The notes beneath the pieces are model-generated. The model searched no databases. It had not been told where the DNA came from and saw only the letters and a list, made by a program, of their open reading frames with translations. DNA of 64,000 bases. It comes from Limnobacter humi (GTDB lineage Bacteria; Pseudomonadota; Gammaproteobacteria; Burkholderiales; Burkholderiaceae_B). Location of the stretch: NCBI RefSeq assembly GCF_024518835.1, contig NZ_JANIGO010000002.1:811522-875521 (forward strand), written 5' to 3'. Of this stretch, positions 1 to 64,000 are shown piece by piece (the stretch's first letter is position 1; each line of letters starts with the position of its first letter). The position numbers and the translations under genes were made by a program.

Positions 1-653
1 CGGGCGCCGATGAGGTGTGGGTGGCCACAGACCACCCTGCCATCGAAGCAGCCTGCCGGTCAGAAGGCTTGAACGTGCTCATGACCCGTAGTGACTGGCC
101 CACCGGAACCGACCGGCTGGCTGAAGTGGTTCAATTGCGGGGCTGGAGCGATGACACGGTGGTGGTGAATGTGCAGGGAGACGAGCCCCTGATCGACCCT
201 GCCTTGATTGACCGCGTGGCCAAGGCTCTGCTGGATGGCGACCAAGCGATGGCGACCTGCGGGCACCCCATCGACGACCTGGACGAGTTTCGCAACCCGA
301 ACGTGGTGAAAATTGCGCTGCGCAACGATGATGAAGCCCTGTATTTTTCGCGCGCACCGATTCCCTATCCACGCGACTACTTCAACAGTGGCTGCTCACC
401 AGCCCTTGAACCAGCCGGACCCATCGGCATTCGACACATTGGTTTGTACGCCTACAAAGCGCACTTTTTGCGTCGCTTTCAAACCTTGTCCCCCGCACGG
501 ATCGAGACACTTGAATCACTGGAACAACTGCGTGCCTTGGCCCACGGCTTCCGGATAAAAGTGTGTATGATTCATGAAGCCCCGCTTCCAGGGGTTGACA
601 CTGCAGAAGATTTGGAACGGGTGCGTTCCCTGTTCGTGTCCCGTTCGGGCTGA
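1..653 (+). CDS. kdsB: 3-deoxy-manno-octulosonate cytidylyltransferase (KdsB), 5' end cut by window
   Basis: Activates Kdo with CTP to give CMP-Kdo for the inner core of lipopolysaccharide; cytosolic. The frame is open from base 3 with no start, so the N-terminus lies outside the window; the GTG at 15 is internal. The visible part has the family signatures: VWVATDHPAI, the TGTDRLAEV stretch, the VNVQGDEPLI motif that binds nucleotide and metal, and a C-terminal EAPLPGVDTAEDLERV. The stop at 651-653 gives a normal C-terminus. It is followed by a 177-bp spacer and adk, as in many Burkholderiales. The identification is secure; the length of the missing part cannot be judged. Confidence 0.95.
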   Translation, partial: GADEVWVATDHPAIEAACRSEGLNVLMTRSDWPTGTDRLAEVVQLRGWSDDTVVVNVQGDEPLIDPALIDRVAKALLDGDQAMATCGHPIDDLDEFRNPNVVKIALRNDDEALYFSRAPIPYPRDYFNSGCSPALEPAGPIGIRHIGLYAYKAHFLRRFQTLSPARIETLESLEQLRALAHGFRIKVCMIHEAPLPGVDTAEDLERVRSLFVSRSG

Positions 654-737
654 AAAGCATCTCGAAGCCACCCCGCCCAAAGTCTAGGTAAGTTTGCTGC
701 AAGTTGAACGCCCTAGACTGCGCGTGGTTTTGAATAA

Positions 738-1484
<747 letters not shown>

Positions 1485-1497
1485 CCTGCTCGGTATT

Positions 1498-1525
1498 AAA
1501 AAAGGAGGCTTCGGCCTCCTTTTTT
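1498..1525 (+). terminator. Rho-independent terminator between convergent adk and murJ
   Basis: Six-bp GC stem GGAGGC/GCCTCC closed by a TTCG tetraloop, flanked by six A on the left and six T on the right. It can therefore terminate in both directions, serving adk (+) and murJ (-). Confidence 0.95.
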
Positions 1526-1556
1526 AATGTTGCACCGGCTGATCTGGCCCTCACAT

Positions 1557-3113
1557 TCACGCCGGCTTGCGGATCAACTTCCTCGGTGTCAAACCCATCA
1601 CGGCCAACGCAGCAAAGTAAACAACACCAGCCGCTGCAATCACCAGCAACACCCAAACAATTCGCAAGACTGGTTCTGCGCGCAAAGCAATCCAGTCAAA
1701 ATGCTGGTTGGCCAGTACCAGAACCACCGCCATGAATGCGCTGGCCGCCACGGTGCGCAACCAATATGCAGCCCAACCGGGTTTGGGTGTGTACAAACCG
1801 CGCTTGCGCAGCCCCATGAACAAAATCAGGGCGTTCAACATGGCCCCCAGGCCAATGGACAGTGGCAACCCAGCGTGGTCAAACAGCGGAACAAAAGCCA
1901 AGTTCATCAATTGCGTGGCCACCACCACACCAATGCCGATTTTCACAGGTGTGCGAATGTCCTGTTTGGCATAAAAGCCAGGTGCGAGAATCTTGATCAG
2001 CACCAAACCCAACAACCCGACGCTGTAAGCGACCACGGCCTGGCTGGTCATGTGCACATCATGGGCTTCAAAGCGCCCGTAATGAAACAGGATGGACACC
2101 AGGGCATCGCTGAACAGGCCCAACCCCACCGCTGAGGGCAGCGCCAACACCACGGTCAGGCGAAGTCCCCAATCCATCAAGCGCGAATATTCCTCGGCGC
2201 TGCGCGTGGCTGCAGCAGACAGTGAGGGCAGCAAAACCGTACCCAGAGCCACGCCCAGTAATGCGGTCGGAAATTCCATGAGGCGGTCCCCAAATGAAAT
2301 CCACGACACGCTGCCCGGCGTTAAATGGGATGCGATGTTGGTGTTGATGATCAAACTGATTTGAGCCACCGACACGGCCAGCGTGGCGGGTACCATGTTT
2401 TGCAGCACCCGGCGAACCTGGGGATCAGCCCAGGCCAAACCCAAACGCGACATGCCGGCCAGCGGATTGATCCAGCAACCATTGCGCTGCAACCCCCACC
2501 ACAGCACCAATACCTGCAACACACCACCCACCATCACCGAAACGGCAAAGGCCATGGACACTTGCGGCATGTGTGGTGCCAGCACTAGGGCACCGACAAT
2601 AAAGCTAACATTCAACAACACAGGGGCAAAGGCTGGCCATGCAAATGACCGGAACGTGTTCAACAGCCCCGAGGCCAAAGCCACCATGGAAATCAGGAGA
2701 ATGTAAGGAAACATCCAGCGTGTGAGCGTGACGGTGAGTTCGAATTGCTCACTGCCAGGCTGTAGACCACTGGCCATGCCCAACACCACCCAGCCAGCGC
2801 CCAGGCAACCTGCCAGCGTGATCAGGAGCAACACGAGAAACAACAGGGAACTGACCCGCCGAGCCAACTCGATGGCCACTGGGCGCCCCTCGGCAGCCGC
2901 AGTTTGAGACAGAATGGGAATAAAGGCCTGGGAAAAAGCGCCCTCTGCGAACAGCCTGCGCAGCAGGTTGGGGATGCGGAACGCGATAAAAAACGCATCA
3001 GACTCCGACCCGGCACCCAACAAACGGGCCGTGATGGTTTCCCGGACCAGCCCGGTAACCCGCGACAGTAGGGTCATGGCACTGACCGAGGCGGCCGACT
3101 TCAATAAATTCAT
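1557..3113 (-). CDS. murJ: Lipid II flippase MurJ (MviN)
   Basis: Integral inner-membrane protein of the MOP exporter superfamily that flips lipid II for peptidoglycan synthesis. It has 518 residues with about 14 hydrophobic segments spread over the whole length. The N-terminus (MNLLKSAASVSAMTLLSRV followed by GLVRE) and the EGAFSQAFIPILS segment near residue 60 are MurJ hallmarks, including the conserved arginines of the central cavity. It is divergent from rpsT with only 75 bp between the starts, a conserved proteobacterial arrangement. Full length, with no sign of damage. Confidence 0.97.
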   Translation of the reverse strand: MNLLKSAASVSAMTLLSRVTGLVRETITARLLGAGSESDAFFIAFRIPNLLRRLFAEGAFSQAFIPILSQTAAAEGRPVAIELARRVSSLLFLVLLLITLAGCLGAGWVVLGMASGLQPGSEQFELTVTLTRWMFPYILLISMVALASGLLNTFRSFAWPAFAPVLLNVSFIVGALVLAPHMPQVSMAFAVSVMVGGVLQVLVLWWGLQRNGCWINPLAGMSRLGLAWADPQVRRVLQNMVPATLAVSVAQISLIINTNIASHLTPGSVSWISFGDRLMEFPTALLGVALGTVLLPSLSAAATRSAEEYSRLMDWGLRLTVVLALPSAVGLGLFSDALVSILFHYGRFEAHDVHMTSQAVVAYSVGLLGLVLIKILAPGFYAKQDIRTPVKIGIGVVVATQLMNLAFVPLFDHAGLPLSIGLGAMLNALILFMGLRKRGLYTPKPGWAAYWLRTVAASAFMAVVLVLANQHFDWIALRAEPVLRIVWVLLVIAAAGVVYFAALAVMGLTPRKLIRKPA

Positions 3114-3121
3114 AGAAACGA

Positions 3122-3150
3122 TTGTGAAAGGACTGGGTTTTTGTTAAAAT
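3122..3150 (+). promoter_or_regulatory. Promoter of rpsT
   Basis: -35 TTGTGA (3122-3127), 17-bp spacer, -10 TAAAAT (3145-3150), about 39 bp before the rpsT start. Identified by eye. The rpsP operon promoter in this window uses the same -35 hexamer and spacer length. Confidence 0.65.
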
Positions 3151-3188
3151 CGTGGGTTTCCGAATTCTACACCCTGGATTAGAGCAAC

Positions 3189-3455
3189 ATGGCTAACACC
3201 GCACAGGCGCGTAAGCGCGCTAAACAAGCCGCTAAACTGAATGCGCACAACTCTGCGATTCGTTCAGCAATGAGAACTGCCGTCAAGAAAGTACGCGCTG
3301 CTGTTGAAGCAGGCGACAAAGCTGCTGCACAAGCAGTGTATATCGAAACCACGAGCATTCTGGACCGTGTGGCTGACAAAGAAATCATCCACAAGAACAA
3401 GGCCTCCCGCCAGAAGTCTCGTTTGTCTGCCCTGATCAAGGGCATGGCTGCTTAA
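3189..3455 (+). CDS. rpsT: 30S ribosomal protein S20
   Basis: Primary 16S rRNA-binding protein of the 30S body. The 88 residues match the usual length. It begins [20 protein letters not shown], is Lys/Arg/Ala-rich and helical, and ends in the [18 protein letters not shown] segment typical of S20. It is a single-gene transcript with its own promoter upstream and a terminator 27 bp after the stop. E. coli S20 represses its own translation; nothing in this leader lets me confirm that here. Confidence 0.98.
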
Positions 3456-3481
3456 TTCAAGCACCCACTGACATTCCCAAC

Positions 3482-3510
3482 AAAAAGCCCCGATCAAGTC
3501 GGGGCTTTTT
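3482..3510 (+). terminator. Terminator of rpsT
   Basis: Stem AAGCCCCGA / TCGGGGCTT (3485-3493 and 3499-3507) with a five-base loop and a T5 tail. The A-run on the left makes it usable from the minus strand too, where the DUF3579 gene ends at 3550. Confidence 0.95.
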
Positions 3511-3549
3511 GTTGGTGCCTCACAGGCATGGAGAGGATCAGGCTGGGCG

Positions 3550-3876
3550 TCAGGCAGCAGCGTCAGGCAATAAGCAGGCATCGAGCACCTGCAGATCATT
3601 GTCGCGTGCAAAGTTGAGCACAAAGTTAAACGCCATGGGCTCTACATCTTTCAAACGCTCGTCCACCACCACACACTTGATGTTGTTCATCACAATCGGC
3701 AGGCAATAAGGGCTGTACACCAGGTGCTGCTGGCTGGCCTGGCGACCTGGCGGTTTGAATTGCGACATGACGCCACACAAACGTTCCGACCAGTCCGACG
3801 GACGAAATGTTTTCCCGGTCGACGTGACGCCGAGAATAAACACTTCCTTGGGCTTGACCTTGGGTGGTTCAGCCAT
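3550..3876 (-). CDS. DUF3579 domain protein, function unknown
   Basis: Small soluble protein of 108 residues from the ATG at 3876, which has AGGAG ten bases upstream; an in-frame start at 3903 would add nine residues without a better ribosome site. It begins MAEPPKVKPKEVFILGVTST and carries FRPSDWSERLCGV and a Pro-Tyr-Cys-Leu-Pro stretch near residue 60. I recognise it as the DUF3579 family, common in betaproteobacteria, often close to rpsT and murJ. No catalytic motif or membrane segment is visible. It stands alone, 115 bp downstream of folE2 on the same strand, with an inverted repeat in between. Confidence 0.75.
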   Translation of the reverse strand: MAEPPKVKPKEVFILGVTSTGKTFRPSDWSERLCGVMSQFKPPGRQASQQHLVYSPYCLPIVMNNIKCVVVDERLKDVEPMAFNFVLNFARDNDLQVLDACLLPDAAA

Positions 3877-3906
3877 AAACACAAAGCTCCTGATCGTGGG
3901 CATTCA

Positions 3907-3939
3907 CCCGACATTGTTGTGCGTGTGTGTATTGTCGGG
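3907..3939. repeat. Inverted repeat upstream of the DUF3579 gene
   Basis: Perfect 7-bp arms CCCGACA and TGTCGGG separated by 19 bp of GT-rich sequence. It lies 31 bp before the DUF3579 start on the minus strand, so it could be an operator; it could also be chance. Confidence 0.4.
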
Positions 3940-3957
3940 GGTTTGACTTACATCGGA

Positions 3958-3994
3958 CTGAAACGGCTCTGCAAGAAGCAGAGATCCGGTTCAG
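3958..3994 (-). other. Long hairpin overlapping the folE2 stop codon
   Basis: Read on the minus strand, an outer stem CTGAACCGG / CCGTTTCAG (one mismatch) and an inner stem CTCTGC / GCAGAG enclose a TTCTT loop. The folE2 stop codon (3991-3993) is inside the left arm. There is no T-tract, so it is not a standard terminator; 3'-end stabilisation or factor-dependent termination are alternatives. Confidence 0.6.
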
Positions 3995-4830
3995 ACGCGG
4001 TCGATACGCGCGTAGGCCGAGTGGTTGTGGATGGACTCGAAGTTTTCCGCTTCCACGGTGTAGTGGCCAATTTCCTTGAATTTGTTCAAGGCAATGGCCA
4101 CGTCTCGCACCAAATCTTCCACAAACTTGGGGTTGTCGTAGGCACGCTCAGTCACGTATTTTTCGTCAGGGCGCTTGAGCAAACCATACAGTTCACAAGA
4201 GGCCTGTTGCTCAATGCTGGAAATCAGCATTGCAATGTCCAGGTCGTCTTTCAACTGAACACGGGCTGTGACATGGGAACGCTGGTTGTGTGCACCATAT
4301 TCGGAAATTTTCTTGGAACAGGGGCACAAGCTGGTCACCGGCACGACCACGGTCAGGAAAATATCCTCCCCGGCTTCTTCGCCCGCCGCACGGGCTTGGC
4401 CTTCCAACGTTAGTTGGTAGTCCATCAGGCTGGACACGCCGCTGACCGGCGCCACTTTGGATAAAAAGTATGGCAAGGCCATGTTGATGCGACCGGACGG
4501 TGCGTCCAGACGAGTCAGCATTTGCTTGAGCATGCTGCGGAAACCACCCACGGTCAGCGTACTGCCCTGGGATTCTTCCAGCAAGGCAATGAAGCGTGAC
4601 ATGTGTGTGCCTTTTTGCTCGGCTGGCAGAAACACGGTCATTTCGAATTCGGCCACAGAAGGCATGGGCTTTTGGCCTTGCAGCTCAATCAGCACTGGAT
4701 ATTTCACGGATCGAATGCCGACAGACTGGATCGCAATGTGCCGGGTATCAATCGAACTCTGAACGTCTGGAATGGCCTGACCAGTCTCTTGGACCGCGGC
4801 AGATTCCAAACCTTTGTCGCGTGTATTCAT
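3991..4830 (-). CDS. folE2: GTP cyclohydrolase I type 2 (FolE2)
   Basis: Converts GTP to 7,8-dihydroneopterin triphosphate, the first step of folate synthesis. This is the tunnel-fold isozyme that, unlike FolE1, does not strictly need zinc. From the ATG at 4830 (GAGGAAG two bases upstream) it has 279 residues; reading further upstream would run into dxs. The TSLCPCSKKISEYGAHNQR motif, with the active-site Cys and metal-ligand region, is present, and the start lies 7 bp after the dxs stop. In other bacteria FolE2 is often tied to zinc scarcity. No Zur-like site is obvious here, and the gene seems to be read through from dxs. Confidence 0.93.
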   Translation of the reverse strand: MNTRDKGLESAAVQETGQAIPDVQSSIDTRHIAIQSVGIRSVKYPVLIELQGQKPMPSVAEFEMTVFLPAEQKGTHMSRFIALLEESQGSTLTVGGFRSMLKQMLTRLDAPSGRINMALPYFLSKVAPVSGVSSLMDYQLTLEGQARAAGEEAGEDIFLTVVVPVTSLCPCSKKISEYGAHNQRSHVTARVQLKDDLDIAMLISSIEQQASCELYGLLKRPDEKYVTERAYDNPKFVEDLVRDVAIALNKFKEIGHYTVEAENFESIHNHSAYARIDRV

Positions 4831-4837
4831 AACTTCC

Positions 4838-6757
4838 TCATGGTTTTGTGACCCGGCTTGGGACATGCCGGACCACATTGCTGTGGCGATCAAACAGATC
4901 GCCGTAGTACTGCTCAATGGACAATTGAATACCCGAGGCATCCAGTCCAATATTCTTCAACAACAGGGCAGGGTCGCCATGGTCGATGAATTCGTCGGGC
5001 AATCCGAGCTGCAACACCCGATTGGTAAAACCTTGGGCGTGCAGGTATTCGGTCACCGCCGAACCTGCCCCGCCCATGATACAACCCTCTTCCACCGTAA
5101 CAAAACCGTAGCGTTGCTCGGCCAGGCGCTGCAGCAGGGCCTCATCCAAGGGTTTGACCCAGCGCATGTCGACCACCAGCGCACCCAACGCACGGCCGGC
5201 GGCCAGTGCAGGTTCGCACATGGAGCCAAAAGCCAGAATTGCAAGCTTTAAATCATCGGTTTGGGGTTGATGACGCACAACAGCCTTGCCCAATTCAACA
5301 GTGTCCAGCGATTCATCGGGCACCAGACCTGGACCCGTGCCTCGTGGATAACGCACAGCAGCGCAACCGGCGTATTGATAGGCCGTGGACAGCAGTTTGC
5401 GGCACTCGTCTTCGTTGGACGGGGCGGCTATCACCATGTTCGGAATGCAGCGCAGGTAGGCAATGTCGTAATTGCCAGCGTGGGTGGCACCATCGGCCCC
5501 CACCAAACCGGCACGGTCCAGGGCAAAAGTGACGTCCAGGTTTTGCAGGGCCACATCGTGAATGAGCTGGTCATAGGCGCGTTGCAAGAAGGTGGAGTAA
5601 ATGGCCACCACAGGCTTCATGCCTTCGCAGGCCAAGCCAGCCGCAAAAGTGACTGAATGCTGCTCGGCAATGCCCACGTCGAAATAACGGGAGGGGAACC
5701 GGCGTTCGAATTCGACCAAACCGGACCCTTCCCGCATGGCGGGCGTGATGCCAATCAATTTGCGGTCGGCTGCAGCCATGTCGCACAACCACTGCCCAAA
5801 AATCTGCGTGTAAGTGGGTGGCTTGGGGCCAGTTGCTTTTTGAATGCCAATGCTGGGGTCGAACTTGCCAGGGCCGTGATACAGAACGGGGTCTTGCTCA
5901 GCCAGCTTGTAACCAGCGCCCTTTTTGGTGATGACATGCAAAAACAGCGGCCCTTTGAGCTTGCGCAGGTTTTGCAGGGTGGGAATCAGGGCGTCCAGGT
6001 CATGACCATCAATGGGACCATAGTAGTTAAAGCCAAATTCCTCGAACATCGTGGCTGGCGTGACCATGCCTTTCACATGTTCTTCCAGACGGTGTGCAAA
6101 TTCGTACAGTGGTGGGGCAACGCCCAACAAGCCTTTGCCCACCTCTTTGGCGGTGTTCATCATGCGGCCCGACATCAATTTGGCCAGGTATTTGTTGAGC
6201 GCGCCCACGGGTGGTGAAATCGACATGTCGTTGTCGTTGAGGATCACCAACAAGTCGATATCCGGCGTTACACCCGCATTGTTCATGGCTTCAAATGCCA
6301 TGCCAGCTGTCATCGATCCGTCGCCGATGATGGCCACATGTTTGCGGTTCACGCCCAGGTTGCGGGACGCCACCGCCATGCCCAGCGCAGCCGAGATGGA
6401 AGTACTGGAATGCGCGGTGCCAAAAGCATCGTATTCGGATTCGGACCGTTTGGGAAAGCCAGAAATGCCGCCGTACTGGCGCAGCCCCGGCATGGCATCC
6501 CGGCGACCAGTCAAAATTTTGTGGGGATAGGTTTGGTGGCCCACATCCCACACCAGGCGGTCTTGCGGTGTGTTGAACACGTAGTGCAAGGCCACCGTCA
6601 ATTCCACCGTGCCTAGGTTGGAGGACAAGTGCCCGCCGGTTTTGGAGACCTGCTCGACAATGTAATTGCGCAGCTCATCGGCCAGCGCAGGCAGCTGGCT
6701 GGTAGAGAGGCGGCGCAGGTCGGCCGGCGAATCGATTTTCTTGAGCAAGTCGGTCAT
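4838..6757 (-). CDS. dxs: 1-deoxy-D-xylulose-5-phosphate synthase
   Basis: Thiamine-diphosphate enzyme that condenses pyruvate and glyceraldehyde 3-phosphate, the first step of the MEP isoprenoid route. The 639 residues are near the family norm. The ThDP/Mg motif [16 protein letters not shown] is at residues 145-160, and [15 protein letters not shown] in the pyrimidine-binding domain is near 410. The C-terminal transketolase-like domain is complete. Its ATG overlaps the ispA stop by four bases (ATGA), which couples the two genes; a short gap leads to folE2. Order xseB-ispA-dxs is standard in proteobacteria. Confidence 0.98.
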
Positions 6758-7662
6758 GATGTTCGGTTGGTGATCAATTCAACAAGCGTTTCCAAGGGGG
6801 TTCGGCGGTATTCATCGAACTGTTCACAGGCGGCCATGGCATCGGTCCTCAGGCTGGTCAGCCAATGTCTGGCGTCTTGCAGTCCCATCAGGCTCACCAC
6901 GGTAGGCTTGTTGTTCATCGCATCCTTTCCGGATGTTTTACCCAGCACTTCGCTGCTGGACTCCACATCCAATATGTCGTCTATGATCTGATAAGCCAAG
7001 CCCAATGCGTTGGCATAAGCCTCTAAAGCTTGCTGCTCGGCACGCCCGAGGTGGGGATTGGACAGGTAGCCCATTCGAATCGCCGCAGCAATCAAGTCAC
7101 CTGTTTTTCGGGCATGCATCTCTTTTAATTCCCCCAAACCCATGGGCTTACCCACATGGGCCAGGTCAATCGCCTGCCCTGCCGCCATGCCCATCAGACC
7201 GGCTGCCGTGCTCAAGGTTGCAAGCTGTGCCATGCGCACTTCCGCACTGCCCTGGCGAGAATGGACCAACCAATGGAATGCGGTGGTTTGCAAAGCATCC
7301 CCGGCCAGCAAGGCCATGGCTTCACCAAACTGAACATGGCAGGTGGGCTTACCCCGGCGCAACACATCGTTGTCCATGCAGGGTAGGTCGTCATGCACCA
7401 AGGAATACGCATGCATGGCCTCGATGGCACAGGCTGCGTCGTGCAACTGCTCAACGGGGGTGGACGCAGCGTGGCCGGCAGCATACACCAGCATGGCGCG
7501 CAGCCGTTTCCCCCCCTCCAGCAGACCATACCGAACCGCCGCATTCAAGGGTGCCGAGGGCCCTGAGAATTCGTTCAGCTTGTTAAGCAACACCTGCTCG
7601 AAGTCTTGTCGGACCCGATCAAACCAGGGCGCGGCCGGTACGAATGGGTTATTTAAGCTCAA
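6754..7662 (-). CDS. ispA: Farnesyl diphosphate synthase (polyprenyl synthetase)
   Basis: Adds isopentenyl diphosphate to DMAPP and GPP to make FPP for quinone and undecaprenyl chains. It has 302 residues. The first Asp-rich motif is DDLPCMDND at 91-99 and the second, DDILD, is near 230, with the KTSGKDAM segment after it. The FARM region reads [10 protein letters not shown], typical of short-chain synthases. It overlaps xseB upstream and dxs downstream by 4 bp each, so the three form one translationally coupled unit. Confidence 0.96.
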
Positions 7663-7916
7663 GACGGGTCTCCGCCAGCATCGCTGGCCAGGCCGGCTTC
7701 AATCTGCTTGACCTCTTCGCGAACCTGCTGAAGACGGTCGCGGCAGTATTTCACCAACAAGGCACCCCGTTTATAGTCCTTGACCAATTGGTCAAGCCCT
7801 AGCCCTTGTTCGTCCATGCCATCCACCAAGGCTTCCAGTTCGGCCATGGCCGATTCAAAGGACTCGGGCTGACTCAACAGGTCATCGGCTGCGGCATTGA
7901 CTGACTTTTTGCTCAT
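7659..7916 (-). CDS. xseB: Exodeoxyribonuclease VII small subunit
   Basis: Small helical partner of XseA in exonuclease VII, which degrades single-stranded DNA. The 85 residues match the family. The core PESFESAMAELEALVDGMDE and the YKRGALLVKYCRDRLQQV segment are characteristic of XseB. It is the first gene of the xseB-ispA-dxs unit. xseA is not in the window, as is usual. The Rieske oxygenase gene starts divergently 178 bp away. Confidence 0.95.
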   Translation of the reverse strand: MSKKSVNAAADDLLSQPESFESAMAELEALVDGMDEQGLGLDQLVKDYKRGALLVKYCRDRLQQVREEVKQIEAGLASDAGGDPS

Positions 7917-7980
7917 CGGGGGCGTTTTGCGTCACAAAGTCTTCTATTTTACTGCGACTTTGCCCAAACGCGAAAAGTCT

Positions 7981-8010
7981 TTGGCGGGAACTTCAATCCG
8001 AGGGTACAAT
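7981..8010 (+). promoter_or_regulatory. Probable promoter of the Rieske oxygenase gene
   Basis: -35 TTGGCG (7981-7986), 18-bp spacer, -10 TACAAT (8005-8010), followed by an 83-bp leader. The -10 is good and the -35 moderate; identified by eye only. Confidence 0.5.
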
Positions 8011-8093
8011 CCCCTTTCTCTTTTTGTTCAACCACTTATTAGCAGCAGCCCCGGCACTTCCGGCGAGGCTTGTGGAAGGAGGTCCCCGGCATC

Positions 8094-9218
8094 ATGTCCG
8101 ATTTGAGCGATTTGTCGAATTTGTCACAGTCGAACCAGCAGCCCCATGTATCGACGTACTTTGATGAACGTGTACTCAAAGCTGAAATCGATCAGCTCTA
8201 TCGTGACGGTCCGGGTTATGTAGGCCACACCCACTGGGTGCCGGAGTCTGGCGACTGGCGTTCCCTGCCCTGGGAGAATGACGGCCGTATTCTGGTCAAC
8301 AATGGCCAGACCATCGAACTGTTGTCCAATGTGTGCCGCCACCGCCAAGCCGTGATGCTGAAAGGCCATGGCAATTCAAACAATATTGTGTGCCCGCTGC
8401 ACCGTTGGACTTACGACCTGACCGGCGAACTGCTGGGCGCCCCCCATTTTCAGCAACAGCCCTGCACCAAGCTGCAAGGGTTTGAGGTACAGAACTGGCG
8501 TGGCCTGCTGTTCAACAGCAGCCGCGATGTGCTGGGCGAGTTGGCCAATGTTCCGTTTCTGGAAGAAATTGACTTCTCGAATTATCAGTTGGACTCGATT
8601 AAAACCAACACCCTGCCCTACAACTGGAAAACCTTCATCGAGGTGTATCTGGAGGACTACCATGTGGAGCCCTTCCACCCTGGTTTGGGCCAGTTCGTGA
8701 GCTGCTCCGACCTGCAGTGGCATTACGGGGACAATTGGAGCGTTCAGTCGGTGGGCATCAAGTCGGGCCTGCGCCGCCCAGGCACCCCGGTTTACAAGGC
8801 CTGGCACGATGCCGTGATGAAATTTGGCAACGGGGTGGCGCCCAAATACGGCGCCATTTGGTTCTGCATGTACCCCAACATCATGGTGGAGTGGTATCCA
8901 CATGTGCTGGTGGTGTCAACGCTGCACCCCAAAGGCCCGCAAGAAACCCTGAACGTGGTTGAGTTCTACTACCCAGAGGAAATACGCCTGTTTGAGCGGG
9001 AGTTTGTGGAAGCTGAACAAGCGGCCTACATGGAAACTGCGGTGGAGGATGATGAAATTGCCATCCGCATGGATGAAGGTCGAAAAGTCCTCATGCTGCG
9101 CGGCGAACACGATGCCGGCCCCTACCAAAGCCCCATGGAAGATGGCATGGAGCACTTTCACAAATGGTATGCACGCCAGATGTACCCCAGCAAGCCAACG
9201 TTGGATCGCTTGAAATAA
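8094..9218 (+). CDS. Rieske non-heme iron oxygenase, alpha-subunit type
   Basis: Probably a ring-hydroxylating or related oxygenase; substrate unknown. The ATG at 8094 has AAGGAGG eleven bases upstream; a TTG eight codons earlier is less likely. The 374 residues hold a Rieske [2Fe-2S] site (Cys81, His83, Cys100, His103: CRH...CPLH) and a mononuclear iron site around EDYHVEPFH (His190, His195), so both redox centres look intact. No ferredoxin, reductase or beta subunit lies nearby. The gene has its own promoter and terminator, so its electron donor must be encoded elsewhere. It sits beside the isoprenoid unit but is transcribed away from it. Confidence 0.85.
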   Translation: MSDLSDLSNLSQSNQQPHVSTYFDERVLKAEIDQLYRDGPGYVGHTHWVPESGDWRSLPWENDGRILVNNGQTIELLSNVCRHRQAVMLKGHGNSNNIVCPLHRWTYDLTGELLGAPHFQQQPCTKLQGFEVQNWRGLLFNSSRDVLGELANVPFLEEIDFSNYQLDSIKTNTLPYNWKTFIEVYLEDYHVEPFHPGLGQFVSCSDLQWHYGDNWSVQSVGIKSGLRRPGTPVYKAWHDAVMKFGNGVAPKYGAIWFCMYPNIMVEWYPHVLVVSTLHPKGPQETLNVVEFYYPEEIRLFEREFVEAEQAAYMETAVEDDEIAIRMDEGRKVLMLRGEHDAGPYQSPMEDGMEHFHKWYARQMYPSKPTLDRLK

Positions 9219-9250
9219 GGCCACCCCGAGCGCCTCAAACCGCAATCCTG

Positions 9251-9283
9251 AAGCCAGTCGTGGATCCACGGCTGGCTTTTTTT
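9251..9283 (+). terminator. Terminator after the Rieske oxygenase gene
   Basis: Stem AGCCAG-T-CGTGG / CCACG-G-CTGGCT (one mismatch) with a very short loop, followed by T7. Confidence 0.93.
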
Positions 9284-9308
9284 ATCCAGAGCACACCCAA
9301 ATTGTCCG

Positions 9309-9349
9309 TTTTTGTCTAATATTTTTCTGGTACATTGATTAGACAAAAA
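9309..9349. promoter_or_regulatory. Perfect 12-bp inverted repeat, candidate GntR operator
   Basis: Arms TTTTTGTCTAAT (9309-9320) and ATTAGACAAAAA (9338-9349) are exact reverse complements separated by 17 bp. A -10-like TAATAT overlaps the left arm, and the right arm ends 29 bp before the regulator start. This is the expected layout for an autoregulatory operator, with two half-sites on the same DNA face about 29 bp apart. Confidence 0.65.
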
Positions 9350-9378
9350 TAAAACTCTTGAATTTGGATCGGTGCCCT

Positions 9379-10152
9379 ATGGAAGACACTTCGCGGGCGA
9401 ATAACGCCCCGGTACCCGGCCAAGGGCCCGCATACCTGCAAATCAGTCAGCGACTGGAACGGGAAATTTTGCAGGGCATTTGGACGGTGGGTGACAACTT
9501 ACCCAATGAAAAACGCTTGGCACAACGTTTTGGTGTGTCGATTGGCACCGTAAGGCGGGCCATTGAGACCCTGGAATCGGCAGGATTTGTTCAGAAAATG
9601 CAGGGTCTGGGCACCTTCATTCGAGCACAACAAACACATCAGGCCCGGCCATCGGCTGCACAGGCCTATCATCTGCAAGAGCCGTGGACCAGCAACCTTC
9701 TAAAAACAGACCTGTGTACCCAGGTCACGCGCCTGGAGAAAAAACTGGCCGATGCCGATGAAGCGCGAGCCCTAGGCTTAGACGAAAAGGCCTTCATCTG
9801 GCACATTGAAATGCGGCACCAGTTTAAGGACCAGTTGGTGGCACTGGAAACCTTGAGCTTGTCCTGCCGGGTGTTCCCTACCCTCAGCATGGACCTGCTG
9901 AACCGCACCCAGGGCAACTTGTATCAACTGGCGGCAGAGGTATTCAAAACACGGATCGGACAAGTCACTGACGAGGTCATGGTCAAAAACCTGGACAAGA
10001 CCATGGCCACGCTGTTTAACAAGGGCATCAATGAGCCGTCGCTGCGGGTGTATCGGATCACCCGGGCAGTGGACAACACGCCGATTGAAAAACGTGAAGT
10101 GTGGCTGGACCCCAGCCTGGCCCATTACCGGGCCACGCCGGGGCTGAACTAA
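9379..10152 (+). CDS. GntR family transcriptional regulator, HutC/UTRA type
   Basis: DNA-binding repressor or activator with a ligand-sensing domain. The ATG at 9379 gives 257 residues; a TTG seven codons earlier is possible. The N-terminal winged helix (about residues 18-85) shows the GntR pattern LEREILQGIWTVGDNLPNEK then FGVSIGTVRRAIETLES. The rest is a UTRA domain, with EMRHQFKDQLVALET and EVWLDPSLAHY. Its promoter carries a perfect inverted repeat. It converges with the Liv-type transporter (7 bp between stops), so a regulatory link to that transporter is plausible but inferred. The ligand is unknown. Confidence 0.9.
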   Translation: MEDTSRANNAPVPGQGPAYLQISQRLEREILQGIWTVGDNLPNEKRLAQRFGVSIGTVRRAIETLESAGFVQKMQGLGTFIRAQQTHQARPSAAQAYHLQEPWTSNLLKTDLCTQVTRLEKKLADADEARALGLDEKAFIWHIEMRHQFKDQLVALETLSLSCRVFPTLSMDLLNRTQGNLYQLAAEVFKTRIGQVTDEVMVKNLDKTMATLFNKGINEPSLRVYRITRAVDNTPIEKREVWLDPSLAHYRATPGLN

Positions 10153-10159
10153 TATCGGA

Positions 10160-11122
10160 TCAAACCCTGCGTTGAAGACGTTCCTGTATAACGCCGACAA
10201 TGCCTTTGCGGAAAGCCAACACGCAGACAATGAAAATGAAACCGGTCACGATGGTGACGGACTCTCCGATGGACCGGAACCATTCGATTTGCGTGGCGTT
10301 GGCGATCCAGGTGCCAGTCTCGCCCAGCCTGTTTTCCAGGGTGACAATCACGATGGCACCAACCACCGGCCCCCACAAGGTGCCCAAACCACCCACCAGA
10401 GTCATCAACACCACCAGGCCGGACATGCTCCAGTGCACGTCGGTCAAGGTTTCAAAACCCAGCACCGAGGCCTTGGTAGCACCCGCCAAACCTGCAATGG
10501 CAGCCGACAACACAAAGGCCAGCAGCTTTTGCTTTTCGACATCGTAGCCGAGTGAAATGGCTCGGGGTTCGTTTTCTTTGATGGCCTTTAAGACCTGACC
10601 GAAGGGCGAATGCACAATGCGAACAATCAGCGCAAAGCCAACCATGCAAATGACCAAGACCAAGTAATACATGGTGATGTCGCTGTGCAAGTCGATGAGA
10701 CCAAGCAAATATCCACGGGGTATGCCCTGCAAACCGTCCTCACCGCCGGTGAAGGGCGCCTGCAAGAAGATGAAGTACAACATTTGCGCAAGCGCGAGGG
10801 TGATCATGGTGAAGTAAATGCCTTGCCGGCGAATGGCGAGGCTGCCCATGATGTAGCCAATGATGGTTGCAAACAGCACACCCGCTAGAATACCCACCTC
10901 AAATGGCAGACCTTTGTCACGCAGCAGATAACCCGTGATGTAACCCGCGCCACCCAAAAACGCGGCATGACCAAAGGACAACAAACCGGTGTACCCAATT
11001 AGCAGGTTGAAGGCTGAGGCAAACAATGCGAAACAGAGCACCTTCATCAGAAACACGGGATAAATGGCCATGGGGGCGACCAGCGCCAAGGCCAATGCAA
11101 TAACGAGAACGATGCGGTTCAT
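10160..11122 (-). CDS. livM: Branched-chain amino acid ABC transporter permease LivM-like
   Basis: Inner-membrane permease of a type I importer of the hydrophobic amino acid family. It has 320 residues with 8-10 hydrophobic stretches; the FNLLIGYTGLLSFGHAAFLG segment near residue 45 is the LivM hallmark, and the EAA-like loop KENEPRAISLGYDV is near 180. The start overlaps the livH stop by four bases. It is the last gene of the livG-livF-SBP-livH-livM unit. The substrate could be branched-chain or aromatic amino acids, amides or related acids; sequence alone does not tell. Confidence 0.92.
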   Translation of the reverse strand: MNRIVLVIALALALVAPMAIYPVFLMKVLCFALFASAFNLLIGYTGLLSFGHAAFLGGAGYITGYLLRDKGLPFEVGILAGVLFATIIGYIMGSLAIRRQGIYFTMITLALAQMLYFIFLQAPFTGGEDGLQGIPRGYLLGLIDLHSDITMYYLVLVICMVGFALIVRIVHSPFGQVLKAIKENEPRAISLGYDVEKQKLLAFVLSAAIAGLAGATKASVLGFETLTDVHWSMSGLVVLMTLVGGLGTLWGPVVGAIVIVTLENRLGETGTWIANATQIEWFRSIGESVTIVTGFIFIVCVLAFRKGIVGVIQERLQRRV

Positions 11123-12006
11123 GCTTCACGTCCAAACAGGCCAGATGGCCGAATAATCAGAACCACCGCCATGATGATAAACACCACGGTGGAAGACAGT
11201 TCGGGATAAAACACTTTGGTCAGCCCCTCAAGCACACCCAGCGTGAGACCTGTGACGATGGCGCCCAGAATGGACCCCATGCCACCAATCACCACAACAG
11301 CAAACACGGTGATGATGAGGTGAGAACCCATGAGCGGTGAAATCTGGATGACCGGTGCAGCCAGCACGCCGGCCAGCGCAGCCAGTGCCACGCCAAAACC
11401 ATAGGTCAGCGTGACCATGCGTGGCACGTTGATGCCAAATGCTTCGACCAGTCGAGGGTTTTCAGTGCCTGCCCGCAGGTAAGCACCCAGCTTGGTTTTT
11501 TCAATGATGGCCCAAGTGGCCAGGCAGATGACCAGGGAGGCGACAACCACCCATGCCCTATAGTTCGGAAGAATCATGAATCCAAGGTTGGTGGCACCCC
11601 GCAAGGCCTCGGGCACCGAATACGGCTGACCAGATACCCCATAAAACGACCGGAACAACCCTTCAACCATCAAGGTAATGCCGAAAGTCAGCAAAAGCCC
11701 GTACAGGTGGTCCAGTTTGTAGAGCCACCGCAGCATGGTTTTTTCAATGAGGATGCCGAAAACGCCCACCAGCAACGGTGCCACAACCAACATTACCCAG
11801 TAATTCAGGTTGAAATAGGCCATGCCCATCCAGGCCAGAAAAGCACCCATCATGTAGAGGGCGCCATGGGCAAAATTGATCACATTGAGCAGGCCAAAAA
11901 TAACCGCCAAGCCCAGGGACAACATGGCATAAAACGAACCGTTGACCAGGCCCAGCAACAATTGCCCCAGCAGGGCTGGCAACGGAATTCCAAAAATATC
12001 CATCAC
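11119..12006 (-). CDS. livH: Branched-chain amino acid ABC transporter permease LivH-like
   Basis: Partner permease of LivM. It has 295 residues and is strongly hydrophobic. The N-terminal LLLGLVNGSFYAMLSLGLAV and FGLLNVINFAHGALYMMGAF are classic LivH signatures. It lies 70 bp after the substrate-binding protein gene, with a strong hairpin in that gap, and overlaps livM by ATGA. Complete and normal in length. Confidence 0.93.
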   Translation of the reverse strand: MMDIFGIPLPALLGQLLLGLVNGSFYAMLSLGLAVIFGLLNVINFAHGALYMMGAFLAWMGMAYFNLNYWVMLVVAPLLVGVFGILIEKTMLRWLYKLDHLYGLLLTFGITLMVEGLFRSFYGVSGQPYSVPEALRGATNLGFMILPNYRAWVVVASLVICLATWAIIEKTKLGAYLRAGTENPRLVEAFGINVPRMVTLTYGFGVALAALAGVLAAPVIQISPLMGSHLIITVFAVVVIGGMGSILGAIVTGLTLGVLEGLTKVFYPELSSTVVFIIMAVVLIIRPSGLFGREA

Positions 12007-12021
12007 AACTCACCAAGGAAA

Positions 12022-12052
12022 GCGGGCTCACCGACCAGCCGGTGAAACCCGC
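12022..12052 (-). other. Intercistronic hairpin between the binding-protein gene and livH
   Basis: On the minus strand the sequence folds as GCGGG...CACCG / CGGTG...CCCGC with a short loop, and only a weak T-run follows. Hairpins at this place in binding-protein operons (as between malE and malF) are known to protect the upstream message and keep the binding protein in excess. That role here is inferred. Confidence 0.65.
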
Positions 12053-12076
12053 ACATTGACCGTGTTTCAGCCTGCG

Positions 12077-13285
12077 TTATTTCCAGGCTGCGCACTTGGT
12101 TTCGGCTTTGGTCGTGAAGGCCTGGTCGCCCGGAATGGTTTGTACCACCTTCAGATAATCCCAAGGCTTCTTGGACTCGTTGGGCGCTTTCACCTGCATC
12201 AGGTACATGTCATGAATCATGCTGCCATCCACACGGTAGTATCCGTTTTTGGCGTATACATCATTGACCTTGCCCTTGCGGATTGTGTCGAGCACTTTGT
12301 CAGCATCATCTGTGCCTGCCGCCTTGACCGCATTCAGGAACTGCAGCGTGGCGGAGTAATCGGCTGCATGCAAGCTTGTGGGCATCTTTTTCTGGGAATC
12401 GAAGAAGCGCTTGGACCACTTGCGAGTTTCATCGCTTTGGTCCCAGTACCAGCTGTCGGTCAGGTACATTCCCTTGGTTTGCCCCAAGCCCAACGCGTGC
12501 ACGTCGCTGATGAACATCAACAGCCCTGCCAGCTTCATGGTGGAGGTTACGCCAAATTCGTTGGCGGCTTTAATTGAGTTGATGGTGTCACCACCGGCGT
12601 TGGCCAGGCCCAAAATTTGAGCCTTGGACGCTTGGGCCTGCAACATGAAGGAGGAAAAATCGGAGGCTGACAATGGGTGACGCACAGCCCCCAAGACTTG
12701 ACCACCGCTAGCCTTCACCACGGTAGACGTGTCGTTTTCAAGGGAGGTACCAAAAGCGTAATCGGCTGTGAGGAAGTACCAGCTTTTGCCACCCTGCTTC
12801 ACCACAGCAGAACCCGTGCCTTTGGCCAAGGCCACTGTGTCGTACGCATAGTGGATGGAATACGGGTTGCATTCTTCGTTGGTCAAGCGAGCTGAACCTG
12901 AACCAATCACGAAGACGGGCTTTTTCTTTTCACCAGCCACCTTGGCAATGGCCAGCGCAGTGCCGGAGTTGGTGCCGGCAATCAGGAAGTCCACGCCTTC
13001 CTGATCAAACCATTCGCGCGCCTTGCTGGCTGCAATATCGGCCTTGTTCTGGTGGTCTGCATAAATGAACTCGATTTTTTTGCCGTTTACTTTCCCACCA
13101 AAATCGGCAATCGCCATTTTTACGGCTTCCACGCCAGAAGGGCCGTCAATGTCGGCGTACACCCCGGACAGGTCCGTGATCATGCCGATCTTGACCACAT
13201 CACCCGACACTTGCGCAGAAGCAGTGCTGGCCATGGCCAGGCTACCCACGGCCAACAGACCCGCTACGATTGGTTTCAATGTCAT
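12077..13285 (-). CDS. Periplasmic substrate-binding protein of Liv-type ABC transporter
   Basis: Captures the substrate in the periplasm for LivHMGF. The ATG at 13285 (AAGGAGAAGGAG upstream) starts a clear signal peptide, MTLKPIVAGLLAVGSLAMAS then TASA; thirteen further codons upstream look non-coding. The mature part is a Peripla_BP_6 fold opening with VKIGMITDLSGVYADIDGPS. It has 402 residues, with Cys in NEECNPYS and in KCAAWK at the C-terminus that may form a disulfide. It lies between the ATPase genes and the permeases. Similar proteins bind branched-chain amino acids, amides or aromatic acids; substrate not assigned. Confidence 0.9.
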   Translation of the reverse strand: MTLKPIVAGLLAVGSLAMASTASAQVSGDVVKIGMITDLSGVYADIDGPSGVEAVKMAIADFGGKVNGKKIEFIYADHQNKADIAASKAREWFDQEGVDFLIAGTNSGTALAIAKVAGEKKKPVFVIGSGSARLTNEECNPYSIHYAYDTVALAKGTGSAVVKQGGKSWYFLTADYAFGTSLENDTSTVVKASGGQVLGAVRHPLSASDFSSFMLQAQASKAQILGLANAGGDTINSIKAANEFGVTSTMKLAGLLMFISDVHALGLGQTKGMYLTDSWYWDQSDETRKWSKRFFDSQKKMPTSLHAADYSATLQFLNAVKAAGTDDADKVLDTIRKGKVNDVYAKNGYYRVDGSMIHDMYLMQVKAPNESKKPWDYLKVVQTIPGDQAFTTKAETKCAAWK

Positions 13286-13320
13286 CTCCTTCTCCTTTTC
13301 TTTGCTTGTAAGAATGTTGT

Positions 13321-14031
13321 TCAAACACCGAGCAGCGAATGCAGCACCGGCATTTTGTCGTCCAGTTGACTGGATTCGAATGTTTCAACCATCTGCCCAT
13401 GTTCGACCACATAAAAGCGGTCGGACAGCGGTGCAGCAAAACGGAAATTCTGTTCCACCATCACGATGGTGTAGCCCTTGGCTTTGAGCGTGGTGATCAT
13501 TCGGGCCAAGGCTTGTACGATGACGGGTGCCAGCCCTTCAGAAATTTCGTCCAGCAACAGCAGTTTGGCCCCGGTTCGCAGAATGCGAGCCACCGCGAGC
13601 ATTTGCTGTTCGCCACCCGACAACCGGGTGCCCTGGCTTTTGCGACGCGCCTGCAAATTCGGAAACATGTCGTAAATTTCGGCCACACTCATGCCCTTGT
13701 CGGTTTTGGACACAAACGGCGGCAGCATCAGGTTTTCTTCGGCAGACAACGATGAAAAAATACCGCGCTCTTCCGGGCAATAACCCACACCCAAGTGGGC
13801 AATTTTGTGGGTGGGCAGAGCAATCGATTCCTGCCCATTGATTTGGATGGAACCAGCCCTGCGACCGGTCAAACCCATGATGGCGCGCAAGGTGGTGGTT
13901 CGGCCCGAACCATTTCGCCCCAATAGCGATACCACCTCACCAGCTTTCACTGAAAAAGCCATGTTGTGCAGGATATGCGACTCGCCGTACCAGGCATTGA
14001 GGCCTTCAATGTTCAACACGGTTTGGCTCAT
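13321..14031 (-). CDS. livF: ABC transporter ATP-binding protein LivF-like, Walker A Lys replaced by Arg
   Basis: Second ATPase of the Liv-type importer, 236 residues. Domains: Walker A at 38-45 reads GRNGSGRT, so the usual Lys is Arg44 (codon CGA). The signature LSGGEQQ at 137-143, Walker B LLLLDE at 157-162 and a switch His region are intact. The start overlaps the livG stop (ATGA). The partner LivG keeps a normal Walker A, so one of the two sites would still hydrolyse ATP. Lys to Arg usually harms nucleotide hydrolysis, but some natural LivF-like proteins may tolerate it; I cannot tell how common it is. Confidence 0.9.
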   Translation of the reverse strand: MSQTVLNIEGLNAWYGESHILHNMAFSVKAGEVVSLLGRNGSGRTTTLRAIMGLTGRRAGSIQINGQESIALPTHKIAHLGVGYCPEERGIFSSLSAEENLMLPPFVSKTDKGMSVAEIYDMFPNLQARRKSQGTRLSGGEQQMLAVARILRTGAKLLLLDEISEGLAPVIVQALARMITTLKAKGYTIVMVEQNFRFAAPLSDRFYVVEHGQMVETFESSQLDDKMPVLHSLLGV

Positions 14032-14801
14032 GCATGGGCCCCTTGCAACTCGCCAGCGCTGGTGCCCATGTAAGCTTCCATCACCTGCGGGTTTTTCGAC
14101 ACGTCGTCGTAGGCCCCTTCAGCAAGCACTGCACCCTGCTGTAACACCGAGATGCGGTCGCAAATGCTGGCCACCACATTCATGTTGTGTTCCACCATCA
14201 GAATGGTGCGGCCTTTGGAGACTTTCTTGATGAGTTGGGTGACCCGATCTACATCCTCATGGCCCATGCCTTGGGTGGGTTCATCGAGCAACATCACCTC
14301 GGGTTCCATGGCCAGCGTGGTGGCAATTTCCAGCGCGCGTTTGCGGCCATAAGGCAGGTCCACGGTTTGATACGCGGCATATTCCTCCAAACCCACTTCG
14401 GCCAGCAACTCCATCGCCCGGTCATTCAAGCGGTGGAGGATTTTCTCGCTGCGCCAAAAATGAAATGCGTTGCCCATGGGGCGTTGTAGGCCAATGCGCA
14501 CATTCTCGAGCACCGACAGGTGGGGAAACACAGCGGAAATCTGAAAAGAACGGATGACCCCCCGCCGTGCAATTTGTGCTGGCTTTTGGTGGGTAATGTC
14601 CTGACCATTGAACAAAATTCGACCCGAGGTGGGCGTGAGAAACTTGGTCAGCAAGTTAAAGCAGGTGGTTTTGCCTGCGCCGTTGGGCCCGATCAGCGCG
14701 TGGATATGCCCGCGCTGGACCCGCAAATTCACCTGATTGACCGCTGTGAACCCCTTGAATTCTTTGGTGAGGTCATTGGTCTCCAATACAACATCCGCCA
14801 T
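14028..14801 (-). CDS. livG: ABC transporter ATP-binding protein LivG-like
   Basis: First gene of the transporter unit and its other ATPase, 257 residues. Walker A GPNGAGKT at 38-45 is canonical. The Walker B region reads EVMLLDEPTQGMGHEDVDRV, where LivG proteins have the same pattern in place of a classical LSGGQ-adjacent loop. The C-terminal YMG segment (VMEAYMGTS) is typical of LivG. It overlaps livF by four bases. The 91 bp upstream separate it from the ZIP gene on the same strand, and I see no convincing promoter there. Confidence 0.93.
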   Translation of the reverse strand: MADVVLETNDLTKEFKGFTAVNQVNLRVQRGHIHALIGPNGAGKTTCFNLLTKFLTPTSGRILFNGQDITHQKPAQIARRGVIRSFQISAVFPHLSVLENVRIGLQRPMGNAFHFWRSEKILHRLNDRAMELLAEVGLEEYAAYQTVDLPYGRKRALEIATTLAMEPEVMLLDEPTQGMGHEDVDRVTQLIKKVSKGRTILMVEHNMNVVASICDRISVLQQGAVLAEGAYDDVSKNPQVMEAYMGTSAGELQGAHA

Positions 14802-14892
14802 GCCTGCTCCGCCTTGTTTTTTATTTCAGTGGCGCGGGTCATGTTGTCACGGGGTGTGCGGAGCGTGTATTAGGGCAAACCTCAACAGGGTT

Positions 14893-15678
14893 TTAATGGT
14901 GGTGGTGAAGAACGCTGGCCAGATAAGCCACCAGCACGACCCCGGCAGTGATGGTGGTGACTTGCATGATGCTGGAACGCAAGGCAAGGCGCTGCTGCAT
15001 TTGGGGAATGAGGTCTGCAACAGCCACATACAGAAAACTGGCCGAGGCCAACACCAAGGCGATGGGCAGCACATGCTGCAGTTGCGAAAACAGGGTGAAC
15101 CCGAGAAACGCCCCCAGCACCGCCGCTGCGCCAGCCACCGCCATCAGGCGAATGGCTTTGGCGCGGGCAATGCCTGCATTCATGAGCACCAGGAAGTCAC
15201 CGGTTTGCTGGGGAATTTCATGCAGAACGATGGACAAGGTGGTCAGCAAGCCCAGTTGCACATCCACCAAAAAAGCGCTGGCAATCAGCAAACCGTCTGC
15301 AAAGTTGTGGATGGAATCACCCACCACAATCAACAAGCCACCCCGCCCTGCCTCGTGCCTGTCGAAGCCGTGCTCATGGTGGTGGCCGTCGTGCTCGTGG
15401 TGGTGGCTGTGCCTGAAAATGGCAAATTTTTCCAGCACGAAAAAAAACAGCAAACCGCCCAACAACCAGATGAATAGGTCGTGGTATTCCATGCCTTTGT
15501 CCAAGGCCTCGGGCAGCAAATGCAATAGTGAGGTACCCAGCAACACGCCTGTGGACAGGCTGACCATCGGCTCGAGTGCACGGGCAATGCTGCGCGAACT
15601 AAGCCAGGCCGCAGCCAGAATGGCCAGCGCCGTGCCGGTGGCCGAAGCCACCATGACGATCAACAAACTGGAGTGCAC
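14893..15678 (-). CDS. ZIP family divalent metal transporter
   Basis: Inner-membrane importer for zinc, iron or similar cations. It has 261 residues with about eight hydrophobic segments. The ZIP motifs HNFADG (124-129) and HEIPQ (153-157) provide the transport-site residues. A His-rich cytosolic loop (about 90-108, alternating HHH/HEH) sits between segments 3 and 4, the usual metal-sensing or binding loop, and the C-terminus also ends in four His. It starts 6 bp after the stop of the upstream hydrolase gene, so the two are probably co-transcribed. Confidence 0.92.
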   Translation of the reverse strand: MHSSLLIVMVASATGTALAILAAAWLSSRSIARALEPMVSLSTGVLLGTSLLHLLPEALDKGMEYHDLFIWLLGGLLFFFVLEKFAIFRHSHHHEHDGHHHEHGFDRHEAGRGGLLIVVGDSIHNFADGLLIASAFLVDVQLGLLTTLSIVLHEIPQQTGDFLVLMNAGIARAKAIRLMAVAGAAAVLGAFLGFTLFSQLQHVLPIALVLASASFLYVAVADLIPQMQQRLALRSSIMQVTTITAGVVLVAYLASVLHHHH

Positions 15679-15684
15679 GTTGGG

Positions 15685-16590
15685 TTAGAGCAGGCCACGC
15701 CTGCGCAAAAACTGAAGTGCCTGATTGTACGCCTGTTTGGCGGCCGTCGAGTTGTAGGTATTCCGATAATCTGCGTGGAAGCCATGCTGCGCATTGGCAA
15801 ACACCTCGATGTGCGTTTGTGCCGCGTTCGCATTGGCCGGTGCCGCTTTGGCCAAGGCTGCGCGCATGTCGTCAATGGTATTCAAAGGAATGGATGTATC
15901 TTCAGCACCATACAAGCCCAGCACGGGGGCTTTCAGGTCGGCCGCAAGATCAACCGGCTGTTTGGGTGTCAGTGCCGTTGCAGGCCCCACCAGCTTGCCA
16001 TACCAGGCCACACCCGCACGCACCATGGGGTTGTGGGCACTGTACAACCACGTGATTCGACCGCCCCAGCAAAAGCCCGTCACGGCCAACTGGCCGGTGT
16101 TGCCACCATCACCAGCGGCAAATTCCACGCACTTGTCCAGGTCTTGCATCACCTGGGCATCGTCCATTTTCGAAATCACGTTCTGGAGAATTTCAGCCAC
16201 GGTGGCATATTGCCCGGGCTCGCCATGGCGAAAAAAGATGTCGGGGGCCATGGCATAGAAACCCGCTTGGGCAAACCGCCTTACCACGTCCTCAATGTAC
16301 GCGTGCACCCCAAAAATTTCTGGCACCACCACAATAACCGGTGGATGCTTTTTGTGTGCCGGCTTGGCGCGATAGGCAAACATGTCGTCATCGCCCACGT
16401 TCACCAACACCCGGTCTTCAATCAAACCGGTGGAAGGTGTGGTGATAGCCTCGGACAACACAGGGCCCGCAGCCATCGCAAAGCCACCCGCCGTCAACCC
16501 CTTCAGCACGGTGCGGCGATCGGCTGCCAGCTTCCCGCCACCAGCCAGGGCTTTCAAGTGTTCGCTATCTGTGTCGTGTTGGTCTTGCAT
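15685..16590 (-). CDS. Dienelactone hydrolase family protein with Tat signal
   Basis: Alpha/beta hydrolase of 301 residues. The N-terminus holds a twin-arginine signal: DRRTVLKGLTAGGFAMAAG (Arg25-Arg26) followed by a hydrophobic stretch, so export as a folded protein is likely. The DLH catalytic set is visible: Glu91 in PEIFG, nucleophile Cys174 in GFCWGG, Asp231 in GAEDTSIP and His269 in AQHGFH. Classical dienelactone hydrolases of chloroaromatic degradation are cytosolic; this is the exported subfamily and its substrate is unknown. It lies between polA (28 bp upstream) and the ZIP gene (6 bp downstream) on the same strand. Confidence 0.88.
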   Translation of the reverse strand: MQDQHDTDSEHLKALAGGGKLAADRRTVLKGLTAGGFAMAAGPVLSEAITTPSTGLIEDRVLVNVGDDDMFAYRAKPAHKKHPPVIVVVPEIFGVHAYIEDVVRRFAQAGFYAMAPDIFFRHGEPGQYATVAEILQNVISKMDDAQVMQDLDKCVEFAAGDGGNTGQLAVTGFCWGGRITWLYSAHNPMVRAGVAWYGKLVGPATALTPKQPVDLAADLKAPVLGLYGAEDTSIPLNTIDDMRAALAKAAPANANAAQTHIEVFANAQHGFHADYRNTYNSTAAKQAYNQALQFLRRRGLL

Positions 16591-16618
16591 GGTCGACTCC
16601 CGCCATCAATGGGCCTTG

Positions 16619-19426
16619 TTAATGTGCTTCTTCCCAGTTCAGTCCCACACCACAACCCACCTCCAGCGGCACCTTCAAGTCGGCCACCTGGGTCATGATG
16701 TCCGGTACTTTGCCCTGAATCAGCGCCAATTCGGAATTGGGGACTTCGAGAATCACCTCGTCATGCACTTGCATGATCATTTTGGTTTGAAGTTGCTCAG
16801 CCTTTAACCAGGCCGACAATTTGACCATGGCCATTTTGATCAGGTCTGCCGAGGTGCCCTGCATGGGCGCATTGATGGCCGCCCGTTCGGCCGCCGCACG
16901 GCGCGGCCCGTTGGGGCTTTTGATTTCGGGCAACCACAGGCGACGACCAAACACCGTGCTCACGTAACCATCCGCCTTGGCTTGCGCCCGAACATTCTCC
17001 ATGTAGCGGGCCACGCCTGGATAACGTGTGAAGTAGCGGTCAATGTAGAGCTTGGCCGCATCGCGGTTGATGTTCAAGTTGGCCGCCAAGCCAAATGCAC
17101 TCATGCCGTAAATCAGACCAAAGTTGATCACCTTGGCGGTTCGCCGCTGGTCTGAATTCACCTCGCCCAACGGCACACCAAAAATCTCGGAAGCGGTGGC
17201 GCTGTGAATATCCAGACCATGCTGGAAGGCGTGGATCAGGGCTTCATCCCCGCTGATGTGGGCCATGATGCGCAGTTCAATTTGCGAGTAGTCCGCCGAC
17301 ACCAACACATGGTCTGCTGGTGCCACAAAGGCTTCCCGCACACGACGGCCTTCTGCGGTTCGCACGGGAATGTTTTGAAGATTGGGGTCATTGCTGGCCA
17401 AGCGTCCAGTCACGGCAACCGCCTGGGCATAGTTGGTGTGCACGCGGCCAGTGCGTGGGTTAACCATGCGGGGCAATTTGTCGGTGTAAGTGCTTTTGAG
17501 TTTGGCGAGGCTGCGGTGCTCCAGCAATTTGGCGGGCAAGGGGTAGTCCTCAGCCAGTTTGCTCAACACCTCTTCATCGGTGGAAGGCGCCCCACTGGCC
17601 GTTTTTTTCACCACGGGCAGGCCCAGCTTGTCAAACAACAGTTCACCAATTTGTTTGGGTGAGTTCAAATTGAATTCGCCACCGGCCAATTCAAAGGCCT
17701 GGGTTTCTATCACCTTCAGCTTGTCGGCAATTTCGGCACTTTGGGCATCCAGTTTCGCGCTGTCAATCAGCACCCCATTGCGCTCCACTTCAAACAGCAC
17801 CTGGCTGAAGGGAAGCTCAATGGTGTCATACAGCGTGGCCAACTCGGGCACCTGCTTGAGTTCAGCCCGCAGTGCACCGGCCAAGCGCAAGGTCACTTCG
17901 GCATCTTCCGCGGCATATCGTGTGGCTGTTTCGATCGGTACCTGCTCAAAGCTGATCTGGCTAGCACCTTTGCCCGCCACTTCTTCATATTTGATGGTGT
18001 TGTAATTGAGCCAGCGCAAAGCCAGTGCATCCATGCCATGCGGCTTATGCGCCTCGAGAATGTAACTGGCCAGCATGGTGTCCTCGACGAGGCCTTGAAC
18101 CCACACATTGTGATTGGCCATCACGTGCAAGTCGTACTTGGCGTTTTGCGCAATTTTGGGGGCCTGTGCATCTTCAAACCAAGGCTTCAGCGCAGCCAAG
18201 GTATCGCCCAGGTTCAGCTGTGGCTCAGCGGTCAGGTCTTGATGGCCCAAGGGTATGTAATAACCAACCCCCGGCTCCAAAGCGAAGCACAGCCCAACAA
18301 TCTGCGCATTCATGGGCTCCAGCGAGGTGGTTTCTGTGTCAAACGCCACAGCACGCCCAGCTGACTTGGCCTTGGTCAGTAGCTCAATCAATTCATGCAA
18401 CGCGTCGGGGGTCTGAATGCTGACAGTTCGAATGGAATCAATGGACTGTGTGGGTGCATCGAACAAGGCATTTGGACCATTTGAAACCGACGAAACAGGC
18501 TCACCATTTGAGCCTGAAAACAAATCACCCGACACACCGACTGGCTCTTCTGGCACTCCACCCAAGGCACGAAACCAGGTTTTGAATTCAAAACGATGGA
18601 ACAGCTTTTTCAAAACCTCGGCATTTTCGGTGCCCGCTTGCAGCTGGTCTTCAATGTGGCGGGCCAATTCAATGTCGCAGTCAGTTTTCACGGTCACCAA
18701 GGTTTTGCCGGTGGGCAACCAGTCCAGTGCCTTTTTCAGGTTTTCGCCCACCTTGCCGCCAATCTGACTGGCGTTGGCCACCACACCGTCCAGGGTTTTG
18801 TATTCAGCCAACCATTTGGCGGCTGTTTTTGGCCCCACCTTTTCAACACCGGGTACATTGTCCACGGTGTCGCCAACCAGGGTGAGGTAATCGATGATTT
18901 GTTCGGGGTACACACCAAACTTTTCAAACACGGCATCGCGCGTCATCACCGAATTTTTCATGGTGTCGACCAGGCGAATTTTGTCGTTCACCAACTGCGC
19001 CAGGTCTTTGTCGCCGGTGGAAATCACCACCTCGTCAAACCCTTGACGCAGTGCCGTCTGGGCCAACGTGCCAATCACATCATCGGCCTCAATACCGGGC
19101 TCTGCAATGACGGGCCAGCCTAGGGCTTTGGTCACCTCATAAATATGGGGTATTTGCGCAGCCAGATCTTCCGGCATGCTGGATCGGTTGGCCTTGTATT
19201 CCGGATAAAGATCGTCCCGGAAGGTTTTCCCCGGCGCATCGAAAATACAGGCGATACAATTGGACGTGAGCGCGTCGCTCGGGAAATCAGCCCGAAGACG
19301 CCGAAGCATGTTCACCATGCCATAGATTGCGCCAGTGGGTTCGCCAGCCCGATTGCGCAAATCCGGCATGGCGTGAAAGGCGCGGTACAGGTAGCTGGAC
19401 CCATCGACGAGGAGTAAACGCTTCAT
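16619..19426 (-). CDS. polA: DNA polymerase I
   Basis: Fills gaps and removes RNA primers. The start is the ATG at 19426 (MKRLLLVDGSSYLYRAFHAM); an open frame continues 68 codons upstream, but that part is antisense to the neighbouring gene. It has 935 residues: 5' nuclease domain (about 1-300, with CIFDAPGKTFRDDLYPEYKA), proofreading exonuclease with intact FDTETTS (Asp and Glu ligands), and polymerase domain with SADYSQIELRIMAH, RRTAKVINFGLIYG and QVHDEVILEVP. A linker at about 304-310 carries the 21-bp palindrome described separately. I see no good ribosome site before the ATG, which directly abuts the divergent LOG gene. Confidence 0.97.
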   Translation of the reverse strand: MKRLLLVDGSSYLYRAFHAMPDLRNRAGEPTGAIYGMVNMLRRLRADFPSDALTSNCIACIFDAPGKTFRDDLYPEYKANRSSMPEDLAAQIPHIYEVTKALGWPVIAEPGIEADDVIGTLAQTALRQGFDEVVISTGDKDLAQLVNDKIRLVDTMKNSVMTRDAVFEKFGVYPEQIIDYLTLVGDTVDNVPGVEKVGPKTAAKWLAEYKTLDGVVANASQIGGKVGENLKKALDWLPTGKTLVTVKTDCDIELARHIEDQLQAGTENAEVLKKLFHRFEFKTWFRALGGVPEEPVGVSGDLFSGSNGEPVSSVSNGPNALFDAPTQSIDSIRTVSIQTPDALHELIELLTKAKSAGRAVAFDTETTSLEPMNAQIVGLCFALEPGVGYYIPLGHQDLTAEPQLNLGDTLAALKPWFEDAQAPKIAQNAKYDLHVMANHNVWVQGLVEDTMLASYILEAHKPHGMDALALRWLNYNTIKYEEVAGKGASQISFEQVPIETATRYAAEDAEVTLRLAGALRAELKQVPELATLYDTIELPFSQVLFEVERNGVLIDSAKLDAQSAEIADKLKVIETQAFELAGGEFNLNSPKQIGELLFDKLGLPVVKKTASGAPSTDEEVLSKLAEDYPLPAKLLEHRSLAKLKSTYTDKLPRMVNPRTGRVHTNYAQAVAVTGRLASNDPNLQNIPVRTAEGRRVREAFVAPADHVLVSADYSQIELRIMAHISGDEALIHAFQHGLDIHSATASEIFGVPLGEVNSDQRRTAKVINFGLIYGMSAFGLAANLNINRDAAKLYIDRYFTRYPGVARYMENVRAQAKADGYVSTVFGRRLWLPEIKSPNGPRRAAAERAAINAPMQGTSADLIKMAMVKLSAWLKAEQLQTKMIMQVHDEVILEVPNSELALIQGKVPDIMTQVADLKVPLEVGCGVGLNWEEAH
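18496..18516. repeat. Dispersed 21-bp palindrome, copy 1 (polA linker)
   Basis: CAGGCTCA-CCATT-TGAGCCTG, perfect 8-bp arms. On the polA coding strand it reads Ser-Gly-Ser-Asn-Gly-Glu-Pro-Val in the linker between the 5' nuclease and exonuclease domains. The same motif is found at 37804 and 54861, with a variant at 34905. Confidence 0.85.
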
Positions 19427-20164
19427 ATGACAACCAAGAACAAGAACATTCCGACCCTTCGCCACCTTCCATCCAAGGAGCAGTCCACCGCCGTCAAAGC
19501 GCGTGAATCGTGGCACGTGCTGGGAATTATGGCAGAGTTCATTGAGGCGACTGAGAAGCTCTCGGCAATTCGACCGTCGGTGTCCATCTTCGGCAGCGCC
19601 CGAACCAAGCCCGAACATCCGTATTATCAACTCACCGAAAAAATCGCCCGCGCCCTGTCCGACTCAGGCTTTGCCGTCATCAGCGGTGGTGGCCCAGGCA
19701 TTATGGAGGCGGCCAACAAAGGGGCCCATGCTGGTCCCTCACCCAGTGTGGGGCTGAACATCGAGTTGCCTTTTGAACAACACGGCAACCCCTACCAAAA
19801 CATCTCGTTGACCTTCCGGCACTTTTTTGCCCGCAAGGTGGCTTTTGCCAAATACGCCAGCGCATATGTCGTCATGCCCGGCGGCTTTGGCACGCTGGAT
19901 GAATTGTTTGAAGCACTCACCTTGATTCAGACCAGCAAAGGCCGCCGCATTCCGGTGGTGCTGGTGGGCCATGCATTCTGGGGTGGACTCATCGACTGGA
20001 TTCGGGGCCATCTGCTGGGCGAAGGCATGATCAGCGAAACCGATCTGGATCTGTTTGAACTGGTGGAAACACCCGACGAAGTGCTGGCCTGTATCTTCCG
20101 GTTCTATGAAAAGCGTTCTTTCCGCCCATCGGATGACGAGTCCGAGATGCTGCTCGACCTGTAA
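19427..20164 (+). CDS. LOG family protein (TIGR00730 type)
   Basis: Predicted nucleotide phosphoribohydrolase, of the family that includes the cytokinin-activating LOG enzymes; true bacterial substrate uncertain. It has 245 residues with GGGPGIMEAA at 87-96 and PGGFGTLDE at 151-159, the two catalytic LOG motifs. The ATG at 19427 is immediately next to the polA ATG (CAT-ATG). GAGGAG lies 12 bases upstream, inside polA. A Met at residue 35 (19529) is an alternative start, but the extra N-terminal segment looks like that of related long LOG proteins. A 10-bp inverted repeat follows the stop. Confidence 0.87.
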   Translation: MTTKNKNIPTLRHLPSKEQSTAVKARESWHVLGIMAEFIEATEKLSAIRPSVSIFGSARTKPEHPYYQLTEKIARALSDSGFAVISGGGPGIMEAANKGAHAGPSPSVGLNIELPFEQHGNPYQNISLTFRHFFARKVAFAKYASAYVVMPGGFGTLDELFEALTLIQTSKGRRIPVVLVGHAFWGGLIDWIRGHLLGEGMISETDLDLFELVETPDEVLACIFRFYEKRSFRPSDDESEMLLDL

Positions 20165-20171
20165 CACAGGG

Positions 20172-20200
20172 GCAAACCCGGGTAAAATCGCCGGGTTTGC
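20172..20200. repeat. 10-bp inverted repeat between LOG gene and thrB, with -10-like loop
   Basis: Perfect arms GCAAACCCGG and CCGGGTTTGC around a nine-base loop that contains TAAAAT (20183-20188). There is no T-tract. It may end the LOG transcript weakly, or it may place the thrB promoter -10 in a cruciform or operator. Confidence 0.6.
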
Positions 20201-20246
20201 TTGCCGCTGAACCATGCGGGGCATCTGATCACTTTCAGGACCATTC

Positions 20247-21203
20247 ATGGCTGTTTTCACCCGCATTACCCACGATGAGCTCAACGCCTGGCTGGCAGGG
20301 CGCCCCTGCGGCAGCCTGCAGTCCTTTGAGGGCATCAGTTCGGGGATTGAAAACACCAACTACTTTGTGAACACCAGCACCGGTCGATACGTGCTGACGA
20401 TCTTCGAAAAACTTCAAGTCAGTGAATTGCCATTTTATCTGGGCCTGATGGGGCACCTGTCGAGCAAAGGCTTGCCTGTCCCAGGGCCTGTTGCTTCCCA
20501 GGCGGGCGATCTGTATTCAATGCTGAAAGGCAAGCCGGCCACATTGGTGAATTGCCTTCAGGGACACTCCGTTGAAGCGCCCAACGGCGCCCAATGCGCA
20601 GCCATCGGTCAATTTATAGCACTGGCCCACCTGGCCGTTCTGGACTTCGATGGTCAACTGCCGAACCCACGGGGGTTGAACTGGATTCAAGAGGCCACCG
20701 GTCGATTGGTCCAGCATGCCCCTGAACACGTGCTCGCCTTGCTCAGTGACGAAGTGGCTCACCAATCCCGTATTGCAGCCAGTGCCGCATACCGTGCGCT
20801 GCCCAAGGGGGCTGTGCATGCTGACCTGTTTCGTGACAATGCACTCATGGATGGTGACACCCTGGGCGGCGTGATTGACTTTTACTTCGCCGGGATCGAC
20901 ACCTTCCTGTTTGACCTGGCGGTGACGGTGAATGACTGGTGCATTGATCTGAACACCGGGGCCTTGGACGCCGAACGCACCGCCGCCCTTTTGGCGGGTT
21001 ATCAAAAACATCGGCCCTTGCACATCGATGAACAAGCCTTGTGGCAAGACATGCTGCGCTCGGCAGCACTGCGGTTCTGGACATCCCGGCTGGTGGATTA
21101 CTACATGCCCCGGGATGCCGAAGTCCTCCATGTGAAAGACCCATCCCACTTTGAACGTGTACTGAAAGCACGCCGCGCAGGTTGCCCGGCCTGCCAGATT
21201 TAA
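20247..21203 (+). CDS. thrB: Homoserine kinase, APH-fold type
   Basis: Phosphorylates homoserine for threonine synthesis. It has 318 residues of the aminoglycoside-phosphotransferase fold, not the GHMP type found in E. coli; this is the normal form in Pseudomonas and Burkholderiales. Visible: SFEGISSGIENTNYFV for nucleotide binding, HADLFRDN (about 191-198, catalytic Asp and Asn) and the metal-binding Asp in GGVIDFYFAG. AGGA lies six bases before the ATG. The next gene follows after 21 bp and is probably co-transcribed. hom and thrC are not in the window. Confidence 0.95.
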   Translation: MAVFTRITHDELNAWLAGRPCGSLQSFEGISSGIENTNYFVNTSTGRYVLTIFEKLQVSELPFYLGLMGHLSSKGLPVPGPVASQAGDLYSMLKGKPATLVNCLQGHSVEAPNGAQCAAIGQFIALAHLAVLDFDGQLPNPRGLNWIQEATGRLVQHAPEHVLALLSDEVAHQSRIAASAAYRALPKGAVHADLFRDNALMDGDTLGGVIDFYFAGIDTFLFDLAVTVNDWCIDLNTGALDAERTAALLAGYQKHRPLHIDEQALWQDMLRSAALRFWTSRLVDYYMPRDAEVLHVKDPSHFERVLKARRAGCPACQI

Positions 21204-21224
21204 TCAGGCCCCAGGAGTATCCAC

Positions 21225-22034
21225 ATGGCCACACACCTGCACATCTGCACGCCCCGCCAAGGCTGGGAATGGTTAATGAGCGGACTTGCCCTGTTCCGCA
21301 AAAAACCCTCGGAGCTGTTCTTGCTGGGCAATACCTATTTGTTCCTGTTGTTGTTTGTGGGCATGCTGATTCCGATGCTGGGTCCTGCTGTGGTCACCCT
21401 GCTGACACCAACACTGGGTTTCGGAATCATGCTGGCCGGGAAAATGATCAAATCCGGTCTGCGGGTTTCACCCGCAGTCTTGTTTGCAGGCCTGAGCCCT
21501 GCGCACCGCCCCCACCTGCCCCGCTTGTTCCAGCTTGGCTTTATTTACACCGCCTGTTTTGCAGTGATCAAACTGCTGGCCCATGCCCTGCTGGGCCCGC
21601 AACCCATGCTGGATGTATCAAACTTGCAGAAAATCGACCCAGCGCACATTGTTCAATTTTATGAGTACATGGCGACCTACCTCAGCCTGGTTGCTTTGAC
21701 AAGCCTGCCAGTTATTTTGGCATTTTGGTATGCACCAGTGCTGGTGGTCTGGCATGGCATGTCGGCCGGTCAGGCCCTTTTCTCAAGCTGGATTGCTGTA
21801 TGGCGCAACAAGTCAGCCTTCCTCATTTTCGGCATGGGCTGGATACTGCTCAGTGTTGGTTTCTGCTCTGCTGTGGTGGCGGTGTTCAGTCTCCTGGGGC
21901 TGCCTGCATCCTTGTTGGGTGCACTCAACATCCTGACCATGGCAGTGGTGATGAGTGTCTCGCTGGCCACGTTTTACCCCACATACACCGACGTGTTTGA
22001 GCACGACCCAGAGCACATTCAGACCCAGGCTTGA
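21225..22034 (+). CDS. BPSS1780 family membrane protein, function unknown
   Basis: Integral membrane protein of 269 residues with about six hydrophobic segments. The N-terminal block (GWEWLMSGLALFRKKPSELF, then a segment with GPAVVTLLTPTLGFGIMLAG) is what I recognise from the BPSS1780 family of Burkholderiales. AGGAG precedes the ATG at 21225. Its stop (TGA 22032-22034) abuts the stop of uvrD on the other strand with no gap. No enzymatic motif is visible. Its place after thrB is conserved in relatives as far as I recall, without a known functional link. Confidence 0.75.
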   Translation: MATHLHICTPRQGWEWLMSGLALFRKKPSELFLLGNTYLFLLLFVGMLIPMLGPAVVTLLTPTLGFGIMLAGKMIKSGLRVSPAVLFAGLSPAHRPHLPRLFQLGFIYTACFAVIKLLAHALLGPQPMLDVSNLQKIDPAHIVQFYEYMATYLSLVALTSLPVILAFWYAPVLVVWHGMSAGQALFSSWIAVWRNKSAFLIFGMGWILLSVGFCSAVVAVFSLLGLPASLLGALNILTMAVVMSVSLATFYPTYTDVFEHDPEHIQTQA

Positions 22035-24293
22035 TTACACCCTGCTGAGTTTCGCCAAACTCAGCATTAACCACTTCATGCCCTGGCGCCCGAAATTGAT
22101 CTGGATTCGCTGATCATCCCCTTCACCCTCATAGGCCACCACCACACCCTGACCAAACTTGGCGTGTTCAACGCCCGTGCCAATGGGATAGGGTCTGTTG
22201 GCTGCCTTTTGCGTGTAGGCCTTTCCACCCCCAAAGCTGGCAGTGTTGTTCCAGGACTTTGCATCCAGTGCATCCCAACCCGAGCTCGCGATGTGTGCCC
22301 GCTTGGGGGTCAGCCATTTCAGGACATCTTCAGGCAGTTCATCCAGGAAACGGGACCGCAGGTGATAGCGAATTTGACCGTGCAGCATGCGCTGTTGGGC
22401 GTAACTAAGGAACAATTGCTCCCGCGCCCGGGTAATGGCGACATACATCAAGCGACGCTCTTCTTCGACCGCCTCCACACTGGTGCCATCGCCCGCCTCG
22501 ATGGTATTGCCCACGCTGTTTTCATGGGGAAACAAACCTTCCTCCAGGCCGGTCACAAACACACAATGGAACTCCAGCCCTTTGGCTGCATGCGCAGTCA
22601 TCAACTGCACCGCTTGCTCGCCTGCGGCGGCTGCGTTGTCACCTGCCTCCAAAGAAGCGTGGGACAAAAAGTCTGCCAATGGCGTGATGAGCTTTTCAGC
22701 ATCCATCTCGGTGGCTGCCGTGTCTTGAAAGTAACCCTCAGCCACAGCGAATGAAGCTGCCGCGTTCACCAATTCTTTCAAGTTTTCAACCCGGTCTTCA
22801 CCATCCTTGTCAGCCTCGAAGTGCTGCAACAAACCGCTTTCCACCACCACCTTGTCCACCAGCTCGGCCAGCCCCAAGCCACGGGTTTCAAACCGCAACC
22901 GCTCAATCAGTTGGGCAAATTTTTGCAAGCTCGCCTGTGCACGGCCATCCATCAGCGGGATGGCCCGGTACAGCGATATACCTTGTTGCGTGGCCAAGTC
23001 CTGCAGTTGCTCAATACTGCGCGCACCAATGCCCCGGGTTGGAAAATTCACCACGCGTGAAAACGAGTTGTCATCGTCCGCATTGTCCAACAGGCGCAAA
23101 TAGGCCAAGGCATGCTTGATTTCAGCGCGTTCAAAAAAGCGCAAACCGCCGTACACACGGTAAGGAATGCCGGCATTGAACAGGGCCTGTTCCACCACCC
23201 GAGACTGGGCATTGGATCGATACAGGATCGCGATGTCAGAGCGACTCATGCCCTCTTCCGTGGTCAATTTCTTGATTCGATCGATGATGAAACCGGCTTC
23301 GTCCTGATCACTGATGGCCTCGTACACACGAATCGGTTCGCCCTCGCCCGCATCAGTCCACAAGTCTTTGCCCAAGCGGGCCTTGTTGTTTGCAATCAGG
23401 ACATTGGCTGCTTTCAGCACATTGCCCACGGAACGGTAGTTTTGCTCCAGCTTGATGCGGTTTTGCACATCAAAGTCGCGCTCGAACTGGCTCATATTGG
23501 CCACCCGCGCGCCGCGGAATGCATAAATCGACTGGTCGTCGTCTCCCACGGCAAAAATACACCCTTGAGGGCCCGACAATCGCTTTAACCACTGATACTG
23601 CAGTGTGTTGGTGTCTTGAAACTCATCCACCAAAATGTAACGAAAACGCTGCTGATAGTGCTCACGCAACGCGGCATTGGCACCCAATAGTTCAAAGCTG
23701 CGCAACAGCAGTTCAGCAAAATCCACCACGCCTTCCCGCTGGCATTGGGCCTCATAGGCCTCGTAGAGCCTGACCATCATGCGGTGGTATTCGTCGAAGG
23801 CGTCGACGTCCTTGGGGCGTAAACCTTGTTCCTTGGCTGAGCCGATGAAGTAAGCCAGTTGCTTGGGCTGAAATTTCTCAGCATCAATGTTCAGCACCTT
23901 GTACATGCGTTTGATGGCCGATAACTGGTCCTGCATGTCCAAAATTTGAAAGGCTTGGGGCAAACCCGCTTCGCGCCAATGCGCCCGCAACATCCGGTTA
24001 CACAGGCCGTGAAAGGTACCCACCCACATGCTGCGGGTGTTGATGGGCAACATGCTGGAAATGCGGTGAAGCATTTCCTTGGCGGCCTTGTTGGTGAATG
24101 TGACTGCCAATACCCCGCCTGGCCCCACTTGCCCGGTTTGAATCAGCCAGGCAATTCGCGCGGTGAGCACCTTGGTTTTCCCGCTGCCTGCGCCAGCCAG
24201 AATCAAGGCTGACTCTCTGGGCAGGGTGACTGCGGCCAATTGCTCGGGGTTCAGATTGTCGAGTAGGGACACGTGCGCAATTCCAAGATTCAA
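22035..24293 (-). CDS. uvrD: ATP-dependent DNA helicase UvrD/Rep type
   Basis: Superfamily 1A 3'-5' helicase used in nucleotide-excision and mismatch repair. It has 752 residues. Motif I GAGSGKT is near residue 36, motif II reads LVDEFQDTN, motif III GDDDQSIYAFRGA, motif IV QNYRS, motif V TAHAAKGLEF and motif VI YVAITRAR, so all helicase motifs are present. The C-terminal Tudor-like tail ends with VEHAKFGQGVVVAYEGEG. It could be called PcrA/Rep-like, but length and tail favour UvrD. The start used is the ATG at 24293; a GTG seven codons inside is possible. Confidence 0.95.
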   Translation of the reverse strand: MNLGIAHVSLLDNLNPEQLAAVTLPRESALILAGAGSGKTKVLTARIAWLIQTGQVGPGGVLAVTFTNKAAKEMLHRISSMLPINTRSMWVGTFHGLCNRMLRAHWREAGLPQAFQILDMQDQLSAIKRMYKVLNIDAEKFQPKQLAYFIGSAKEQGLRPKDVDAFDEYHRMMVRLYEAYEAQCQREGVVDFAELLLRSFELLGANAALREHYQQRFRYILVDEFQDTNTLQYQWLKRLSGPQGCIFAVGDDDQSIYAFRGARVANMSQFERDFDVQNRIKLEQNYRSVGNVLKAANVLIANNKARLGKDLWTDAGEGEPIRVYEAISDQDEAGFIIDRIKKLTTEEGMSRSDIAILYRSNAQSRVVEQALFNAGIPYRVYGGLRFFERAEIKHALAYLRLLDNADDDNSFSRVVNFPTRGIGARSIEQLQDLATQQGISLYRAIPLMDGRAQASLQKFAQLIERLRFETRGLGLAELVDKVVVESGLLQHFEADKDGEDRVENLKELVNAAASFAVAEGYFQDTAATEMDAEKLITPLADFLSHASLEAGDNAAAAGEQAVQLMTAHAAKGLEFHCVFVTGLEEGLFPHENSVGNTIEAGDGTSVEAVEEERRLMYVAITRAREQLFLSYAQQRMLHGQIRYHLRSRFLDELPEDVLKWLTPKRAHIASSGWDALDAKSWNNTASFGGGKAYTQKAANRPYPIGTGVEHAKFGQGVVVAYEGEGDDQRIQINFGRQGMKWLMLSLAKLSRV

Positions 24294-24376
24294 TGGCTGT
24301 TGATTTTAACAGTGTTATTGCCACAACACTGACGCAGCCCCAACTCACGCAACCTCGAAAGCACCACAAAGCCCGA

Positions 24377-24382
24377 TATAAT
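24377..24382 (+). promoter_or_regulatory. -10 element upstream of leuS
   Basis: Consensus TATAAT, but no good -35 at 16-18 bp. It gives an 84-base leader before the leuS ATG. Moderate support only. Confidence 0.45.
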
Positions 24383-24405
24383 CAAAGATTGCCCCGAATC
24401 CCTGA

Positions 24406-27114
<2,709 letters not shown>

Positions 27115-27169
27115 GGTACAAATCAGCAAACACAACCATCGGATGGGCCCCACTTTGCAAAGCGTATTC

Positions 27170-27676
27170 ATGACACGAATCCACACCCTCACCGCACTGT
27201 TGCTGTCGGCCCTCCTTTTGGCAGCCTGCGGCTTTCAACTGCGTGGGCAGTACACCTTCGACTTCGATCGAATTGAGCTGCGCGGCATGGAAAAAACCGA
27301 GATGAACCGCAACATGAACCTGCAGATGCAGATCATGGGGATTGCCGTTAACACGGCCGATGGCGCACCGCTGAAACTCACGCTGCTGAAGGAAAAACGG
27401 GACCGCAGCATTGTTACCTTCAGTGCGTCGGGCCGCGCGCGGGAAGTTCGCCTGACCTATGACCTGGACTATCAAGTGACCGACAAACAGGGTGATTTCC
27501 TGATTGCCACCACCACGCTTCAGCAACGCCGCGAACTCACGTACAGCGACGATCAAATTCTGGGCAAGGAAATGGAAGAGGCCAACTTGTACACCGAAAT
27601 GCAGCGGGATATTGCCCGGCAAATTTCTGCTCGGTTGGCTGCCCTAAAACTGAGCAAGCGCAACGATAAATCTTGA
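27170..27676 (+). CDS. lptE: LPS assembly lipoprotein LptE
   Basis: Outer-membrane lipoprotein that plugs the LptD barrel and helps insert lipopolysaccharide. From the ATG at 27170 it has 168 residues with a lipoprotein signal: positive start, hydrophobic core and lipobox LAAC with Cys20 as the modified residue, followed by GFQLRGQ, typical of LptE. Earlier in-frame starts overlap leuS and lack a signal. It sits between leuS and holA as in E. coli. Its stop overlaps the TTG start of holA. Confidence 0.92.
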   Translation: MTRIHTLTALLLSALLLAACGFQLRGQYTFDFDRIELRGMEKTEMNRNMNLQMQIMGIAVNTADGAPLKLTLLKEKRDRSIVTFSASGRAREVRLTYDLDYQVTDKQGDFLIATTTLQQRRELTYSDDQILGKEMEEANLYTEMQRDIARQISARLAALKLSKRNDKS

Positions 27677-28710
27677 AACCGATCTCGCTGGACCATTGGC
27701 TAGAACCCAGCGCGGGTCAACAGGCGCTGCCTGCGCTGGTGTGCCTGTTCACCGATGAACCCCTGTTCAGCACCCAGGCTGCAGACCTCTACCGGCAGCG
27801 TCTGAAAAAGACCACCGAGTACCAGCGCCATGTGCTGGACCTGGATAGGCAGTTTGATGCCCAGGAGTTTCTGGCCCTGTTCGCCGAGGCGTCCCTGTTT
27901 GGCGACGTCTCACTGGTCGAAGTTCGGCTAACCCAACCCAAGCTCAACAAGGATGCCGCTGAAGCACTGACCCAAGTGGCCCAATGGATCAAGACGGGGG
28001 AAACAACGCATCATCTGCTGTTGCTGGGCCCCAAACTCAACAAAACGCAGGAAAAATCCGACGGATTTTCCCAACTGCTGGCACTGGGCTGCGAAATCCA
28101 GTGCAAACCCGTGAGCGCAGACAACCTGCCAGCCTGGATCAACCAGTCGGCCCAACGCAAAGGGCTCAAGCTCGATCGGGAAACCTGCAGCTGGCTGGCT
28201 GAAAAAACAGAGGGCAACCTATTGGCAGCCCATCAGGCCATTGAAAAGCTGGCGGTGGAACACCAAGGCGCCGTGACCCTGGAAACCCTGCAAGCCATGG
28301 TCTCCAATTCAGCCCGGTTCAACGTGTTCGACCTGGGCCCCAGCCTGCTGGCTGGCGATACCCGGCGGGTGGCGCGCATGATTCAAGGCCTTGAGGCTGA
28401 AGGGGAAGCATCCACACTGGTGTTGTGGGCATTGCAGGAAGAAATTCGCGCCATTCGCGACACCCAAATGGCGATTAGAAAGGGCATGGCATTGGCGGAT
28501 GCCTGCAGACAACATAGAATCTGGGGTGCGCGACAAAATCACATCAGCACCGCGCTGAAACGCCACAACAGGGGTAGCCTGCAAAACCTGACCGCCTGGT
28601 GTTACAGCGCCGAAAAAACCATCAAGGGCATGAAAGCGGGAAACCCCTGGACCCTGCTTGAAATCATCGGGCTGGGCATTGCCGGGGTAGCGCCGCCACC
28701 CATGGCGTAA
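27673..28710 (+). CDS. holA: DNA polymerase III delta subunit
   Basis: Clamp-loader subunit that opens the beta clamp. It has 345 residues, with N-terminal VCLFTDEPLFSTQAADLYRQ, a conserved WLAEKTEGNLLAAHQAIEKL in domain II and a C-terminal helical domain. The start is TTG at 27673, overlapping the lptE stop as TTGA; no later ATG keeps the conserved N-terminal region, so the TTG is required. Translation is probably coupled to lptE. Confidence 0.93.
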   Translation: MKPISLDHWLEPSAGQQALPALVCLFTDEPLFSTQAADLYRQRLKKTTEYQRHVLDLDRQFDAQEFLALFAEASLFGDVSLVEVRLTQPKLNKDAAEALTQVAQWIKTGETTHHLLLLGPKLNKTQEKSDGFSQLLALGCEIQCKPVSADNLPAWINQSAQRKGLKLDRETCSWLAEKTEGNLLAAHQAIEKLAVEHQGAVTLETLQAMVSNSARFNVFDLGPSLLAGDTRRVARMIQGLEAEGEASTLVLWALQEEIRAIRDTQMAIRKGMALADACRQHRIWGARQNHISTALKRHNRGSLQNLTAWCYSAEKTIKGMKAGNPWTLLEIIGLGIAGVAPPPMA

Positions 28711-28762
28711 ATGAACGCCGCCCACCTCGGCCAACACGTGGGCAACATCGGAAGATTCAACC

Positions 28763-30019
28763 ATGAGCATTGAAGACAGCGTATTAGACATTGGACGGAA
28801 GGCCCGCGAGGCCTCCGCAGCCATGGCCCGTGCCAACACCGGTGCCAAAAACAAGGCTTTGCTGGAAACAGCCCGCCTGATCCGTGAACACCGTGGGGAC
28901 CTGCGTGCGGCCAACCAAGCTGACCTGGATCAGGCCAAAACCAATGGGCTGGAGCCAGCCCTGCTGGACCGACTGGCGCTGAGCGAAAAAGCCATTGACA
29001 CCATGGCAGAGGGTCTGGAGCAAATTGCGCAATTGCCCGACCCCATCGGCGAAATGACCGATTTCAAAAATCGCCCATCCGGCATTCAAGTGGGCAAAAT
29101 GCGCGTGCCGCTGGGCGTGATTGGCATCATCTACGAGGCCCGACCGAACGTAACCGTCGACGCAGCAGGCCTGTGTATCAAGTCGGGAAACAGTACCATT
29201 CTGCGCGGAGGTTCTGAAGCCTTCCGCTGCAACCAGGCGCTGGCCAGGCTGGTGGCCCAAGGCTTGGAAGCCGCTGGTCTGCCGGCCGCTGCGGTGCAAG
29301 TCATCGACACCACCGACCGTGCCGCGGTGGGTGCGCTCATCACCATGACCCAATATGTGGATGTGATCGTGCCCCGCGGCGGCAAGGGTTTGATCGAGCG
29401 CATTTCCCGTGAAGCCAAGGTGCCTGTCATCAAACACCTGGACGGCATTTGCCATGTTTTCATTGACGAATCGGCAGACCTTGAAAAAGCCATATCCATT
29501 GCAGACAATGCCAAAACCCACCGCTACGGCACCTGTAATACCATGGAAACCTTGCTGGTTCACCAGCATGTTGCCAAGCCTGTGTTGACAGCCCTGGGCA
29601 AAATCTACGCCGACAAAGGTGTTGAAGTTCGGGGTTGTGGGCGCACCTGTGCGCTATTGCCCACCGCCAAAGCCGCCACCGAAGAAGACTGGTCCACCGA
29701 ATACCTCGCCCCCATCCTGTCCGTCAAGGTGGTCGACGGCCTGGACCAAGCGATTGCGCACATCAACCGCTACAGTTCCCAACACACCGACAGCATCGTG
29801 ACCGACAACCACAGTCATGCCATGCGCTTCATCCGTGAAGTAGATTCCGCCTCGGTGATGGTCAACGCATCCACACGGTTTGCGGATGGTTTTGAATACG
29901 GCTTGGGCGCCGAAATCGGCATTTCCACCGACAAAATCCATGCCCGAGGCCCGGTTGGGCTGGAAGGCTTAACCAGTCAAAAATGGGTGGTGTTTGGTCA
30001 CGGCGAAATTCGCCAGTAA
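28763..30019 (+). CDS. proA: Glutamate-5-semialdehyde dehydrogenase (gamma-glutamyl phosphate reductase)
   Basis: Second enzyme of proline synthesis: NADPH-dependent reduction of glutamyl 5-phosphate. The 418 residues are the usual length. The aldehyde-dehydrogenase-like catalytic Cys is in [12 protein letters not shown] (about residue 257), and the [20 protein letters not shown] segment binds cofactor and substrate. proB is not adjacent; proC, which acts after it, is 4 kb further on but in a separate unit. Confidence 0.97.
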
Positions 30020-30057
30020 GGCACCAACCGGACATCCCTACACAAGGAGTATTTGCA

Positions 30058-30489
30058 ATGAATGGATATCTTTGGGTGAAATCGTTTCACCTCTTGTTCG
30101 TGGCCGCCTGGTTCGCTGGGTTGTTTTACCTGCCCCGCATTTTTGTGAACATGGCCATGGAAACCGACGAGAGGGCCAATGCCCGCCTGTTGCTGATGGC
30201 GCAAAAGCTGTACCGGTTCATGACGCTCTTGGCCATTCCTGCCCTGCTGCTGGGCTTTGCACTGGTGGGTGTCTACCAAATCGGCATTGCGCCGCCCAAC
30301 GGCTGGTTTCACGCCAAAATTCTGGTGGTACTGCTGATTGTGGGTTACCACCATGGCTGTGGCCGGCTGTTGCGCAAGTTCGAAAAGGGCTTGAACACCA
30401 AAACACACACCTTCTATCGCTGGTTCAATGAAATACCTGTGGTGCTGATGGCTGTTGCCATCATTCTTGTGGTGGGCAAACCGTTTTGA
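30058..30489 (+). CDS. hemJ: Protoporphyrinogen oxidase HemJ (CopD/UPF0093 family)
   Basis: Inner-membrane enzyme that oxidises protoporphyrinogen IX in bacteria lacking HemG or HemY. The ATG at 30058 has AAGGAG nine bases upstream, giving 143 residues; an upstream in-frame extension runs into proA. Four membrane segments are visible. KSFHLLFVAAWFAGLFYLPR carries the conserved His11 and Arg, and YHHGCGRLLRKFEKG is another conserved stretch. The stop overlaps the TTG start of the next gene. Assignment rests on family resemblance, strong for this short protein. Confidence 0.88.
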   Translation: MNGYLWVKSFHLLFVAAWFAGLFYLPRIFVNMAMETDERANARLLLMAQKLYRFMTLLAIPALLLGFALVGVYQIGIAPPNGWFHAKILVVLLIVGYHHGCGRLLRKFEKGLNTKTHTFYRWFNEIPVVLMAVAIILVVGKPF

Positions 30490-31787
30490 GCACCCTGTCC
30501 ATCAAGCCCGGCAAACCTGTCAACTCCACCCGGCAAAGCACTTTCGAGTGTTTTGCCAGTTGCCCGCGGGGTCTGGAAGCCCTGCTACAAACCGAACTGG
30601 AGCAGTGGGGTGCATCCAATTGCAAACCGGTGCCGGGCGGCCTGCACTTTCAAGCGAGCTGGCGCCAAGCCACCCGCATGACCTACTGGAGCCGCCTGGC
30701 TGGCCGCATCGGTTTGCAGGTCATGAAAGCCCCTTGCGACAGCGATGAAACCTTCTACAAACTGGCCAAGGCCGTGGACTGGCACAACTGGTTCAAACTC
30801 AGCCACACATTCCGGGTAGACCTCAACAACCTCGGGGCTGATGTCAACAGTTTGCGTTTTACGCAGTTGCGCCTCAAAGACGCCATTTGCGACCACTTCA
30901 TTGAACAGTTTGATGAACGACCCAACGTCAGCGTAGAAAACCCGGATGTCCGGGTGTTCGGCGCCATTTCTCCCAACGAAGCGGTGCTGTACGTGGACCT
31001 GGCTGGTGAAAACCTGTTCAAGCGGGGTTGGCGGGAAGACAAAGGCGTGGCCCCACTGAAAGAAAACCTGGCGGCCGGCCTGTGGACCATTGTGGCCAAC
31101 AGCCAGGCGGGCAAGGCCCTGGCCGAAGAACGTCCAGCCCATTACCTAGACCCGTTCTGTGGCAGTGGGACCTTGGTGATTGAATCGCTGTCGACCTTGT
31201 GCCAGCGAGCACCGGGCCTTGAGCGGCGCTTTGCCTTTGAAAACCTGAAAGTCTACGACCCAGCCTGGGGCGAAGAATTGCAGCAAGACGCCAACAAACG
31301 CTTCAATGCTGGGCTGGACCGTGCATTGAGCGACAAACACTTCCGCTGGCATGCCAGCGACATCACCGAAGCACTGGTGCAAATGGCGGTGGACAACTGC
31401 GACCGCGCTGGTTTTGGCGAATTGGTGGATGAAGGTCTGGTGATTTTTTCGCAGCGCGACGCGCTCACCGTTGCGCCCCCCGCCCCCACGGGCATTATTT
31501 TGTCCAATCCTCCGTATGGCGAACGGGTTCGGGCCAAAGGGGCCGACGTGCCCGAGGACGAGGCCTATCAGCGCCTGTTCAAAGCCTATGGCGATGTGCT
31601 CAAGCACCAGTTCTCGGGTTGGACAGCTTTCTTGTTCTCAGGGGACTTGGAGATCAAGAAAACCCTGAACCTCAGCCCCAAACGAAAAGCCCCGTTGTAC
31701 AACGGGGCCATCGAATGCCGGCTGTTTGAAATCCCGCTGACCCGTGGCATCTACCGACCGCGGGCCGAAGGCAGCGCAGTCGAATAA
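30486..31787 (+). CDS. THUMP-domain rRNA guanine-N2 methyltransferase (RlmL N-half/YpsC type)
   Basis: Predicted 23S rRNA m2G methyltransferase, single-domain relative of the first half of E. coli RlmKL. It has 433 residues: N-terminal ferredoxin-like and THUMP region (about 15-180, starting TFECFASCPRGLEALLQTEL), then a Rossmann methyltransferase with motif I DPFCGSGTLVIE near 220 and catalytic motif IV NPPYGER near 342. The start is TTG, overlapping the hemJ stop (TTGA); the nearest ATG would remove conserved sequence. The exact target guanine is inferred from the family. Confidence 0.88.
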   Translation: MSTLSIKPGKPVNSTRQSTFECFASCPRGLEALLQTELEQWGASNCKPVPGGLHFQASWRQATRMTYWSRLAGRIGLQVMKAPCDSDETFYKLAKAVDWHNWFKLSHTFRVDLNNLGADVNSLRFTQLRLKDAICDHFIEQFDERPNVSVENPDVRVFGAISPNEAVLYVDLAGENLFKRGWREDKGVAPLKENLAAGLWTIVANSQAGKALAEERPAHYLDPFCGSGTLVIESLSTLCQRAPGLERRFAFENLKVYDPAWGEELQQDANKRFNAGLDRALSDKHFRWHASDITEALVQMAVDNCDRAGFGELVDEGLVIFSQRDALTVAPPAPTGIILSNPPYGERVRAKGADVPEDEAYQRLFKAYGDVLKHQFSGWTAFLFSGDLEIKKTLNLSPKRKAPLYNGAIECRLFEIPLTRGIYRPRAEGSAVE

Positions 31788-31792
31788 ACGGC

Positions 31793-32281
31793 TTACTCCG
31801 CCATCAATGCCCGGATATCGGCTTTCAGGTCTTCCGGCTTGGTGGTGGGGGCGTAGCGGTCATACACCTCACCGTTTTTGCGGATCAGGAACTTGGTGAA
31901 ATTCCATTTGATGGCCGATGTACCCAAAATGCCTTTGGCCTCTTTGGTCAGGTATTGATACAACGGGTGTGCCTCTGAACCATTCACATCAACCTTTTCC
32001 GACATCAGGAAACTCACGCCATAGTTTTTCTGGCAAAACGCGCCAATGGCGCTTTCATCACCGGGCTCCTGCTTACCAAACTGGTTGCATGGAAAGCCAA
32101 TGATCACCAAGCCATCCTGACCAAGCTCCTCGTGCAACTTTTGCAGGCCATCGTACTGTGGGGTAAAGCCGCATTTGCTGGCCGTGTTCACAATCAGCAG
32201 TACCTTCCCCGCAAAGTCCTTCAACTCCAGCGGCTTGCCATCCAATGTTTTCGTAGAAAATTGATAAACGCCCGTGGCCAT
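31793..32281 (-). CDS. Glutathione peroxidase family (Cys-type)
   Basis: Thiol peroxidase that reduces hydrogen and organic peroxides, cytosolic. It has 162 residues with active-site Cys37 in NTASKCGFTPQ (Cys, not selenocysteine), Gln and Asn in FPCNQFGKQEPG, and the catalytic Trp in KWNFTKFLI. A GGGAG site precedes the ATG. It converges with the methyltransferase gene, with only five bases between stops. The physiological reductant is probably thioredoxin, as for most bacterial Gpx proteins, but this is not visible. Confidence 0.92.
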   Translation of the reverse strand: MATGVYQFSTKTLDGKPLELKDFAGKVLLIVNTASKCGFTPQYDGLQKLHEELGQDGLVIIGFPCNQFGKQEPGDESAIGAFCQKNYGVSFLMSEKVDVNGSEAHPLYQYLTKEAKGILGTSAIKWNFTKFLIRKNGEVYDRYAPTTKPEDLKADIRALMAE

Positions 32282-32366
32282 GTGTGTCTCCCGAAATCAG
32301 CCTGTTGTGTCGAAACACTGAGTGTATCGGCTTCATCAGCAGAGAGTTGTACCAGACTTCCAAACA

Positions 32367-33401
32367 TCATGATGCGTTCACCTTGGAGAGCACCGATGAG
32401 GCAGTGTCTCGGGTAATTTTGCCGGTTACCAACAGGCGTTGAATGGCCTGCTCCATGGTCTGCATGCCTTGTTGTGCGCCGGTTTGAATGGCCGATACCA
32501 TCTGGGCCACTTTGCCTTCCCGGATCAGATTTCGAATGGGTGGCGTGGCCAGCATGATTTCATGGGCTGCCACCCGGCCACCACCCTGCTTTTTCAGCAA
32601 AGTCTGGCAAATCACGGCCCGCAGGGATTCCGACAACATGGTTCGCACCATGGCCTTGTCGGTCGATGGAAACGCATCAATAATCCGATCAATGGTTTTG
32701 GGCGCAGATGAGGTGTGCAGCGTGGCCAGCACCAAGTGCCCGGTTTCAGCGGCGGTCAAGGCCAGTTGAATGGTCTCCAGGTCCCGCATTTCGCCCACCA
32801 GAATCACATCCGGATCTTCCCGCAGCGCAGCGCGCAGCGCAGCCGAAAAGGAATGGGTGTGCTCGCCCAGCTCGCGTTGGTTCACAATGCAGTTCATGGG
32901 GTTGTGCACAAACTCAATCGGGTCTTCAATGGTAAGAATGTGCCCTTTCTGATGACGATTGACTTCGTCCACCATGGCTGCCAGCGTGGTGCTTTTGCCA
33001 GAGCCGGTCGGCCCGGTGACCAGCACCAAGCCATTGGGCTCCCGAGCCACCGATCGGAAAACCCCTGGAGCCTCCAATTCATCCAGCGTTCGAACTCGGC
33101 TCGGAATAACCCGAAACGCTGCCGAGGGTCCACGGGCCTGCATGAATGCATTCACACGGAAGCGGGATAAACCCTGTACTTCCCAACTGTAGTCATGTTC
33201 ATGGTCCCGTTGCCAAGCGGCTTGCTGCCCGTCAGTCATTGAACTACAAATGAGCTGCATCACCTCACGGGCATTCAGCACTGCATCTGACAATCGGCGT
33301 ATGTCGCCATCCACCCGCACCATGGGTGGCATGTCGGATGACAAGTGCAGGTCAGAGCCACGCAGCTCGACCGTCCAGTTCAGCAATTCAGTCAGGGTCA
33401 T
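32367..33401 (-). CDS. pilT: Type IV pilus retraction ATPase PilT
   Basis: Hexameric ATPase that powers pilus retraction for twitching and DNA uptake. The ATG at 33401 gives 344 residues, the length of Pseudomonas PilT; an upstream extension of 19 codons has no support. Walker A GPTGSGKSTT, Asp box ILTIEDPIEFVH, Walker B VILVGEMRDLET and His box HLVLATLHTSSAPKTIDRII are all intact. It diverges from yggS, as in many proteobacteria. No pilU follows, since the next gene is a glutathione peroxidase. Confidence 0.96.
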   Translation of the reverse strand: MTLTELLNWTVELRGSDLHLSSDMPPMVRVDGDIRRLSDAVLNAREVMQLICSSMTDGQQAAWQRDHEHDYSWEVQGLSRFRVNAFMQARGPSAAFRVIPSRVRTLDELEAPGVFRSVAREPNGLVLVTGPTGSGKSTTLAAMVDEVNRHQKGHILTIEDPIEFVHNPMNCIVNQRELGEHTHSFSAALRAALREDPDVILVGEMRDLETIQLALTAAETGHLVLATLHTSSAPKTIDRIIDAFPSTDKAMVRTMLSESLRAVICQTLLKKQGGGRVAAHEIMLATPPIRNLIREGKVAQMVSAIQTGAQQGMQTMEQAIQRLLVTGKITRDTASSVLSKVNAS

Positions 33402-33430
33402 GAGAAAATAACCTTCATCAACACACACAG

Positions 33431-33449
33431 GGAATGCCGCTTGCATTCC
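33431..33449. repeat. Inverted repeat in the pilT-yggS intergenic region
   Basis: Perfect 7-bp arms GGAATGC / GCATTCC with a five-base spacer in the 57-bp gap between divergent starts. Candidate operator; may be chance. Confidence 0.4.
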
Positions 33450-33458
33450 GGAGTTCAC

Positions 33459-34154
33459 ATGAGCAGCGCCCTAGAACAGCTAACGTCCATCCAACAGCGT
33501 ATTCGCATAGCCTGTGAGCGCAGCGGTCGTGACTTCGCCTCGGTTCAATTGTTGGCGGTCAGTAAAACCTTTCCCGCAGAGGCCATTCTGGACATGGCCA
33601 CCTTGGGACAAACCGCCTTTGGTGAAAATTACCTGCAAGAAGCGCTGGACAAAATCACCCACCTGGCGGAGCTTCCAACTTGCCCGCCTTTGCAGTGGCA
33701 TTTCATCGGCCCCATCCAAAGCAACAAAACCAGGCCCATTGCAGAACATTTTGATTGGGTGCACAGCGTAGACCGCCTGAAAATTGCCCAACGCCTGGCC
33801 GAACAACGACCAGCACACCTGTCCCCACTGAACGTCCTGATTCAAATCAACACCTCGGGCGAGGACAGCAAATCCGGTGTAAACCCGGCCGATGCGGTTG
33901 CCTTGTGTCAAGCTGTGGCCAGCCTGCCCAAGCTGCGTTTGCGGGGCTTGATGACCATACCTAGCCCCACCGAGAACATGGAACAACTGCGTGGTGAATT
34001 CAACATTTGCAAAACCGTGTTCACCACCCTCAATTCGGCTGGCCTTGGCCTGGACACACTGTCCATGGGCATGTCAGCCGACCTGGAACTGGCCATTGAA
34101 TGTGGCTCCACCTGCGTGCGCGTGGGCACAGCCCTGTTTGGCGCACGCCACTGA
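33459..34154 (+). CDS. yggS: YggS family PLP homeostasis protein
   Basis: Carries pyridoxal phosphate and buffers its pool; affects amino-acid balance. The ATG at 33459 (GGAG five bases upstream) gives 231 residues; an upstream in-frame extension is antisense to pilT. The PLP-binding Lys36 is in LLAVSKTFP, with GENYLQEALDK, WHFIGPIQSNK and the C-terminal LSMGMSADLELAIECGST phosphate-binding stretch. It is followed after 20 bp by proC, a common pairing. Confidence 0.95.
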   Translation: MSSALEQLTSIQQRIRIACERSGRDFASVQLLAVSKTFPAEAILDMATLGQTAFGENYLQEALDKITHLAELPTCPPLQWHFIGPIQSNKTRPIAEHFDWVHSVDRLKIAQRLAEQRPAHLSPLNVLIQINTSGEDSKSGVNPADAVALCQAVASLPKLRLRGLMTIPSPTENMEQLRGEFNICKTVFTTLNSAGLGLDTLSMGMSADLELAIECGSTCVRVGTALFGARH

Positions 34155-34174
34155 ACCCTCACACAAGGAAGACC

Positions 34175-34978
34175 ATGAACCACACACTGTTTATTGGCGG
34201 CGGCAATATGGCGTTTGCCATCATTGGCGGGCTGCTGGCCCAAGGCGAAGACGCCGCCCAATGTCGGGTCATCGACCCCAGTCCGGAGGCCTCGCGAAAA
34301 CTCAACGCACTGGGCATTGAATGCAGCGCTGACTGGCCGGAAAACTTTGCACCCGAGGTGGTCGTTTTGGCGGTGAAACCGCAAATGATGAAAGAGGTGC
34401 TCCAGGCCCACGGTGCAAACCTGGGCGACAGCCTGATCATCAGCATTGCTGCCGGTGTCAGTGTGGCTCAAATCCGGCAATGGAGTGGCCAGGTGGATGC
34501 CAAGGTGGTGCGCTGCATGCCCAACACACCGGCCTTGGTGGGTGAAGGGCTGTCGGGTTTGTATTTCACCACCAACTGCGACGGCGAAGACCGGGAGGAA
34601 GCCACCGCCATATTTGAAAGCTGCGGCAAGGTGGTGGTGGTGGACGACGAGTCCAGCATCAACGCCATCACTGCCATCTCCGGCAGTGGTCCAGGCTATG
34701 TGTTTTACCTCATGGAAGCATTGGCCGAAGGTGCGCGTGCGCTGGGCTTTGATGAATCACAGGCCAATTTGCTGGTGTCACAAACTTTTTTGGGTGCGGC
34801 CACATTGGCCTCACAATCCAGCGACTCATTTTCCACCCTGCGAGAAAAAGTCACCTCCACAGGCGGCACCACTTTTGCCGGTCTGGAAGCCATGCGGGCT
34901 CATGCCGTGAGCCTGGGTATCGTGGAGGGTGCTAAGGCAGCCATGGCACGGGCTGAAGAACTGCAGAACGGGGCCTAG
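34175..34978 (+). CDS. proC: Pyrroline-5-carboxylate reductase
   Basis: Last step of proline synthesis, NAD(P)H dependent. The ATG at 34175 with AAGGA upstream gives 267 residues. The N-terminal Rossmann motif reads FIGGGNMAFAIIGGLL; the catalytic and substrate region includes GSGPGYVFYLMEAL and the C-terminal TSTGGTTFAGLEAM. Near the C-terminus (34905-34925) the DNA carries a variant copy of the dispersed palindrome, read here as MRAHAVSLG. It is probably co-transcribed with yggS. Confidence 0.97.
   Translation: MNHTLFIGGGNMAFAIIGGLLAQGEDAAQCRVIDPSPEASRKLNALGIECSADWPENFAPEVVVLAVKPQMMKEVLQAHGANLGDSLIISIAAGVSVAQIRQWSGQVDAKVVRCMPNTPALVGEGLSGLYFTTNCDGEDREEATAIFESCGKVVVVDDESSINAITAISGSGPGYVFYLMEALAEGARALGFDESQANLLVSQTFLGAATLASQSSDSFSTLREKVTSTGGTTFAGLEAMRAHAVSLGIVEGAKAAMARAEELQNGA
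34905..34925. repeat. Dispersed palindrome, variant copy (proC)
   Basis: CGGGCTCA-TGCCG-TGAGCCTG. One base of the left arm differs from the consensus (A to G), the mirror of the change in the recG copy. Here the reading phase differs from the other three copies. Confidence 0.65.
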
Positions 34979-34997
34979 GTGCTGCCAGCCGTAAACC

Positions 34998-35861
34998 TCA
35001 GCAATAATTCAGGAACAGCCCTGTGAACAGGGCTGCCCCCACCCAGTTGTTGTGCAAGAACGCCTTGAAGCACAACGCCCGCTCCCGGTTTCGAATCAAG
35101 GTGTAGTGGTAGCCCACCAGCGCCAAAGCCACACACCAGAATAGCCAAAACACCGGCTTGAACCCCAGGCTGAACCCGACCATGGCCCACAAGGCCAAAA
35201 AAAGCCCATAGCACGCCATCACACCCAACACATCAAACCGGCCCAGCGTGATGGCCGAGGTCTTGATGCCGATTTTCAAATCGTCCGGTTTGTCGACCAT
35301 GGCATATTCGGTGTCGTATGCAATGGTCCAAAACAAATTGGCCAATAGTACCCACCAGGCTTGCGCTGGCACCTCGCCCTGAATGGCCACAAAGGCCATG
35401 GGTATACCAAAGCCGAACGCCAGCCCCAGGTAGGCCTGCGGCATGGGGAAAAACCGCTTGGTAAATGGGTAGCTGCCCGCCAGAAAGGCAGCAGGCACAC
35501 TCATGGCGATGGTGGCCCAGCCCAGTGGCAGGGTGATCAGCAGCGCCACCAACGACAACACCACCGCCAAACCCACCGCTTCGCGGGATGTAATTCTTCC
35601 TGCAGTCAATGGCCGGTGCTGGGTTCGCTCCACATGCCGGTCAAAGTCCTGGTCCGCATAGTCGTTGATGGCACAGCCTGCCGAGCGCATCAACACCACG
35701 CCCGCCACAAATACAAACAGCACATAGCCCGTGGGTGGCCCTTCGGCAGCCATCCACAGACCCCACAAGGTGGGCCACATCAGCAACAGGATGCCAATCG
35801 GCTTGTCCAGGCGGAGCAACAACCAATACTCGCGAAGGCGCGTTTGTGTCAGGGCAACCAT
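34998..35861 (-). CDS. ubiA: 4-hydroxybenzoate octaprenyltransferase
   Basis: Inner-membrane enzyme that attaches the polyprenyl tail to 4-hydroxybenzoate in ubiquinone synthesis. It has 287 residues and about eight membrane segments. The first Asp motif NDYADQDFD (66-74) and the second, DTEYAMVDKPDDLKIGIKT, bind the Mg-diphosphate. It lies 6 bp after the oxyR stop on the same strand, a pairing conserved in Burkholderia. It converges with proC across 19 bp. Confidence 0.96.
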   Translation of the reverse strand: MVALTQTRLREYWLLLRLDKPIGILLLMWPTLWGLWMAAEGPPTGYVLFVFVAGVVLMRSAGCAINDYADQDFDRHVERTQHRPLTAGRITSREAVGLAVVLSLVALLITLPLGWATIAMSVPAAFLAGSYPFTKRFFPMPQAYLGLAFGFGIPMAFVAIQGEVPAQAWWVLLANLFWTIAYDTEYAMVDKPDDLKIGIKTSAITLGRFDVLGVMACYGLFLALWAMVGFSLGFKPVFWLFWCVALALVGYHYTLIRNRERALCFKAFLHNNWVGAALFTGLFLNYC

Positions 35862-35867
35862 GTGAAC

Positions 35868-36812
35868 TCAACGAACCATCTGGGGAGAATCCAGAAATTG
35901 TACGCCATTGAGTTTGCATTCCAGAATGCAGTTGCGCAGGGCCTCCACCGCCTCGCGGCGACCAAAGCTTTTTCGCCACACCAGGGCCACGGTTCTGCGC
36001 GTATCGGAATCCGCCAAAGGCACATAGGTCAACAAAGAGCTCTCCGGAACCGGATCGGGTACCGAACTGGAGGGCAATACAGTGATGCCGATGCCCGAGG
36101 CCACCATGTGGCGAATGGTTTCCAACGAGCTGCCTTCAAAGGTGCGCTGAATGCCCTCAGACGACTGAGAAAACCTCGACAGCTCCGGACAAACACCCAA
36201 CACCTGGTCACGAAAACAATGTCCAGTGCCCAACAGCAACATGTTTTCCAGGCGCAACTCGTCCGAATCGATGGCCTCGCGGCTCGCCCATCGATGGCTT
36301 TTTGGCAGCGCCACCACAAAGGGCTCGTCGTACAAGGGTTGAATAACAAAACCAGACTCATTGATGGGCAAAGCCAGCACAGCGACATCAATCTCGCCTT
36401 GCTTGAGCAGCTCCAGCAAACGCACCGTGAAGTTTTCCTGCAGCAACAGGGGCATGCCGGGGTGGTCTTGAATCATGCGGGTGACCAGCTCTGGCAACAA
36501 GTAGGGGCCGATCGTGTAAATCACCCCCACCCGCAAAGGTCCAGCCAGCGGGTCCATGCCCTGTTGCGCAATCGCCTTGATGGCCGAAGCCTCCTCAAGA
36601 ACCCGCTGCGCCTGCACCACAATCCGCTCACCCACCGGCGTTAGCGACACCTCATTGGAACCCCGCTCAAACAGCGAGACATTCAGCTCATCTTCCAGTT
36701 TTTTAATGGCCACCGACAGGGTTGGCTGGCTCACAAAACATGCATCCGCAGCCCGACCAAAATGCTTTTCCCGGGCCAAAGCAACAATGTATTTCAGTTC
36801 AGTGAGAGTCAT
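35868..36812 (-). CDS. oxyR: Hydrogen peroxide sensor OxyR (LysR family)
   Basis: LysR-type activator of peroxide defence. It has 314 residues. The winged helix is at about 1-60 (HFGRAADACFVSQPTLSVAI), followed by the periplasmic-binding-like sensor. The redox pair is intact: Cys199 in GTGHCFRD and Cys208 in LGVCPEL, exactly the E. coli positions, so this is a true OxyR, not a generic LysR protein. An inverted repeat with LysR-box geometry lies upstream. It is co-directional with ubiA. The glutathione peroxidase 3.6 kb away could be a target, but I see no site for it. Confidence 0.95.
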   Translation of the reverse strand: MTLTELKYIVALAREKHFGRAADACFVSQPTLSVAIKKLEDELNVSLFERGSNEVSLTPVGERIVVQAQRVLEEASAIKAIAQQGMDPLAGPLRVGVIYTIGPYLLPELVTRMIQDHPGMPLLLQENFTVRLLELLKQGEIDVAVLALPINESGFVIQPLYDEPFVVALPKSHRWASREAIDSDELRLENMLLLGTGHCFRDQVLGVCPELSRFSQSSEGIQRTFEGSSLETIRHMVASGIGITVLPSSSVPDPVPESSLLTYVPLADSDTRRTVALVWRKSFGRREAVEALRNCILECKLNGVQFLDSPQMVR

Positions 36813-36838
36813 CGGCCAATCCTTGTGAATACGTTGTT

Positions 36839-36860
36839 ATTGGCATTTTCTATCGCCAAC
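36839..36860. promoter_or_regulatory. Candidate OxyR operator between oxyR and ridA
   Basis: ATTGGC-N10-GCCAAC, containing an ATTG-N7-CTAT pair close to the OxyR half-site pattern ATAG-N7-CTAT. It starts 26 bp upstream of the oxyR start, the expected position for autoregulation. Confidence 0.45.
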
Positions 36861-37002
36861 TGCGATTCGATTATTACAAACAGTGGAGTGACTGGCAACC
36901 CAAGACTGCGTCATCGCAGGTCAACAAGCACACAGCGGCTTCATCCGAGGCGATCCAGCGGTATCATGACGCCGTATTCACTTTTGTTGCGACAATGCGT
37001 TC

Positions 37003-37386
37003 ATGAGCACCCCACAGGTTATTTCCACACCCAAAGCCCCTGCCGCCATCGGCCCATACAGCCAAGCCATTCAATTCGGCAATCTGGTGTTTACATCGGG
37101 CCAAATTGGCCTGAACCCCAGCACCGGTGACCTGGTTGGCCCCGGCACCGTTGAGCAGGCCCGGCAGGCATTTGCCAATCTCAAAGCGGTGGCAGAACAA
37201 GCCGGCGGCAGCTTGGCCAATGTGGTCAAGTTCACACTCTTTCTCACCGACCTCAGTGAGTTTGCTGACGTGAACGCGATCATGCAGGAATTTGTATCGG
37301 CACCCTTCCCGGCTCGCTCCACCGTCGGTGTAGCCAGCCTGCCCAAAGGCGCCCGATTTGAAGTGGAAGCCATCCTCGCCCTTTGA
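37003..37386 (+). CDS. ridA: RidA family reactive enamine/imine deaminase
   Basis: Trimeric protein that hydrolyses reactive 2-aminoacrylate-type enamines made by PLP enzymes. It has 127 residues. PYSQAI near 18, FTSGQIGLNP, and the C-terminal STVGVASLPKGARFEVEAI with the catalytic Arg and Glu region are present. It overlaps recG by TTGA, so recG translation depends on it. The 190 bp upstream, shared with oxyR, hold its promoter; I could not fix the hexamers. Confidence 0.93.
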   Translation: MSTPQVISTPKAPAAIGPYSQAIQFGNLVFTSGQIGLNPSTGDLVGPGTVEQARQAFANLKAVAEQAGGSLANVVKFTLFLTDLSEFADVNAIMQEFVSAPFPARSTVGVASLPKGARFEVEAILAL

Positions 37387-39473
37387 GCAGCAACGTCCCC
37401 TTTCCTGAACTCAGCCCACTGCCCACGCACCTCGCTGAGGCTGTGGGCAGCCTGATTCACGCCCCGCACTGGATGGGCCTGGCTCTTCATTTGCCCCTTC
37501 GGTTCGAAGACAAGGTTACCGTCACGGCGATGGATGCACTGCAGGTGGGCCAGAAGGCCAATCTGGTGGCCAGCGTGGTGGGCTCAGACATTCAGTACAA
37601 ACCCCGCAAGCAATTGCGGGTTTGGGTGGAAGATGGTGAAGTCTCGCTGGTTCTGCGGTGGCTGCATTTTTACCCGGGTTTGCGGGACAAAATGCCCGAC
37701 GGTGCGCGGATTCACATCAGCGGCCAAATACGGCAGGGTTACGGAACACTGGAGATTGTTCACCCCCAGATCCGAATCGCACGACCGGATGACAACACTG
37801 AATCAGGCTCACCGATTGAGCCCGGCCATCAACCGAGTGGTGTATTGGAGCCTGTCTATCCCAGCACCGGCACCCTCAAGCAGTCTGACTGGCATCGCTG
37901 GATGAAAAAACTGCCAGAAGCCTGCTTTGTAGACACTCTGCCAAACAAACTGATTCAACAACACCAGCTGTTGCCCTGGAATATTGCACTGCAGACCTTG
38001 CATGGTCAGGCAGCCCCCAGCCAACTGTTTGATTTGAACCTTCGAACCCATGCAGCGTGGGTTCGTGTGAAAGTTGACGAACTGCTGGCCCAGCAACTGC
38101 TGCTTCAGGAATACCGCAACCAGCGAACCCAGGAAAAAGCGCAGTCTTTGAAAAAGGCGGTTCGCAAAGGGCTGGTGGAACAATTTCTTCGGAGTTTGCC
38201 ATTCACGCTCACGGGTGCCCAGCAACGGGCAGTTCGGGACATCTTCGAAGACTTGAAAAACCCCTACCCCATGCAGCGTCTATTGCAGGGCGATGTGGGC
38301 AGCGGAAAAACCCTGGTGGCAGCATTGGCCTGCATCAAGGCAGTTGAATGCGGTCACCAAGCGGCCTTGCTGGCCCCGACCGAGGTGTTGGCCGAACAAC
38401 ACGTATTCAAGCTCAAACCGCTGCTGGAGCGCGTGGGCATCCGATGTGGGAAGCTGCAGGGCGCCATGAAAAAAAGTGAGAAGAAAGCCACGCTGCAAGC
38501 CCTGGCCCAAGGTGAAGTGGATGTGGTCATCGGCACCCACGCCCTGGTGCAAGACACTGTCACCTTCAAGTCACTGGCGCTGGTGGTGGTGGACGAACAG
38601 CACCGATTCGGTGTGGCTCAACGCTTAAGCCTGATCGCCAAAGCAGGCAACGGTCTGCTGGCACATCAGTTGATGATGAGCGCAACCCCAATTCCCCGCA
38701 CATTGGCGCAAACCTATTTGTCCGACCTCGCCGTTTCCAATCTGGATGAAAAGCCACCAGGCCGACAACCCATCATCACCAAACTGTTGTCCCAGAAAAA
38801 GCGGGAACAACTGGTGGCTGCGATTGAACATGAAATCGAAAAAGGTCAGCAGGTTTATTGGGTCTGCCCGCTGATCGAGGACAGTGAAACACTGGACCTT
38901 CAGGCCGCCGAAGCGACCTACACGGCTTTGATCGAACTGATGCCGAATCGGCGTATCGCCTTGCTGCATGGCAAACAGGACAGCAAGTTGAAGCAGTCCA
39001 CCATGGCCGCGTTCAGCGCTGGGCAGGTCGACCTGCTGGTGTCCACCACTGTGATTGAGGTGGGTGTGGATGTGGGCAATGCCAGCCTGATGGTGATTGA
39101 CCAGGCCGAGCGTTTTGGTTTGGCCCAGCTTCATCAACTACGCGGGCGGGTTGGGCGGGGCAGCCTTCAAAGCGTGTGTGTGTTGTTGTACGGCAGCGAA
39201 CTGTCGCAAACTGCCAAACAGCGGTTAAAAGCCATGCATGACAGTGATGATGGTTTTTACCTGGCAGAACGCGACCTCGAAATTCGTGGGCCCGGAGAGC
39301 TGCTCGGCAAACGACAATCCGGTTTGCCCTCCCTGCGCTATGCTGACCCCTTGGTGGACAAAGACTTGCTGAACACGGCACGTGCGATTGCGCAGCAAAT
39401 GCCGCTGGATGACGTGAATACGCGGCGGCATATTCAACGCTGGACCGAGGACACGCCTTGGTGGCTGAGTTGA
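37383..39473 (+). CDS. recG: ATP-dependent DNA helicase RecG
   Basis: Rescues stalled replication forks by fork regression. It has 696 residues: N-terminal wedge OB domain (about 50-190), helicase core with motif I GDVGSGKTLVA near 302, motif II DEQH near 403 (VVVDEQHRFGV), TATPIPRT-type motif III (MSATPIPRTLA) and motif VI QLRGRVGRG, then the TRG-like LGKRQSGLPSLRYAD. The start is TTG overlapping the ridA stop; no ATG is available before conserved sequence. Residues 141-147, in a variable part of the wedge domain, are encoded by a copy of the dispersed palindrome. Confidence 0.97.
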   Translation: MSSNVPFPELSPLPTHLAEAVGSLIHAPHWMGLALHLPLRFEDKVTVTAMDALQVGQKANLVASVVGSDIQYKPRKQLRVWVEDGEVSLVLRWLHFYPGLRDKMPDGARIHISGQIRQGYGTLEIVHPQIRIARPDDNTESGSPIEPGHQPSGVLEPVYPSTGTLKQSDWHRWMKKLPEACFVDTLPNKLIQQHQLLPWNIALQTLHGQAAPSQLFDLNLRTHAAWVRVKVDELLAQQLLLQEYRNQRTQEKAQSLKKAVRKGLVEQFLRSLPFTLTGAQQRAVRDIFEDLKNPYPMQRLLQGDVGSGKTLVAALACIKAVECGHQAALLAPTEVLAEQHVFKLKPLLERVGIRCGKLQGAMKKSEKKATLQALAQGEVDVVIGTHALVQDTVTFKSLALVVVDEQHRFGVAQRLSLIAKAGNGLLAHQLMMSATPIPRTLAQTYLSDLAVSNLDEKPPGRQPIITKLLSQKKREQLVAAIEHEIEKGQQVYWVCPLIEDSETLDLQAAEATYTALIELMPNRRIALLHGKQDSKLKQSTMAAFSAGQVDLLVSTTVIEVGVDVGNASLMVIDQAERFGLAQLHQLRGRVGRGSLQSVCVLLYGSELSQTAKQRLKAMHDSDDGFYLAERDLEIRGPGELLGKRQSGLPSLRYADPLVDKDLLNTARAIAQQMPLDDVNTRRHIQRWTEDTPWWLS
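37804..37824. repeat. Dispersed 21-bp palindrome, copy in recG
   Basis: CAGGCTCA-CCGAT-TGAGCCCG, one mismatch in the right arm. Read as Ser-Gly-Ser-Pro-Ile-Glu-Pro-Gly in a variable insert of the wedge domain, in the same phase as the polA and gyrA copies. Confidence 0.8.
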
Positions 39474-39492
39474 GGTATCGCGACTCTTAAAC

Positions 39493-39521
39493 AAAAACGC
39501 CCCGGCGAACCGAGGCGTTTT
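39493..39521. terminator. Bidirectional terminator between recG and rplS
   Basis: Arms AAAACGCC (39494-39501) and GGCGTTTT (39514-39521), with inner CGG/CCG pairs and a CGAA loop. It has A/T flanks on both sides and lies between convergent genes. Confidence 0.9.
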
Positions 39522-39555
39522 GTGTGCTGCACCGTAAACGGCCAGTGGGGAGTGA

Positions 39556-39936
39556 TTACTCGCCAGCTTGGTCGTTGTTGCGGAAAGCCAATTTTTCCTT
39601 GATACGTGCGGACTTGCCGGAACGCTCGCGGAGGTAGTAGAGCTTGGCGCGGCGAACATCACCACGACGCTTCACTTCAATTTTTTCGATCAGGGGGGAG
39701 TACAACTGGAATGTACGCTCCACACCTTCACCGGAGGAAATCTTGCGAACGATGAACGATGAGTTCAGGCCGCGATTGCGCTTGGCAATCACAACACCTT
39801 CGTAAGCTTGCAAACGGGAACGGGTACCTTCAATCACGCGCACGCTCACAATGACGGTGTCACCAGGCGCAAATGCGGGAATTTCTTTACCCAGGCGAGC
39901 AATTTCTTCTTGCTCAAGTTGTTGAATCAGATTCAT
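39556..39936 (-). CDS. rplS: 50S ribosomal protein L19
   Basis: Ribosomal protein at the 30S-50S interface. The ATG at 39936 gives 126 residues, beginning [20 protein letters not shown]; eight upstream in-frame codons are not typical. The [23 protein letters not shown] and [20 protein letters not shown] segments are diagnostic. It is the last gene of rpsP-rimM-trmD-rplS, 123 bp after trmD, and ends at a shared terminator with recG. Confidence 0.98.
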
Positions 39937-40059
39937 GTGTATCTCCGAACCATCGTACACGGCACTTTGTTGTGTTCATGTTGAATGAACGGCCGCCAGA
40001 GGATGACCAATCAAGGTTGTCGATCAACAAACCGGGTTTGCCGACCACAACCACCTGTT

Positions 40060-40839
40060 TCAACCGGGCCTGTGCTTGCCTTTGGAAGCGCCTTCCGCCT
40101 TGGGCGGTTGGGCCTGTTCAAAAGCAGCCAGCAGGTCTGGCCGATGGCGTTTTGTAAAAACTTTCGATTCTTCAAAACGCCAGCCCGCTATTTTAGCGTG
40201 GTTTCCAGATAAAAGCACCTCCGGAACTGCTTTATTTTCAAAAACTTCCGGTCGCGTGTAGTGTGGACAATCCAACAAGCCAGTTTCAAAGGAGTCCTGC
40301 ACAGCCGACTCGGCATGGTTCAGGGCCTCTGGTAGTAAACGCACCCAGGCGTCCAGCAAACAGGCCACCGGCAATTCACCGCCCGAGAGCACAAAATCAC
40401 CGATGCAAAAGGTGCGGTCTACGTAGTGGTCGATGAATCGCTGATCTACCCCTTCGTAACGGCCACACAACAGAATTGCACCGCAGCCGTCTTGTTCAAG
40501 GTGTCGAACATCCGCCTGCTTCAATAAAGGGCCGTGAGGGGTCAGGTAAATCAGCGGTGACTTTCCATCACCTGCCTGCACCTCTCCGGCGGCAGCGCGC
40601 TCGGCCCGAATGGCTTGAACGGTTTTCACCAAGGGCTCAGCCAGCATCACCATGCCCGGGCCGCCACCGTAGGGGCGGTCATCCACGGTGCGGTGCGGGT
40701 CTGTGGTGAAATCCCGCGGATTCCAGCATTTCAAACTGAACAACCCTTTTTTGAGCGCACGGCCCACAACCCCGAATTCCAGCAAAGCGGGAAATTGCTC
40801 GGGAAACAGGGTGATCACATCAAAGCGGGGGCCCGGCAT
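40060..40839 (-). CDS. trmD: tRNA (guanine-N1)-methyltransferase TrmD
   Basis: Makes m1G37 in tRNAs, preventing frameshifts. It is a SPOUT enzyme with a trefoil knot. The ATG at 40839 overlaps the rimM stop as TGATG; six upstream codons are not needed. It has 259 residues with VVGRALKKGLFSLKCWNPRD, DDRPYGGGPGMVM, the knot ILLCGRYEGVDQRFIDHYVD and IGDFVLSGGELP. The linker near residue 90 (AAAGEVQAGDG) is somewhat longer than in E. coli. Confidence 0.97.
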   Translation of the reverse strand: MPGPRFDVITLFPEQFPALLEFGVVGRALKKGLFSLKCWNPRDFTTDPHRTVDDRPYGGGPGMVMLAEPLVKTVQAIRAERAAAGEVQAGDGKSPLIYLTPHGPLLKQADVRHLEQDGCGAILLCGRYEGVDQRFIDHYVDRTFCIGDFVLSGGELPVACLLDAWVRLLPEALNHAESAVQDSFETGLLDCPHYTRPEVFENKAVPEVLLSGNHAKIAGWRFEESKVFTKRHRPDLLAAFEQAQPPKAEGASKGKHRPG

Positions 40840-41402
40840 CAGTAATCTTCCTGCCAATCGGCCAGAATTCGGCGGGCAGCCAAATCCACGGTTGGCACAT
40901 AGGCCTCGACAAAAGGAATGAGATGCTCAATGTCACCCTTGCTGACTTGCAAAATGGCATGTGCGCCGTGGTCAGCCACCTGCGTCACCTCGCCCAGTTC
41001 CACCCCTTGAAGGTTGGTGACCGCACAACCCACCAAATCCACCCAGTAAAACTCGCCCTCTGGCAAGGTAGGAAACCGGGACCGAGACACATACACACGG
41101 CAGCCCTTGAACCGGGCGGCCAAATCCCGATCCTCAACACCCTCCAGGTGCGCGACCAAACGGTCTGCATGCACCTTGGCACTCAATATTTTGAAGGGTT
41201 CGTACATCAGATCGTCTTCAGTGGGTTTGCTCACCTTACGCACCGCGCCATCTGCTGAGGGCTTCAGTCGCGAGACCCACCACTGTCTGGCTTTGAGCAG
41301 TACCTCAGGCTGTTCAGACGATGGCAACACATTCACCAAACCTTTGAGCCCGTAGGGTTCGCCAATTCTTCCCAGCTCGATCAAATCATCGGGTTTGTTC
41401 AC
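40839..41402 (-). CDS. rimM: Ribosome maturation factor RimM
   Basis: Assists 30S head assembly by acting on S19 and 16S rRNA. The best start is GTG at 41402 (AAGGA six bases upstream), giving 187 residues beginning VNKPDDLIELGRIGEPYGLK; a longer frame to 41471 lacks conserved sequence. It has an N-terminal RimM barrel and a C-terminal PRC-barrel with FYWVDLVGCAVTNLQGVELG. It overlaps trmD by one base. The 208 bp between it and rpsP are unusually long for this operon and hold only a small CAGCAG/CTGCTG hairpin. Confidence 0.94.
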   Translation of the reverse strand: MNKPDDLIELGRIGEPYGLKGLVNVLPSSEQPEVLLKARQWWVSRLKPSADGAVRKVSKPTEDDLMYEPFKILSAKVHADRLVAHLEGVEDRDLAARFKGCRVYVSRSRFPTLPEGEFYWVDLVGCAVTNLQGVELGEVTQVADHGAHAILQVSKGDIEHLIPFVEAYVPTVDLAARRILADWQEDY

Positions 41403-41610
41403 CAGCCATCCTTCTGAGTGCGATGCACGGTCACTGTGCACCAATGACAAAAGTCCGCGAATGCCAAACACTCACGGACTTTAGTGATCACGACTTTAAA
41501 CCACCGTACCAACCAGCAGGATTGAACTGCTGCGGACAGGGTTATTGTTGGCAAGCAACCCGGGGGTGACCGAGTACAACCCCAGAAGCGCCTGCCGTCG
41601 TCTGCAGAAC

Positions 41611-41862
41611 TTAGGCTGCTTTCTGGGACTGTTGCTTGACCAAACGGTCCACAGTTTCAGACATTTGTGCACCCACCCCAGTCCAGTAAGTCAGACGGTC
41701 CATGGCAATGCGCAGGGACTCAGCGCCGGCGGGCGCCATGGGGTTGTAGAAGCCAATGCGCTCGATGAAACGGCCATCACGGCGGTTGCGGGAATCAGCA
41801 GCCACAACGCTGAAAAAGGGGCGCTTCTTGGAACCACCACGGGCGAGTCGAATGACGACCAT
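41611..41862 (-). CDS. rpsP: 30S ribosomal protein S16
   Basis: 16S rRNA-binding protein of the 30S body. The ATG at 41862 gives 82 residues beginning [20 protein letters not shown], with [18 protein letters not shown]; the upstream frame extension is spurious. It is the first gene of rpsP-rimM-trmD-rplS. A strong promoter lies about 150 bp upstream, leaving a leader of roughly 140 bases with a GC-rich hairpin around 41951-41970. Confidence 0.98.
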
Positions 41863-42007
41863 AATATCCTCTATCAAAAAACGGTGTGTGAGGTGCCGTT
41901 GTAACGGCTCTGACCACAGGCACCAGCACAAAATGGAATGTTGATTTCAAGCCCGGCCCGGCAGTGCCGGTGCACATTTGGACCAATACGAAATCCGATA
42001 ACCCGCT

Positions 42008-42036
42008 ATTATATCCAGCGTCGTCCAAACTCACAA
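42008..42036 (-). promoter_or_regulatory. Promoter of the rpsP operon
   Basis: On the minus strand: -35 TTGTGA (42036-42031), 17-bp spacer, -10 TATAAT (42013-42008). Near-consensus, as expected for a ribosomal operon. The divergent TM2 gene starts 16 bp beyond it. Confidence 0.75.
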
Positions 42037-42051
42037 GCAGTCTGACCAAAA

Positions 42052-42405
42052 ATGACCACAAACCCTCAGGAACTCCGCAAATCCAAGCTGTTGTTTTGTT
42101 GGCTCAGCCTTATTGGTGGGGCCATTGGCGCCCACTGGATTTACGCTGGTCGCAAACGATTCTGGCTCTACATGCTGTTTTTCCCGCTGTCAGCCTTTGC
42201 TGGCTGGCTGGATACACTGCGGTATGGGTTGATGCCCGATGAACGTTTTAACGCTGACTTGAACCCAGAATACCCAGCAGATAGCCCACAAACCAACGGG
42301 ATGGTGGTGGTGTCTGTCGCCTTGGCCCTGGGCTTGTCGGTGACCGCACTCATGTCCCTGCTGGCCATGCTGTTTCAATGGTTTTTCTCCGGAACCGTGG
42401 CCTAA
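42052..42405 (+). CDS. TM2 domain-containing membrane protein
   Basis: Small membrane protein of 117 residues, function unknown. The TM2 domain fills the N-terminal half: a first helix SLIGGAIGAHWIYAGRKRFW with the typical Gly-x-His-x-x-Tyr-x-Gly turn, then LYMLFFPLSAFAGWLD. A third hydrophobic segment (about 83-112) ends the protein. It is a single gene divergent from rpsP. TM2 proteins are widespread and mostly uncharacterised. Confidence 0.85.
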   Translation: MTTNPQELRKSKLLFCWLSLIGGAIGAHWIYAGRKRFWLYMLFFPLSAFAGWLDTLRYGLMPDERFNADLNPEYPADSPQTNGMVVVSVALALGLSVTALMSLLAMLFQWFFSGTVA

Positions 42406-42431
42406 AAAAAAGCCCGCCGTAAGGCGGGCTT
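42404..42431 (-). terminator. Strong terminator for minus-strand transcripts from hldD
   Basis: Arms AAGCCCGCC (42410-42418) and GGCGGGCTT (42423-42431) with a GTAA loop. The eight-base A-run at 42404-42411 becomes a U-tract on the minus strand; there is no T-run on the plus side, so it serves the hldD side. Confidence 0.9.
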
Positions 42432-42558
42432 AAACAGGGCTTGAGGAGACAGAGACACTTGCTGTTGCACACAGGGCCAAAGCCCTGCCTGTACAGACAA
42501 GCAGCTGGCGACCCAGCAACCCGGAGAGCTGCCAGGCGATTCGGTTCAAGAGCCGAAT
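42404..42558 (-). ncRNA. Candidate small RNA downstream of hldD
   Basis: The 180 bp between the hldD stop and its terminator are structured and non-coding. On the minus strand a -35 TTGGAG (42591-42586) and -10 TATGTT (42569-42564) with 16 bp between them would start a transcript at about 42558. It would open with hairpin GATTCGG/CCGAATC (42538-42559), contain a second stem CAGGGC/GCCCTG (42472-42487), and end at the strong terminator, about 155 bases. It could equally be just the hldD 3' UTR. No match to a known family recognised. Confidence 0.3.
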
Positions 42559-42613
42559 CAACCAACATACATAAGTGCCCATCCACTCCAATTAGTTCTG
42601 TTTTTTCCAACCT

Positions 42614-43618
42614 TCAGCCAAATTTTTTGATCAAGCGGCTAACGTAGCGCTGCACACCCTCTTCCACCGAGAAGAATGTACCGCGATAACCGGCACCGCG
42701 AAGATTGGTCAGATCAGCCTGCGTGTAACTCTGGTATTTGCCCTTCAACGCGTCTGGAAACTCCGTGTACTGAATGAAACCACCAGACACCGCATCCGCC
42801 AGACAGAGTGCAGCTTGCCCTTGCGCCACACGCAACGTGTTCAATGTGGTCAGTGCTACATCGTTGAAGGTTTGCGCTCGGCCAGTACCCAGGTTGTACA
42901 CGCCACTCGGTGCGGATGACGAATGCTCAAAAAAGTGCATGTTCACCTTCACCACATCTTCAATGGATACAAAATCTCGCTGTTGACAACCTGCCGCGTA
43001 GCCATCGTATGGACCAAACAACTTGACACTGCCACCATCACGAAACTGATTGAAATTGTGAAAAGCCACCGAGGCCATCCGCCCTTTGTGCTGTTCCCGG
43101 TCACCGTACACATTGAAATAGCGAAATCCAAAGACAGGTGCTTTCAGGCCTGCCTTGATTTGGCGTCGCAACACCTGATCAAACAAAAACTTTGAATAGC
43201 CGTATACGTTCAGCGGCTTTTCAACCTCACGGTCCTCAATGAATTGACTGCTACCCCCATAAACGGCCGCTGAGGAGGCATACAGAAAGGGCGTACCAGT
43301 CCGTTGCGCCCAATCAAACAGAATCTGGGTGTAGCGGAAATTGTTGTTCATCATGTACAGACCGTTGTGCTCCATGGTGTCGGAACAAGCGCCCTCATGA
43401 AAAATGGCATCACAACGCCCGTAATCCCCCCGTTCAATCCGAGTCAGGAATTCGTTTTTATCCACGTAATCTGAGATTTCGCAATCCACCAGGTTCAGAA
43501 ACTTGTCGCCCTTGGTGAGATTGTCCACGGCCACCACATCAGCAATACCCCGCTCGTTCAGGGCCTTTACCAAGTTGCTGCCAATAAATCCGGCCGCGCC
43601 GGTCACGATGACTGTCAT
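42614..43618 (-). CDS. hldD: ADP-L-glycero-D-manno-heptose 6-epimerase
   Basis: Last step in making ADP-heptose for the LPS inner core. It has 334 residues. The NAD(P)-binding motif [10 protein letters not shown] is at 6-15; the short-chain dehydrogenase Tyr-x-x-x-Lys pair is in [11 protein letters not shown] near 140; the heptose-specific [19 protein letters not shown] stretch is present. GAGGA precedes the ATG. It lies 16 bp after hldA, completing the heptose pair. Confidence 0.97.
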
Positions 43619-43634
43619 TGTGAATCCTCGGTAT

Positions 43635-44558
43635 TCAGTTCAATTCATGGGGCAGAATCACGGCAGTGCCCAGCTTGCCGACCACCACGCCACCCGCTTT
43701 GTTGGCCAGTGCCACGCTGTCTGGCAACGGCATACCGGCACCGATGGCACACGCCAGGGTGGCAATCACCGTATCGCCTGCACCGGACACGTCAAACACC
43801 TCGCGGGCCTGCGCGGGCACATGAAAAGCGCCCTCGCCATTGAACAGTGTCATGCCCTCTTCAGAGCGCGTCAATAGCAGGGCACCCAGGTTCAGGCGAG
43901 CCCGCAATATTTGCGCTTTTTCATGCAGTTCAGCCTCGGTTTTCCAACTGCCCATCACCTGCCTGAATTCCGAGCGGTTGGGTGTCAACACCGATGCACC
44001 CGCATACTTGGCATAGTCATCCCCCTTGGGGTCCACCAGCGTGGTTTTGCCCGCCTGTTTACACAGGGCAATCATGTCGGCCACATGCTCCAGCGCACCT
44101 TTGCCATAGTCAGAGAACACCACAACATCATGCTTGGCGTACTCCTGCTCAAACAACTCCATTTTGGTCGACAGGTGCTCAGCGCTGGGGCGTTCTTCAA
44201 AATCGATGCGCACCAACTGCTGCTGCCGGGCTATCACCCGCAGTTTGACAATGGTTGGAAACTGGGGATCATGCAAAAGGCGGGATTGCACACCAGCCTG
44301 TTCAAGCATGGTCTCAACGGTTTGACCAGGCTCATCATGACCGACCACCCCCATCAAACAGAGCTTCGCACCCAGCGAAGCGGCGTTGATGGCCACGTTG
44401 GCTGCACCTCCGAGCCGTTCATCCCGATTGCCCACCAACAGAACAGGCACGGGTGCTTCGGGGGAAATACGCTCCACATCACCGAACCAATACCGGTCCA
44501 GCATCACATCGCCAACCACCAGAATGCTGGCCTTTGAGAAAGTGCGAGTGTCCACCAT
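43635..44558 (-). CDS. hldA: D-glycero-beta-D-manno-heptose-7-phosphate kinase (HldE N-half)
   Basis: PfkB-family kinase of ADP-heptose synthesis, corresponding to the first domain of bifunctional E. coli HldE (RfaE). It has 307 residues with [31 protein letters not shown] and the catalytic DVSGAGDT. The adenylyltransferase half is absent, so a separate hldC gene must exist elsewhere; this split is normal in betaproteobacteria. It is located between lapB and hldD in the same direction. Confidence 0.93.
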
Positions 44559-44592
44559 GCTTGTCTCGATCAGAGTGTTGTTATAAGCCGAT

Positions 44593-45792
44593 TCAGGCTG
44601 TTTTCTTCAGGGGTACGGGGTAAAAATCCAGTTCCTCGGCACGCCGGGGAACAATGGAATCCCAGTGTGCACACCCTGGGCATTGCCAGTAAAATTTTTT
44701 GGCCTGAAACCCACAGTGCTGACAACGGTAGCGTTCCAGCCGCTGGGTGTGTTTGGAAATCAACTCACGCGTTAAACGCAAATCCTGGCTACGCTCGTCA
44801 TCATTCATGTCGCGCAGCTGATGTTCCAAAAGCTTGTCCAGCCCCAGCAAACTGGGCCTTGCTCGCACTTGGTCGCGCAACAACACGAACGCTGCAGCGG
44901 GGCCTCTGGCTTCTTCAATCGCCTTGGCCAGAACGAGCAGCAAATCGATGGAGGGATACATGCTGCAATAGGTTTGCAAAGCTTCGATACCCTCATCCAT
45001 GCGACTGAGCCTTTTGAAGGCTTCCCACATTTTTGGGCCCACCAAAGGCAAATACCAGGGGTTCTGCTTTTCAGCACTGCGCCACTGGGCGATGGCCTCT
45101 TCAAAATGCCCTTGCTGAAAGTAAATTTCCCCGAGCAGCAGGGACGCTCGCACGTTTTTTGGCTCACTCAGCAAGGCATTTTGAAGGCCCTGCCGCGCAT
45201 CATCAAAGCGACCATCATCCACGGCTTGTTGGGCTTGCTCACAATAAAAGTGAGCGATGTCCCCGGACGGGATGGGCGCACCGAATTCACGCAGCTTGTG
45301 AGCCTGCTCGATGGCTTTGTCCCACGCTTTTTCCAATTCGTAGAGCTCGAGCAGCTGACGGGCTGCGTCAGCCTTCAGGTCAGTGGCAGCCAGACTGAAA
45401 AACGCCTTCTCAGCCCGGTCCAAAATACCCGCTCGCAGGAAATCGACGCCCAACTCATAGGTGGCCCGCTCGCGCTCGGACTGTTTGATTTGTTCCCGCG
45501 TGCTTAAAAACTGGTGAACGCGAATGGCACGGTCTACTTCACCTTTTTTCCGAAAGAGATTGGCCAGCGCGAAATGCAGTTCCACGGTGTGGGTATCAAT
45601 CGAAGCGACCTCAAGGAATGCGTCGATGGCCTTGTCAGGCTGCTCGCTCAACAAGAAGTTGACCCCTTTGAAATACGACGTCGGAACTTGCTCCTGCGTG
45701 TTCTCGTCGGACCGTCGGTCCAGTCGGGCTGCCAACCACCCCAGGCTGAACAGAACCGGGATCAGGACCAACCACCAGGTTTCAAATTCCAT
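44593..45792 (-). CDS. lapB: LPS assembly regulator LapB (YciM)
   Basis: Inner-membrane-anchored TPR protein that, with FtsH, controls LpxC breakdown and so LPS level. The ATG at 45792 overlaps the end of lapA by 11 bp and gives 399 residues. One N-terminal membrane helix (WWLVLIPVLFSLGWLAARL) is followed by about eight TPR repeats, and the C-terminal rubredoxin-like metal site has CQHCGF and CPGCAHWD. Fourteen upstream codons are not part of the gene. Confidence 0.95.
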   Translation of the reverse strand: MEFETWWLVLIPVLFSLGWLAARLDRRSDENTQEQVPTSYFKGVNFLLSEQPDKAIDAFLEVASIDTHTVELHFALANLFRKKGEVDRAIRVHQFLSTREQIKQSERERATYELGVDFLRAGILDRAEKAFFSLAATDLKADAARQLLELYELEKAWDKAIEQAHKLREFGAPIPSGDIAHFYCEQAQQAVDDGRFDDARQGLQNALLSEPKNVRASLLLGEIYFQQGHFEEAIAQWRSAEKQNPWYLPLVGPKMWEAFKRLSRMDEGIEALQTYCSMYPSIDLLLVLAKAIEEARGPAAAFVLLRDQVRARPSLLGLDKLLEHQLRDMNDDERSQDLRLTRELISKHTQRLERYRCQHCGFQAKKFYWQCPGCAHWDSIVPRRAEELDFYPVPLKKTA

Positions 45793-46126
45793 GCGTTGGC
45801 CCCACCGGCAAGACCACAGCCTCATCTGCAGCACCCGAAACGCCGCCAGAGTTTGGCCGGTTTGGCCTGGACTGCTCTCGTTCTACACGCTCCAATGCCT
45901 TGGTGGCTGAGGATGCCGCTCGTTTGGCGCGAAACCAGGATGGCAAGAGAGAAACCCAGGCAAAAGCAGCACCACACAGAAATGCTGTGAGCAAAGCCAC
46001 CACCAGTTGGACCTGGATTTCAAGGCCAGGCAACCACTTCACGATCACCACGTCGGTATTTCGGATGGAGAAGGTCAGAACGACCAGGAACAGTGCGATG
46101 CGCACCACCCAAGCGATTGCTTTCAA
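45782..46126 (-). CDS. lapA: LapA family (DUF1049) inner-membrane protein
   Basis: Small partner of LapB, 114 residues, with two membrane helices (about 5-20 and 40-62) and a cytosolic charged tail (RAKRAASSATKALERVERE). The start is TTG at 46126 with AAGGGGA about six bases upstream; no ATG fits. The family keeps the pattern FSIRNTDVVIVKWLPG. It overlaps lapB and lies 118 bp after ihfB, the same order as in Burkholderia. Part of the long gyrA-to-hldD run. Confidence 0.88.
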   Translation of the reverse strand: MKAIAWVVRIALFLVVLTFSIRNTDVVIVKWLPGLEIQVQLVVALLTAFLCGAAFAWVSLLPSWFRAKRAASSATKALERVEREQSRPNRPNSGGVSGAADEAVVLPVGPTHGI

Positions 46127-46244
46127 TGTGAGTCCCCTTTGACGATGATGGTGCGCCGTTGCGCGACCGACGCCAACTCAAGGGCTCCTCAGTTGGCACT
46201 CCAGTACCTGCCCATGCGCTGAACAGGTCGATGGCGCAATCAGA

Positions 46245-46541
46245 TCAACTCTGTTTCTTGGAGTATAAATCAACTCGCTCGCGCAACTCTTTGCCCGGCT
46301 TGAAGTGAGGCACGCGCTTTTCAGGCACAACCACCTGCTCGCCAGACTTTGGATTGCGACCCACTCGCTGGGGGCGCTTGGTCAGGGAAAAGCTGCCAAA
46401 ACCACGAATCTCGATGCGCTGACCATCAGCCAGGGCTTGCGTCATGGTGTCCAGAATGCTTTTGACGGCAAAGTCAGTGTCCCGAACCGGCAGTTTGGGA
46501 AACCGCTTGACCAACTGGTTGATGAGTTCTGATTTTGTCAT
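46245..46541 (-). CDS. ihfB: Integration host factor beta subunit
   Basis: DNA-bending nucleoid protein that works with IhfA. From the ATG at 46541 it has 98 residues, beginning [19 protein letters not shown] four codons earlier is possible, and a longer frame is spurious. The DNA-binding arm [20 protein letters not shown] with the intercalating Pro is present, ending [11 protein letters not shown]. It follows rpsA, as in E. coli, after a strong hairpin terminator, so it may have its own promoter in the 117-bp gap. Confidence 0.95.
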
Positions 46542-46605
46542 TGTTGTTGGCATCAGCGTGTTGCCCCAAAGGAGCAGCACATGTTGAATACAAAAATACG
46601 ACCTA

Positions 46606-46646
46606 GAAAACAGTGCGGCCGCCCGGCACATGCCGGACAGCCGCAC
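46606..46646 (-). terminator. Terminator of rpsA
   Basis: Nested stem: outer GTGCGGC (46613-46619) with GCCGCAC (46640-46646), three-base internal loops, inner CCGGCA/TGCCGG. A modest U-run (TGTTTTC) follows on the minus strand. Likely a partial terminator between rpsA and ihfB. Confidence 0.75.
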
Positions 46647-46658
46647 CATTACACACGA

Positions 46659-48359
46659 TTACTGATTGCCCAGCTTGGCTTTCAGCAGCGCGCCCAGGCT
46701 GGTTGTGCCAGCAGAGCCTGCGCTTTCATCGGCAATTTTCTTCAATGCTTCATCGGTATCAGCCTGGTCTTTGGCTTTGATCGACAGGGCAATGGAGCGG
46801 CTCTTGCGATCAATGTTCAACACCATGGCTGTGACCGTGTCACCTTCGTTGAATGCGTTGCGAGCATCTTCAACACGATCGTTGGAGATTTCGGAAGCAC
46901 GCAGGTAACCCTCGACGTCATCACCCAGGTCAACCACCACGCCCTTGGCATCCACCGCCTTGGCCTTGCCGGTCACCATGGAACCACGGTCGTTGGACGA
47001 TGCAAACACGGTAAAGGGGTCGCCAGACAGTTGCTTGATACCCAAGCTGATGCGCTCACGCTCAGTGTCGATGGCCAATACCAAGGCTTCCACTTCGTCG
47101 CCTTTCTTGAAGCGGCGAACAGCTTCTTCACCGGTTTCGTTCCAGGACAGGTCGGACAGGTGCACCAGGCCGTCAATGCCACCAGGCAGGCCGATGAACA
47201 CGCCGAAGTCGGTGATGGATTTGATGGCGCCAGACACCTTGTCACCCTTCTTGAAGGATGTGGAGAACTCTTCCCAAGGGTTGGCCTTGCACTGTTTCAT
47301 GCCCAGACTGATCCGGCGACGCTCTTCGTCGATTTCCAGAACCATGACTTCGACTTCATCACCCAAAGTAACCACTTTCTTGGGATCCACGTTCTTGTTG
47401 GTCCAGTCCATTTCGGACACGTGAACCAAGCCTTCAATGCCCTGCTCCACTTCAACAAATGCGCCGTAGTCGGTGATGTTGGTCACTTTGCCGAACAGAC
47501 GAGTCTGTGCGGGGTAGCGACGGGACAGACCGACCCATGGGTCTTCGCCCAGCTGCTTCACACCCAGGGACACACGGTTTTTGTCCTGGTCGAACTTCAG
47601 AACCTTGGCTTCGATTTCTTCGCCCACGGTCAGCACCTCGGAAGGGTGGCGTACGCGGCGCCATGCCAGGTCGGTGATGTGCAACAGACCGTCGATACCA
47701 CCCAGGTCCACGAATGCGCCGTAGTCGGTGATGTTCTTGACGATACCCTTGACCACCGAACCTTCCTGCAGGTTGGAGAGGAGCTTCTCGCGCTCTTCAC
47801 CCATGGTGGCCTCAACAACAGCACGGCGGCTCAGCACCACGTTGTTGCGCTTGCGGTCCAGCTTAATGACTTTGAATTCGAGGGTTTTGCCTTCGAATGG
47901 TGTGGTGTCCTTTACAGGGCGCACGTCAACCAGAGAACCTGGCAGGAAAGCGCGGATGGAGTTCACCATCACTGTAAGACCACCCTTCACCTTGCCAGTG
48001 ATGGTACCGGTGACCAGTTCGCCGGATTCCAGCGCTTGCTCCAGGCTCAGCCATGCTGACAGGCGCTTGGCCTTGTCGCGGGACAGGCGGGTTTCGCCAT
48101 AGCCGTCTTCCAGGGATTCGATGGCCACGGAGATGAACGCACCTTCAGCAACATCCAGGTTGCCGTGGTCGTCCTTGAATTCTTCGATGGGGATGTAACT
48201 TTCAGATTTCAGCCCGGCGTTCACAACCACATAGTTGTAGTCCACACGCACAACTTCGGCGGTGATCACTTCGCCTGTGCGCATTTCTTTGCGCATGAGG
48301 CTTTCTTCGAACAGTGCTGCAAAACTTTCGGGGGCTTGGGTAGTTTGAGTTGCGGTCAT
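46659..48359 (-). CDS. rpsA: 30S ribosomal protein S1
   Basis: Large mRNA-binding ribosomal protein. From the ATG at 48359 it has 566 residues with six S1 OB-fold repeats; the last four are clearly recognisable by repeated GxVxxxxxxGxFV-type cores such as [20 protein letters not shown]. The N-terminus [20 protein letters not shown] is typical of betaproteobacterial S1. No Shine-Dalgarno sequence precedes either the ATG at 48359 or the in-frame ATG at 48383, which matches the E. coli gene, where S1 represses its own SD-less leader. It follows cmk as usual. Confidence 0.97.
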
Positions 48360-48460
48360 AACGGTTGGTGTTGACACGCCCATGCTGGCGCAAGAGCGGA
48401 GTTTTAAAACGCACCGGCACACCATGTGCTGGCACGGCTTCCCCGAAACACGGACAGGGC

Positions 48461-48475
48461 GCCTAAAATTTAGGC
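48461..48475. repeat. Short palindrome in the rpsA leader
   Basis: GCCTAAA-A-TTTAGGC, perfect 7-bp arms, about 100 bp upstream of the rpsA start. It overlaps the probable -10 region (TAAATT on the minus strand). A second imperfect stem, with GCACA/TGTGC arms, lies nearer the gene around 48411-48436. Confidence 0.5.
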
Positions 48476-48508
48476 AGACATCCGAATTACAGGGGCTTGA
48501 ATGGTAAC

Positions 48509-48531
48509 AAAAAAAGCTTGAATCATCAAGC
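48509..48531 (-). terminator. Terminator hairpin built on the cmk stop codon
   Basis: On the minus strand GCTTGA-TGAT-TCAAGC followed by T7; the cmk stop TGA (48528-48526) is the last three bases of the left arm. The stem is short (6 bp), so leaky termination or attenuation into rpsA is likely, and a ribosome at the stop codon would hinder folding. Confidence 0.7.
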
Positions 48532-49185
48532 GTTTAAATACCAATCGATGATGGTGTTGACCACTTGCTCAACCCCGATGTCGGAACAATCCAACACCCG
48601 GGAATCCGGATAGGGTTTGAGCGGTGCCACAGCCCGCTGCATGTCCCGTTCATCACGCGCCACCAGGTCGTCGTAGATGGCCTGAAAACTGGCCTGCTGA
48701 CCCCGCCCTTCAATTTGCTTCACACGCCGTTCAGCCCGTACTTTGGCGCTGGCGGTTAAAAAGATTTTGAGCTTGGCATCGGCAAACACCACCGAGCCCA
48801 TGTCACGGCCGTCGGCCACCAAGCCAGGGGCCTGCCGAAAATCGCGTTGGCGCTGCAGCAGGCCTGCGCGAATCTCGGGCACCACGGCCAGTTGGGAAGC
48901 CATCAATCCAGCCTGCTCGGTGCGGATCTCTGATGACACATCCACACCCGACAGCAGCACGCGTTCACCCTGGAACGCCACGGGCAATGACCAAGACATC
49001 TGAATGAGCGACGGAAGATCCGCTGCGCAAGACGGTGTTATACCGGCCCGTGCAGCAGCCACCGCCAACACCCGGTAAATCGCCCCACTGTCCAGATAAT
49101 GAAAGCCCAATCGGCCAGCCACCAGGCTGGCTACGGTGCCCTTGCCCGAGGCGGTGGGGCCATCAATGGCAATCACGGGAATCAT
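48526..49185 (-). CDS. cmk: Cytidylate kinase
   Basis: Phosphorylates CMP and dCMP. The ATG at 49185 gives 219 residues and overlaps the aroA stop (ATGA); fifteen upstream codons are inside aroA. The P-loop [22 protein letters not shown], and [10 protein letters not shown] then [15 protein letters not shown] are all typical. It lies between aroA and rpsA, the conserved order in gamma- and betaproteobacteria. Confidence 0.97.
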
Positions 49186-50531
49186 GGCCCAACCTTCACG
49201 GACTGAACAGCCATGCCCAACGACTGACACAACGCCACAAAACCAGGAAACGAGGTGTCCACGGTTTGCGCGCCACGAATGCGCATCGTGCCCAGCGCGC
49301 GGATGGCGGCGACGGTGAACGACATGGCGATGCGATGGTCGCCTTGCGATTCAATGTCGGTCGCGTTGTAGCGCAAGCCGGGCTTGCCACCCAAGCCTTC
49401 AATGACCATGCCGTCGGCGGTTGGTCGCGCATTCACACCACAGGCCTTCAAACCGTCAGCCATCACCGCAATGCGGTCTGATTCTTTCACACGGAGTTCT
49501 TCCGCGCCGGTCAACACCGTGGTGCCCACCGCATTGGCTGCCGCCACAAAAATCACGGGAAATTCATCAATGGCCAATGGCACCAGTTCTTCTGGAATTT
49601 GGATGCCCTTCAGTTGAGCACTGCGAATGTGGACATCAGCCACAGGTTCGCCGCCAACCACGGCGTGGTTGGACAGTTCGATGTTGGCGCCCATCAGCTT
49701 CAGAATGTCAATCACACCGGTGCGCGTGGGGTTCAGACCCACATGCCTGAGGGTGATGTCGGCCTGCTCGCAAATGCTGGCAGCCACCATGAAAAACGCT
49801 GCAGAAGAAATATCGGATGGCACATCAATCCTGGTCGCCTTCAGGCGCTGCCCACCGCGAACACGGGCTGTTGGGCCTTCTGTTTCAACGTGGACACCAA
49901 AGCCGCGCAACATGCGCTCGGTGTGGTCGCGCGTGACGGCAGGTTCTGTTGTTTCAGTCACGCCATCTGCATACAGACCAGCCAGCAGCACACAACTTTT
50001 CACCTGCGCCGAAGCCATGGGCAGGGTGTATGAAATCGCTTTCAACGCCTTGTTGGCTTTGATTTTCAAGGGTGGACGCCCACCTTCTTGCGCCTCAATC
50101 TGTGCGCCCATCAAAGCCAATGGGTCCATGACACGCTTCATGGGTCGTTTGGAGAGGCTGGCATCGCCCACCAGTTCCACATCAAACCCCTGACCGGCCA
50201 GCAAGCCGGAAATGAGCCGCATGGACGTACCACTGTTGCCGCAATCCAGCGGTGCAGCGGGCTGTTTCAAACCATGCAAGCCAACGCCATGTACTTTCAC
50301 ACGCCCTTGATCAGGCCCATCAATACGAACGCCCATGGCGCGAAACGCATTCATGGTGGAAATCGCGTCTTCACCTTCCAGGAAACCGTCCACTTCGGTG
50401 ATGCCATCGGCAATCGACCCCATCATGATGGAACGGTGGGAGATGGATTTATCGCCCGGCACACGAGCACTGCCTGTCATGGCGCTCGTGCTGCCGGCAT
50501 GGAATTCAATCAGATTTAAATCGGTGGCCAT
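49182..50531 (-). CDS. aroA: 3-phosphoshikimate 1-carboxyvinyltransferase (EPSP synthase)
   Basis: Sixth step of the shikimate pathway and the glyphosate target. It has 449 residues. VPGDKSISHRSIMMGSIADG near 24 binds phosphoshikimate; LDCGNSGTSMRLISG near 95 is the PEP/glyphosate loop, with Gly-Thr spacing of the class II-like LDxGNSGT form. RVKESDRI is near 350. It overlaps cmk and lies 45 bp after tyrA. Many bacteria join aroA to tyrA; here they are separate genes. Confidence 0.97.
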   Translation of the reverse strand: MATDLNLIEFHAGSTSAMTGSARVPGDKSISHRSIMMGSIADGITEVDGFLEGEDAISTMNAFRAMGVRIDGPDQGRVKVHGVGLHGLKQPAAPLDCGNSGTSMRLISGLLAGQGFDVELVGDASLSKRPMKRVMDPLALMGAQIEAQEGGRPPLKIKANKALKAISYTLPMASAQVKSCVLLAGLYADGVTETTEPAVTRDHTERMLRGFGVHVETEGPTARVRGGQRLKATRIDVPSDISSAAFFMVAASICEQADITLRHVGLNPTRTGVIDILKLMGANIELSNHAVVGGEPVADVHIRSAQLKGIQIPEELVPLAIDEFPVIFVAAANAVGTTVLTGAEELRVKESDRIAVMADGLKACGVNARPTADGMVIEGLGGKPGLRYNATDIESQGDHRIAMSFTVAAIRALGTMRIRGAQTVDTSFPGFVALCQSLGMAVQSVKVGP

Positions 50532-50576
50532 ACAGGTTCTCGGGTTGATGGATGTCGTGGCTGTGAACCAGGACCT

Positions 50577-51467
50577 CTACTTTTGGGTCCATTGGCTGCG
50601 GTAAGCTGCAGCCTCGGACAGCACGCGTTCCAAGGTGCTTCTGTCGTCGTTTTCAATCGCATTGCGCAGCCTGGCGCTGGTGGCTTCAAAAGCACTCAGC
50701 GCATCCAGCAAGGCCTTGCTGTTGTTCTGGAAAATGTCTGCCCACATTTCAGGCGAGCTGGCTGCAATCCTTGTGAAGTCGCGGTAACCGGCACCGCCTT
50801 CTTTCATGAATTGCGCACCCTTGGGGTGATTCAACACGCTCGCCACGTAGGCAAATGCCAGAAAATGCGGCAAGTGGCTAACGGTGCCAAACATTTCATC
50901 ATGGTCCAGCGCCGCCATAAAAGACACCCGGGCTCCCAGGGCCTGCCAAAACGATTCGACCTTGTGCACATGCGCGGTGTGGGTTTGTTCCATCGGCGTT
51001 AGCACACAATTGCGATTTTCAAACAGACCTGCCACGGCTGCATGCGGGCCATGGCTCTCGCCACCAGCAATCGGATGGGCGGGCACAAAACGCGCTTTCA
51101 AGCCTGGAAATGCATGTTCCAATTCATTCAGCACATCCACCACATCGGCCTTGGTACTACCCGCATCGAAAAACACACAGTTGGCAGGCAACACCGGCAA
51201 AAATTGCGTCAACACGGGCTTGTACTGCTGCACCGGAATGGACAGTACCACCGCCTCTACCGTGCGCAGGTTGGAATCACCGGGGCCGACCACGCATTCA
51301 TCAATCAAACCGAGACGAAGCGCTTCATGCGCCGTCTCCAAGCGCCGGGAATAACCCAGCACATGGCCAACCAGGCCTCTCTGTTTGGCGGACAGGCAAA
51401 TGGACCCGCCGATGAGGCCCACGCCAATGGCCAGCATGCGCTGAAAATGCCGAGGCTTGCTGACCAT
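50577..51467 (-). CDS. tyrA: Prephenate (or arogenate) dehydrogenase TyrA
   Basis: NAD(P)-dependent step of tyrosine synthesis. It has 296 residues without a fused chorismate mutase or ACT domain. The Rossmann motif GVGLIGGSICLS is near 15-27 and the substrate-binding PAHPIAGGESHG near 129-140 includes the catalytic His. The ATG used is 51467, 3 bp after the hisC stop. Whether prephenate or arogenate, and NAD or NADP, is preferred cannot be read off safely. Confidence 0.93.
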   Translation of the reverse strand: MVSKPRHFQRMLAIGVGLIGGSICLSAKQRGLVGHVLGYSRRLETAHEALRLGLIDECVVGPGDSNLRTVEAVVLSIPVQQYKPVLTQFLPVLPANCVFFDAGSTKADVVDVLNELEHAFPGLKARFVPAHPIAGGESHGPHAAVAGLFENRNCVLTPMEQTHTAHVHKVESFWQALGARVSFMAALDHDEMFGTVSHLPHFLAFAYVASVLNHPKGAQFMKEGGAGYRDFTRIAASSPEMWADIFQNNSKALLDALSAFEATSARLRNAIENDDRSTLERVLSEAAAYRSQWTQK

Positions 51468-51470
51468 GAA

Positions 51471-52592
51471 TTAACCCAACACCTTCAATGCTTCGGGGAG
51501 CGCATCGAGAAATCGCTGGTTCTCGGCTGGCAAACCAATCGAAATGCGCAGCCACTGGGGCAAGCCATAATTGTTGACAGGCCGCACGATCACGCCCAGG
51601 CGCTGCAAGGCATCGAACACCTTCAGACCTGCATCGTCGCTGTTGCCCACTTTCACCAACACAAAATTACCGTAGGACGGCACGTAGGGCAGCCCCATGC
51701 GTTCAAACGCGGATTGCAACAAGTTCAGGCCCTGCTGATTTGTTTCATAAGTCAGCTGAAGAAACTCAGCATCATCCAGCGCAGCCTCGGCCGCAGCCAA
51801 TGCAATCGAGTTGACATTGAAAGGCTGGCGAACACGGTTGAGCAAATCAGCCACTTCAGGGCTGCTGACCGCGTAACCCACCCGCAGGCCAGCCAAACCA
51901 TAGGCCTTTGAAAAACTGCGGGACACCAGCAAATTGGGGAATTCTGCAACCCACTGGGTGCTGTCGTACTGGTCCTCGGGCTTCAGGAACTCGTTATAGG
52001 CTTCATCCAGCACCACCAGCACACGGCTGGGTACCTGCTTCAGGAAGGCACGGATCTGATCGGCCGCCAAGAATGTACCCGTTGGGTTGTTGGGGTTGGC
52101 AATGAACACCACCCGGGTATTGTCATCAATCGCGGCCAAAAAACCGGTCAGATCGTGCGTCAAGTTAGCCGCCGGAACAACCTTGGACTGAGCACCACAA
52201 CCCTGGGTAGCCAGGGGATACACGGCAAATGCATATTGCGAAAACACCGCATTGGTGCCCTGCGTGAGGAAAGCCTTGGCTGCCAACTCCAACACATCGT
52301 TGGAGCCATTGCCCAGGGTGATTTGATCGGCCCCGACACTGTGCCTGGTCGACAATTTGGCCTTGAGGGAAAAACCGTTGGCATCCGGATAGCGGCCCAA
52401 ATCGGCTGCAGCCTGTGCAATGGCCGCTTTGGCTTTGCTGCCCAATCCCAGCGGGTTTTCATTGGACGCCAACTTGACCACTGTCTCGGGATTCAATCCC
52501 AACTCGCGCACCACATCCGATACCGGTTTGCCGGCCTTGTAAGGCGCAATGGCCCGAATAAACTGGGGTGCAAGATCGGTGAGTTGTGACAT
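51471..52592 (-). CDS. hisC: Histidinol-phosphate / aromatic aminotransferase HisC
   Basis: PLP aminotransferase of fold type I, 373 residues. The PLP Lys is in SRSFSKAYGLAGLRVGY near 228, with NPNNPTGTFLA and the C-terminal LRISIGLPAENQRFL containing the substrate Arg. Lying between pheA and tyrA, it is the HisC-like enzyme of the aromatic cluster and probably also transaminates prephenate or phenylpyruvate-type acids; another hisC in a his operon is possible. Confidence 0.92.
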   Translation of the reverse strand: MSQLTDLAPQFIRAIAPYKAGKPVSDVVRELGLNPETVVKLASNENPLGLGSKAKAAIAQAAADLGRYPDANGFSLKAKLSTRHSVGADQITLGNGSNDVLELAAKAFLTQGTNAVFSQYAFAVYPLATQGCGAQSKVVPAANLTHDLTGFLAAIDDNTRVVFIANPNNPTGTFLAADQIRAFLKQVPSRVLVVLDEAYNEFLKPEDQYDSTQWVAEFPNLLVSRSFSKAYGLAGLRVGYAVSSPEVADLLNRVRQPFNVNSIALAAAEAALDDAEFLQLTYETNQQGLNLLQSAFERMGLPYVPSYGNFVLVKVGNSDDAGLKVFDALQRLGVIVRPVNNYGLPQWLRISIGLPAENQRFLDALPEALKVLG

Positions 52593-52619
52593 GGTACTGA
52601 CCTGTGAATCAAAAGAGTG

Positions 52620-53732
52620 TCAAGTTCGTTGTGCAGCCGGATAAGAACCCAGCACTTTTAAAAATGAAGCGGATTGCCGCAAATCATCCAGTGCTCTGGC
52701 CACAGCCGCATCCTGCTGGTGCCCCTGCAGATCGATAAAAAAATAATATTCCCAGCGGCCAGTGCGGGCTGGCCTGCTCTCCAACCGTGTCATGGATACA
52801 TTCTGGGCATTCATGGGCTCGAGCATTTTGTACACAGCACCCGGCTGATTGGGCACGGAGGCCACCAAGCTGGTTTTGTCGATGCCAGATGGGCCTGGCT
52901 GCTGCTTGCCCAACACCAAAAAACGAGTGGTGTTGTTGGCATCGTCCTGAATGTGCTCTTGAACCGCTTTTAGGCTGTACCGCTCACGGGCTGTTTGTCC
53001 GGCGATTGCGGCCACTGTAGGGTCTTCACTGGCCAGCTTGGCGGCTGCGCCGTTGCTGGACACGGTTTCCTGCTGAATCTGCGGTGCGTTTTGAGCCAAC
53101 CAGTTGCGGCATTGCGCCAAGGCCTGCGGATGCGCACAGATTTTTTGAATGCCTTGTAGTGAGCCACTTTGCGTCAACAACTGATGATGAATTGGCAATT
53201 GCACTTCACCGCAAATGCTTGCATGACTGTCCACCAGAGCGTCCAGCGTGCGGGCCACTGATCCTTCTGTCGAATTTTCCACCGGCACCACGGCAAAGTC
53301 CACCTGCTCGGCATCCAGTTGCCGAAATGCCTCTTCAATCGTTTCCACGGGCTCTGCCTGTACACAATGGCCGAAGAAAGACCAGACAGCCTGTTCACTG
53401 TAGGTGCCCAGCGGCCCCAGGAATGCCACGTGAACCTCACGTTCCAAGGAGCGACAAGCCGACATGATTTCTTTGAACAGCGTGCGGACATGCGGGGCGC
53501 TCAACGGCCCCTGATTGGCGTTGGTGAGCTTGTCCAGCACCTGTGCCTCGCGCTCGGGGCGCATCACGGGGGCATCGGTTTTGGCTTTGACATGGCCGAT
53601 GTCCTGTGCCAGCCTCGCGCGCTGATTGAGCAAGCCTAAAATTTGCAAGTCCAAGGCGTCGATCTGATCCCGAAACTTCAGCAGTTCCTGGTTGATGTCG
53701 ACGTCGGATTTTTCGCTGTTGCCCATGGTCAA
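52620..53732 (-). CDS. pheA: Bifunctional chorismate mutase / prephenate dehydratase
   Basis: P-protein of phenylalanine synthesis, 370 residues. AroQ-type chorismate mutase at about 10-95 (FRDQIDALDLQILGLLNQRA), prephenate dehydratase at about 105-285 with FLGPLGTYSEQA and the catalytic TRF in NNTTRFLVLG, then an ACT domain with the ESRPARTGRWEYYFFID phenylalanine-binding region, so feedback inhibition is expected. The start overlaps the serC stop by 4 bp; a Met two codons later is also possible. Confidence 0.97.
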   Translation of the reverse strand: MTMGNSEKSDVDINQELLKFRDQIDALDLQILGLLNQRARLAQDIGHVKAKTDAPVMRPEREAQVLDKLTNANQGPLSAPHVRTLFKEIMSACRSLEREVHVAFLGPLGTYSEQAVWSFFGHCVQAEPVETIEEAFRQLDAEQVDFAVVPVENSTEGSVARTLDALVDSHASICGEVQLPIHHQLLTQSGSLQGIQKICAHPQALAQCRNWLAQNAPQIQQETVSSNGAAAKLASEDPTVAAIAGQTARERYSLKAVQEHIQDDANNTTRFLVLGKQQPGPSGIDKTSLVASVPNQPGAVYKMLEPMNAQNVSMTRLESRPARTGRWEYYFFIDLQGHQQDAAVARALDDLRQSASFLKVLGSYPAAQRT

Positions 53733-54850
53733 GCCACCTCTTGCTCAAACTCGCGCATGAATGCAGCCAACGCCTGTACACCTTCCAGTGGCATGGCGTT
53801 GTAGATGGATGCCCGCATGCCGCCCACCGATTTATGTCCCTTCAACTGGACCAAGCCACGCTCAGCAGCTTTGCTCAGAAACATGGCATTCAATGACTCG
53901 TCGGCCAAGGTGAACGGGACGTTCATGCGCGACCGGTCTGCCTTGCGCACCGGGCAGTGGTAAAAGCTGCTGTGGTCGATCAGGTTGTACAACACATCAG
54001 CCTTGAGCTGCGATTGCTGTTCAGCCCAAGCAACGCCACCTTGGGCCAGTAACCACTCAAACACCAATCCAGCAATGTAAATGGAATAGGTTGGTGGCGT
54101 GTTGTACATGGAACCGTTGTCGGCCACGGTCTTGAATTCAAAGGCGGATGGGCAAATGGGTTGTGCACGCTCCAGCAGGTCTTTTCGAACCACCACAATG
54201 GTGACACCGGCAGGCCCTACATTTTTTTGGGCACCACCGTACAGCACGCCATAACGGCTCACGTCCAATTGGCGGGACAGAATATTGGACGACACATCGG
54301 CCACCAACGGGCAATCCAGCGCATTGGCCAGATTCTCGATCTGACCATTGAACTCCACCCCACCGATGGTTTCATTGTCGCAAAAGTGCAGGTAAGCCAT
54401 GCTTTGGCCATTGACCCTGTCTGCCAGGTGTGCGCAATCGGGCACATAGGCACCGGCGGCGGCATCGGCTGCGGCATTCCCATTGTCCAACACCACACGA
54501 GCGGTGCCGTATTTTGAAAATTCTTTGCTGGTTTTTTTGGACCAGGCACCGGTATTCACGAAAGCCGCTTGCTCAAAGCCCTGCAGCAAATTCAGTGGAA
54601 TGATGGCATTCATGCCCACCGCACCACCCTGCATGAACAGCACTTCGTGGCTATCGGGCACATTCAGCAGTGCCCGGAAGTCTGCACGGGTTTTCTCAAA
54701 AATACCCATGTACTCAGGACTGCGGTGACTCATTTCCATCACCGACAAGCCTTTGCCCTGCCAATCCAGCATTTCGGCAGCCGCGCGCTGCAGCACAGAC
54801 TCAGGCAGCGCGGCGGGGCCTGCCGAAAAATTCCAGACCCGGCTCATCAC
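53729..54850 (-). CDS. serC: Phosphoserine aminotransferase
   Basis: PLP enzyme for serine and, in many bacteria, pyridoxine synthesis. It has 373 residues (or 372 from the second Met). The N-terminus [18 protein letters not shown], the PLP Lys in [13 protein letters not shown] near 203, and the C-terminal [17 protein letters not shown] are diagnostic. It overlaps the gyrA stop by ATGA and pheA by 4 bp. The gyrA-serC-pheA order is typical of Burkholderiales. Confidence 0.97.
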
Positions 54851-57465
54851 ACACCTTCTGCAGGCTCATCGCTTGAGCCTGTGTCAGCATCACTGTCGAC
54901 TTCCTCTTCAGCATCACCCTCCACAATGCGCTGCAAGCCGCTCAGCCATGTGCCTTCATCCACGCTGATCAAGGTCACGCCTTGTGTGGCGCGGCCCATT
55001 TCGCGGATTTCGGACACCCGGGTGCGAACCAACACACCACCCGTGGTGATCAACATGATTTCGTCAGTCGGGTCCACCAGCACGGCAGACACCACTTTGC
55101 CATTCCGTTCGGAGGTTTGAATGGCAATCATGCCCTTGGTGCCTCGGCCATGGCGTGTGTATTCAGCCACTGGGGTCCGCTTGCCGTAGCCATTTTGTGT
55201 GGCTGTGAGCACAGACTGCCCTTCATGCTCGGCCACCAGCAGCGCGATCACGCGCTGGCCCTCTTCCAGATTCATGCCACGAACACCACGGGCATTGCGG
55301 CCCATGGCGCGTACATCATTTTCGTCAAAGCGAACGGCCTTGCCGGAATCGGAGAACAGCATGACATCGTGCTGGCCATCGGTCATCGCCGCGCCAATCA
55401 GGTAGTCGCCTTCGTCCAGATTCACCGCGATAATGCCGCGCTTCATCGGGCGGGAGAAGTCGCTGAGCTTGGACTTTTTAACGGTGCCCAGGCTGGTGGC
55501 CATGAACACGTATTTTTCATCCTCAAATTCTTTGACTGGCAGGATGGTGGTTATTTTTTCACCCTCCTCCAGCGGTAGCATATTGATGATGGGGCGACCG
55601 CGTGAAGTGCGCGAACCTTGTGGCACCTCGTACACTTTCAACCAGTACACCCGGCCCGCATTGCTGAAGCACAGGATGGTGTCATGTGTATTGGCCACCA
55701 CCAGATAGTCGATCCAGTCGTCTTCCTTGGTCGCTGCCGCTTGCTTGCCCCGGCCTCCGCGCTTTTGCGCACGGTATTCGGTCAGCGGCTGGCTCTTCAC
55801 ATAACCGGAATGGGACAGTGTCACCACCATGTCTTGTGGGGTGATCAAGTCTTCGGTACCCAGCTCGGTCGCGTTGAACTCGATGGTTGAACGACGGCCA
55901 TCGGAAAATTCATTGCTGATACCGGTCAGTTCATCCTTGATGATCTGATTGATACGCGCTGGTTTGCTCAAAATATCCAGCAGGTCTGCAATCTGATCAA
56001 TCACTTCCTTGTATTCATTGATGATCTTGTCCTGCTCAAGCCCGGTCAGGCGCTGAAGACGCATCTGCAAAATTTCTTGCGCCTGCTCATCACTCAAGTG
56101 ATACAAGCCGTCGTCCTGCAAGCCCAGTCGTGCCGGCAGGCCTTCCGGACGGAAAGCTTTTGCGCCACCGGCATCAGCCAGCTCAGTGCGGCTCAACATT
56201 TCCCGAACCAGGGAAGAATCCCACCCTCGGGCCAGCAACTCGGCCTTGGCCACAGGCGGTGTGGGTGCAGCCTTGATGATGGCGATGAATTCATCGATGT
56301 TGGCCAGCGCCACGGCCAAGCCCTCCAGCACATGGCCACGCTCGCGGGCCTTGCGCAGGTCAAACACCGTGCGGCGTGTTACGACTTCGCGACGGTGCTG
56401 CAGGAAGTAAACAATCAATTCGCGCAGGTTGAGCAACTTGGGCTGCCCGTCCACCAAGGCCACCATGTTGATGCCGAAGGTGTCCTGCAATTGCGTGTTT
56501 TTGTACAGGTTGTTCAGCACCACTTCGGGCACTTCACCCCGTTTCAACTCAATCACCACCCGCACGCCGTCTTTGTCAGACTCATCCCGGATGTCGGAAA
56601 TGCCTTCCATTTTCTTTTCGGACACCAGCTCAGCGATTCGCTCCAACAGGCTTTTCTTGTTCACCTGATAGGGCAGCTCGTCGACAATGATGGCCACACG
56701 ATTACCGCGGTCAATGTCTTCAAAATGGGTTTTGGCCCGCATCACCACGCGGCCGCGCCCAGTGCGATATCCTTCGCGCACCCCAGCAATGCCGTAAATG
56801 ATGCCAGCAGTCGGAAAATCGGGAGCCGGGATGAATTCGATCAGATCATCCACCGTGCAATCCGGGTGATCAATCGCATGCAGACAAGCAGCCACCACTT
56901 CCTTCAAGTTGTGGGGTGCCATGTTGGTGGCCATGCCCACCGCAATGCCGGATGAACCGTTGATCAGCAGGTTGGGCAAGCGTGCAGGCAGCACCTTGGG
57001 TTCCTTTTCACTGCCGTCGTAGTTGGGGCCGAAATCAACGGTTTCCTTGTCGATGTCGAGCAGCATTTCATGGGCAATTTTGTCCAGGCGAATTTCGGTG
57101 TAACGCATGGCCGCTGCGTTATCGCCGTCAATCGAACCGAAGTTACCTTGGCCATCCACCAGCGTGTAGCGCAGGGAAAAGTCCTGCGCCATTCGAACAA
57201 TGGTGTCGTACACGGCGGAGTCACCATGGGGGTGGTATTTACCGATCACGTCACCCACGATACGCGCTGATTTTTTATAGGCCCGGTTCCAGTCGTTGTT
57301 CAATTCATGCATGGCAAACAGCACACGCCGATGCACAGGCTTCAAGCCATCGCGCACATCGGGCAAGGCCCGCCCCACGATCACGCTCATGGCGTAATCC
57401 AGATAAGAACGCCGCATCTCCTCCTCAAGGCTGATGGGGAGCGTTTCCTTTGCAAATGAATCCAT
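54847..57465 (-). CDS. gyrA: DNA gyrase subunit A
   Basis: DNA cleavage and wrapping subunit of gyrase, 872 residues. Catalytic Tyr122 is in [11 protein letters not shown]; quinolone-region residues Ser83 and Asp87 in [13 protein letters not shown] are the sensitive wild-type forms. The GyrA box QKRGGRGK is in the C-terminal beta-pinwheel. The acidic tail [16 protein letters not shown] is variable; residues 862-868 are encoded by a copy of the dispersed palindrome. A probable -10 lies 96 bp upstream. It heads the minus-strand run down to hldD. Confidence 0.98.
54861..54881. repeat. Dispersed 21-bp palindrome, copy in gyrA tail
   Basis: CAGGCTCA-TCGCT-TGAGCCTG, perfect 8-bp arms. On the gyrA strand it reads Thr-Gly-Ser-Ser-Asp-Glu-Pro-Ala, four codons before the last residue, in the same phase as the polA and recG copies. 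Confidence 0.85.
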
Positions 57466-57560
57466 GTGTGTTGTGTGTATTTTGAATGACTGGAACAGTT
57501 GAACAGGCGTTGGGTGCCGACCCTGCGGGACCGGCGTGAAGCCATGCTTGCAAGCTTTTG

Positions 57561-57566
57561 ATTGTA
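57561..57566 (-). promoter_or_regulatory. Probable -10 of the gyrA promoter
   Basis: TACAAT on the minus strand, 96 bp before the gyrA ATG, in the 152-bp gap to the divergent amidohydrolase gene. No strong -35 at the right distance was seen. Confidence 0.4.
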
Positions 57567-57617
57567 TCAGCCAAAATCAGGGCTTCGCAGCACCCCGGTG
57601 CGTTCACACCCAACTAG

Positions 57618-58952
57618 ATGCCAACCATGCAAATCCTCGCGCCCCGCCACGTGATTCAAACCCACCCCACAGTCGAAGTACTTGAAAACACGTGTGTTTT
57701 AATTGACCAGGATCGAATTGTGCAGGTGGGTACTCGGGAAGAACTCACCCACGCGTTTCCGCAGGCAGACATGGTTGAACTGCCCCACCAGGCCCTGATG
57801 CCCGGCTTGATCAACTGCCACACCCACGCGGCCATGAACCTGTTGCGGGGTGCAGCCGATGACCTGGCCCTTCATGACTGGCTTCAAACCCGAATTTGGC
57901 CACTGGAGGGCGAGCTGGCCGATGGTGAATTTGTATACGACGGCGCCGTGCTGGCTGCGGCTGAAATGCTGCTGGGTGGCACCACCACTTTCAATGACAT
58001 GTACTTTTACCCCGAACAAACCGTGCAAGCTGCGCTGGATGTGGGTGCACGAGTGGTGGCGGGTATCACCGTGATTGAATTTCCAACCCGCTACGCGGCG
58101 GAACCCCGCCAATACATTGAGCTGGGCCTTCAAGCACGCGACAAATACCGGGATGAACCCACCGTGCATTGGGCTGTGGCGCCCCATGCTCCCTACACCG
58201 TGAGTGACGAAACCTTTGCGCATTTGGCCACGCTGGCCGAAGAACTAGACCTGCCCATACACTGCCACCTGCACGAGACGGCCAGCGAAGTGAGCGATGC
58301 AGTAAGCCGCCACGGTGAACGGCCCTTTGAACGCTTTGAGCGCTTGGGCCTCATCAATGAGCGCCTGTTGGTGGTGCATGGTGTTCATTTGAGCGATCGA
58401 GAATTGGCCTGCATGGCAAAGGCTGGCAGTTCGCTGGTGCACTGCCCAAGCTCCAACCTCAAGCTGGCCAGTGGACTAGCCCCCACGGCCAAAGCCCTGG
58501 CGGCAGGGGTCAATGTGGTGGTCGGCACGGATGGCGCAGCCAGCAACAACAAGCTGGATCTGTGGGAAGAAGGCCGTTTGGCCTCCCTGCTGGCAAAAGG
58601 CAGCAGTGGCGACGCCACAGTGTGGCCTGCGCATCGACTCATTCAGTCGTGGACAGTGGATGCAGCCAGGGCCCTGGGCCTGGAAAACCACATCGGACAA
58701 ATCGCCCCTGGCTTTTTGGCTGATTTAATCACGGTCAATATCGACCTTCACCCACACCAACTGCCCATTCACAATTTGGTCTCCAAATTGGCCTACAGCG
58801 GTGCAGCGCGCGATGTTCAGGACGTTTGGGTGAATGGCCGGCAAGTTGTGCGAGCGCAACAACTTCAAGGGGCAGCAGCACAATTGCTGCCTGAAATCCT
58901 GCGAAAAACACAGCGAGTGTGGCAGACTCGTGTCGAGAAAGTCGGGCGATAA
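57618..58952 (+). CDS. mtaD: Amidohydrolase, TRZ/ATZ type (5'-methylthioadenosine/SAH deaminase-like)
   Basis: Metal-dependent deaminase, probably acting on methylthioadenosine, S-adenosylhomocysteine or related nucleosides. It has 444 residues. Metal ligands: CHTHAAMNLLRGAADDLALH, the CHLHETASEV His, HGVHLSD and the Asp in GTDGAASNNKLDLWEE. N- and C-terminal beta-sandwich pieces complete the cyclic amidohydrolase fold. It lies between gyrA and ompA/ubiG, as in Burkholderia. Guanine- or triazine-deaminase activity cannot be excluded. Confidence 0.85.
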   Translation: MPTMQILAPRHVIQTHPTVEVLENTCVLIDQDRIVQVGTREELTHAFPQADMVELPHQALMPGLINCHTHAAMNLLRGAADDLALHDWLQTRIWPLEGELADGEFVYDGAVLAAAEMLLGGTTTFNDMYFYPEQTVQAALDVGARVVAGITVIEFPTRYAAEPRQYIELGLQARDKYRDEPTVHWAVAPHAPYTVSDETFAHLATLAEELDLPIHCHLHETASEVSDAVSRHGERPFERFERLGLINERLLVVHGVHLSDRELACMAKAGSSLVHCPSSNLKLASGLAPTAKALAAGVNVVVGTDGAASNNKLDLWEEGRLASLLAKGSSGDATVWPAHRLIQSWTVDAARALGLENHIGQIAPGFLADLITVNIDLHPHQLPIHNLVSKLAYSGAARDVQDVWVNGRQVVRAQQLQGAAAQLLPEILRKTQRVWQTRVEKVGR

Positions 58953-58978
58953 GCTGGTTACCGTGACATTGCCTGCTG

Positions 58979-58984
58979 TAAAAT
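58979..58984 (+). promoter_or_regulatory. -10 element of the ompA-like gene
   Basis: TAAAAT 42 bp upstream of the ATG; the -35 (TGGTTA, 18 bp away) is poor. The very strong AAGGAG at 59018 suggests high expression. Confidence 0.4.
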
Positions 58985-59025
58985 GCTTTCCGACTTGAAT
59001 CCCTATTCTTTCCCAAGGAGCTACA

Positions 59026-59685
59026 ATGAAAAAAATGTCGACTCTCACACAAGTGCTGCTGGCCGTCGCTGTAGGCAGCGCGTCCACCGCCGCTGTGGCC
59101 CACACCACCGACAAAAACGAAGCCCTGTCTGGCTACGTGGTTGATGCACAAGGCAAAATTGTGAAAGACGGCTCCGGCGAGTGCCTGCGCACCAGCTACT
59201 TCACCGCCGCTTTGGCCGTTGCAGAATGCGACCCTGACCTGCTGCCCAAGAAAGCCGCACCAGCGCCCGCTCCTGTGAAGCCTGCTCCTGCACCCGCACC
59301 AGCGCCCGCTCCCCAGCCACAAATCAGCAAAGTAACGCTGGAAGCTGACGCGTACTTCGACTTCGACAAGGCCACCCTGAAGCCAGGCGGCAAGACACGC
59401 ATTGACAGCGAAATCCAGAAACTGGGTGACGTGACTCTGAACAGCGTGATCGCCATCGGCCACACCGACTCCATCGGTACCGACGCCTACAACCAGAAGC
59501 TGTCTGAGCGTCGTGCCCAGGCCGTTAAAGACTACATGGTGTCCAAGGGCGTTGCTGCTGACAAGATCACCATCAAGGGCATGGGCGAAAGCCAGCCTAT
59601 CGCTGATAACAAGACCAAGGACGGCCGCGCCAAGAACCGTCGCGTTGAAATCGAATTCAACGTAACCCAGAAAGTGGCCAAGTAA
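59026..59685 (+). CDS. ompA: OmpA family outer-membrane/peptidoglycan-binding protein
   Basis: Exported protein that likely tethers outer membrane to peptidoglycan. It has 219 residues with a signal peptide (cleavage after Ala-Val-Ala near residue 25), a short N-terminal region with two Cys in GECLRTS and AECDPDL (possible disulfide), a Pro-Ala linker (about 79-103) and an OmpA C-terminal domain with YFDFDKATLKPGG and AIGHTDSIGTDAYNQKLSERRA. It lacks the eight-strand barrel of E. coli OmpA. AAGGAG five bases before the ATG and a strong terminator mark it as a well-expressed single gene. Confidence 0.92.
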   Translation: MKKMSTLTQVLLAVAVGSASTAAVAHTTDKNEALSGYVVDAQGKIVKDGSGECLRTSYFTAALAVAECDPDLLPKKAAPAPAPVKPAPAPAPAPAPQPQISKVTLEADAYFDFDKATLKPGGKTRIDSEIQKLGDVTLNSVIAIGHTDSIGTDAYNQKLSERRAQAVKDYMVSKGVAADKITIKGMGESQPIADNKTKDGRAKNRRVEIEFNVTQKVAK

Positions 59686-59710
59686 TCGCCACCCAAAGGT
59701 TCTGCCTTGA

Positions 59711-59737
59711 AAAGCCCGGCTTCGGCCGGGCTTTTTT
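59711..59737 (+). terminator. Terminator of the ompA-like gene
   Basis: GCCCGGC-TTCG-GCCGGGC (59714-59731) followed by six T; A-run on the left. Confidence 0.95.
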
Positions 59738-59790
59738 ATTGTTGTCATCGGTTACACTGATCGCCTTGAGCAGCCCTTTACTGTTTTGTC

Positions 59791-60519
59791 ATGAGCAGCA
59801 ACACCAGCACACAACCCAGCACGAATGTGGACCCCACGGAATTGGCCAAGTTCTCGGCACTGGCCAGCAAATGGTGGGACCCCAACAGTGAATTTCGACC
59901 ACTGCACCAAATCAACCCTCTTCGTTTGAACTGGATTGATGAGCGAGCCGGTTTGAACGGTAAAACGGTTCTGGATGTGGGCTGTGGCGGAGGTATTCTG
60001 GCTGAAAGCATGGCTCGGAGAGGCGCACAGGTTCTGGGCATCGACCTGGCCGACAAATCGCTCAAAGTGGCTGAGTTACACAAACTTGAAACTGGTGTTC
60101 AGAACCTGACCTATCGGGCTGTGTCTGCAGAACAATTGGCGCAAGAACAACAGAGCCAGTTCGATGTGGTGACTTGCCTGGAAATGCTGGAGCATGTACC
60201 CGACCCAGCACAAACCGTACAAGCCTGCGCAGAGCTGTGCAAACCGGGTGGATGGCTGTTTTTCTCCACCATCAACCGCAACCCAAAAAGCTTCATGTTT
60301 GCAATTGTGGGCGCCGAGTATGTGTTGCAGTTGTTGCCCAAAGGCACCCATGCCTACGAAAAATTCATCAAACCGTCGGAATTGGCCCAGTACACTCGCC
60401 GCGCGGGGTTGGACACCACGGAGATCATCGGTTTGACCTACAACCCGATCACCAAAATCTACAAACTGGCCCGCGATACGGATGTGAATTACATGATCGC
60501 TTGCCACAAGCCCGCATGA
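59791..60519 (+). CDS. ubiG: Ubiquinone O-methyltransferase UbiG
   Basis: SAM-dependent methylation of two hydroxyls in ubiquinone synthesis. It has 242 residues with motif [21 protein letters not shown] near 57, the [21 protein letters not shown]-terminus, and [11 protein letters not shown]. The region [15 protein letters not shown] is the membrane-lipid binding insertion typical of UbiG. It overlaps gph (ATGA). Together with ubiA and the dxs-ispA genes it supplies the quinone pathway. Confidence 0.97.
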
Positions 60520-61184
60520 TGATCGCAGCCCTGCTGTTTGATCTGGATGGCACATTGGTGGACACTGCGCCTGACCTGTGTGGAACCATTCAGGACATGC
60601 AAAGTGATCGGGGGCTGGACGTCACACCCCTTTCAGCCATGCAACATCTTGCCTCAGGTGGGGCCAGGGCCCTGTTGAAGGTCGGTTTTGGCCTGGAACC
60701 ATCGTTTGCCGATTTCCCCGCTTTCCGGGCGGAATTCTTGGAACGTTACGAGGCCCGAATAGCCAGCGAAAGTGCCGTTTACGCCGGTATTCGGCCATTG
60801 CTGGACGGTTTGGAGGCCAAAGGACTGCGATGGGGGGTTGTGACCAACAAACCGTTTTACCTGGCTGAAAAACTATTGAATGAACTTGGGTTGCTCGGCG
60901 CCTGTGAAGTGCTGATCGGCGGCGATACCGCTTCAGCCGCCAAACCATCGCCAGCACCCTGCCTGTTGGCTGCGTCACGTATGAATCTACCCCCATCAGC
61001 GTGCGCCATGATCGGTGACGACGAACGTGACATTGTCGCCGGGCGAGAGGCCGGGATGCTCACCGTTGCAGCGGGTTATGGATACATTGCCAGCACCATC
61101 GAGGCTTGGAAGGCCGACGTACTGGTGCACAGCACGCAGGAGTTGCAACGCTGGGTGAACGAACTTCAACGGTCGATAGACTGA
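60516..61184 (+). CDS. gph: Phosphoglycolate phosphatase (HAD family)
   Basis: Removes 2-phosphoglycolate formed by DNA repair. HAD motif [15 protein letters not shown] is at residues 7-20, motif II in VVTNKPF, motif III Lys in [13 protein letters not shown] and motif IV GDDERDI. It has 222 residues from the ATG at 60516, which overlaps the ubiG stop; the next codon is also ATG. The ubiG-gph pair is conserved in betaproteobacteria. Related HAD phosphatases have loose specificity, so the substrate is inferred. Confidence 0.92.
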
Positions 61185-61282
61185 ATCCGTAACCCTGGGT
61201 TGATGCCCGAACGGGTGTAGTCAACACTGAAACACCTCACCAAACTGTGGATTCGACTTGTTAACAGCGGTCTGGGGCCCAG

Positions 61283-61900
61283 GTGAAGCCAAAAACGATT
61301 GTTCTGATTGCTCTGACCGTATTGGGCTACAACTTATACCAGCATGGGGTGACCATCAACGACATCAAGCACCAGCAACAGCCATTGTCTGGCATTCAGT
61401 TCAAAAAAGTCCCTGAGCAGTCTCCCACAAACATCCCGCCTTTTACTGACAACAACCACACCATCACCCCATTGGCTCGATTCACAATCCGGGCCCGTGT
61501 TTTGTCGGTCGAGCAGTACCGCTTTGACAGAGCGGCGGTTATTGCTCCAGTTGATTTGGCCTTGGCCTGGGGACGAATGGCAGACCCAGTGTATTACGAG
61601 CGGATGGATGTGTCTCAATCGGGGCGCTGGTATTTTTATCACTGGGCAGGAGAGCCACCCTTGCCACAGCAGGAAATACTGGAATCCTCTGCAAATATGC
61701 ACATGATTCCGGCCAATGATGCTGTGCGCAATATTTTGAAGCATGTCAGGCGTCATCAGATGGTGCGACTCAAGGGCTTCTTGGTGGAGGTGAACTCACC
61801 GGACGGCTGGCGTTGGCGCAGTTCACTGCGACGGGACGACAGTGGTGATGGCGCTTGCGAAGTGGTGTACGTCGAAGCAATCGACATTGAAGCAAACTGA
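61283..61900 (+). CDS. Conserved protein of unknown function with N-terminal membrane anchor
   Basis: I do not recognise a named family. It has 205 residues from a GTG at 61283; the ribosome site is weak. A hydrophobic helix (about 5-19, TIVLIALTVLGYNLY) suggests a membrane anchor or uncleaved signal with the rest outside the cytosol. The centre has the striking block YRFDRAAVIAPVDLALAWGR followed by an aromatic SGRWYFYHWAG; the C-terminal part (VRLKGFLVEVNSPDGWRWRS then a GDGACEVVYVEAI strand) looks like a small beta domain. Single Cys. It lies alone between gph and ssrA. Confidence 0.7.
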   Translation: MKPKTIVLIALTVLGYNLYQHGVTINDIKHQQQPLSGIQFKKVPEQSPTNIPPFTDNNHTITPLARFTIRARVLSVEQYRFDRAAVIAPVDLALAWGRMADPVYYERMDVSQSGRWYFYHWAGEPPLPQQEILESSANMHMIPANDAVRNILKHVRRHQMVRLKGFLVEVNSPDGWRWRSSLRRDDSGDGACEVVYVEAIDIEAN

Positions 61901-61917
61901 GGATTTGGGTCCGCGTC

Positions 61918-61947
61918 TTGTTTTTTGGGGGGTAAGCCCCATATACT
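61918..61947 (+). promoter_or_regulatory. Promoter of ssrA
   Basis: -35 TTGTTT (61918-61923), 18-bp spacer, -10 TATACT (61942-61947). The 5' end of mature tmRNA at 61959 is 12 bp downstream, as expected. Confidence 0.7.
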
Positions 61948-61958
61948 GGCTATCCCTT

Positions 61959-62324
61959 GGGGCCGATCCGGTTTCGACGTGGATTGCGAAGCTATTAGGG
62001 CGTGTCGAGGACCAGTGACCTCGTTAATCCATCTGGAAAACTTTAAACGCAAACGACGAACAGTTTGCACTAGCAGCCTAAGGGCCGCTAGTCCTCACAC
62101 CAGCTTGCTGATGGGCTGGGCAGGGTCAAACCTGCGGTGGGGTCATCGCACATCAGATCGCTCTGGATGGGGTTGCGACAATCAGGGCTAAATCAAGCGA
62201 CTCGCGGTGTCGGTAGGGTGTCGCTTCCCGACCGAGACCGTTAAAACCAAATAAGACGACTACACACGTAGAACTGGTAGTGGAGGATTTGCGGACGGGG
62301 GTTCAATTCCCCCCGGCTCCACCA
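61959..62324 (+). ncRNA. ssrA: Transfer-messenger RNA (tmRNA, one-piece)
   Basis: Rescues stalled ribosomes and tags the nascent chain for proteolysis. The ends pair as an acceptor stem (GGGGCCG at 61959-61965 with CGGCTCC at 62314-62320) followed by ACCA; the T-arm contains GTTCAATTC. The tag reading frame 62049-62081 encodes ANDEQFALAA then a stop, close to the E. coli ANDENYALAA. It is 366 bases, the standard one-piece form. It has its own promoter and terminator. The 3' end of ssrA is a common integration site for mobile elements; the DNA beyond it here differs in composition. Confidence 0.98.
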
Positions 62325-62331
62325 ATAATGA

Positions 62332-62361
62332 AACCCCAACCGTTCTCGGTTGGGGTTTTTT
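62332..62361 (+). terminator. Terminator of ssrA
   Basis: Eleven-bp stem AACCCCAACCG / CGGTTGGGGTT with a TTCT loop and a T-run. Confidence 0.95.
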
Positions 62362-62749
62362 CTTGCCTGATCGCGCCGGTTCCCGCGTGTTCTTGGGGGC
62401 TCCTGCGGAAGCCTGCGGACTTCGCCCGCCGCCCGAATTGCCCGTTCCGGGCCACATTTCATTCTCTCCTGGCCATTCCTCGCTCCGACCTCGCTCCCTG
62501 AAATTGGCCCGAAGTCCGCAACGCAGGCCCATACAGATCAAAGGGTTACCCGACGAATCGGAACATCTCAGCTCGCCCTGATGCTGCCCCTGCTTGCTGA
62601 CACAGCTTGGAAGTTCTGGCTGCAATATTGCCCCCCCCCAATCGCTGTGGAAGGTAGCTCCCTGGGCAAGTGCAATTGGAGGGGGATCGCTGCGTAGGGC
62701 CGTGTGACCCCATCCTGCAGCGTGACCTGATTGGGTCAAGGCCGGGTTG
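62362..62749. other. Gene-free 388-bp region with short repeats
   Basis: No supported gene. It holds an 11-bp inverted repeat TGCGGACTTCG (62414-62424) / CGAAGTCCGCA (62510-62520), an adjacent direct repeat CCTCGCTCC (62478-62486 and 62489-62497) and a run of eight or more C near 62632. I found no integrase remnant and no clear duplicate of the ssrA 3' end. It marks the change from housekeeping genes to higher-GC accessory genes. Confidence 0.7.
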
Positions 62750-63052
62750 TCATGCAGGCAGTTTGGCTGCAAGCAGTTCGACCTTCTCGATATTGGGCGG
62801 AGAACTGAGCAAGGTCGCGGCGTTGGCCATCAAGGCCGCGGCGATCTGGCCGTTCAGATGTGCTTGGCGACCTGCCTCATCGGCAAAGGCATCGAACACA
62901 CCGAACGTCGAAGGGCCAAACTTCAATGCGAACCAGGCCGTGGTGCCGGACTCGGCGTTGGCGAGCGGCAGTGCACTGGCCAAGAAGTCGGCAAGCGCAG
63001 CCTCCTGGCCGGGTTTAGCTTCGAGGCGAACAAACAGGGCGAGCTTGGTCAT
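62750..63052 (-). CDS. Antibiotic biosynthesis monooxygenase (ABM) domain protein, putative quinol monooxygenase
   Basis: Small dimeric alpha+beta barrel protein of 100 residues from the ATG at 63052 (AAGGA seven bases upstream); a longer upstream frame overlaps the divergent regulator. It begins MTKLALFVRLEAKPGQEAAL and has the ABM pattern with TTAWFALKFGPSTFGVFDAF and EKVELLAAKLPA. Family members oxidise quinols or polyketides without cofactor, or act in YgiN-like redox defence. It is divergent from a GlxA-type regulator 117 bp away, which probably controls it. Confidence 0.87.
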   Translation of the reverse strand: MTKLALFVRLEAKPGQEAALADFLASALPLANAESGTTAWFALKFGPSTFGVFDAFADEAGRQAHLNGQIAAALMANAATLLSSPPNIEKVELLAAKLPA

Positions 63053-63136
63053 GCTGTATTCCTTTGGGTAAATAGAAAAGTGGGTGAAGGGATTTACGAG
63101 CCTGCAGTCTAGATCTTCATGACAGCCATCTCCATA

Positions 63137-63169
63137 GGCAATAATGACAACTTTGATATCATTGTTGCC
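63137..63169. promoter_or_regulatory. Inverted repeat abutting the GlxA-family start, candidate operator
   Basis: Arms GGCAATAATGA (63137-63147) and TCATTGTTGCC (63159-63169), complementary at 10 of 11 positions, with an 11-bp spacer. The right arm touches the regulator's ATG at 63170. Confidence 0.55.
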
Positions 63170-64000
63170 ATGAAACTCCACATCCTTGTTTGTGATGGCG
63201 TGTTTGATCTGGGGCTTGCGGCGCTCACTGACACAGTGGGCTTGGCCAATGCGATGTCGGGCTCGCTGCCACAGGCTCCCGCGCACATAGAGCTCACGCT
63301 GGTGGGCGTGCGGCGTCGCATCCGAACTGCGCAAGGCTTGACGGTCCCCGTGGTCACTGCGCGTGGTGTGCCGGAACCAGGCGTCGTGCTCGTGCCCGCG
63401 TTTGGTGACAAGATGCCTGACACGCTCTCGGCTCGGCTCACACGCCCCGACGTGCCCGATGCGGTCGCCATGCTACAGCAGTGGTCCACCGCTGGCGCGC
63501 ACCTTGGTGCCGCCTGCTCCGGTAGTTTCTTGCTTGCAGAGAGTGGCCTGCTTGATGGGCATCGTGCGACGACGTCATGGTGGCTGGGGCCGATGTTTCG
63601 GCAGCGCTATCCGAACGTCACGCTGGACGAGTCACGCATGATCGTGAACTCGACACGCTTCACTACCGCGGGTGCCGCTTTGGCCCATGTCGACTTGGCC
63701 TTGCGCATCATCCGGGGGCGCAGTCCAGCGCTGGCGGCCCTGGTGGCACGCTATCTGCTGGTCGAGGCACGCAGTTCGCAAGCCGAGTTCGTGATTCCCG
63801 ACCACCTTGCACATGCCGACCCGATGGTGGAGCGCTTCGAGTGCTGGGCCAGACGTCAGCTCGCGAAGGGGTTCTCGCTGGCCGAGGCGGCCAGCGCCGT
63901 GGACACAAGCGAGCGCACCTTGGCGCGGCGGCTGCAAAGCGTTTTGGGCAAGACACCGCTGTCGTATTTCCAGGACCTGCGCGTGGAGCATGCCGTGCAT
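63170..64000 (+). CDS. GlxA family transcriptional regulator (DJ-1/PfpI + AraC), 3' end cut by window
   Basis: AraC-type regulator with an N-terminal DJ-1/PfpI-like sensor. Open from the ATG at 63170 to the window end, 277 codons with no stop, so incomplete. The sensor (about 1-185) starts MKLHILVCDGVFDLGLAALT and has the nucleophile-elbow-like AACSGSFLLAESGLLDGHRA with TTSWW; the AraC helix-turn-helix begins near 225 (KGFSLAEAASAVDTSERTLA then RRLQSVLGKTPLSYFQDLR) and is nearly complete. It has no good ribosome site, and its start abuts an inverted repeat. Codon third positions are strongly G/C, unlike the genes before ssrA. Confidence 0.9.
   Translation, partial: MKLHILVCDGVFDLGLAALTDTVGLANAMSGSLPQAPAHIELTLVGVRRRIRTAQGLTVPVVTARGVPEPGVVLVPAFGDKMPDTLSARLTRPDVPDAVAMLQQWSTAGAHLGAACSGSFLLAESGLLDGHRATTSWWLGPMFRQRYPNVTLDESRMIVNSTRFTTAGAALAHVDLALRIIRGRSPALAALVARYLLVEARSSQAEFVIPDHLAHADPMVERFECWARRQLAKGFSLAEAASAVDTSERTLARRLQSVLGKTPLSYFQDLRVEHAVH

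Follow-up and report, generated by a model that had tools for sequence, protein, structure and literature searches.

The window, that is, the whole 64-kb stretch of DNA analysed here, carries seven sites within three mismatches of the 21-bp gapped palindrome CAGGCTCA-N5-TGAGCCTG, four of which contain an exact copy of its core, GGCTCA-N5-TGAGCC (Table 1). These four are located in genes that the initial annotation had named polA, proC, recG and gyrA, identities that are borne out by Pfam. The perfect copies in polA and gyrA and the one-mismatch copy in recG were present exactly as reported there; the one-mismatch copy in proC exists as well, but at 34895-34915, ten bases away from the interval originally given for it (34905-34925). 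The polA copy lies between the 5'-3' and 3'-5' exonuclease domains, the recG copy at 37804-37824 falls in a hypervariable insert, the proC copy is close to the 3' end of its gene, and the gyrA copy occupies the final codons of its gene, whose tail differs in two relatives (G010 and G013). Codon-preserving shuffling of the predicted genes of the window produced 0.025 exact cores on average and one at most (200 shuffles), as against the four observed, and for sites with up to three mismatches, of which the window has seven, 100 shuffles gave 0.49 on average and never more than three. An Rfam scan of the window at gathering scores matched tmRNA alone. The sequence GATCTGAT or its complement was also found eight times in the window (6985-62152) versus 0.9 expected; it occurs just 14 times in a 699-kb sample of the genome, so that this excess is local.

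Table 1. Copies of the palindrome in the 64-kb window.
Copy	Position	Match to the 21-bp palindrome	Reading frame or residues	Gene position and strand
polA	18496-18516	perfect	GSxxEP	predicted gene 16619-19426, minus
gyrA	54861-54881	perfect	GSxxEP	predicted gene 54847-57465, minus
recG	37804-37824	exact core, one outer mismatch	GSxxEP	gene 37383-39473, plus
proC	34895-34915	exact core, one outer mismatch	QAxxxSL (RAHAVSL)	predicted gene 34175-34978, plus
recG, weak	38613-38633	three mismatches (core with one mismatch)	at conserved VAQRLSL	
periplasmic binding protein gene, weak	12605-12625	two mismatches (core with one mismatch)		gene 12077-13324, minus
weak	26861-26881	three mismatches		

The genome holding the window (G000; 3,235,113 bases in 29 contigs) contains 59 exact copies of the 21-mer, with none for the reversed control, and 272 sites at up to two mismatches. 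The core is present in 211 exact copies (104 + 107), corresponding to approximately 65 per Mb, against a chance expectation of about 0.3 calculated from base composition; the centre of the spacer is A/T in 59 of them and G/C in 152. Within the 699-kb sample, which was picked around known sites and therefore yields inflated densities, the predicted genes hold 62 exact cores, whereas codon-preserving shuffling gave 1.275 on average and 7 at most. The palindrome is thus real and genome-wide, and the initial claim that it recurs beyond chance holds, the count lying far above the codon-preserving shuffle that had been proposed as a check. No description of it was found in the open-access literature searched, among the matches listed.

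Architecture, gene context and chromosomal position

The spacer is strictly 5 bp long, although its sequence differs between sites: in 404 kb of sequence picked around sites, 42 sites with at most one mismatch have a gap of 5, as opposed to a single one over all other gaps from 0 to 20. The arm CAGGCTCA, counted together with its complement, is the top over-represented 8-mer of the 699-kb sample (187 occurrences versus 49.2 expected), and 142 of these half-sites face a partner arm with at least five of eight matches. Since only 45 have no such partner (four matches or fewer of eight), lone half-sites are at the background level, and a single repeat unit, as a feature of the DUS/USS type, is not over-represented on its own in this sample. 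Information declines outwards from the core, with values of 0.86, 0.79, 0.44 and 0.38 for C, A, T and A, respectively (the column orientation differs by strand). One-mismatch cores reach 33-87 per Mb in six sequence sets from G000. The figures for five other gap lengths are 0-8 per Mb, and four sets taken from the relatives G008, G010 and G013 yield 0-13 per Mb; two-mismatch cores scarcely exceed background. The 53 core mismatches include 17 at position 1 and 14 at position 4, with only one at position 2. Judged from these sequences, such position-specific mismatches and so strict a unit would fit protein contacts better than a neutral decay of copies.

Gene calls were made with a codon-usage script, and of the 57 genes carrying sites beyond the window, 50 were compared with a library of families. 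Among the 80 core sites in the 699 kb, 62 lie wholly in predicted genes, 13 are intergenic and five extend across a gene end (four at the 3' end and one at the predicted start). As the coding density of the sample is 92.8%, non-coding sequence and gene ends are approximately threefold enriched. The coding sites are read either as QAxxxSL (36 sites) or as GSxxEP (26 sites), and never in the stop-containing frame; the common phase first noted for polA, recG and gyrA is therefore correct for these three genes, but as a general rule it proved to be a small-sample effect. The intergenic sites fall between convergent (seven) or codirectional (five) genes, none between divergent ones, with one side unseen in the remaining case. 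Their coding location, together with the lack of sites between divergent genes, speaks against ordinary regulation. Close site pairs were considered as a possible sign of autoregulation. The pair on L386 was rejected, being inside one long ORF; that of G015 (L427) is outside long ORFs.

The genes bearing sites include polA, recG, gyrA, dnaX, mutL, a ligase-associated damage-response helicase gene and an addA-like gene (the last below family cut-offs), the dnaX, addA-like, mutL and helicase sites being located on L058, L061 (G000 C1:120001-140000) and L066. A bias towards genome-maintenance genes is possible, the gene list being one without a control set.

The position of the sites was profiled from terminus to origin along one replichore, using the 137 of 211 sites located on contigs C1 and C12, which were joined end to end because of their synteny with G008. 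The dnaA gene lies at C1:874 kb, and the GC skew switches sign near C12:180 kb, a spot placed by synteny near the middle of the G008 genome. Close to this switch there is a dif-like sequence (C12:176980, L213:3980); a stricter dif search returned nothing, and a looser one a single hit in G000, with no hit in G008. Eight successive bins from terminus to origin hold 3, 19, 16, 15, 16, 12, 16 and 17 exact cores (114 sites), and a uniform spread along the mapped replichore is not rejected (KS p 0.16). The longest interval free of exact cores measures 147,085 bp and starts approximately 3 kb away from the dif-like sequence. With 211 gaps, the probability of such an interval is about 0.014, a value calculated after the hole had been noticed. 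In the surrounding 150 kb, 13 one-mismatch cores are still present, and 78% of this stretch matches the syntenic stretch of G008, with a poor match at about 190-230 kb. On the other side of the terminus, the first 181 kb of C12 contain eight exact cores, and C12:0-460k, which includes the dif-like site, contains 19 versus 30.0 expected (p 0.03). Spacing between sites is Poisson-like on C1 (CV 0.98) and clumped on C12 (CV 1.43; random 0.78-1.25). With a hole on one side only, and with statistics compatible with evenly spread sites, there is weak support for a role tied to a particular domain.

Two known patterns were compared with this profile and rejected, namely strict terminus exclusion of the SlmA/Noc type, as there is one 147-kb hole on one side only, and confinement to Ter of the MatP/matS type, as the sites are genome-wide. 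Separately, G000 C12:190000-230000 (L357-L359) shows low similarity to G008 and no exact sites, with a GC content of 0.61-0.63 over its first 30 kb, and is perhaps a genomic island at the terminus. The stretch of C1 between 7.8 kb and 481 kb also contains a jump in synteny with G008, from 2.42 Mb to 0.46 Mb, which points to an assembly error or an inversion spanning the origin.

Origin of the sites and distribution among relatives

At 11 coding sites of the C12 stretch, none of 27 orthologue comparisons (tblastn alignments) showed a gap of at least five codons at the site. The same result (0 of 41 comparisons) was obtained for 27 further sites, picked by eye from 50 candidate segments for likely conserved genes and covered in G015 in 21 cases and in G008 in 20, some of these matches having less than 45% identity and being perhaps paralogues. 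Amino-acid identity in the G015 and G008 comparisons was 0.38/0.39 for the site codons, 0.60/0.67 nearby and 0.68/0.73 further off, which suggests that the sites sit at, or have altered, fast-changing codons. The linker of polA is eight codons shorter in G008, G010 and G013, and the aligner sets the gap two codons after the site, so that this site alone is ambiguous between insertion and substitution. Taken together, the alignments indicate that the sites apparently arose in place by letter-by-letter substitution rather than by insertion.

Particular genes illustrate how positions compare between lineages. In acs, the same six residues as those of the site are written with other codons in G008, while at the VAQRLSL residues of recG an exact core occurs at the same codons in G015. 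The initial annotation had regarded the same residues encoded by unrelated codons in relatives as evidence against the element; literally, this is the situation in acs and at recG VAQRLSL, but there it reflects the creation of a site by synonymous change rather than coincidence. In the hypervariable insert of recG, G015 also has an exact core (GSANEP), whereas 11 main-clade recG genes have 6-10 core mismatches at the aligned position and G004 is gapped, the alignment being uncertain in this region. Of the 21 G015 orthologues covered, two have a core with at most one mismatch at the aligned position (in acs and in the gene of an Opp-type ATPase, where the residues are nearly conserved) and a third has one 15 nt away, giving three of 21 within 75 nt; in G008, none of 20 has one at the aligned position. 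In the reverse direction, three of seven covered G015 sites (24 tried) were near a G000 site: two in recG, and one in the Opp-type gene already mentioned. Site positions mostly turn over, while the phenomenon itself is common to G000 and G015.

Across the genus (16 genomes), G000 has 211 exact cores, G015 61, G009 two and G010 one, and the remaining 12 have none. With up to two mismatches, 102 sites were counted in G015 and 0-7 in the 14 other congeners. The exact 21-mer occurs in three of 60 genomes (G000 and 59 relatives), with 59 copies in G000, five in G015 and two in G036, a member of another family. In a draw of 399 genomes of the order, which includes G000, has G004 as its sole other congener and does not contain G015, cores with a G/C centre are present in 97 genomes, numbering 152 in G000 and nine at most in any other. 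Palindrome counts (arms of 5-6 bp, gaps of 0-15) detected no comparable motif in G008, G010 and G013 (120-140 kb of each), nor did 60 kb of G004 show one. G000 and G015 do not group as sisters in a long-branched tree built from RecG alone, which would imply losses or separate gains. The site system is dispensable, since 14 of the 16 congeneric genomes manage without it. At viral loci, among the matches listed, the site lies mostly within open frames, often at homologous positions, and for this reason no phage source is claimed.

Proposed role and comparison with known systems

From these data we infer that the sites are recognition sites for one putative sequence-specific homodimeric DNA-binding protein with a probable role at chromosome scale, a reading to which we give a probability of roughly one half, and that selection is the driver. 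A homodimer bound to half-sites one turn apart best explains the strict spacing, the dependence on both halves and the two-fold symmetry; with the half-sites 11 bp apart, i.e. approximately one helical turn, both subunits would lie on the same face of the DNA, each reading GGCTCA, with the flanking CA and AT contacted more weakly. The initial annotation had suggested the binding site of a dimeric protein acting chromosome-wide, tolerated at flexible points of proteins; this is consistent with the spacer, the lone halves, the mismatch tolerance and the spread, the protein itself being putative. Base substitutions would create sites wherever a protein sequence or the 3' end of a gene can accommodate them, and selection for the site would keep copies in place. 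The role would probably concern the chromosome as a whole (its organisation, segregation or coordination with division) and not transcription control. In a more specific and tentative form, the palindromes may constitute a chromosome-marking system of two Limnobacter lineages (14 other congeners having 0-2 cores), in which the putative homodimer would read hundreds of in-gene gapped palindromes and would either mark self DNA or organise the chromosome, strong sites being thinned beside the terminus. Of these two functions, the terminus-side hole slightly favours chromosome organisation, and turnover and dispensability self-recognition.

The main rival, which we consider doubtful but worth weighing, is an uptake-like or self-recognition motif, whereby site-bearing DNA would be preferentially taken up or spared and would accumulate by molecular drive in permissive places. 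Such a drive would suit the turnover and dispensability of the sites as well as the low identity of site codons to orthologues (38-39% versus 68-73% far away), and the occurrence in permissive regions, terminators and genome-maintenance genes resembles that of the Neisseria DUS (PMC2397512). Several sites are indeed terminator-like, and polA, recG, gyrA, dnaX and mutL are among the site genes, albeit in a list without a control set. The strict gapped palindrome and the lone halves, which are not enriched, are nevertheless unlike single DUS units, and drive does not predict the terminus-side hole. Density and location differ too: about 65 exact cores per Mb compare with one DUS per approximately 1,150-1,500 nt, and DUSs are mostly intergenic, whereas the palindromes described here are mostly in genes (PMC2397512 for the DUS figures).

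An unlikely explanation is a methylation-linked iterated palindrome similar to HIP1, in which a methyltransferase and biased mismatch repair would create and keep the sites, as proposed for cyanobacteria (PMC4390886). The sites are dispersed in genes, palindromic, lineage-specific and substitution-made, all of which would agree with such a process, but HIP1 comprises eight bases, with an expected frequency of roughly one per 1000 nt (PMC4390886), while the present palindrome is rarer, gapped and 12-16 bp long.

We regard an RNA-level element, either a terminator or an mRNA hairpin, as quite improbable. Seven of the 13 intergenic sites lie between convergent genes, several core sites extend into complementary flanks, and four of the five perfect sites of G015 are flanked by A- and T-rich runs. 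Four G015 sites (C3:5188, C6:6722, C6:45930 and C9:23554) share a 17-mer with the loop TTGAT, and two of the sites with this loop are A/T-flanked, terminator-like hairpins. Against this, the 62 of 80 sites wholly in predicted genes, in either frame, do not conform to the pattern of an intrinsic terminator (an intergenic hairpin followed by a T run), and the sequence is conserved beyond pairing. Moreover, outer-arm pairs departing from Watson-Crick on the gene strand comprise nine G-U, seven A-C and 17 others; G-U pairs are thus not favoured, which argues against an RNA hairpin.

A mobile palindromic element inserting in frame, the other alternative raised in the initial annotation, is very improbable: 21 bp equal seven codons, the frames used in genes are only the stop-free ones and the polA linker is eight codons longer than in three relatives, but polA alone is ambiguous, 0 of 27 and 0 of 41 comparisons are gapped, spacers differ between sites and near-site mismatches are position-specific. 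Chance or codon bias is scarcely credible, given a codon-shuffle mean of 1.275 against 62 observed sites and 14 congeners at 0-2, even though, among the matches listed, phage genes contain the palindrome through peptides such as QAHQMSLP and GSxxEP, in many cases at homologous positions.

Only a few such genome-wide systems of sites are known, and the presence of this one in two lineages of one genus, with sequenced relatives devoid of it, makes gain, loss and protein-sequence cost directly comparable. DUS and USS are single non-palindromic units, and the Rickettsia palindromic elements, palindromic and in frame within genes, are longer insertions; unlike the latter, the Limnobacter sites show no insertion in alignments (polA being ambiguous). 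The sites share with the Neisseria DUS and Pasteurellaceae USS an occurrence in permissive regions and terminators, although DUSs are about tenfold denser and mostly intergenic in Neisseria (PMC2397512). With HIP1 of cyanobacteria they have in common a lineage-dependent over-representation of a palindrome, HIP1 being, however, 8 bp long, ungapped and more frequent (PMC4390886). Like matS, the 13-bp site of MatP that is confined to Ter (PMC3116907), the Limnobacter motif is a short dispersed palindrome, but it is genome-wide. The Noc sites of B. subtilis, around 70 copies of a 14-bp palindrome, are likewise dispersed and unevenly distributed (PMC4726725). The SlmA sites, which serve nucleoid occlusion in E. 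coli, consist of the 12-bp GTGAGTACTCAC with no spacer and number approximately 50, with none in Ter; they are similarly palindromic, dispersed, located mainly in coding sequence and thinned at the terminus (PMC3116907), whereas the Limnobacter motif is gapped, is present in 211 exact cores and has just a one-sided hole near the terminus.
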